This document shows, in pieces, positions 1 through 30,132 of a stretch of DNA of 30,132 nucleotides. Below the pieces are notes generated by a model. That model was not told the origin of the DNA, made no database searches, and saw only the letters and a program-made list of their open reading frames with translations. A program made the translations under genes and the position numbers. Within the stretch, counting starts at the first letter, position 1. Each line of letters begins with the position of its first letter. This DNA comes from a virus: the IMG/VR virus record IMGVR_UViG_3300010354_000384, positions 1-30,132 of that record; one strand, written 5' to 3'.

Positions 1-531
1 AGCGCCGGGAGCCGTGTAGGGGACGAAGTAGAACCCGCCCGCGTCGCGGAGCCGGAAGGCCCGGAGGTCGTCGAGGACCGCCTGTGCGATCGGTCGGATC
101 GCGTTGTGGTCGAGCAGGGTCGCCGCGCGGAGCGCGTCCGCCCGGAAGGTCGCCGCCTCGTCCGAGATCCCGGAGGAGAGCCACATCGCGCCGACCTTGT
201 CCCACACGACGCGGTCGACCTGCACCCATCCGACTTCGCGCGCTCCGACCTGCTCGCGACGGAGGATGCCGATCGTGATCGCGACGTCGTCCTCGTGCGC
301 GATCTCCGACTTGAACCGCGCCGAGTTGCCGCGACCCGCCCGCCAGGAGCGCGCGAGCGCGCGGACCTCCGAGGTCGCGTCGAGGGAGGCGATCTGTGCC
401 GAGATCCCGGAGGACGCGACGCGCGCGCGGAGGTCGTCCGGCGTGATCGCGATCTCTCGGAAGTTCCACCAGACGAACGCGCCGAAGGTCGGGAGAGAGG
501 TCGTCGAGGGAGAGGTCGAGGGCGAGTTCAT
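1..531 (-). CDS. Partial phage protein, possibly DUF6744-like
   Basis: The frame opens at an ATG (529-531) with GGAG seven bases upstream and stays open for 177 codons to the window edge, so the C-terminus is missing. The N-terminus is low-complexity Ser/Thr/Pro; residues 15-25 are aromatic (FGAFVWWNFRE), followed by an Asp-Asp-Leu helix and an Arg-rich stretch (SWRAGRGNSARF). A core near residues 85-115 reads ILRREQVGAREVGWVQVD, and the visible part ends near GGFYFVPYTAPG. From memory this resembles the DUF6744 family seen in tailed viruses, whose function is unknown; the match is tentative. It heads a transcription unit divergent from the small plus-strand gene, with a candidate promoter at 588-616. 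Confidence 0.75.
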   Translation of the reverse strand, partial: MNSPSTSPSTTSLPTFGAFVWWNFREIAITPDDLRARVASSGISAQIASLDATSEVRALARSWRAGRGNSARFKSEIAHEDDVAITIGILRREQVGAREVGWVQVDRVVWDKVGAMWLSSGISDEAATFRADALRAATLLDHNAIRPIAQAVLDDLRAFRLRDAGGFYFVPYTAPGA

Positions 532-587
532 CGTTGCTCCGTGGTCGAGAGGGTCGAGTTCGGGTGGCGTCCGCCGCCCGTGTCCAA

Positions 588-616
588 GTCTTAGGCGATC
601 CCTCCGCGCGTGCCAA
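588..616 (-). promoter_or_regulatory. Candidate sigma-70-type promoter for the leftmost gene
   Basis: On the minus strand TTGGCA (611-616, five of six to TTGACA) is followed after exactly 17 bases by TAAGAC (588-593, three of six to TATAAT). It lies 57 bases before the ATG at 531. The -10 is weak, so this is suggestive only. The heptamer CTAAGAC recurs upstream of the nuclease gene (complement at 9991-9997). Confidence 0.3.
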
Positions 617-690
617 GCGATCACGAGATGAAAAACGATCTACGCGATCTCGCGCGCCCTGCTCCTCGCGCCTTGCGCGCCGCCTGTTGA

Positions 691-706
691 CGCGACAAGT
701 GTTGCG
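691..706. promoter_or_regulatory. Operator-like inverted repeat in divergent intergenic region
   Basis: CGCGACA and TGTTGCG flank a two-base centre and pair at six of seven positions. The site lies between the divergent starts at 531 and 748, immediately after a TTGACG (687-692) that could act as a -35 for the plus-strand gene, although no good -10 is visible. A regulator binding here could control both directions. Together with the hairpin at 709-725 and a 20-codon open frame at 628-690, this is what the 216-bp gap contains. Confidence 0.3.
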
Positions 707-708
707 GA

Positions 709-725
709 GGAGCCGGAGCGGCTCC
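709..725 (+). other. Short perfect hairpin in leader of the plus-strand gene
   Basis: GGAGCCG (709-715) and CGGCTCC (719-725) are perfect complements around a GAG loop. It sits 22 bases upstream of the ATG at 748, so it would fold in the leader of that mRNA and its first arm could hide a GGAG. There is no T tract, so a simple intrinsic terminator is unlikely. Confidence 0.4.
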
Positions 726-747
726 CGACCACGACCACGGAGCCCCC

Positions 748-882
748 ATGCACAGCGCACACGACCTCGTCCCCCGACAAGCCCCCGACCTCTCCGATCT
801 CTCCGACCTCGTCGACGTCCCGATCCTGCTCCTCGCCTACGTCGCGACCCTCATCGAGCAGGGTCGGATCATCGAGGCGTAG
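748..882 (+). CDS. Small phage protein, 44 residues, only plus-strand gene
   Basis: A 44-codon frame opens at ATG 748 behind GGAG five bases upstream (context CCACGGAGCCCCC, nearly the same as before the divergent gene at 531). Almost every codon ends in C or G, as in the neighbouring genes, which supports coding. The product starts MHSAHDLVPRQ, has an acidic LSDLSDLVD segment and ends in a hydrophobic helix (VPILLLAYVATLIEQG) and RIIEA. The hydrophobic stretch is short for a transmembrane helix and may be amphipathic. The 3' end overlaps the convergent ParB-like gene by 14 bp. Function unknown; its separate orientation suggests independent, perhaps early, expression. Confidence 0.6.
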   Translation: MHSAHDLVPRQAPDLSDLSDLVDVPILLLAYVATLIEQGRIIEA

Positions 883-1597
883 CCGGTCGCGCCCGGAGGA
901 GCGTTCGAGCGATCGACGCGACGACGAGCGAGACGTCCGTGCTTCCGCACCTCTCGGAGTAGGCGGTCCACACCCGGAGGAACCGAGCGTAGGTCTCGTG
1001 GGAGACCTGCCCCCGGAGCGAGCCGATCGAGACGCGCGTGAACCTCCGCTCCGGATACTCCGGAGCCGGAGACACCTCGACGTCCTCGACGTCCTCGTCC
1101 TCCTGCACAGGAGGCACGCGAGGAGCGACCTCTACCTCCTCGATCATCGGACGAGCGAGCCCCTCCTCCGAGAGTGTGAGCAGGCTCGCGATCGTGTCTC
1201 CATCGAAGCCCGTGAGGGTCCAATCCACGGGCTCGTCCGCGAGCGACGAGAGCCCGGAGAGGTAGGCTCCGAGAGCCTCCCACGACCACTCTCCCTCCTC
1301 GTTGTTGTCGCGGATCGCGACGAGGCGCGCGGTCCTCTCGTCGACGTCGAGGACGACGCACGGGACGGTGGCCGTGCGTCCGAGTGTCTCCCGGAGCAGC
1401 GCGAGCCGTTGATTACCGGCTACGACGACGCTCCTCCCTCGCTCGTCTCGCCACACGACGAGCGGACGGTAGAGACCGAAGCGCGCCAGGGAGCGACGGA
1501 GCCGCTCGCGAGCGTCGTCGGAGATCGTGCGAGGGTTGTCCGCGAACTCGACGAGGTCGCGGATCGCGATCTGTTCGATCGTAGTCGTTGTGTTCAC
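869..1597 (-). CDS. ParB-like N-terminal domain protein, copy 1
   Basis: 242 residues from a GTG whose TGA-overlapping context (GTGA) couples it to the upstream copy; GGAGGGAG sits four bases upstream. Residues 10-110 match the ParB/sulfiredoxin N-terminal fold: NPRTIS near 21-26, a helix (RERLRRSLARFG), LVVW, then VVAGNQRLALLR, corresponding to the GxRR-type phosphate-binding loop, and AIRDNNEEGEWSW. An acidic linker (QEDEDVEDVEV) follows and then a C-terminal helical domain. Known family members bind or cut DNA, or hydrolyse CTP in partition; many phage versions are nuclease- or regulator-like with unproven roles. No ParA is nearby, so true partition is unsupported. It is clearly paralogous to the next gene. 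Its 3' end overlaps the convergent small gene. Confidence 0.85.
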   Translation of the reverse strand: MNTTTTIEQIAIRDLVEFADNPRTISDDARERLRRSLARFGLYRPLVVWRDERGRSVVVAGNQRLALLRETLGRTATVPCVVLDVDERTARLVAIRDNNEEGEWSWEALGAYLSGLSSLADEPVDWTLTGFDGDTIASLLTLSEEGLARPMIEEVEVAPRVPPVQEDEDVEDVEVSPAPEYPERRFTRVSIGSLRGQVSHETYARFLRVWTAYSERCGSTDVSLVVASIARTLLRARPATPR

Positions 1598-2322
1598 GAG
1601 GCTCCCTCCGTGTCGAGGACGTCGAGTGCGTGGTCGAGGATCGAGCCCACATCGGTCGCTCCGATCCGCTTCGAGATCGTCTCGAACGCTGTGAGCAGAT
1701 CGCCGTGGATGTGCAGGGGGATCCGTCCACGGATCGCGCCAACGACGAACCTCGTCGTCGCCGGAGGAGCAGGGTCCGGAGCGAACGACGGGTCGACCGG
1801 ATCGCGTGGAGCAGTCACCGGAGACGGGTCTCGCACGGTCCCGGTCGACGGATCGGTTCCGGCCACGAGCGGATCGTCGAGGCTCTCCTCCGGTAGACGC
1901 GCGAGCGCCAGGAGATCGGACACCGTCCGCTCATCAAATCCGGAGAGGGACGCGAGCGACGAGAGGCTCTCGTCCGCGAAGCCGGAGAGGTAGCCGTGGA
2001 GCCGATCCCACGCCCACTCGCCGTCGTGCTGGTTGTCGCGGACGAGCAGGAGACGCGCCTCGACCTCGTCGCCCTCGAACTCGACACAGGAGACGCGGTC
2101 GATCTGCTCTCCGTTGTCACGCATCGAGCGGAGAGCGCGGAGGCGAGCGTTCCCCGCGAGCACCTCGAACCTCCCTCCTCCGATCGAGCGGACGACGAGA
2201 GGAGAGTAGACCCCGAAGGTCCGGATGCTCTCGGAGAGAGCGCGGAGACGGTCCTCCGAGATCGTGCGAGGATTGTCCTCGAACGAGACGAGGTCGTCGA
2301 GCGAAACGTCGAGCGCGATCAC
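1594..2322 (-). CDS. ParB-like N-terminal domain protein, copy 2
   Basis: The GTG at 2322 is chosen because GGAGG lies six bases upstream and the GTGA overlap with the preceding stop matches neighbouring junctions; the frame remains open further upstream but reads through the preceding gene. The product is 242 residues, exactly the length of copy 1. It has FEDNPRTIS, a RALSESIRTFG helix, LVVR, VLAGNARLRALR and VRDNQHDGEWAW in the same order and spacing as copy 1, then a Pro-rich linker and a C-terminal helical region (GDLLTAFETISKRIGATD) resembling copy 1's C-terminus. This indicates tandem duplication followed by divergence. Function is inferred only at the fold level: DNA-binding, CTPase or nuclease. 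Confidence 0.85.
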   Translation of the reverse strand: MIALDVSLDDLVSFEDNPRTISEDRLRALSESIRTFGVYSPLVVRSIGGGRFEVLAGNARLRALRSMRDNGEQIDRVSCVEFEGDEVEARLLLVRDNQHDGEWAWDRLHGYLSGFADESLSSLASLSGFDERTVSDLLALARLPEESLDDPLVAGTDPSTGTVRDPSPVTAPRDPVDPSFAPDPAPPATTRFVVGAIRGRIPLHIHGDLLTAFETISKRIGATDVGSILDHALDVLDTEGAS

Positions 2323-2627
2323 GAAGCACCTCCGAGGAGCAGCGCGAGGGTAGCAAGTCCGGAGAGGAGCGCCAGCGTCGCGAACGACGCCACGAGGAGG
2401 CGAGGCTCCACCCCCGCGACGATCACGCTCCGAGCCTGCTCCTCCGGAGGAGCAGGAGGCCGGAGCACGATCACGAGAGCCGCTCGTCCACGATCCTCGA
2501 CCGCCAGGGTCGCGATGGGAGACCATCCCTCCGCGAGAAGCCCGGAGAGGGTCGGATCCGTGATCGCGCGGTCGATCTCCTCGACGTCGACCCTCACGAT
2601 CCTGCACGGCTGTGCGACGTTACTCAC
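2319..2627 (-). CDS. Small tail-anchored membrane protein
   Basis: 102 residues starting at GTG 2627, preceded by GGAGGATC and overlapping the upstream stop as GTGA. A more distal ATG at 2669 lacks this context. The N-terminal half is soluble, with LLAEGWSPIATLAVEDRG then LVIVLRPP near residue 57; this GW...RP pattern loosely recalls DUF4177-type domains. Residues 77-99 (LLVASFATLALLSGLATLALLL) form a single hydrophobic helix at the extreme C-terminus, so the protein is probably anchored with its domain in the cytoplasm. It is translationally coupled to the unknown gene before it and the ParB-like gene after it. A membrane tether for its cassette partners is possible but unproven. Confidence 0.7.
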   Translation of the reverse strand: MSNVAQPCRIVRVDVEEIDRAITDPTLSGLLAEGWSPIATLAVEDRGRAALVIVLRPPAPPEEQARSVIVAGVEPRLLVASFATLALLSGLATLALLLGGAS

Positions 2628-3052
2628 GATCCTCCTCCCGTCGACGGATCCGCGATCCTCGCGCTCCATCGTTTACGTTTGACGCTGTGGCGCTCGCTCT
2701 CGCCGTCTCTCGTCTCCGCACGCCCCGGAGCAGGGTCGGGAGGAGCGAGCGCCACAGACGGTCGAGGAGCAGGGTCGGACAACCGGATGCGGTTCGGTCG
2801 GATCGGTCCGAGATCCGGTCCGACGATCGCGCATCGAGGGAGACCGAGCCACTCGAACACGACGAGCGGACCTCCGGGCTCTCCGTCCGCCTTGTGCCTC
2901 CGGATGATTCGCTCGAAACTCGTGCGCGCGAACGAGGAGCGTAGGCTCTCGACCGGGATCGTCTCGATCTGCTCGCCTGCTGCGAGAGTGTCGAGCGTGA
3001 GCCCGTTCCCGTTCCGGACGAACCGGAGATCCCGGAGAACCTCGAACCTCAT
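2624..3052 (-). CDS. Hypothetical phage protein, 142 residues
   Basis: Starts at ATG 3052 in an ATGA overlap with the preceding gene, with GAGG 10 bases upstream. Residues 1-75 look compact and folded (MRFEVLRDLRFVRNG, then FERIIRRHKADGEPGGPLVVFEW), ending with RCAIVGPDLGPIRPNRIRL; this could be a small beta-barrel followed by helices. The C-terminal 50 residues are Pro/Arg/Glu-rich, probably disordered, and carry a basic patch (SVKRKRW) that could touch nucleic acid. I do not recognise the family. It lies in the fully overlapping cassette between the 312-residue unknown and the membrane protein. Confidence 0.65.
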   Translation of the reverse strand: MRFEVLRDLRFVRNGNGLTLDTLAAGEQIETIPVESLRSSFARTSFERIIRRHKADGEPGGPLVVFEWLGLPRCAIVGPDLGPIRPNRIRLSDPAPRPSVALAPPDPAPGRAETRDGESERHSVKRKRWSARIADPSTGGGS

Positions 3053-3987
3053 CCGGCGTCGACCTCGTCGACGAGGTCGTCGACCTCGATCCCACCGAGC
3101 GCCTCGCGAACGTGGTCGGTCCGGAGCGTCCACACGCCTCCGGAGGCGGTCGCTCCGGTCGTCCCGTACTCTCGACCGAGCGAGACGAACAGATCGCCCC
3201 AGGACGCCACAACCCCCAACGAGGAGGCGCGGTCCCGGTAGGCGGAGAGGAGGCGGTCCGATGCTGCGACACGGAGACGAGCGACGACCTCGACGTTCGA
3301 GACGTCGAACTGTTCCGGAGTGTCCTCGTAGAGATCCCGGACCGAGATCGAGAGATCCGTCTCGTCCGTGACCGCGCCGAACTTGAACTCCGAGATCCCT
3401 CCGGTGTTGACCCGGAGAGAGACGATCTCGCGAACGTCGCGCCGCGTGGCGACGCTGCTCGCTCCGAACAGCGTGAGTTGCAGGGAGGAGACCGCCAGGA
3501 TCACGCGCTCGTCGAGCGCCTCGCACAGCATCGCGACCTCGTCCGACGAGAGACCACCAACGCGGACGCGGAGGAGGTAGGTCCGCACCTTCGCGCTCAC
3601 GACGACCGTGAGACGGACGATCGCGACGGACCGCTCGAACGCGACCGTCTCCTCGATCCGGTCCGGGAGCGAGAGCCGACCGTGGACGTTCATCGAGGAC
3701 GGAGAGCGCCCGAAGCGAGCCGTGTCCTCCCCCCCCTCCGACGCGCGACGCCACAGCGCGCTTGCGCCAGGAACGACCGCGTCGACGACGAGCGCGTCCT
3801 CCTCCGTCTCGATCGGGCACGCGAGATCGAGGTCCGCGAGGAGCCCTCCGGACGCGGTGCCGTCACGGCGGATCCCGATCTTCACGAGGTGGAGAGATCC
3901 GTCCGAGGACGGAGCGAGCAGGTCGATCACGAGAGCCTCCGGGAGCGTTGTAGCCCCCGGACGGATCGACGCGACGGACGAACTCAT
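3049..3987 (-). CDS. Hypothetical phage protein, 312 residues, first of five-gene cassette
   Basis: Starts at ATG 3987 with a long purine-rich GGAGGAGGGGGAGG directly before it. No family is recognised. The protein is mixed alpha/beta: an N-terminal part (ALVIDLLAPSSDGSLHLVKIGIR), a central beta-rich stretch (SVAIVRLTVVVSAKVRTYLLRVRV), an acidic helix (SSDEVAMLCEALDERVILAV), then SLQLTLFGA and a C-terminal helical section. No signal peptide, membrane helix, Walker motif or Cys cluster is seen. It follows the primase-helicase across two hairpins, so it begins a new segment that continues into the small proteins and twin ParB-like genes. A replication accessory or DNA-binding role is possible from position alone. 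Confidence 0.75.
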   Translation of the reverse strand: MSSSVASIRPGATTLPEALVIDLLAPSSDGSLHLVKIGIRRDGTASGGLLADLDLACPIETEEDALVVDAVVPGASALWRRASEGGEDTARFGRSPSSMNVHGRLSLPDRIEETVAFERSVAIVRLTVVVSAKVRTYLLRVRVGGLSSDEVAMLCEALDERVILAVSSLQLTLFGASSVATRRDVREIVSLRVNTGGISEFKFGAVTDETDLSISVRDLYEDTPEQFDVSNVEVVARLRVAASDRLLSAYRDRASSLGVVASWGDLFVSLGREYGTTGATASGGVWTLRTDHVREALGGIEVDDLVDEVDAG

Positions 3988-4008
3988 CCTCCCCCTCCTC
4001 CGGTCGAG

Positions 4009-4050
4009 GGGATCGAGGATCCCGGTCGGGAGAGGAGCCCCTCCCGACCG
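4009..4050 (-). terminator. Double hairpin after the primase-helicase gene
   Basis: Directly after the TAG at 4054-4056 on the minus strand lie two hairpins: perfect 10-bp arms 4023-4032 and 4041-4050 with an 8-base loop, and 6-bp arms GGGATC (4009-4014) and GATCCC (4018-4023) with a 3-base loop. They share base 4023, so they could be alternatives. Neither is followed by a T tract. They could attenuate transcription or protect the upstream mRNA end. Confidence 0.45.
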
Positions 4051-4053
4051 CGA

Positions 4054-6078
4054 CTACCCCGGAACGACGACCTTCATCCCCGCTCGACCGGAGGGGGTGT
4101 CCTCCCACCGATCTCCGAACACGCACGAGAGAGGGTCGAACGCGAGGAGAACCTTCGCCCCAGGAGCGCCGAACTCACTCCTGCACTTGTCGACGTGTAC
4201 CATCGCCGCCGGGAACCCACGCTGTGAGGACGGGTCGAGGCGCTCGACGACGAGACCGAGGTGTGCGTCCTGCTCGATCGCGCTCGCGCCCTTCAAGTCT
4301 CCGATCTGAATCCGGCGTTGTTGCTGTTTGGATAGCCGGTTCGGGTGGCAGATGAGCAGGATCGAGACGTCGTCGTTCACCCCGATGAGCGCGAGACCCC
4401 GGACGATCTCCTCGATCCGCTGCCTCTCGTGCTCGCCTGCTCCGCGAGCGAGGAACCCGAGGTGGTCGACGAGGACGACGCGGACACCGAACCGTCTCCG
4501 AGCGTAGCGGATCGCGTCGCGGACCTGCTCGTAGGTCGTCTCCCCGTAGTGGTCGAGGAGCAGGATCGGGAGAGCGTCGAGCCTCACGAGAGCCTCCTCC
4601 CGCTCCCGCTGCGAGACCTTCGTGAAGTCTCCCCCGACCTCCGCTCGTAGCAGTTTCTGCACCGTCCCCACCGGACGCTGCTCGAACGAGGTCACGAGGA
4701 CCGGCACGCCCATCCTCGCCTGCTCCCGGAGGAGCCACGTCGCCCACGTCGTTTTGCCGTGGCCCGTGTCGCCTGTGACGACGACGAGACCCGCCGGGAG
4801 ACCTCCCACCGCCTCGTCGAGTTTCGAGGATCCGGTCGCGAGACCCCGGAGCGCGTCCGGTCGAGTGATGAGCGCCTCGATCTCGGTCCCCCATCCCCCA
4901 GGTTTCCGGAACTTGATCGCGAGCATCGGCTCCGCCCGATCGATCGCGCGCTCGATCTCCGCCGCCGGATCCCCCGCCGCGAGGCTCTCTCCGGCATCCT
5001 TGCGAGGGAGCCGCACGCGCGAGCACCGATAGCGTCCGAGCGCGTCGGAGAGTTTTTCCGCTCCTGCCTCTCCTGCCTCGTCTCCGTCGTAGGCGAGCAG
5101 GAACGACCCGTAGGGTTCGAGCAGGTCGAGCCACTCCTCCGGCCAGTTAGCCGACGCTCCCGCCGTCCCGCTCACGCAGTTGACGCGGACCCCGTACTCG
5201 TAGAGCGCGATGACGTCGAGTTCACCCTCCGTCACGATCACAGGGATCGCGTGGTCCCCGGAGAGGCGGTGCGCCCCGAACAGGGGGAGAGGTCGACCCG
5301 TGCAAACGCGGTAGGCCTTCCGGACCTCCCCCGTGTTCTTGCAGGCTCCGCACCCGGAGCCGGAGCAGCGGAGACACGACCCCGGAACCGACCGGAACCG
5401 GACCGTCGAGATCCTCCCGGTGTCGTCCCGGAGAGGGATCGAGACCCACCGCTCGACGACCCTCCCGGATCCGTCTCGGATGAGGTGGGCTCCGAGACGC
5501 CACTCCCGGATCGTCTCGTCGGAGAAGCGCCTCGTCTCCGTGAGGTAGGCGAGCGTCTCACTCCCCTCCGGGCTCCGGAGCGCCCGCTCCGCTTCCTCGA
5601 CGAGCCCGTCCCGCCAGGAGAACGGACCGCCGCCTCCGGGCTCCGGAGCCTGCTCCTCCTGCTCCGGAGGAGCGGTCCTCGTCTCGGTCCGCATCCGAGG
5701 AGCGGCTCCTCGAACCTCCGAGACCGCTCGCACGCGCGGACGCTGCTCCGCCGGAGGGAGCGCCCCGATCCTCTCGAACAAGCCGCGAACCGCCTCTCGA
5801 TCCTGCTCTCCGAGTTCACGGAACCTGCGTTTCCCGATCGAGTACGAGACGAGGTCGACGACGTCTCCGGTCGCGTCGCAACGGTGACACTTCCACCCGC
5901 GCTCGTTTGCGGAGAGCCCGATCGGTCCGCGCCGATCTCCGGAGCCCCTCCGAGCCTCTCCGCACGCCACGCAGGGTCCGAGCGACCGGAGCGGTCCGGA
6001 GCGGAGCCCGATCGAGGGAGCAACCGCCAGGATCGTGAGCGAGCCCGTGACCGTCGAGATCCAACGGTCCGCACTCAC
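4054..6078 (-). CDS. TOPRIM primase-helicase (gp4/Twinkle-like)
   Basis: 674 residues from GTG 6078 (GGAGG six bases upstream, GTGA overlap with the preceding stop). A zinc ribbon is formed by C36, C39, C64 and C67. A second Cys cluster C235-C238-C243-C246 (CLRCSGSGCGAC, DnaJ-like) is unusual. The TOPRIM domain spans about 275-360, with E284 in IVTEGELD and D331/D333 in AYDGDEAG. The hexameric RecA-like helicase follows: Walker A GDTGHGKTT (436-444), Walker B VVLVDHLG (D538), ICHPN near 577-580 and the DnaB-type GASAIEQDA (597-605). It should prime and unwind at the fork. It follows a replisome-organizer-like gene and is the last gene of the replication module before two hairpins. Confidence 0.92.
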   Translation of the reverse strand: MSADRWISTVTGSLTILAVAPSIGLRSGPLRSLGPCVACGEARRGSGDRRGPIGLSANERGWKCHRCDATGDVVDLVSYSIGKRRFRELGEQDREAVRGLFERIGALPPAEQRPRVRAVSEVRGAAPRMRTETRTAPPEQEEQAPEPGGGGPFSWRDGLVEEAERALRSPEGSETLAYLTETRRFSDETIREWRLGAHLIRDGSGRVVERWVSIPLRDDTGRISTVRFRSVPGSCLRCSGSGCGACKNTGEVRKAYRVCTGRPLPLFGAHRLSGDHAIPVIVTEGELDVIALYEYGVRVNCVSGTAGASANWPEEWLDLLEPYGSFLLAYDGDEAGEAGAEKLSDALGRYRCSRVRLPRKDAGESLAAGDPAAEIERAIDRAEPMLAIKFRKPGGWGTEIEALITRPDALRGLATGSSKLDEAVGGLPAGLVVVTGDTGHGKTTWATWLLREQARMGVPVLVTSFEQRPVGTVQKLLRAEVGGDFTKVSQREREEALVRLDALPILLLDHYGETTYEQVRDAIRYARRRFGVRVVLVDHLGFLARGAGEHERQRIEEIVRGLALIGVNDDVSILLICHPNRLSKQQQRRIQIGDLKGASAIEQDAHLGLVVERLDPSSQRGFPAAMVHVDKCRSEFGAPGAKVLLAFDPLSCVFGDRWEDTPSGRAGMKVVVPG

Positions 6079-6602
6079 GAGGCACCTCCACGCCGCCAGG
6101 AGGGGAGAGCCCGGAACAGTTCGCGGACGGGAGGATCCTCCGTCGAGGTCGACCTCTCGACCGCGCTTCGCGAGATCCGGAGCGGAGGTCCGTCCTCGTT
6201 GTCCCACCACCCGTCCTCGCGCGGCTCCTCGTCCGGGTTCGGTGCGACGAGCCGGAACCGACCGGAGACGTTCTCCGTCTCACGCTCCACCGCGCGATCT
6301 CGCCACTCGTGCGCCGCCTCGATCCGCCCCGCGAGTTTTTCCCGACGGAGCAGGCTCGCGAGATCCGTGTAGCGTTTCCGCGAGGGGTTGTCGCCTCGCC
6401 ACCACCGAGGACCGGGATCGTCGCTCTCCGCTGCGTAGCGGACGAGGAGGACGAAGTCGTCGACCTCGTATCCGAGCGCGAGCCGGACCCGGATGAGGTC
6501 TCGCCTCTCGTCGGTCAACCTGCACACCTCCGGTCGAGCCTGCCTCGACCGCCAAGCCTCGAACACGCGCTCGATCTCCTCCGCGCGGACCTGCCTACCC
6601 AT
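6075..6602 (-). CDS. Replisome-organizer / helicase-loader-like protein
   Basis: 175 residues from ATG 6602, chosen for the GGAGG six bases upstream (CCAACGGAGGCGAAG); longer in-frame starts read across the resolvase gene. Residues 5-110 show the layout of phage replication-protein C-terminal domains: VFEAWRSRQARPE, LTDERRDLIRVRLALGYEVDD, then WWRGDNPSRKRYTDLASLLRR and a helix to about residue 105. Such domains occur at the C-terminus of replisome organizers and helicase loaders; here the domain stands alone at the N-terminus. The C-terminal third is acidic and probably flexible (PNPDEEPREDGWWDNEDG). It is coupled to the primase-helicase by GTGA, which fits a partner that loads or regulates it. 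Confidence 0.6.
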   Translation of the reverse strand: MGRQVRAEEIERVFEAWRSRQARPEVCRLTDERRDLIRVRLALGYEVDDFVLLVRYAAESDDPGPRWWRGDNPSRKRYTDLASLLRREKLAGRIEAAHEWRDRAVERETENVSGRFRLVAPNPDEEPREDGWWDNEDGPPLRISRSAVERSTSTEDPPVRELFRALPSWRRGGAS

Positions 6603-7194
6603 CTTCGCCTCCGTTGGTCGTTTTGGCACGAGCGAGCGCGATCCCGACCGCGTCCGCAACGTGTTCCGTTGTTCTGTCGACGAGGAGCGTCCACCCCTCG
6701 ACGAGCGGCGGGATCCTCTCGATCGCCGCCGCCTTCGCATCCTCGCGCTTCGTGGACCGTCGCGCAAGGCCGATCACCTGTGCGCGCCATTCCGCCGCCC
6801 CCACGACGAGCGCGCGCTCCCCGGAGAGAGCCTCGATCGGACCGACGAGGGAGCCGCTCGTCCTCGCGAGGTCGATCGCCGTCCGAACCGATTTACCGAC
6901 GTAGACGTCCTCGATCGCAACTCCGAGGGACGTCCCGACCCCGACGAGACGGACGACCTCACCGACGAGGTCTCGACCGATCTCTCCCGCCGTCGATCTC
7001 CACAGATCGACGGACCTCCCGATCGCTCGTGTCGAAACGAGGAAGCCCCTCCGCCCGGACCGGACGGAGGGACGCCACGAGAGGACGAGGAGGAGACGTC
7101 TCCCGTCGAGGAGACACGCCGCTCCCGTCCCGCCAGGGTCGATGCCGACGACGTAGCGCGACCCGCTCCGGGTCGCGGTGCGAGCCGCGCTCAT
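6595..7194 (-). CDS. RuvC-like Holliday junction resolvase
   Basis: 199 residues from ATG 7194 with GGAGG six bases upstream. The RNase H-like fold is shown by VVGIDPGGTGAACLLD (D19), AIEDVYVGKS (E95, D96) and the late motif EHVADAVGIALA (H178, D181), in the order and spacing of RuvC-family nucleases that cut four-way junctions with two metal ions. The lysine-bearing segment STKREDAKAAAIE before the last motif is also typical. It is slightly longer than E. coli RuvC (about 173 residues). The gene overlaps the next one by 8 bp and follows SSB by 12 bp, placing it in the recombination module, where it would resolve branched replication DNA. Confidence 0.88.
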   Translation of the reverse strand: MSAARTATRSGSRYVVGIDPGGTGAACLLDGRRLLLVLSWRPSVRSGRRGFLVSTRAIGRSVDLWRSTAGEIGRDLVGEVVRLVGVGTSLGVAIEDVYVGKSVRTAIDLARTSGSLVGPIEALSGERALVVGAAEWRAQVIGLARRSTKREDAKAAAIERIPPLVEGWTLLVDRTTEHVADAVGIALARAKTTNGGEDG

Positions 7195-7206
7195 CGTCGT
7201 CCTCCG

Positions 7207-7830
7207 TTAGAACGGGATCTCGTCGTCGGAGCCGCCGCGTCCGCCGGACGAGCGACCGGAGGATGCTCCGCGCGCGTTGCCGGACGACCCGCCACGACCG
7301 TTCGAGGCGAGCCACTTCCGGAGCCCCTCCCACGCTGCCTCCGCGTTCTCGACCGCGCTCCGCTGCTCGCGCGAGAGGAGCAGGTCGCCGGAGACCTCGT
7401 CGACCTCGATCTCGCTCGTGCGCCGGTAGGCGTTCGCGTTGGGGTAGGACTTCCCTCCCCGCTGCGTGATCGAGATCGTCGTCTCGAACGGTCCGGACGC
7501 GAGGACCGCCTCCATCTCCGCCGCGATCTCCGGGTCGAACGGCTCCGCGTGCCCGCACGCGAGCGCGAAGTTCGCGACGCGCCACAGCGCGTTCGACGTC
7601 AACCAGAACGTGTCGGTGAGGACCGCGCCCTCGTCGCCGTTTCCGTCGAGGTCGAGCAGGCACACCGACCGCACCTTGACGACCGGCTTCCCGTTGACCT
7701 CGTCGTGGTAGCACCCGATCGGGAGCATCACCTTCCGCCCCGCTCCGACCTCGCGCGGCTTCTCACCGCGCTCTCCCGTCCCGGCTCCGCGATCCTGCGA
7801 AGCGTACTCGTTTGGATTGATCCGTGCCAT
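7207..7830 (-). CDS. ssb: Phage single-stranded DNA-binding protein
   Basis: 207 residues from ATG 7830 with GGAG seven bases upstream. The C-terminus ends SDDEIPF, the acidic tip by which SSBs recruit partners, preceded by a Gly/Ser/Arg linker (about residues 170-198) as in bacterial SSB. The N-terminal 100 residues look like a beta-rich domain (VMLPIGCYHDEVNGKPVVKVRSV, SGPFETTISITQRGG) but are diverged from the standard OB-fold signature, so the binding domain is assigned from the tip and from context. Neighbours are a Sak4-type ATPase and a RuvC-like nuclease; Sak4-type recombinases are often encoded beside an SSB that stimulates them. Confidence 0.75.
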   Translation of the reverse strand: MARINPNEYASQDRGAGTGERGEKPREVGAGRKVMLPIGCYHDEVNGKPVVKVRSVCLLDLDGNGDEGAVLTDTFWLTSNALWRVANFALACGHAEPFDPEIAAEMEAVLASGPFETTISITQRGGKSYPNANAYRRTSEIEVDEVSGDLLLSREQRSAVENAEAAWEGLRKWLASNGRGGSSGNARGASSGRSSGGRGGSDDEIPF

Positions 7831-7858
7831 CGTTGTCTCCGTTGGTGTTGCTGCGTGG

Positions 7859-8650
7859 TCACGCGGAGGTCCGGACGAGCCGGATCCACTCCGAGAGGTT
7901 GGTGTCGAGCGACCCCGCCAGGGGGGAGCAGGACTTCGTGAGGTACTTCTTCGGACCGTCGAGCAGCACGCGATGCTCGACGACGCGATCGTCTCCGGAC
8001 TTCCGCTCGTTCTTGTAGACGTAGCCGACGACGTTGAAGTATTGCGCCGCGTCCGAGCCCGTTTTCCGTCCCGTGAAGGCCGGACGAACGTGGATCTCCC
8101 CGGTCGCCTCCTCGACGGTCTCCTCGTCGAGCGCGGTCGCGACGACGTCCATGTCGAGATCCCGGAGCGATCGGAAGAACCCGCGCATCCGTTCGGTGAG
8201 GAGCCCGTAGTCCGGGAGGCTCATCCCCTCCGTCGCGTTGCCCTTCGCCCGGAGGATCTCGTCCTGCAAGAGCCGCTGGACCTCCGTGAGACTGTCGACC
8301 ACGAGCGTCTCGAACCCTGCTCGACGGAGTTCGCCGCTCATCGCCGCCCGCATGAAGTCGCGGAGTTTCCCGGCGTCGTTCGCTTGGAACACCGCCGCGT
8401 CCGGGTTCGCGACGCGGATCGACTGAACCCCGTTTGCCTCCGTGAGCAGGAACACCGGCTTCGGAGCGCGAGATCCGGCGTAGGTCTTTCCGGCTCCCGG
8501 CTTCCCGTAAAGCAGGATCTTGAACGCTGCCGCGCTCATCGAGCCCGCTCGCGAGAGGGAGATCGAGAGCCCGCTCCCGGCGTCGCCGGAGGAGGGGGGA
8601 GAGGAGGAAGGAGCGGAGGACGCTCCGGTCCGGATTCGCTGTGTCACCAT
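7859..8650 (-). CDS. Sak4-type RecA-like ATPase (single-strand annealing)
   Basis: 263 residues from ATG 8650; GAGG lies seven bases upstream, better than the GTG three bases later. The stop of the preceding gene is overlapped by 7 bp. After a Ser-rich leader (1-38) comes the nucleotide-binding core: Walker A YGKPGAGKT (48-56), FLLTEANG, Walker B ETLVVDS (D119), then a helix (LTEVQRLLQDEIL) and VVATALDEETVE. The C-terminal half has DAAQYFNVVGYVY, common in phage AAA_24/Sak4 proteins. Sak4 is a shortened RecA core that anneals single strands with SSB and ATP. Its placement between a Cas4-like nuclease and SSB completes an annealing-type recombination set. Confidence 0.85.
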   Translation of the reverse strand: MVTQRIRTGASSAPSSSPPSSGDAGSGLSISLSRAGSMSAAAFKILLYGKPGAGKTYAGSRAPKPVFLLTEANGVQSIRVANPDAAVFQANDAGKLRDFMRAAMSGELRRAGFETLVVDSLTEVQRLLQDEILRAKGNATEGMSLPDYGLLTERMRGFFRSLRDLDMDVVATALDEETVEEATGEIHVRPAFTGRKTGSDAAQYFNVVGYVYKNERKSGDDRVVEHRVLLDGPKKYLTKSCSPLAGSLDTNLSEWIRLVRTSA

Positions 8651-9948
8651 GAGATCACCTCGTCGTCGGTCGTGAGTTGCGGGGTAGGGGAGGCGACCCC
8701 GCTCGCCTTGGTGGTAGTCCAGTAGATCCCGTCCGCGACCTCGTAGTCGCGTCGAGCGTCCGGTCCGTCCTGCGAGCAGGGACCGCGATAGGCGCACCAT
8801 CCCCCAGGGAGACGGCACACCGGGGTTCGAGGATGCGAGAGCGCGAGGTCGAGGATGCTCTCCGCGCGCGCTGCCTCTCGATAGAGCCCCGCGATCCGGA
8901 CCGCGTCCGCGTAGACCTCGCGCCGGAACCTCTCGCGATCCTCGTGGCCCACGGAGACCCACTCCGCGAGGTAGAGCCGCCGGTCGACGGTCTCCCGGAG
9001 CAGGTCGAGGTGGTCCGCGTAGTCGTCGACCGCGAGGAGGTTCTCTCGGATCGCCTCCTCGTAGAGCCAGGACGGCGTGACGGCTTTCGCCCGCGAGAGC
9101 CCGCCCTTCTTCAACACCTCCGGTCGACGCTGCCTCGACGACGAGACGATGTTGTAGACGAAGCCCGCGACCCTCGCGTCCGGAGCGACCCCGACGTCCG
9201 CGAGCGCCCCGGCTCGAACCGCCTGCTCGACGAGCCACACGTAGCCGAGAGCCTGTGGATCTCCGGAGAGCCCGGAGGCGAACGTCTCCGGGCTCGACGA
9301 GGTCTTGTGGTCGAGGAGCCACAGCGCGCCGGTCGTCCGATGCCGGAGGATCGCGTCGACGCGACCGACGAACACCCACGGCCATTGGACGAGACGCGCT
9401 CCCGCCGCCTCTCCGCCTCCCGCCGGACGGATCCGATCTCCCTCCTCGACGACGAGCATCTTCGACCGGAGCGCCGTCCCGGAGATCGGATGCAGGATCG
9501 GAGCGGAGAACGACCGCTCGACCGCGACGACCTCGTAGTCTCGCCAGGGAGCCGACCCGTAGGTCCGGAGCCACCCCCGGATCGCGAGGACGAGCGCCTC
9601 GACGTCCGCCTCGATCTCCTCGATCGAGACCGAGAGGCGGATCCGGTCGCTCGACCGCCACTCCGCCGCGACCTCGTCGAGCCACCCGGAGACCTGCTCC
9701 GACGAGACCTCCGAATCCGTCTCCGCGAAGTGTCGGAACACGCGCTCGATCACGCTGTGGAACGCGCTCCCGAACCGGAGCGGTCGCTCGTCGTCGGTCG
9801 ACCGGAGCCGCTCCGAGTAGCGGTAGAAGTGTCGGAGCGCGCACGCCGCCGCCGATCGCTCCGAGGTTGTGAGAGCCCACGCGCGGTCGACCTGTTGGTC
9901 ACCGTAGCGCGGAACGTGCGACACGAGCCGCACCCTTCGAGTTGTCAT
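8644..9948 (-). CDS. Cas4-like PD-(D/E)XK exonuclease with Fe-S cysteines
   Basis: 434 residues from ATG 9948 with GGAGG five bases upstream. Nuclease motifs in order: H64 (FGSAFHSVIE), D198 (FVGRVDAIL), D213-x-K215 (WLLDHKTSS) and Q232 with Y236 (PQALGYVWL). Four cysteines fit the Cas4/AddB Fe-S arrangement: C36 near the N-terminus (AAACALRHF) and C378, C385, C391 near the C-terminus. Such proteins are 5'-3' single-strand exonucleases that resect ends. It is roughly twice the size of CRISPR Cas4, nearer to RecB-like phage nucleases. No CRISPR locus is present, so a role in recombination with the adjacent Sak4 and SSB is favoured. Confidence 0.88.
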   Translation of the reverse strand: MTTRRVRLVSHVPRYGDQQVDRAWALTTSERSAAACALRHFYRYSERLRSTDDERPLRFGSAFHSVIERVFRHFAETDSEVSSEQVSGWLDEVAAEWRSSDRIRLSVSIEEIEADVEALVLAIRGWLRTYGSAPWRDYEVVAVERSFSAPILHPISGTALRSKMLVVEEGDRIRPAGGGEAAGARLVQWPWVFVGRVDAILRHRTTGALWLLDHKTSSSPETFASGLSGDPQALGYVWLVEQAVRAGALADVGVAPDARVAGFVYNIVSSSRQRRPEVLKKGGLSRAKAVTPSWLYEEAIRENLLAVDDYADHLDLLRETVDRRLYLAEWVSVGHEDRERFRREVYADAVRIAGLYREAARAESILDLALSHPRTPVCRLPGGWCAYRGPCSQDGPDARRDYEVADGIYWTTTKASGVASPTPQLTTDDEVISW

Positions 9949-10097
9949 CTTGCCTCCGTTGGGGACGAGCGGCTCTCCGCCGCCCTCTCCGTCTTAGCCG
10001 GAGGGAGCGCAACGCGCGACGCTCGCGCGAGAAGATAAATCGACGAACATCGTAAACGTCCGTATGTCCTCGATTTATAGTTGCAACTCGCGCGATA
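9949..10097. promoter_or_regulatory. AT-richer gap between helicase and nuclease genes with palindromes
   Basis: This 149-bp gap is locally AT-rich compared with its surroundings. It holds an inverted repeat with perfect 9-bp arms ATAAATCGA (10035-10043) and TCGATTTAT (10070-10078), extended imperfectly inward (GAACAT and ATGTCC). Next to it is a perfect 10-bp palindrome AGTTGCAACT (10079-10088). TCGCGCGA occurs at 10023-10030 and 10088-10095, and a third time at 10123-10130 just inside the helicase gene. TATAAA (complement at 10072-10077) resembles a -10 but lacks a good -35. Promoter/operator or replication origin are both possible. Confidence 0.45.
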
Positions 10098-11756
10098 TTA
10101 GAAGCCGACGGACGGTTTGTTCTCGCGCGAGAGGTCGCGCGCGCTGCTCCGCGCGTCGACGCGACGGAGGATCGCGAGCGCGTCGCCAGGGGGGAGCGGA
10201 TCCTCCGAGGAGACGCTCCTCCTCCCATACTCGGAGACGTAGCCGAAGAACCGCGACCTCCACTGTGAGGAGAACTCGCCTCCATCGACGAGTTCGAACA
10301 CGACCGGATCTCGACCCGCGAGACGGAGCGAGCGCCCCACGCGCTGTTTCGCGCGACCCTGCGAGCGACCTCCGGAGGCGTTCACCACGACGTCGATCGA
10401 GGGGAGGTCGAGCCCCTCGTCCGCGAGTTGCGTCGCGACGATCACCGGGACTTTCCCGGAGCGGACGAGGTCGATCGCCTGCTCTCGGTCCGCTGTGTCG
10501 CCCGTGACGGCTACGACCTCGATCCCATCTCGACGGATCGCGTCCGCCGTCGCGACGACCGCGTCCTTCCGAGGGAGCAGGACGAGCACGGTCCGACCGG
10601 CTCTCGCGCTGCTTGTCGCCAGGAGGCGCACGAGAGCCGCTCGTCCCGGATCGGTCGCGAGATCGGAGAGCGCGCGAGCGTGGACGAGCGATCCGGCGTC
10701 GAGGAGCGCGTGACGGTCGATCGCCGCTCCGCACGATCGGCAAGTCGAGCCACGCCTCCGATGCTCGACGGGATCGTCGACCGGAGTGGTGCGCGAGCAG
10801 GACGAGCAGCGCGCGGACCACGGGTAGTGATCCTCCGAGGGAGCCCACCCCGTGTCGACGGGAACGATCGTCGGAGAGAGGAGGTAGCCGGATGCGATGA
10901 GGTCGCTCGTCGAGATCGCGAAGATCGTGGGACCGATCAAGTGCGAGAGGACGAACGTGAGACCGTCGCTCCTCTCCGGAGTAGCCGTCAGACCCCACCG
11001 ATAGCGTGCGGGAACCTGCTCCGCGATCGAGCGCCAAGTCTCCGCCGGAACATGGTGCGCCTCGTCCGTGAGCAGCGCGCCCGCGCTCCGGAGCAGGGGG
11101 AGCGCCGCGCGACCGGCACGGCTCAACGTTTGAACCGTGGCGATTGCGACCTCGCGCTCCCCCAGGGGACGGAGCCCCTCGTCATCGCCGGACACGATCC
11201 GAGGCGTTCGACCGGAGAGGCGCTCGAACGTCGCAACCCATTGATCCCGAATGTCCCGCGTGTGGACGAGGACGAGCCCCGGCTCCCCGCTCCGGAGGAG
11301 CGCGGTCGCGCCGGTCGTCGTTTTGCCTCCCCCGCACGGCATCCGAACGATCCCCTGCACGCGGCGGAGCATCGCCTCGACCGCCTCCTGTTGGTAGGGT
11401 CGGAGGTCGACGTCGATCTCATCCCACGACCGGAGACCGAGGGATCGAGAGACAACGCCGCCCGTGTCGAACACGGTCTCGACGCTCGCCTCGTCGAGCG
11501 CCTCTCGGAGCAATCCGAGCGCGCCACGAGGGACGCGGAGGACGCTCCCGCGCTTCTCGTAGTAGTGCAGCGCCGGAGGAGGGACGACCCGGAGCCGCAT
11601 CCGGACCGCTCGCTCCCACGCTGGATTTGGATGTGTGAGCCCGTTCGTGATCCGACGGAGGACGTCGCCAGGGACGGAGCGGAGGTCGACCTCGACGCTC
11701 GCTCCGATCGCGATGACGACGCGAGGAGAGACGGGTGGGTGCTGGTCGCGTGGCAC
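10098..11756 (-). CDS. Superfamily 2 DNA helicase (XPB/UvsW-like) with zinc ribbon insert
   Basis: 552 residues if started at GTG 11756, which has GGAG four bases upstream; a longer start (GTG 11873) lacks a ribosome site and would translate through a strong hairpin. An N-terminal damage-recognition-like region (about 10-110) leads to LRPYQQEAV (Q motif), Walker A MPCGGGKTTTG (K145), TDEAHH (231-235) and TATPERSDG. Between the two motor lobes a four-cysteine knuckle is inserted (C317, C320, C339, C342; CSSC and CRSC). Lobe 2 has VVAVTGDT, VIVATQLADEGLDLP and QRVGRSLR. UvsW/XPB-type helicases remodel forks and R-loops; in T4 UvsW switches replication mode. It opens the recombination module. 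Confidence 0.92.
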   Translation of the reverse strand: MPRDQHPPVSPRVVIAIGASVEVDLRSVPGDVLRRITNGLTHPNPAWERAVRMRLRVVPPPALHYYEKRGSVLRVPRGALGLLREALDEASVETVFDTGGVVSRSLGLRSWDEIDVDLRPYQQEAVEAMLRRVQGIVRMPCGGGKTTTGATALLRSGEPGLVLVHTRDIRDQWVATFERLSGRTPRIVSGDDEGLRPLGEREVAIATVQTLSRAGRAALPLLRSAGALLTDEAHHVPAETWRSIAEQVPARYRWGLTATPERSDGLTFVLSHLIGPTIFAISTSDLIASGYLLSPTIVPVDTGWAPSEDHYPWSARCSSCSRTTPVDDPVEHRRRGSTCRSCGAAIDRHALLDAGSLVHARALSDLATDPGRAALVRLLATSSARAGRTVLVLLPRKDAVVATADAIRRDGIEVVAVTGDTADREQAIDLVRSGKVPVIVATQLADEGLDLPSIDVVVNASGGRSQGRAKQRVGRSLRLAGRDPVVFELVDGGEFSSQWRSRFFGYVSEYGRRSVSSEDPLPPGDALAILRRVDARSSARDLSRENKPSVGF

Positions 11757-11894
11757 GGTGCTCCGAGGATAACGCCGGACGAGGATCGTCCTCGTCCGGC
11801 GTCCGACCAACGGAGCGAGCGGCCCCGCCTCGTCCGCGACGAGGAACGGCGTCCCGCGCACCCATTGTAGCACGACGGAGCCGGAGAGCGACGG
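11757..11894. promoter_or_regulatory. Gap between fibre and helicase genes
   Basis: These 138 bases separate the late fibre gene from the replication module. They contain the strong hairpin at 11772-11802 and a TACAAT hexamer on the minus strand (11864-11869; five of six to TATAAT). The matching -35 position reads GTCGCT, which is poor. A promoter for the replication operon is likely on positional grounds but not proven by sequence. Confidence 0.35.
11772..11802 (-). terminator. Perfect 14-bp hairpin with 3-base loop
   Basis: Arms ACGCCGGACGAGGA (11772-11785) and its exact complement (11789-11802) flank a three-base loop. On the minus strand it is followed by TATCC and then the helicase ribosome site (GGAG, 11761-11764), with no T tract. 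It may end late transcription, or it may be a leader structure controlling access to the helicase start. Confidence 0.6.
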
Positions 11895-13286
11895 CTACAC
11901 CGTCGGAGCCGCGTCTCGGTAGGGATGCCCCGCCGGGAGGTAGATCGTGAGCCCGTAGCGATGCGCGAGGTAGCCCTCCACGCGCTGCCGGTCCGCGACT
12001 GTGAGCGGACCACGATAGAGGACGATCTCCGCGATCTTTCCGTCGACGTATCGAGCGGCGGATCCTCCGATGAGGAGCGCGTTCGCGTTGTCTGCTCCGA
12101 CGGTCCCGGAGATCGCGCCCACGGACGTGCCGTTCACGTAGAGACCGGCTCCGACCGCGTTCGGTCCCGCGAGCGCCGCGACGATCGAGAACCGCGAGAG
12201 CGTGACCGCGTTGTTCGAGGAGCGGCTCACGGCTCCGTTGTCGTAGGCAACTCCCGCCAGGACCGCCGGAGGGTTTGCTCCGACCTCGTCCCGGAGGTCG
12301 AGCCGGTAGGAGGTCGCAACCCCCGCCTTCTCGATGAGCGCGCTCGTCCGGACCTGCCCCGTGAGCGATCCGAACGTGTCCGGAGCGACGACGACGAACG
12401 CGGAGATCCCGGTCCCGTTGAGGTCGAGCGAGTTCGCGTCCGCGACCGAGAGGAACGACGCCGCTCCGTCGAAGTCGATCGCCGGGAGCGAGTTCACCGC
12501 TCCTGCGACGACCTTCGGCTTGTTCTGCTGTGTCCCCTGCGACGCGGTGTTCGCGTTGCCGGATTGATCGCTCCACGACGCGACGTAGCCGCCCCCGTCC
12601 GCCGTGACCCCGGCGTCCGCTTTCCACCACGCCGCCAGGGAGACCGCCGCGTTCGAGGGGAGCCACAGCGCCGGAGCGGCTCCGGTCGACGTCAACTCGT
12701 AGACCGCGAAGTCGTCGACGTAGACCGTCCCGGAGTAGGCACGGAGACCCGGAGCCCCGGAGAGGAGACGAGCGGCATCCGTATCTCCGACCGTCCCCAG
12801 GACGACCCCGTCGACCTCGACGACGAGACGGACCGCGTCGTTCGTCCCGCCGGAGCAGGAGAAGGCGAACGTGTGCTTCGACCCTCGCTCCCGGACGCTG
12901 TTCGGGAGCGTCGCGGAGAGGAGCACGGTCGCGACGTCCGAGTTCCTCCGCTGGATCACGACGACCGAGTTCGCGAAGTCGAGCAGCGCGACGTAGCAAT
13001 CCCGCGCGAGCGCCGGATTACCGACGTAGTTCGAGGCGCGCGCGACGAGCCCGAACTCCCCCGACGCCATCGGGTGCGCGTCGTCTCCGACGTACCACGC
13101 GAACGCTGCCTCGACGCGGTAGTGCGCCTTCGACCACGAGGCGGACGTCCCGATCTCCTGTGCGAGATAGTCCTCCGCGCGTGCGGAGGGACCGCCTACC
13201 GCGACGAGGACGCGAGACGAGAGCACGCCGGTCGGATCGTCGATCGCGCCCCACCCGCTCGTTTGCCGCCAGTTCGAGTATGCCAC
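11895..13286 (-). CDS. Tail fibre / receptor-binding protein with LamG-like domain
   Basis: 463 residues from GTG 13286 with GGAGGAG six bases upstream. The C-terminal half (about 230-455) is a concanavalin/LamG-like lectin domain: LAAWWKADAGV, VASWSDQSGN, LPAIDFDGAASFLS, FVVVAPDTF and the closing EGYLAHRYGL...LPAGHPYRD, typical of carbohydrate-binding adhesins. The N-terminal half (about 40-205) reads like a second jelly-roll (YVALLDFANSVVVIQRR, AVRLVVEVDGVVLGTVG, VYVDDFAVYEL). No secretion signal is present, as expected for a virion protein. It is the last gene of the late block and probably contacts host surface glycans. Confidence 0.82.
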   Translation of the reverse strand: MAYSNWRQTSGWGAIDDPTGVLSSRVLVAVGGPSARAEDYLAQEIGTSASWSKAHYRVEAAFAWYVGDDAHPMASGEFGLVARASNYVGNPALARDCYVALLDFANSVVVIQRRNSDVATVLLSATLPNSVRERGSKHTFAFSCSGGTNDAVRLVVEVDGVVLGTVGDTDAARLLSGAPGLRAYSGTVYVDDFAVYELTSTGAAPALWLPSNAAVSLAAWWKADAGVTADGGGYVASWSDQSGNANTASQGTQQNKPKVVAGAVNSLPAIDFDGAASFLSVADANSLDLNGTGISAFVVVAPDTFGSLTGQVRTSALIEKAGVATSYRLDLRDEVGANPPAVLAGVAYDNGAVSRSSNNAVTLSRFSIVAALAGPNAVGAGLYVNGTSVGAISGTVGADNANALLIGGSAARYVDGKIAEIVLYRGPLTVADRQRVEGYLAHRYGLTIYLPAGHPYRDAAPTV

Positions 13287-13316
13287 GAGGTCTCCTCCGC
13301 GATCTGCTCGATCACT

Positions 13317-13667
13317 CTACCCGTTCTCGGTCCCTCGTGCGACGGAGCGCCGCCAGGGACGGACCTCCGGGTCGCGTCTCGGATCGGGCTCGTTGCCCTG
13401 CTTGGTGACTATCCTTCTCTCAACGTCGAGAGCCTCGACGGGAGCAGGCTCTACCGAGGGAGGCTCGACGCGAGCGACCACGGCGTACCACAGCACGCAG
13501 GGTCGAGCGAGGACGAGGTCGACGAATCGGAGCGACGGGAACGATGGATCGGAGACCCCGTCGACGCCCTCGATCCGAACGTGAGACGGGAGCAGCGGAT
13601 CCGAGACGAGGTCTCTCGCGACGAGAGAGACCTCCGCCCCACCGACGAGAGCGCGCACCAGCACCAT
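13317..13667 (-). CDS. Hypothetical phage protein, 116 residues
   Basis: Starts at ATG 13667 with GGAGG four bases upstream. Not recognised. The N-terminal 70 residues look folded and beta-rich (MVLVRALVGGAEVSLVARDLV, SLRFVDLVLARPCVLWYAVVARVE); the rest is charged and Pro/Arg-rich (DPRRDPEVRPWRRSVARG). No membrane helix or catalytic motif is seen. It lies 30 bp before the LamG fibre gene and 23 bp after the MazG-like gene, so it is expressed with the fibres; a small structural, chaperone or morphogenesis role is conceivable. Confidence 0.6.
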   Translation of the reverse strand: MVLVRALVGGAEVSLVARDLVSDPLLPSHVRIEGVDGVSDPSFPSLRFVDLVLARPCVLWYAVVARVEPPSVEPAPVEALDVERRIVTKQGNEPDPRRDPEVRPWRRSVARGTENG

Positions 13668-13690
13668 CGGACCTCCTCGCGCCGGAGCGC

Positions 13691-14002
13691 CTATCTCGTG
13701 TCGCCGGAGCCGGAGAGGACACCTCGCTCCGCGCGGCTACGGAGTTTCGCGAGATTGCCCTCCGCGATCTCGTCGAGCGAGAGGTCGAGGTCCGCCGCGA
13801 GGTTGGCGACGTACCACAGGACGTCTCCGATCTCCGCACGGAGAGCCTCTCGATCGAGGCGACCGTCTCGGAGCCACTTCTTCACGCGCTCGACCGTCTC
13901 TCCGGTCTCTCCTGCGAGACCGAGAGCCGGATACACCACGCGGTGCTGCTCCGGGTAGATCGCGGTCTCCCGCGCTCGACGCTGGTAGTCGTTGAGATCC
14001 AT
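13691..14002 (-). CDS. MazG-like nucleotide pyrophosphohydrolase
   Basis: 103 residues from ATG 14002; GGAGGAG lies eight bases upstream. One MazG/dUTPase-like all-alpha domain is complete: NDYQRRARETAIYP, then GLAGETGETVERVKKW (E-x-x-E) and AEIGDVLWYVANLAADL (E-x-x-D), the metal-binding helices that hydrolyse nucleoside triphosphates to monophosphates plus pyrophosphate. Phage MazG proteins clean modified nucleotides or alter host (p)ppGpp-type signalling; which substrate applies here cannot be read from sequence. Its location among fibre genes rather than in the replication module is unusual. Confidence 0.88.
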   Translation of the reverse strand: MDLNDYQRRARETAIYPEQHRVVYPALGLAGETGETVERVKKWLRDGRLDREALRAEIGDVLWYVANLAADLDLSLDEIAEGNLAKLRSRAERGVLSGSGDTR

Positions 14003-14134
14003 CGGGGGTTCTCCTCCGGCTCGTTGTAGCGACGATCGCCCTCACAACGACGAGCAGGAGGCGAACGCCGGTCGCGGCTCCTGCCTCTCCCCCCGGAGCG
14101 AGAGAGAGACCGGAGCCGCGACGGTGGACGACCG
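14003..14134 (-). terminator. Gap with long-loop hairpin after the repeat fibre gene
   Basis: Perfect 11-bp arms GTCGCGGCTCC (14071-14081) and GGAGCCGCGAC (14112-14122) enclose a 30-base loop that can itself pair (CTCTC with GAGAG). It begins 12 bases after the stop of the upstream fibre gene. No T tract follows, so it is a candidate terminator or 3'-end stabiliser. The rest of the gap shows only the MazG ribosome site. Confidence 0.45.
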
Positions 14135-15508
14135 CTACCCGGAGATCGAATCGACGAACACCTCGTCCGAGGAGCCAGGAGCCGCCCCGAACGTCACCTT
14201 CGTCACGCCGGTCACGTTGGCGACCGTGTACTCGAACAGGTCCGCCGGAGAGGAGGCGACCTTCTTCACGCGCTGCCCGTTGATGAACACGCGGACCCCG
14301 TCGAGGTGGTTCGCGTTCACGAGGTTCGCGAGGGAGAACTCCGTAGCCGAGTTGTTCCCGGTGAACGCGTCGAAACGAGGACGCATCCCGAACTGCGCGC
14401 CGGTCACCCCATCGTTGGCGACCTTCACGCCGCTCGCGCCCTGCGAGAGCGAGCCGCCGTCGAGGAGCAGGGTGACGAACCCGGATCCGTCGACCTGCAC
14501 GCCGTTGCTCGCCTTGACCGCGAGAGCGCCGGAGGAGAACTCCAAGCCCTTGTTCGCCGCGAGACCGACGGAGAGACCGTCCGCGTCGAGCACGAGACCC
14601 GCGTTCGCCTTCGTCTTGACCGCGAGAGCCCCGGAGGAGAACTCGATGCCCTTGTTCGCCGCGAGAGCAACCGCGAGCCCGTCCGCGTCGACGACCGTAC
14701 CGGCGTTGGCCTTCGTCTTCAAGGCGAGCGCCCCGGAGGAGAACTCGATCGCCTTGTTCGCCGCCAGGGAGACGAACAGGCCGTTCGCGTCGATGCCGAG
14801 CCCGCTGTTCGCCTTGATCTGTGCCGAGAGACCGTTCCCGTCGACGACGAGACCGGGGTTCGTGGCGTTCAGTTTGACGGAGATCGTGTTCCCGACCTTC
14901 GCGATGCCGTTCCCAGCGGTGATGGCCGCAGCGCCCGTGAACGCGACGAACGAGAGCGGAGTGGTCCCGATCGTGATCGGCGTGTCGGTCGAGAGGACGA
15001 AGCCGACGTCCGCGCTCGTCCCGGAGAGGACGAAGATCGCGAGGCCGTTCAGTTCGGTGACGGTGTCCGCGTCGGTCGCGCGGGTGAGGACCGCCGCCGT
15101 CGACCCGTCCCCGACGGTCGAGACGAAGTAGACGCCGTTCTCCTGCCCGTTTGTCTGGTTCTTGACGAGAACACGGTCGTTGAGCGCCAGGGAGACCCCG
15201 TCGATCGAGATCGCGCCGTTCGCGCCAGCGGTGAGCGTCGCCCCGACGCCGCTCGTGCCGTTCGAGTAGGTGTAGCCTGCGAGGTTGGCGATCGTCGCGA
15301 CGCGAACGGGCTCCTTCCACCGGAGACCGGACACGAGAGCGTCGACGTAGCCCTTCGATGCGACGTCGAGCGCGTCGGTGGGGGACGAGGACGGAGCGCG
15401 GAGGGTCGCGGACCCGGAGAAGTGCCAGGAGCCGGACGAGAGGGTCGCCTTCGAGGCGGTGATCGCCCCGTCGCGGATCTGTTCAGAACGGAGAGTGGGA
15501 GCAGGCAC
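14135..15508 (-). CDS. Tail fibre protein with three 34-residue repeats
   Basis: 457 residues from GTG 15508 with GAGG six bases upstream. Residues 1-60 carry the fibre-shaft segment typical of virion proteins (DGAITASKATLSSGSWHF, DVASKGYVDALVSG); residues 60-180 form a beta-rich domain (VRVATIANLAGYTY, VLVKNQTNGQENGVYFV, TDADTVTELNGLAIFV). A repetitive shaft follows: three copies of a 34-residue unit centred on LAANKGIEFSSGALAVKTK with DADGL caps, exactly 102 bp apart in DNA. The C-terminus (VFINGQRVKKV ... FEYTVANVTG) is a small beta module also found, diverged, in the next fibre. It probably trimerises as a beta-helical shaft. Confidence 0.85.
   Translation of the reverse strand: MPAPTLRSEQIRDGAITASKATLSSGSWHFSGSATLRAPSSSPTDALDVASKGYVDALVSGLRWKEPVRVATIANLAGYTYSNGTSGVGATLTAGANGAISIDGVSLALNDRVLVKNQTNGQENGVYFVSTVGDGSTAAVLTRATDADTVTELNGLAIFVLSGTSADVGFVLSTDTPITIGTTPLSFVAFTGAAAITAGNGIAKVGNTISVKLNATNPGLVVDGNGLSAQIKANSGLGIDANGLFVSLAANKAIEFSSGALALKTKANAGTVVDADGLAVALAANKGIEFSSGALAVKTKANAGLVLDADGLSVGLAANKGLEFSSGALAVKASNGVQVDGSGFVTLLLDGGSLSQGASGVKVANDGVTGAQFGMRPRFDAFTGNNSATEFSLANLVNANHLDGVRVFINGQRVKKVASSPADLFEYTVANVTGVTKVTFGAAPGSSDEVFVDSISG
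14521..14826 (-). repeat. Three tandem 102-bp coding repeats in the fibre gene
   Basis: The segment CGGAGGAGAACTC starts at 14530, 14632 and 14734, an exact 102-bp period. The units differ by a few substitutions, mostly silent or conservative. Outer limits are approximate; a fourth, degraded unit may lie on the N-terminal side. Such repeats allow length variation by recombination without changing frame. Confidence 0.85.
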
Positions 15509-15553
15509 GGAACACCTCGACCTGTGGATCGCGGAGGGAGGACGTGATCTCCG

Positions 15554-16492
15554 CTAACAGGTGCAGGGAACGTAATCCGCCGTGAGCGTGTCGGGAGGGT
15601 TCGGCACGATGGAAACGATCTCGATTTCCGTCGAGGAGGTCTCCGTGTAGTCGGACCCTGCGATGAGCCTCGATCCGTTGAGGTAGAGCCGGACGCTCCC
15701 GGCCACATACTCCGGGAGAACGAAGGTCGTCGTCGTCCCGTCGACCTGCGAGGTGAGATCCTCGACCGCGTAGTCGCCTGTCACGACGTTGATCGTCGTC
15801 CCCGGAGGGTCCGGGATGATCGGCTCCACTCCGTTAGGCCACCCCGCCCATCCGGTCTCCTCCGCGCCGAGCAGGTAGCCGGAGCCGGAGTTCCACTCGG
15901 AGTAGCCCGTCCCTCCGAACCGCTCGACGAGCGCGATGAGCGTGACGTCTCCGAGACCCCACTCCGGGTAGCCCTCTCCGTCGAACTGCTCCCACGCGCC
16001 GACAACGCCAGGAGCCGCCCCCTCCGGAGAGGCGACGAGGAACGCCGTGGCACCCGCAACGTAGGAGCCGCCTCCGGTCGGCTCGAACGTCGCCGTCGCG
16101 TGCAGCGGATCCGACGAGATCGACCCGGAGGCGGAGATGAGCGTCTCGACCCCGCCGAACGAGCCCACCACCGGCTTGATCGACCGCGTCTCGTGGACCT
16201 CGACGGTCCACGAGGCTCCGTCGCGCGAGACGCTCCACCTACCACGGAGCCACGCGCGGTTCGCCTTGTCGACGAGCGCGCGAGGGAGGTCGTCGAGGCT
16301 CTCCACGCAATCCGCCTCCTCATCGTCCTCGTCGAGATCGAGCAGCGCGGACGTGTCGAACACGACCGACCCGTCGAGGAGGCGGTCGCGGATCCGGGTC
16401 GGGAGTTTAGGCGCGAGCGTCGCGCGGAGACCTGCGTAGGCGGTGTTGAGGTCCGCCGCCGTCGCTCCCGGTCGGTTGTACGTGAGCGCCAT
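15554..16492 (-). CDS. Tail fibre or tail-associated protein, 312 residues
   Basis: Starts at ATG 16492 with GGAGG nine bases upstream. The N-terminal 85 residues are helical with an acidic patch (LLDLDEDDEEADCVESLDDL). A middle beta-rich domain follows (RWSVSRDGASWTVEVHET, GSFGGVETLISASG, GGSYVAGATAFLVAS), with two similar Gly/aromatic segments (AWEQFDGEGYPEWGLGDV and VERFGGTGYSEWNSGSGY) suggesting an internal duplication. The last 70 residues (TTTFVLPEYVAGSVRLYLNGSRL ... DYTETSS) form the short beta module common at fibre ends and shared with the next fibre; the very end is PCTC. Probably a virion adhesin, by context. Confidence 0.72.
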   Translation of the reverse strand: MALTYNRPGATAADLNTAYAGLRATLAPKLPTRIRDRLLDGSVVFDTSALLDLDEDDEEADCVESLDDLPRALVDKANRAWLRGRWSVSRDGASWTVEVHETRSIKPVVGSFGGVETLISASGSISSDPLHATATFEPTGGGSYVAGATAFLVASPEGAAPGVVGAWEQFDGEGYPEWGLGDVTLIALVERFGGTGYSEWNSGSGYLLGAEETGWAGWPNGVEPIIPDPPGTTINVVTGDYAVEDLTSQVDGTTTTFVLPEYVAGSVRLYLNGSRLIAGSDYTETSSTEIEIVSIVPNPPDTLTADYVPCTC

Positions 16493-16521
16493 GAGCCCGC
16501 GCCTCCTCCGTCGAGGCTAAC

Positions 16522-17076
16522 CTACGAGACGTCGACGCGAGCGAGGAGCCTCGTCTCCTCCGTCGAGGAGATCGAGGCGAACGCCCACGCGAATCGGCTC
16601 CCGATCCCCTCCCTCCACAGCGCGACGCGATCGAGGCGAAGCGCGCGAGCGACCCGCACGCGGTCGACGAGGCGCTCCGCCTCTACCCACCGGACGAGAC
16701 GCTCGCGCTCGATCACATCCACGACCTGCTCCGTCGAGGAGGGGTAGAGCGTCGAGCGCCCGATCCTCCGGATGAGCCACTCGGTGACGTCGTCCTCCTC
16801 GTGCCAGGGGGGAGCGACGGACCACCCGGACGAGAGCAGCGCCACGAGACGCTCCCGCGCTACGGTCTCGTCGACCCGCGAGAGAGACGACCTCGTTCCG
16901 CGAGCGCGAGGTCCGTCGACGTACACCGGGAGCCCGTGTCCGCTCCCCGTGAAACTCACGACGACCTCCGTTCCGTCGACAAACGGAGGAGACGCGACAC
17001 GGACGCTCCACTCTCCCCCGGAGAGCAGGGAGAGCCCCGATGCGGAGAGGAGCGCCTCGACGGACGAGGCGGTCAC
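16522..17076 (-). CDS. Hypothetical protein coupled to the AEP-like gene
   Basis: 184 residues from GTG 17076, which overlaps the stop of the AEP-like gene as GTGA; GGAG is eight bases upstream. Longer in-frame extensions run through that gene and are rejected. The sequence is not recognised. The first half is beta-leaning (LSGGEWSVRVASPPF, GTEVVVSFTGSGHGLPVYVDG); the second is alpha-helical and charged (RVDETVARERLVALLSSG, VVDVIERERLVRWVEAERLVDRVRVARAL), ending FAWAFASISSTEETRLL. A basic C-terminal half could bind nucleic acid or a protein partner. Tight coupling suggests it works with the AEP-like protein or simply travels with it. Confidence 0.65.
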   Translation of the reverse strand: MTASSVEALLSASGLSLLSGGEWSVRVASPPFVDGTEVVVSFTGSGHGLPVYVDGPRARGTRSSLSRVDETVARERLVALLSSGWSVAPPWHEEDDVTEWLIRRIGRSTLYPSSTEQVVDVIERERLVRWVEAERLVDRVRVARALRLDRVALWREGIGSRFAWAFASISSTEETRLLARVDVS

Positions 17077-18593
17077 GCTGCGATCTCCGACGACGACGCG
17101 ACGAGGCGAGACCGGAACGGAGACCCGTCCCGGAGGAGACGCCACCCAGGACGACGACCGAACCTGTGCGAGCCCCACGCGCTCTCGTCGACGAGCGCCT
17201 CTCCGCATCCAACAGCGCGAAGCCGGTCGACCACGCGACGCGCGATCCCTCGTAGCCACGCGCGCGCGAACCGAGAGGAGGAGAGCGCAACCGGATCGAC
17301 CGCGCTCCGGAGGCGGAGCCAAACCTGTGCCCCGGAGGAGGAGGTCTCGACGACCGCGTAGTCTCCCCGGAGCCACGCATCGTCGCGCGCGATGGATCGG
17401 ATCTCCTCGACGACCTCCTCGACCTGCTCCCGCGACCGCGACGAGAGCCCGCGATCGAGGTGGTCGAGGTCGAGGAGCACCCACTCCTGCGAGGTCGGCT
17501 TCCACCGATCCGGGATCTCGACCTCCGAGCCCGCACGAAGGATCGTCCTCCGGCTCGCCACCCCCATCCGTTGCACCGCGACGAGACGGTCCGGGAGATA
17601 GGATCGACCGTCCTCCGGATCTCCCGTTGTGGCGAACCGAGCGGACGCGGTCCACGCCTTCGACCACTCACGCTCCGTCGAGGAGCGTCGATCCGCTCGA
17701 CGGAGGACGTCGAGGAGGTCTCCTCCCGATCGAGATCCGTGCATCCCTCGACCGTCGAGCCGACCGAGCAGGATCCCGCCGGATGCCGTCGTCACCTCGC
17801 CAGGGAGAGCGCGCTCGCTCGTGTCGAGGTCGATCTCCTGCTCCCTCGTAGCGTGAGCGGTCTCCGGCCACGCCGCGTCCTCGCGAACTGCGTGGGCGCG
17901 AGGTCTCTCGTCGAGGTCGAGGTCGATCTCCTCCCCGGTCCACCAACGCAACGTCGAGGCGGAGAGGCGTGCGGTCCACTCTCCGGACGGAGCGCGCGCA
18001 ACGTGAGCCGAGAGCCTCCGACCGTCCCTCGACGAGCACACCATGCACACGGCGAGACCTCGCGCTCCGCCCTCGTCGAGATTGACGATCATCGAGGGTC
18101 GCCGGTCGTCGTGCCAGGGACACCGAGCCGCTCGCGAGCGGACGATCCCGATCCGACGAACAGATCCCGGAGGAGGCTCGAACGCAACGTGATCCTCGAC
18201 GAGACCTCGCGCGACCACGATGCGCGCGACCTCGTCGAGCGCGAGGAGCGGCTCCTCCTCGATCGCGAGGTGCTGCCCCCATCGACGACCGCGTTCGAGC
18301 ACCCGGAGCGAGGCTCCGAGATCGTCCGCCTCTCGCGCGATGAGGGACGACCATCCGACGAGACCGAGAACAGCGTGCCACGCGGTCCACGACGTCCCGT
18401 AGGAGGTCGACGCCGCGCGAGCAACAAACCCGATCGAGAGTTCCACGTAGCGCCGTCCGTCGCGGAGAGGTTGTCGCGGACGAGAGGCGATCCGCTGCAC
18501 GAGCGCCGCCGTCGCGCGCTGCAATGCCGGACGCTCTCCGAGCCCCTCGATCATCGCGAGGAGGTCGCTCACGATCTGCTCTCTCCTCTCCAT
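17073..18593 (-). CDS. Primase-like protein: CHC2-type zinc knuckle plus divergent AEP-like domain
   Basis: 506 residues from ATG 18593 with GAGG five bases upstream. After a helical N-terminus (1-140), residues 158-186 read RCPWHDDRRPSMIVN ... LAVCMVC: C158, H161, C183 and C186 match the CHC2 zinc knuckle of DnaG-type primases. No TOPRIM follows. Instead, residues 370-506 resemble the archaeo-eukaryotic primase fold: EWVLLDLDHLD (D375, D377), VETSSSGAQVWLRL at the usual S-x-H position, and VDESAWGSHRFGRRPGWRL. The usual His is Gln (423) here, so activity may be altered. It is not in the replication module but between lysis and fibre genes. The AEP call rests on motif reading only. Confidence 0.6.
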   Translation of the reverse strand: MERREQIVSDLLAMIEGLGERPALQRATAALVQRIASRPRQPLRDGRRYVELSIGFVARAASTSYGTSWTAWHAVLGLVGWSSLIAREADDLGASLRVLERGRRWGQHLAIEEEPLLALDEVARIVVARGLVEDHVAFEPPPGSVRRIGIVRSRAARCPWHDDRRPSMIVNLDEGGARGLAVCMVCSSRDGRRLSAHVARAPSGEWTARLSASTLRWWTGEEIDLDLDERPRAHAVREDAAWPETAHATREQEIDLDTSERALPGEVTTASGGILLGRLDGRGMHGSRSGGDLLDVLRRADRRSSTEREWSKAWTASARFATTGDPEDGRSYLPDRLVAVQRMGVASRRTILRAGSEVEIPDRWKPTSQEWVLLDLDHLDRGLSSRSREQVEEVVEEIRSIARDDAWLRGDYAVVETSSSGAQVWLRLRSAVDPVALSSSRFARAWLRGIARRVVDRLRAVGCGEALVDESAWGSHRFGRRPGWRLLRDGSPFRSRLVASSSEIAA

Positions 18594-18675
18594 CCCGACC
18601 TCGACGGGAGCCTCGCCCCTCGCCTGCTTTCATAGCCGGTCGGAGGGTGCCCGCGACGAGGCGGTCGCGCCTCTC

Positions 18676-18716
18676 GGATGAACCCTCCTCCTCCGAGGAG
18701 AGGGAGGCGTTCATCC
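18676..18716 (-). terminator. Long hairpin after the lysis cassette
   Basis: Arms GGATGAAC (18676-18683) and GTTCATCC (18709-18716) are perfect, and the interior CCTCCTCC/GGAGAGGGAGG continues pairing with a few bulges towards a tight loop. It starts three bases after the stop codon of the spanin-like gene (18719-18721). No T tract follows. It is well placed to end lysis-cassette transcription; the 18594-18675 remainder contains the next ribosome site and no clear promoter. Confidence 0.6.
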
Positions 18717-18718
18717 CG

Positions 18719-19117
18719 CTACGGAGGCGACGACCCGCCCGTAGGCTCCCCCGCTCGCGCCCGGAGCCCGTCGATCATCAACGTCTCGACCGCACGGCAC
18801 TCCGGACGGTTGGCGGAGGACTGTCCGAACTGCAAACAGGTGGCCCACTGACACTCGACGGACCGAGGATCTCCTCCGAGCGCCCGCGTGCATTGTGCCG
18901 GGACGTCCGCGAGAGAGGCGCGGAGTTCCGCGTCGAGCGTGAGCGGCTTCGACGCTTGCGCGAGGATCTCGACCTGTTGCGCCTGCATCGCCGCCAGGGT
19001 CCGAGCCTGCTCCGCGAGAGCCTCCTCCGACCGATCCGGGTGGAGCCCCCATCCGGCTCCGAAGCCCGCCGCGAGGGAGGCGAGGACGACGACGACGATC
19101 CACGACACGGGCTCCAT
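18719..19117 (-). CDS. Spanin-like membrane protein (Rz-type candidate)
   Basis: 132 residues from ATG 19117, chosen for the GGAGG four bases upstream. An earlier ATG at 19162 overlaps the endolysin stop but has no ribosome site and would add 15 residues. Residues 5-24 (SWIVVVVLASLAAGFGAGWG) are a membrane helix with a short cytoplasmic N-terminus, followed by a coiled-coil-prone segment (EEALAEQARTLAAMQAQQVEILAQ) and four cysteines (76, 89, 94, 107) in the periplasmic part. The plan fits an inner-membrane spanin such as Rz, which fuses membranes at lysis in Gram-negative hosts, but no outer lipoprotein partner with a lipobox is seen, nested or adjacent. Confidence 0.6.
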   Translation of the reverse strand: MEPVSWIVVVVLASLAAGFGAGWGLHPDRSEEALAEQARTLAAMQAQQVEILAQASKPLTLDAELRASLADVPAQCTRALGGDPRSVECQWATCLQFGQSSANRPECRAVETLMIDGLRARAGEPTGGSSPP

Positions 19118-19158
19118 CCGACCTCCGACCGAGACGCGCTCGACGAGACCCACCCCGC

Positions 19159-19965
19159 TCATCGAGCAGGGAGGGAGGCGAGCGTCGAGAGAATAGAAGG
19201 CTCCTCTCTCGCGAGGAGGCGCACGACCTCGTCTACCGAGGCTCCGAGAGCCGCTCCGAGAGCCACCCTCGTCCGAGGACCGGCCACGCCGTCGATCTCA
19301 CCGATCGAGTGTCCCGCCCGGACGAGGAGCGATTGCACAACCGCTTCGTAGGAGGAGAGCGCCCCGTGACCGACGAGGATCGCCCCGCACAGCGCGCCCT
19401 GCTCGTATCCGAGGCGAGAGCGCACTCCCGCGAGCGGACCCCAGTAATCGAAGTGCCACGCCTCGCTCGCCCGCTCGTCCGGAGACCGGATCACCGGTTC
19501 CCATCCGAGCGGACGAGCGATCGACCACAGCCGGTCGAGGATCTCGTCCGACCTCGCGCCAGGAAACCGGAGCATCGAGAGGTGCAGGTCGACCGCTCGA
19601 CCTGCGTTGTGGTTCGACTTCCCCGGCTCCGCGACGAACGCCGACTTCATCGTCCGCGAATCGTAGCGAGGGGAGCCGGGAGCAGGCTTCCCCGCTGCAA
19701 CCCACCGCTCGTATCGGTCCCGCGCGCTCCGCTGAACCTCAACGCTCCTGTGGCAATCAGTCACGCGGAGGTCACCTCCCGCCGCGAGGACCGCCTCCGA
19801 GAGCGCGAGGAGCGCCTCCGCTGTGTCCGGCGTCGCCACCCCGGAGGACCGGCTCCCCAGGGGGAGCAGGCCGGAGCGAGGTCCGCCAGTTTCCCCGCGA
19901 GACGAGTAGGACGAGAGGACGCGGAGGTCGACCGAGACGAGAGGGAACGGAGCCGCAACCGTCAC
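19159..19965 (-). CDS. Endolysin: M15 D,D-peptidase with peptidoglycan-binding domain
   Basis: 268 residues from GTG 19965 (GTGA overlap; GGAG five bases upstream). Residues 50-175 form an M15 (VanY-like) zinc peptidase: VTDCHRS, SNHNAGRAVDLHL with H119 and D126, and EAWHFDYW with H171, the SxHxxGxAxD and WH signatures that bind zinc. A C-terminal region from about 205 (SSYEAVVQSLLVRAGHSIGEIDGVAGPRTRVALGAAL) matches the PG_binding_1 fold. The enzyme should cut stem peptides of peptidoglycan to release progeny. No signal peptide is seen, so it probably needs a holin; the membrane protein just upstream is the candidate. Its residue order is unusual only for a Ser/Gly/Arg-rich leader. Confidence 0.9.
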   Translation of the reverse strand: MTVAAPFPLVSVDLRVLSSYSSRGETGGPRSGLLPLGSRSSGVATPDTAEALLALSEAVLAAGGDLRVTDCHRSVEVQRSARDRYERWVAAGKPAPGSPRYDSRTMKSAFVAEPGKSNHNAGRAVDLHLSMLRFPGARSDEILDRLWSIARPLGWEPVIRSPDERASEAWHFDYWGPLAGVRSRLGYEQGALCGAILVGHGALSSYEAVVQSLLVRAGHSIGEIDGVAGPRTRVALGAALGASVDEVVRLLAREEPSILSTLASLPAR

Positions 19966-20435
19966 GGATGCTCCGGAGCCGGAGACGCTCCCCCGGTCGA
20001 GGTCGACGAGGGGACGGTCTCGACCTTCACGGATCCATCGCGATCGAGAGACCCGGAGAACTGAACCCCTGCGACCGCCGCGAGGAGGATGATCGCGAGC
20101 GCGACGAGACCTCCCACGACGCGGAGTTGCAGGCTCATCCCCGCCCGGACCTCCTCCGCGATCCGGTCGCCCATCCGATCGATCCGCCCTCCGAGGTCAT
20201 CCATCCGGTCCGCCGTTCGCTCCGCCGCGAGCACTTGACGATCGAGCGATCTCGCGAGGAGGTTCACGATCACCGACGAGGAATCTCCGCCGTCGGACCC
20301 TCCCGCCCCGTTTGGAATGGGCGCGGAGGGAGCGCCCCCGTCGGAGTGTCGAGACGAGCCACGCGACGACGCGGTGGACGGAGCAGCAACCGCAACAGCG
20401 GCAACAGGTCGACCATCGATCGCTTGCGCGGCCAT
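19962..20435 (-). CDS. Single-helix membrane protein, holin candidate
   Basis: 157 residues from ATG 20435 with GGAGG four bases upstream; a nearer-upstream ATG (20456) lacks it. Residues 1-55 are low-complexity Ala/Ser/Gly/Pro. Residues 56-100 form an amphipathic coiled coil (ARSLDRQVLAAERTADRMDD, GGRIDRMGDRIAEEVR). Residues 105-126 (RVVGGLVALAIILLAAVAGVQF) are one membrane helix, and the last 30 residues are polar and Ser/Thr/Pro-rich. Position directly before the endolysin, with a GTGA overlap, points to a holin or antiholin. One-helix holins exist, but a coiled coil this long is atypical, so a lysis regulator or virion-associated membrane protein is also possible. Confidence 0.65.
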   Translation of the reverse strand: MAAQAIDGRPVAAVAVAAPSTASSRGSSRHSDGGAPSAPIPNGAGGSDGGDSSSVIVNLLARSLDRQVLAAERTADRMDDLGGRIDRMGDRIAEEVRAGMSLQLRVVGGLVALAIILLAAVAGVQFSGSLDRDGSVKVETVPSSTSTGGASPAPEHP

Positions 20436-20492
20436 CGGACCTCCGTGATGCCTCACCCTACCACGTCGAGCCCTCGCGCGCGACGAGACCGG

Positions 20493-22226
20493 CTAACCGT
20501 TTCCTGCGTTCGATCCCGTTCCGGAGACCGATCCGATTTGACCTCCGCCGCCGCCTCCGGTCACGCCGGTTCCCGACCTCGCTCCGCCAGGGAAGCCACG
20601 GTAGAGCGCCCACACCCGGAGGGAGAGGACGACCCTCCCGCGAGCGTAGACGATCCGCTCGACCGTCGCCTCCTCCTCGTCCCATCCGAGGCGGTCGTCC
20701 GAGATCCGAACGTTGTCTCCGAGCAGGAGGGTGAACGCGACCTCCGGGAAGCACTCGTAGTCGACGAGGTACGAGGGGAGCGACGTGTGCTCGACGAGCC
20801 AATCGACGACGTAGTTCGCCGTCCCATCATCATGGATCGAGACCGCCTCGACGACGTCCGCCTCTCGGAACCCCACAGCCTCCTGCGAGATCCGGCACAG
20901 TAGGCTGTTCTCCGCGTCGCGGACGACGACCTTCGAGTAGGTGTCGAGCAGCGGATCGTAGCCGTAGCGGAGGGTGAACGAGTTCCGGAGGTCGGACTTC
21001 GAGGTCTCGGAGATCCCGCTCGCGCGGTCGATGCACGGGTACTGTCCTCGACGGAGGGAGGCGACGACGAGCCCCCGCCGCCGATCGGTGACGACCGGAC
21101 CGAAGCCCTCACCCGTCCAAGCGAACGAGATCATCGGGAGGTCCGCCGCGATCACGCTCTCCGCGAACTCGATCGCGCGCGCCGTGTCCGAGGATCCGCT
21201 CCCGTTTGCGTAGACCTGCACGGCCAGGAGCGGAGGGATCTTCGCCGCCGCCGATGCGAACATCCTCTCCGACACGCCGTAGGGACCGACGAGCGACCAC
21301 GAGACGAGCAGGTCGCGGAGGACGTCGAGGACGGAGAGGCTCCCGTCCTTCCGGGAGAGCCTCGCGTAGACCGTGAGATCGTCGTCGATCGGTCCGCTTC
21401 CCGTTCCGAGGATCACCTGTAGGAACGGGATCCCGAACGCATCGACCTCCTCCGAGGTCGACCACGGGTAGACGCTCGACGTCGACGCGTACTCCTGCCC
21501 GTAGACGAAGATCGCATCGACCTCGTGCGCGTGCCCCCAGCACGCGAGCCACGAGCGGTTCGTCGAGGTGACGCGGAGAGCAGGCACCGCCGGATGCCCG
21601 TTCCACACGAGCGGGTATCGAGCCCCGACGGTGTCGTCCGGGAGCGTGATCCCGTAGAACCCCTCCGAGGAGGCGACGAACGGAGGGACCGCGCGGTCCT
21701 GCGTGGTCTCCGGGTCCATGATCTCGATCTCGACGAGTTCCTCGACCGCGCCGAACGAGACGCCCCCGACCATGTCTCCCCGGAGGAGGACGATCCGGTG
21801 GTCGTAGTCGCCTCCGTCCACTTGTAGCGAGACCTCCGCCCACCCCGCCAGGATCCGACGCTCCCGGAGGAGGGAGAGCGCGTCGACGAGGCGACCGTCG
21901 ACCGTGAGCGCGATCGTCCGGAGCGAGGCCGGAGCCGTTCCGATCGCGTACTCCGAGACGATCTCCGGCTCCGCCTGCAACGCAGGTAGATAGGAGTAGG
22001 CTCGACCCGTCGATCCGGAGACGGTCGTGACCGGCTCCGTCGCGATCCGAACGTGTCGATCTCCGCCGAACACGAGATCCACAGTCATCCGGAGGTTCCG
22101 GAGCATCGGATCGCCCGCCCGGACGCTCTCCCAATAGGAAGACCATCCTCCGCGCGGACCTCGATCTCCTCGACGCCACTCCGCGAACACGAGGGGGAGG
22201 TAGTAGGTCGGAGACGCGATCGGCAC
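20493..22226 (-). CDS. Tail-tip / baseplate protein
   Basis: 577 residues from GTG 22226, which abuts the previous stop (TGAGTG); GGAGG is only two bases from it and may serve both. The protein is beta-rich throughout: TVDLVFGGDRHVRIATEP, SLQVDGGDYDHRIVLLRG and GAVEELVEIEIMDPE recall tail-hub or distal-tail modules; the middle (GISETSKSDLRNSFTLRYGYDP) and VVDWLVEHTSLPS, then FTLLLGDNVRISDDRLGWDEEEATVERI read like the hub beta-barrels of siphovirus tail tips, which carry similar turn motifs. A Gly/Ser/Thr-rich tail (GTGVTGGGGGGQIGS) ends the chain. It lies after the tape measure and one large tail protein, the usual site of tail-tip genes. Confidence 0.7.
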   Translation of the reverse strand: MPIASPTYYLPLVFAEWRRGDRGPRGGWSSYWESVRAGDPMLRNLRMTVDLVFGGDRHVRIATEPVTTVSGSTGRAYSYLPALQAEPEIVSEYAIGTAPASLRTIALTVDGRLVDALSLLRERRILAGWAEVSLQVDGGDYDHRIVLLRGDMVGGVSFGAVEELVEIEIMDPETTQDRAVPPFVASSEGFYGITLPDDTVGARYPLVWNGHPAVPALRVTSTNRSWLACWGHAHEVDAIFVYGQEYASTSSVYPWSTSEEVDAFGIPFLQVILGTGSGPIDDDLTVYARLSRKDGSLSVLDVLRDLLVSWSLVGPYGVSERMFASAAAKIPPLLAVQVYANGSGSSDTARAIEFAESVIAADLPMISFAWTGEGFGPVVTDRRRGLVVASLRRGQYPCIDRASGISETSKSDLRNSFTLRYGYDPLLDTYSKVVVRDAENSLLCRISQEAVGFREADVVEAVSIHDDGTANYVVDWLVEHTSLPSYLVDYECFPEVAFTLLLGDNVRISDDRLGWDEEEATVERIVYARGRVVLSLRVWALYRGFPGGARSGTGVTGGGGGGQIGSVSGTGSNAGNG

Positions 22227-25200
22227 TCACACCTCCTCGTCGAGACGGAGCCGGAGCGAGCCCACCGGACGCCACACCGACCCTTCGAGTTTCCATCCGG
22301 GGTTCGAGAGGTCGATCCCGCCGGAGACCCGTCCGAGCACGACGCTCTCCGGGTCGAGGAGGTTCCCGTCGTCGAGGACGAGCACGCTCGCGAACTCGGA
22401 GTATCCCGCCGTCGTCCGGAGGACGTCTCGGATGCGTTGACGTTGCCGATCTGCCTCGCCGTCGATCGAGACGGAGAGGCTCCTCCTCGACGGACCCTCC
22501 GTGTACCCCCATGCGACCCCGCCCCGACTACGGAACGCCGTCACGTTCTCGCTCGACGCATCATCGTGATCCCAGGAGAGCGCCGCCGGGAACCCGACCC
22601 GCACCGACGGGATCGGTGTCCCGATCCGCTGGTAGCCCTCCGCCGGATGCGTGTTCGAGACGAGGAGGCGGAGGTAGGCTCCCTCCGCTGCTTGGTCGTA
22701 GAGCAGGACGCCGCGATCGGACCGGATCGCGAGGCTCGCGCCGACGAGCGCCGATGTGAGCGCGCTCGACGTCCGGAGCAGGAGAGAGGAACCACGATGC
22801 TGCTCGATCACCCACTCGCGAGCGTCGGAGTAGCCACCAGGGAGCCCCTCCGTGATCCGCGCGTAGTACGTCCGTCCGAGCGCGGAGCCGACCTCCGCGT
22901 CCGAGGGGAGCGTCCCGGAGATCGAGATCCGGTTCCCGCTCACCGCGTCGACGCGGAGCCCGGAGAACCGCGTGAGGTACAGCGTCCCCGCCGTCGTGTA
23001 GGAGGCGAACGTTGGATCGTTCGAGTATTGAGCCTGCACGGACACGGCGTTCGTGCCGAAGATCGCGAGCGCGTCGTGACGGAACCTCCCCGCTGTCCCT
23101 CGCTTGTTCGAGTAGGTGAGCGTCGAGGAGGAGAGGGACGTCGAGGCGGTCGCCTGCTTGGCGGAGCGCCACTCGAAACGCGGAGACGAGAGCACGGTGT
23201 TCACGATCCCGAACTGCTGCGAGAGCGTCGAGGAGTGCGTGTCGCCGTCGAACCCGCCGCCCCCGCCCCACGACGCATCGAGCCCCTCCGCGACGTAGAC
23301 CGGGAACGTCGAGAGCGGTCGTCCCCGCACGGTGTCGGGACGGATGCGCCCCGGCGTCGAGGGAAACGCCCCCGATAGGTCGACTTGACCGAGCGCGTTC
23401 CCCTGCTTGATCCGGAGATCCCGCCAGTAGGACGTAGTCGGGTAGCCACTCGCCGCCGACGACACCACCCCGAAGCGGACGCGCTGCCGGACGATGGACG
23501 AGGCGCTCGTCGAGGGGAACAAGCGCGCCGTCGAGAGCCACTCCTCCTTGTCGATCCGACGAATCGAGAGGACGCACGCGCACACCGTCGAGGGTGGTTC
23601 CGGTTGGAACGCGAGCCGACACTCCCAATAGCCCGACGCCATCGGAGTTGCCCCGTAGGTCGCCGTCGACGGGAGGATCTCCGCCAGCGTCGAGGACGTC
23701 CCGACGTCGTAGATCCGGATCCCCGTCCCGTCGAACCGGACCTGTAGGTGCACGGCTCTCCCGCTCGTCGAGCCGGACCGAGGGAGGCTCTCGATGTCGA
23801 CCATGTTCGCCGCCGTTTGCGCGCGGAAGCCCCCGGACACCTTGACCGTCCACTCGATGAGCGATCCGTCCGGTCCGGAGACCGTGCTCTCCCCGATGCA
23901 CCACGAGGCATCCGGGAGCGCCCCGGAGGAGGTCGAGGGATCGACGTACTCGTAGTAGTGACCTCGCGCTCCTGCCCCGGTGGCGTCCGTGAGACGGAGG
24001 CGGTCGGTCGTCCAGTTGCAGGTGATCCCGCCGGAGTAAACGCGCGTCCACGGAGAGACGGACGATGCCCAGGTCGACCCGCCAGGACGACCGATCGACG
24101 TCGTCCACTCGATGACGTCGAACAGCGGACCGTAGGGTTGCAACGCGAACGTCGAGACCGCGTACGCGGAGTAGACGTCGGGAGGGTGCGCGTCCCGGAG
24201 CGGACGGAGGCTCCACCCCTCCTCGCGCCAGTACGAGACCCCGACCTCGTCCGCCGCTCCGTCGAGGTCGTAGATGCTGCCGACGAGGACGAGGGAGTGA
24301 CCGATGTGATGCAGTTTCGCGCGGTGCGGGATGTAGCGCATCGTTCCGTACCAACCCGTCGCGAGCGCGTCGATCGACGAGTACGGATCCCACGATCCGG
24401 AGGCGAGAGAGGCTCGACGGTCGAGCCGGAAGTGCGTGAGGACGACGTTCCCGGACCCGTAGTAGTAACTCTCCGCCAGGACGAGCAGATGGACGAAGTC
24501 CGGACCGCGTCCGAGGAACACCCTCCGGAACGTTGTCGCGGCTCCCATGTAGACCGTCAACGCCCCGGAGGAGGTCGAGGACGCGGTATCCGTGAGGGAG
24601 AACCCCTCCGTCCCCGACGCGGTGTAGACCCTCACGTACTGACCGTACTTGATCGCGAGCAGGAACGACCCTCCTCCGTCTCCTGCTCCGACGACGTCGA
24701 GGACAAAGCGCCCAAGTCCGGTTGACCACGACGTCGCGTAGTTCGCGTCGATGTAGTCTCCATCGGAGACGCGGTTCGTTTCGATCCATGTCGCCCCTCG
24801 ATCGGAGGAGACGAGCGTGGTCACAGTGTAGAGGAGACCCGCCGTGTCGACGTCGTAGTCGACAACGACGATCCGGAGGTAGCCACCGCTCTCCGCGATC
24901 TTTAGTCCGAGGAGGACGCTCGACCGTCGACCCGCAAACCGCGAGAGGACGTTATCCGCGAGCATGGTCCACGAGATCCCGTCCTCCGATCCGTAGACGT
25001 CGAGGTCGCTATCGTAGCGGACGACCGCCCGGAGCGACCCGTCCGGCAACTCGACGACGTCGAAGCCGCACGACGAATCGTTCGTGTTGTCGATCCCGCG
25101 AGGGAACGAGATCGTCGTCGTCGTCCATCCGACCTCGACGCGGTCGACCTCTCGGTAGGCTGCGTGGACGGACCCGGAGCCGGTCCGGTAGACGATCTCT

Positions 25201-25568
25201 CGACGGAGCCGCGAGACGTAGACCGCGCTCACGCCGTTTCCGTACTCCGACCCTCCGAACGGGTCCGAGATCGAGTGCTGAAACCGCGCGTCATCCGACC
25301 CGCGCCACCCCTCGTCTCCCTCTCCCTTGTAGCGCCACGCCCAGGTCGAGCCCGCTCCGATCCCCCCGGAGGTCTGCACGCGCGTCTCGATCGATGCCGC
25401 GTCCGTCGTCGGGTTCCCGGTCGCGAACAGGACGAGCGCGCCCTCGTTGGTCGAGGACGAGATCCCCCTCCCGGCTTGGCGGTCGTAGGAGGACGAGGCG
25501 GACGAGGCGATCCCGCTCGCGACGAAGTCCGGGTCCGGAGGGAGGAGCAGGGAGGTGAGGTTCGGCAC
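22227..25568 (-). CDS. Large tail protein with sialidase-type beta-propeller motifs
   Basis: 1113 residues from GTG 25568; GGAG is six bases upstream and 12 bp follow the tape-measure stop. Two Asp boxes (S-x-D-x-G-x-x-W type) occur in the first quarter: GSEDGISW (193-200) and SSDRGATW (254-261), within repeating beta blades (SLRAVVRYDSDLDVYG, YLRIVVVDYDVDTAGLLY). They mark a BNR/sialidase-like propeller, here probably a carbohydrate-binding or hydrolase part of the tail. The middle (about 540-760) has jelly-roll-like strands (LIEWTVKVSGGFRAQTAANMVD, VHLQVRFDGTGIRIYDV). The C-terminal 350 residues (ALSWDHDDASSENVTAFRSRGG, SVSIDGEADRQRQRIRDVL) look like a tail-tip domain. Catalytic residues cannot be assigned. 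Confidence 0.75.
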   Translation of the reverse strand: MPNLTSLLLPPDPDFVASGIASSASSSYDRQAGRGISSSTNEGALVLFATGNPTTDAASIETRVQTSGGIGAGSTWAWRYKGEGDEGWRGSDDARFQHSISDPFGGSEYGNGVSAVYVSRLRREIVYRTGSGSVHAAYREVDRVEVGWTTTTISFPRGIDNTNDSSCGFDVVELPDGSLRAVVRYDSDLDVYGSEDGISWTMLADNVLSRFAGRRSSVLLGLKIAESGGYLRIVVVDYDVDTAGLLYTVTTLVSSDRGATWIETNRVSDGDYIDANYATSWSTGLGRFVLDVVGAGDGGGSFLLAIKYGQYVRVYTASGTEGFSLTDTASSTSSGALTVYMGAATTFRRVFLGRGPDFVHLLVLAESYYYGSGNVVLTHFRLDRRASLASGSWDPYSSIDALATGWYGTMRYIPHRAKLHHIGHSLVLVGSIYDLDGAADEVGVSYWREEGWSLRPLRDAHPPDVYSAYAVSTFALQPYGPLFDVIEWTTSIGRPGGSTWASSVSPWTRVYSGGITCNWTTDRLRLTDATGAGARGHYYEYVDPSTSSGALPDASWCIGESTVSGPDGSLIEWTVKVSGGFRAQTAANMVDIESLPRSGSTSGRAVHLQVRFDGTGIRIYDVGTSSTLAEILPSTATYGATPMASGYWECRLAFQPEPPSTVCACVLSIRRIDKEEWLSTARLFPSTSASSIVRQRVRFGVVSSAASGYPTTSYWRDLRIKQGNALGQVDLSGAFPSTPGRIRPDTVRGRPLSTFPVYVAEGLDASWGGGGGFDGDTHSSTLSQQFGIVNTVLSSPRFEWRSAKQATASTSLSSSTLTYSNKRGTAGRFRHDALAIFGTNAVSVQAQYSNDPTFASYTTAGTLYLTRFSGLRVDAVSGNRISISGTLPSDAEVGSALGRTYYARITEGLPGGYSDAREWVIEQHRGSSLLLRTSSALTSALVGASLAIRSDRGVLLYDQAAEGAYLRLLVSNTHPAEGYQRIGTPIPSVRVGFPAALSWDHDDASSENVTAFRSRGGVAWGYTEGPSRRSLSVSIDGEADRQRQRIRDVLRTTAGYSEFASVLVLDDGNLLDPESVVLGRVSGGIDLSNPGWKLEGSVWRPVGSLRLRLDEEV

Positions 25569-25580
25569 GAGACGCTCCGA

Positions 25581-28500
25581 TCACGAGGACGTGTAGGGGT
25601 TGAAACGGCCACGGTCGACCCCGACCCTCACTCCGGAAGCACGCCGGAGCCGGTGTTCGAGACGCGGAGCGTGGCCCCGGTCGAGCGCGGTGACCTGCAC
25701 GGCGTCGAGGAGACGACCCTCCGCCATGATCGCGATGTCGATCGGAGCGGACGCCGCCGCTCGCGCCGCCGCGACGGGAGGAGCGGACGACGGTGCCGCG
25801 CCGGTTGCCGCTCCGACGTCCGCGCCGGTCGCCTCCAATGCTTGACGGAGGAGATCCATCGGCTTCTGTGCTGCGAGGACGTAGTCCCCAGGAGCGAAGC
25901 GCGCGAGCATCCCCTCCGTTCCAGCCTTGACCGCGCCCGGAGTGTCTCCGAACGTCGAGGTCTCCTCGAAACCGAGGCTAATGATCTCCGCGATGACGTC
26001 CTTGAAGAACTGCACGAGCGACCGGAGCCCGTCGAGGACCGCCTCTCCGATCGCGAGTGCGAGCGCGACCGGGAGGTCGAGGAGGAGCGCCTCGATGAGC
26101 GCCGGGACCGCCTCGACGAGCCCTCCGACAATCGCGACGATGATCTCCGGGAGCGCCTTCACGATCGCGACGATCAACGTCGGGATGAGGTCGATCAACC
26201 CTCCGACGATCGCGACGAGCAGGTCCGGGAGAGCGTCGACGAGGGAGACGATGATCCGAGGGACCGCGCGGATCACCGATGTGATCAGTTCCGGAAGCGC
26301 GAGGAGGAACCCCTCGATGATCGTCGGGATCGCTTCGAGGATCGCGACGACGAGGTCCGTCACGAGCAGGAGGAGCGCCTCGACGAGATCCGGGAGGAGC
26401 GCGACGATCCCCGCGATGAGGGAGGGGAGCGCCGCGACGACCTTCTCCACCAATCCGAGGACGCCACGGACGAGCGCCTCGACGATCGAGGGTAGGTTCT
26501 CGATTACCGCTCCGATGATGCCCGGAATCGCGTCGAACACCGCGAGCACGAGGTCCGAGATCCCCGCGAGCAGCGTCGTGAGGATTTGCGGGATCGCCGC
26601 CAGGAGCGACGAGACGATCTCCGGGAGAGCCGCGAGGAGGTCGCTCACCGCCTGCGTGATGAACGAGACGACCGAGGGGAGCGCCTCGACGATCGCCCCG
26701 ACGATCACCGGGACCGCCTCCACGATCGCGCCCACGAGGTTCGAGACGACCGGACCGAGACCGTCGAGCAGCGCCGGGAGACCGTCGACGAGGAGAGAGA
26801 CGAGAACGTCGACGACGAGCGGGATCGCATCCACGATCGCCTGCACGAAGGTCGGGACCGCGTCGACGAGGACCGAGACGAGCGACGGGAGCCCGCTCGC
26901 GAGACCCGTGATGATCTCCGGGATCGCGGTGACGAGCGCGTCGACGAGCGCCGGGAGACCGGAGACGAGCGCGTCGATGAACCCAGGAGCCGCCGCCGCC
27001 AGGGTCGAGGCAAACGTCGCGGCTTCCGAGAGGAGCCCCTCGACGAAGTCTCGCGCCGCCTGCGCGGGATCGAGCGCGGAGAGACCCGCCTCGTACTCCT
27101 CCGGCGTGATCGATCCCTCCTTCAACTGCGTTTCCAACTCCTCCCGCGCGGTGTCGATCTCGTCGAGGACCGAGGAGGCGACGTCGGTGAGCGAGAGCGT
27201 GAGCCCTCCCGTGAGTGTCGAGAACAGGGACGAGAGCCCGCTCACGGCGGAGCCGACCACGGAGGAGATCGCGCTCGCCACCGTCGAGACCGTCTCGACC
27301 GCCGCTCGACCGATCTCCGCGAGGGTCTCCTTCGCGCGCGCTCGCGCATCGTCCGCTGCCTGCTCCCGGACCTCACCGATCTTCTGCTCGTAGGCGGAGA
27401 CGATCCCCGCCTTCTCCTCCTCCGTCGCGTCCGCGTACTCGACGAGTTTCGCCGCCTGCTCTCGTTCGAGTGCGTCGATTTTGCGGAGCGTCTCCGCCTC
27501 CGCCCGGAGCCGCTCCCTCCGCCGCTTCGACCCCGTCGCCGCCGCCGCATCTTCGAGCGCCGCGATCTCCTCCGTCTCTCGTCCGGTGAGGATGAGGATC
27601 TCGGAGGAGATCCTCGCTCGCTCCTCCGCCACGCGCCGGTCGTACTCCGCTGCGATCTGCTCTCGGAGAGCGTAGGAGGCGCGCGCGTTCTCCGTGATCG
27701 CCTTCTCCTTCTCCGCCTCGATCCGCTCGATCGCTGTGGCGCTGTCCGCCCGGAGCGACGCGAGGGAGGTCTCCGCGCGCTTGTCTGCCTCCCGTTGAGC
27801 CTGCGAACGCTTCGTCGATTCGTTCGCTTCGAGCAGCGCGAGCGCCGCGAGGTAGCGACGGTTGACCGCGAGCCGACCCTCCGAGCCCTCCTCGTAGAGC
27901 GCCGCCTCGCGCGAGAACGTCTCCGCCAGGAGATCGACGCGGTCCGACGCTGCGACCTCCGCCTCCTGCTCGTCCGTTTGACGGAGTTTCCGGAACTCGC
28001 CCTCGATATCGTTGACGAGTTTCTTGGTGTCCGCCGCCTGTTTCGCCTGTGCGGTCGCGCGGATCGAGGCGAGGTCCGCCTCCATGCTCGCGTTGAGACG
28101 GACGACCTCCGCTTTCTTGCGCTTGACGAGCGCGATCTCCGCCTCGTAGACGCGACGGACCTCCTCCTCGCGTTTCCGGAGGTCCGCGAGGATAACCGCC
28201 GTCTCGTCTCCACTCGCCTTCATCGCCTCGTCCGCGATCCGACGCGAGAGCGCGAGGCGAGCGTCCGTCGCGGACTTCAACTTCGAGGCGTAGTCCCCGG
28301 TCGCTTTCGCCGCCTTCCCGGTTGCATCGGTCTCGTTCTTCGCCCCGCGAACCGATGCGTCTCCCGCGACCGTCCGCTTTTGTAGAGCCTGCTCCGCGAG
28401 GAGAGCCTCGTTCGCGAACGTCGCGATCTTCTTCTGTGCCGCCTCGTGCTGTTTCGCGAGATCCGCGATCCTCGCCTCGACCTCCTCGACCGTTGCCCCG

Positions 28501-30132
28501 TACTTTTGCAGGTAGACCTTGAAGCCGACGGTCTCCGACCCTCCCCGACGGACGTGCTTGTTGTAGTCCTCCATCCTCGACGAGAGGTTGTCCAACTCCG
28601 CGCCGACGAACAGCGCCTCCTTCTGGTTCGCGCGTTGCGCGTCCTGCATTCCGAGGAGCGCCTCCTCGTACCCGCTGGCCCCCGTCGTCGCGAGTTCGAG
28701 CAGGGTCGTTTGATCGAGGACGACCCTGTTCCCGTTCACCATCGTCTCGAACAGCGTCCCGGAGGCGAGACCCTCCGCGATCTGTGCCTCCGAGAGAGCC
28801 GCGAGCCGGGAGAGTTGCCCGTCGATCGCGTTCGTCAGTTCGCCACGCTGTTGCAGTTCGAGCCCGTAGGCTCCGAGCCTGCGAGCCTGCGTGGCTTCGA
28901 GGTCCGCCGCGTTCGCCGCCTCGACCGCCGCTCGATCCGCTGCCTCCTTCGCGAGCGCCTCCTCCGCTGCCTTCTGCCGGTTCGCCGCCTCCTCCGCTGC
29001 GTTGCTCGCGAACACGTAGGATCCGATCGCGACGACGAGCGTGCCGACCGCCGCGACGAGCGCGAGCGTCCCGCCGCTCATCGCGACGAGGGAGGCGTAG
29101 AGCGTCCGGATCACGGTCGTGACCGTCGCTCCTGCTCCTGCGAGGGAGGTCACGGCACCAACGGCGGAGACGACCGCGCTCACGAACAGCCGGACGCGGT
29201 TCGCCAGGAACACGGACCCCATCAACACGAGGAGGTCGTCGAGGATCGGGAGGAGGCGGACGAGAGCCGCTCCGAGAGCCACGGTCGACTGAACGAACGA
29301 CTGAAATCCGAGCGCGATCGACTGTCGGTTCTCCTGCAAGTAGGAGACGAGCGCCTCGATCTGTGCCGCGAACCCTCCGCCGATCTCCCCGGAGGCGGAG
29401 GTGAACGACGTCGCGACGTAGGCGATCAACCGCGAGACCTCGTCGAGCAGGTCTCGGAGCGGAGGACCGTAGGTGTCGAACAGGACGAGTTGCAACTCCT
29501 CCGCCGCCGACGAGACCTCGTCGAACCTGTTCTGCACCGTGTCGGTCATCGCCTCGTAGGTCGCTTTGGTGCTCCCTCCGCTCGCCTCGAACGCGGAGAC
29601 GTATTCGTCGAACTTCGTCGTCCCGTCCGCGAACGCCTGTGAGACGACCGAGATCGAGCCCGCCGCCTCCGTCCCGAAGATCGCGATGAGGTCGGTCGTC
29701 GTCATCCCCGCCTGCCCGATCCGGGTCATCAGTTCGGAGAACGACTGTTGTTCGGGGTTTATGTCCGCGACAGTGAGCCCGTAGCGAGCGAGCGCCTCCT
29801 CCCCCTTCTTCGACACGCTCGTGGCCTGCGAGAGCGCGTTCCGGAACGCCGTGCCAGCCTTCGAGCCTTCGAGCCCCAGGTCTTTGAACAGCGCGACCGC
29901 CGCCGTCGTCTGTTCGAGCGAGTACCCGAACGCTCGTCCGACGGTCCCCGCGTATTTCATCGCCTCCGTCAACGAGCCCATGTCGAGGGTCGAGACGTTC
30001 ATCGCCGTCGAGAACACGTCGGAGATCCGACCCGCCTCCGACGCTGCAAGCCCGAACTGCGACATCGTCGAGACGAGGATGCTCGTCGACGATTCGAGGT
30101 CCGACCCGGAGGCTCCAGCGAGGTAGAGCGCG
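25581..30132 (-). CDS. Tail tape-measure protein (5' end beyond window)
   Basis: The frame is open from the right edge for at least 1516 residues; an internal ATG at 30065 falls inside conserved sequence (SSTSILVSTMSQFGLAASEAG), so the true start is outside. The TP901-type tape-measure core covers the first 180 residues (MKYAGTVGRAFGYSLEQTTAAV, GLEGSKAGTAFRNALSQ). A hydrophobic block follows (LVRLLPILDDLLVLMGSVFLA; SLVAMSGGTLALVAAVGTL), then a long charged coiled coil, then about 300 residues of Pro-punctuated hydrophobic repeats, and a C-terminal cap with FAPGDYVLAAQ. It sets tail length: at about 0.15 nm per residue, over 220 nm, and it should pass through the tail during DNA entry. Confidence 0.93.
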   Translation of the reverse strand, partial: ALYLAGASGSDLESSTSILVSTMSQFGLAASEAGRISDVFSTAMNVSTLDMGSLTEAMKYAGTVGRAFGYSLEQTTAAVALFKDLGLEGSKAGTAFRNALSQATSVSKKGEEALARYGLTVADINPEQQSFSELMTRIGQAGMTTTDLIAIFGTEAAGSISVVSQAFADGTTKFDEYVSAFEASGGSTKATYEAMTDTVQNRFDEVSSAAEELQLVLFDTYGPPLRDLLDEVSRLIAYVATSFTSASGEIGGGFAAQIEALVSYLQENRQSIALGFQSFVQSTVALGAALVRLLPILDDLLVLMGSVFLANRVRLFVSAVVSAVGAVTSLAGAGATVTTVIRTLYASLVAMSGGTLALVAAVGTLVVAIGSYVFASNAAEEAANRQKAAEEALAKEAADRAAVEAANAADLEATQARRLGAYGLELQQRGELTNAIDGQLSRLAALSEAQIAEGLASGTLFETMVNGNRVVLDQTTLLELATTGASGYEEALLGMQDAQRANQKEALFVGAELDNLSSRMEDYNKHVRRGGSETVGFKVYLQKYGATVEEVEARIADLAKQHEAAQKKIATFANEALLAEQALQKRTVAGDASVRGAKNETDATGKAAKATGDYASKLKSATDARLALSRRIADEAMKASGDETAVILADLRKREEEVRRVYEAEIALVKRKKAEVVRLNASMEADLASIRATAQAKQAADTKKLVNDIEGEFRKLRQTDEQEAEVAASDRVDLLAETFSREAALYEEGSEGRLAVNRRYLAALALLEANESTKRSQAQREADKRAETSLASLRADSATAIERIEAEKEKAITENARASYALREQIAAEYDRRVAEERARISSEILILTGRETEEIAALEDAAAATGSKRRRERLRAEAETLRKIDALEREQAAKLVEYADATEEEKAGIVSAYEQKIGEVREQAADDARARAKETLAEIGRAAVETVSTVASAISSVVGSAVSGLSSLFSTLTGGLTLSLTDVASSVLDEIDTAREELETQLKEGSITPEEYEAGLSALDPAQAARDFVEGLLSEAATFASTLAAAAPGFIDALVSGLPALVDALVTAIPEIITGLASGLPSLVSVLVDAVPTFVQAIVDAIPLVVDVLVSLLVDGLPALLDGLGPVVSNLVGAIVEAVPVIVGAIVEALPSVVSFITQAVSDLLAALPEIVSSLLAAIPQILTTLLAGISDLVLAVFDAIPGIIGAVIENLPSIVEALVRGVLGLVEKVVAALPSLIAGIVALLPDLVEALLLLVTDLVVAILEAIPTIIEGFLLALPELITSVIRAVPRIIVSLVDALPDLLVAIVGGLIDLIPTLIVAIVKALPEIIVAIVGGLVEAVPALIEALLLDLPVALALAIGEAVLDGLRSLVQFFKDVIAEIISLGFEETSTFGDTPGAVKAGTEGMLARFAPGDYVLAAQKPMDLLRQALEATGADVGAATGAAPSSAPPVAAARAAASAPIDIAIMAEGRLLDAVQVTALDRGHAPRLEHRLRRASGVRVGVDRGRFNPYTSS
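26035..26985 (-). repeat. Pro-punctuated hydrophobic repeats of the tape measure
   Basis: The encoded stretch is built from units such as ALPELITSVIR, AVPRIIVSLVD and ALPDLLVAIVGG, with prolines mostly 11 residues apart (sometimes 15 where a Gly-Gly insertion occurs). About two dozen units occur. DNA copies share the complement of GACGAGCGCGTCGAC-like strings but are not identical. Limits are approximate. Confidence 0.75.

Follow-up and report, generated by a model that had tools for sequence, protein, structure and literature searches.

The tetranucleotide AGCT is absent from the window (the whole 30,132-base stretch of viral DNA analysed here, a virus record of the linear class with a GC content of 68%), and with it about a dozen other short words have been purged. 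We consider it very probable (roughly 85%) that this phage escaped host restriction by losing the sites that many Type II restriction-modification (R-M) systems recognise. Restriction-site elimination in phages is already well known, and the window is an unusually complete case. Directly observed are the zero count, its execution through codon choice, a selective list of lost words and a split between relatives, some of which lack only SAGCTS (AGCT with G or C on either side) and others every AGCT.

Virus and gene content

The window is a piece of a tailed dsDNA phage, and nearly all genes of the gene model lie on the minus strand (Table 1). Megablast of its first 25 kb against isolated phages gave no match, and no close relative among isolated phages was found by the searches made. 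An integrase was not found among the named genes of the fragment, many of whose genes are unnamed. The idea of a haloarchaeal virus, raised by the high GC content, the lack of CTAG and the many GATC, was dropped because the proteins are not uniformly acidic.

Table 1. Predicted features of the window; G001 is the nearest relative described below.
Feature	Position	Strand	Evidence
ParB_N-domain genes (two, adjoining, apparently related to each other)	869-1597, 1594-2607	-	Pfam ParB_N; PHROGs 498, 620, 723
Primase-helicase (Toprim + DnaB_C)	4054-6210	-	PHROG 239 (E=1.7e-60); Pfam
tRNA-Arg (ccg), probably spurious; lies in the primase gene	5691-5790	-	ARAGORN
RuvC-like resolvase	6595-7194	-	PHROG 1770 (E=8.8e-6)
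PD-(D/E)XK exonuclease	8644-9948	-	Pfam PDDEXK_1; PHROG 1218
Superfamily 2 DNA helicase	10098-11873	-	PHROG 16; Pfam ResIII + Helicase_C
Virion protein with lectin-like (Laminin_G_3) domain	11895-13286	-	
Tail-fibre or head-decoration-like protein	14135-15508	-	PHROGs 30390, 8745, 2647
Unnamed structural-block gene	20493-22226	-	82% protein identity to G001 (residues 1-549)
Unnamed gene, structural block	22227-25568	-	Gene model; relatives in G001, G002, G007, G020; no PHROG or Pfam match
Tape measure protein, continuing past the window end	25581-30131	-	PHROG 1272 (E=3.6e-45); Pfam PhageMin_Tail

Absence of AGCT and codon choice

The original prediction, made from the letters alone, was that AGCT is missing from the whole window, and the string count confirmed it at 0 in 30,132 bases. 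Independent bases would give 88 copies, a first-order Markov model 77 and the second-order model, which had been proposed as a check together with a codon-shuffled null, 107. Shuffling synonymous codons gave 64.2±5.7 copies, with 51 as the lowest value among 400 shuffles; a stricter null that preserves the protein, codon usage and the dinucleotides at codon junctions gave 54.0±4.6, with 39 as the lowest among 100. All six 5-kb blocks were without AGCT, at 14-20 expected per block. Type II site avoidance is taken to begin at an observed/expected ratio below 0.1, and here 0 copies stand against 54-107 expected. Loss extends to every flanking context: SAGCTS was found 0 times (79 expected), AGCT flanked by A/T on one side or both 0 times (28 expected) and AAGCT 0 times, where the Markov model predicts 15 and the codon null 13.8±2.7.

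Active avoidance at the level of codons had been claimed for Glu-Leu and Gln-Leu pairs at a number of sites, and it holds across all predicted minus-strand genes. The 19 Glu-Leu pairs are written GAA-CTC (8), GAA-CTG (6) or GAG-TTG (5) and never GAG-CTN, in a genome whose gene-model training genes use GAG 399 times and GAA 34 times for Glu. Gln-Leu is CAA-CTC (6) or CAG-TTG (1), and Lys-Leu is AAA-CTC (10), AAA-CTG (3) or AAG-TTG (1).

Other purged and kept words

The prediction stands in part: its suggestion of restriction purging remains the best reading, but AGCT is just one among the purged words. Counts of further words are given as observed/expected under the second-order Markov model for positions 1 to 30,132: CTCGAG 0/77, GASTC 0/113, CCGCGG 0/40, CTAG 0/44, CTSAG 0/37, CAGAG 0/40, CCTGA 0/34, CGGCCG 0/23, GGCGCC 0/15, GCCGGC 0/13, CCCGGG 0/13, AGCGCT 0/14, GGCC 29/110 and CYCGRG 1/154 (1/85 under the codon null). 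Depletion of these words persists under the codon-preserving null, where the expectation for CTAG is just 5. CGATCG, GTCGAC, GACGTC, TCGCGA, CGCGCG, GGATCC, GATC and TCGA occur at or above the codon-null expectation. Such a selective and mostly palindromic loss is what avoidance of many Type II systems predicts, and composition does not predict it. We take AGCT, CYCGRG, CCGCGG, CGGCCG, GGCGCC, GCCGGC and AGCGCT to be recognised Type II specificities. Also among the purged words are CCTGA, CTCTTC and GASTC without GAWTC, which differ from the usual palindromic sites of Type II systems. CAGAG is a Type III site listed as avoided in phages (PMC6286503). The split of GANTC in the window, with GASTC at 0/113 and GAWTC at 14/~28, resembles that of SAGCTS.

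Nearest relative

With the gene at 20493-22226 as query, the nearest relative was found to be IMGVR_UViG_3300032249_001209 (G001; 31,135 bases), which is collinear with positions 15225 to 30130 of the window (minus strand) at ~74% DNA identity. G001 lacks SAGCTS (0/74) and carries its remaining AGCT at the expected frequency (32/31), in all but one case in an AAGCT/AGCTT context. Comparison with related phages had been proposed along with the prediction, and its outcome was mixed in that this relative and most other avoiders are without SAGCTS rather than without AGCT. Because SAGCTS is absent from G001 and AAGCT from the window, the avoided word differs between the two, being SAGCTS in G001 and AGCT in the window.

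The collinear block holds 14 AGCT in G001, each with A at the left or T at the right, and none of the 14 is retained in the window. Other 4-mers in which A, C, G and T occur once each are retained at 48%, which gives P ~1e-4, an optimistic value because 5-mers containing AAG are retained at a lower rate of about 10-15%. The zero count of AAGCT in the window against the Markov and codon nulls is the stronger evidence. Relatives recognised by the primase (42-55% identity) mostly have normal AGCT, so that clade as a whole is not characterised by avoidance.

SAGCTS in the phage group and in unrelated phages

The head protein of G001 as query returned 28 further records with GC contents of 33-73%. 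Pooled avoiders among them (GC 34–72%) hold 4 SAGCTS where 357 are expected, a figure that describes the shape of the motif and not its prevalence, since the pool was picked as avoiders. By word, the counts were CAGCTC 3/145, CAGCTG 0/61 and GAGCTC 1/151, and words with an A/T flank stood near expectation (AAGCTC 153/142, AAGCTG 150/138, CAGCTA 51/67, GAGCTA 41/69, TAGCTA 26/26). Five loci of the group (L113, L114, L123, L132 and L157) do not avoid SAGCTS. AGCT is wholly absent from L135 and L136 (0/41; the full record G031, of 78.5 kb, stands at 0/302).

In a scan of 96 flank-degenerate palindromes, SAGCTS ranked first: it was the word most frequently lost while the copies with other flanks remained, which was the case in 9/23 group records and 4/32 unrelated contigs. 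Most of the words ranked next (RGATCY, YACGTR, RCCGGY, RGCGCY, YGGCCR and RCATGY) are Type II sites. SAGCTS behaves like a genuine enzyme site.

Among isolated phages, SAGCTS is missing from MinM2 of Synechococcus (0/49) and from Pag-Yong1 (0/53), which from its equal length and match is probably near-identical to MinM2. It is nearly missing from Pasto of Bradyrhizobium (1/52) and strongly reduced in CRP-113, a Roseobacter phage of Paracoccaceae (2/37). Avoidance was absent or weak in CRP-361 (50/64), S-CBP3 (66/71) and HTVC134P (11/19). Unrelated phages with a SAGCTS purge include L040, L070, L081, L088, MinM2, CRP-113 and Pasto.

Two minor observations concern other words in the group. The distant relative G031 (L150-L153, 78,511 bases) is a case of extreme purging, with ~40 palindromes entirely gone and no PF01555 or PF00145 methyltransferase, and in L111 ACGT is at 0/19.

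Host search and alternative explanations

A host chromosome lacking the same words, whose signature the phage simply mirrors, is a very unlikely explanation. Prokaryotes too avoid the sites that their own Type II enzymes recognise, but nearly excluded sites are rarer in them than in phages (PMC6286503). AGCT is moreover near expectation in short loci of Myxococcota genomes, the one phylum to which a closely related phage contig points. This hint comes from alignment of the head protein to genomes, which found one contig of a Myxococcales metagenome-assembled genome (MAG) and, at a distance, three Elusimicrobia and one Thermodesulfobacteriota; only the Myxococcales contig is clearly syntenic with the phage group, and SAGCTS is not avoided there. 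This contig (L157; MAG DT_69, JABSQV010000130.1) is either a possible hint of the host or a case of misbinning. Alignment of the primase to 84,980 genomes gave no match, and neither did a search for the BsoBI/AvaI family in 284 Myxococcota genomes, in which the control was silent too, so that this second result carries no information.

It is highly improbable that the phages themselves encode a SAGCTS endonuclease which destroys host DNA and from which their own genomes are protected by being free of sites. Recurrent loss within one group over GC contents from 34 to 72% speaks against a single host and so in favour of such a nuclease. However, unrelated phages show the same purge, avoiders and non-avoiders are intermixed on the head-protein tree, with 5-7 changes needed, and BLAST found no gene cluster shared by the avoiders but lacking in the non-avoiders, several of the records being fragments.

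We give hardly any credence to compositional or codon bias (richness in GA/TC and CG and in the codons CTC, GTC and GCG) with no selection on the word. The values are indeed extreme, GA/TC occurring at 1.9x expected and Leu being written CTC 554 times and CTG 86 times, and the bias explains part of the CTAG deficit, of which the codon null expects so few. Yet nulls that keep trinucleotides, or protein, codons and junctions, still expect 54-107 AGCT, and G001 is similar in composition with normal A/T-flanked AGCT. For AGCT, CYCGRG, GASTC and CCGCGG the strict codon null refutes this bias. A technical artefact of a restriction-cut library or of assembly, in favour of which nothing was found, can be practically dismissed, as the 30-kb contig lacks many kinds of site and makes codon choices that avoid them, the relative from a different sample has AGCT, and at the aligned sites the two relatives differ by ordinary substitutions.

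Restriction as the probable selective pressure

Restriction by the host remains the preferred reading, and we infer its enzymes and the order of events as follows. Cut sites would be lethal unless methylated, leaving site-free variants to survive, and mostly synonymous changes would remove nearly all sites. The SAGCTS purge would be shared by the lineage of the window and G001, with the purge of AGCT following in the window lineage, because the relatives purge SAGCTS and keep other AGCT. A later enzyme of the AluI type, which recognises plain AGCT, may then have cleared the remaining copies, and AvaI-like (CYCGRG) and other enzymes may have put further pressures on this lineage.

Methyltransferases of the families PF01555 and PF00145 were not found in the window fragment, in G001 or in most avoiders; the avoider G020 has one PF01555 gene. 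Several PF01555 and PF00145 genes are carried by G033, a SAGCTS-rich relative (35/16 in the part examined, L017), which as one case fits a choice between purging sites and modifying them. Anti-restriction or methyltransferase genes of the phage may lie beyond the fragment.

Both words, AGCT and SAGCTS, are known from publications as methylation motifs. In Beggiatoa leptomitoformis, SAGCTS is the measured m4C motif of M.Ble402III (strain D-402) and of the corresponding M.Ble401III (strain D-401) (PMC4675945, PMC5920184), and in the literature searched the string appears only in these two papers, as a Beggiatoa methylation mark. The motif is identical to the word purged by the relatives of the window, but M.Ble402III is a bacterial methyltransferase and no link between Beggiatoa and these phages emerged. 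For AGCT, m4C methylation is described from archaea as well as from a lake Thaumarchaeota genome (PMC10609329, PMC6329791). AluI-type systems, among them the m4C AGCT methyltransferases of archaea, act on AGCT whatever its flanks, which matches the purge in the window, although the archaeal enzymes are persistent orphans without a nuclease (PMC10609329).

According to Rusinov et al. 2018 (PMC6286503), roughly one viral genome in ten has eliminated sites completely or almost completely. The window resembles these cases in being from a dsDNA tailed phage with near-zero counts of Type II palindromes, and differs from them in that about a dozen words are purged at once.

It is the recurrent purge of SAGCTS, in phages whose hosts belong to several phyla, that deserves to be followed, and it suggests a common and little-described restriction specificity. 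More broadly, and only tentatively, since we would put it somewhat short of an even bet, a restriction specificity (or some other nuclease of the hosts) directed at SAGCTS may be spread far more widely across bacterial phyla than published reports suggest. It would have left its mark on phages of Cyanobacteria and Alphaproteobacteria, perhaps on those of enterobacteria, and on a large uncultured phage group, and the window would record an extension of the pressure from SAGCTS to AGCT. The words purged from uncultured phages approximate a list of the restriction enzymes that their hosts used against them. Rules on flanking bases can be recovered here (S-AGCT-S as against AGCT) and point to specific enzymes to look for, and lists of purged words may aid in assigning orphan phages to their hosts through the methylome.

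Comparison with T7

Phage T7 (NC_001604) is like the window in having lost GATC, CTCGAG, CTGCAG, GAGCTC and others, and its partial purge of SAGCTS (5/58) is a further likeness. It is unlike the window in keeping most other AGCT (135/174 expected), of which the window has 0. A literature search on the joint depletion of CAGCTG and GAGCTC in T7 returned nothing relevant. The non-palindromic CAGCTC/GAGCTG occurs 2 times in T7 against 29 expected, and its A/T-flanked AGCT are mostly near expectation, except for AAGCTT and AAGCTC.
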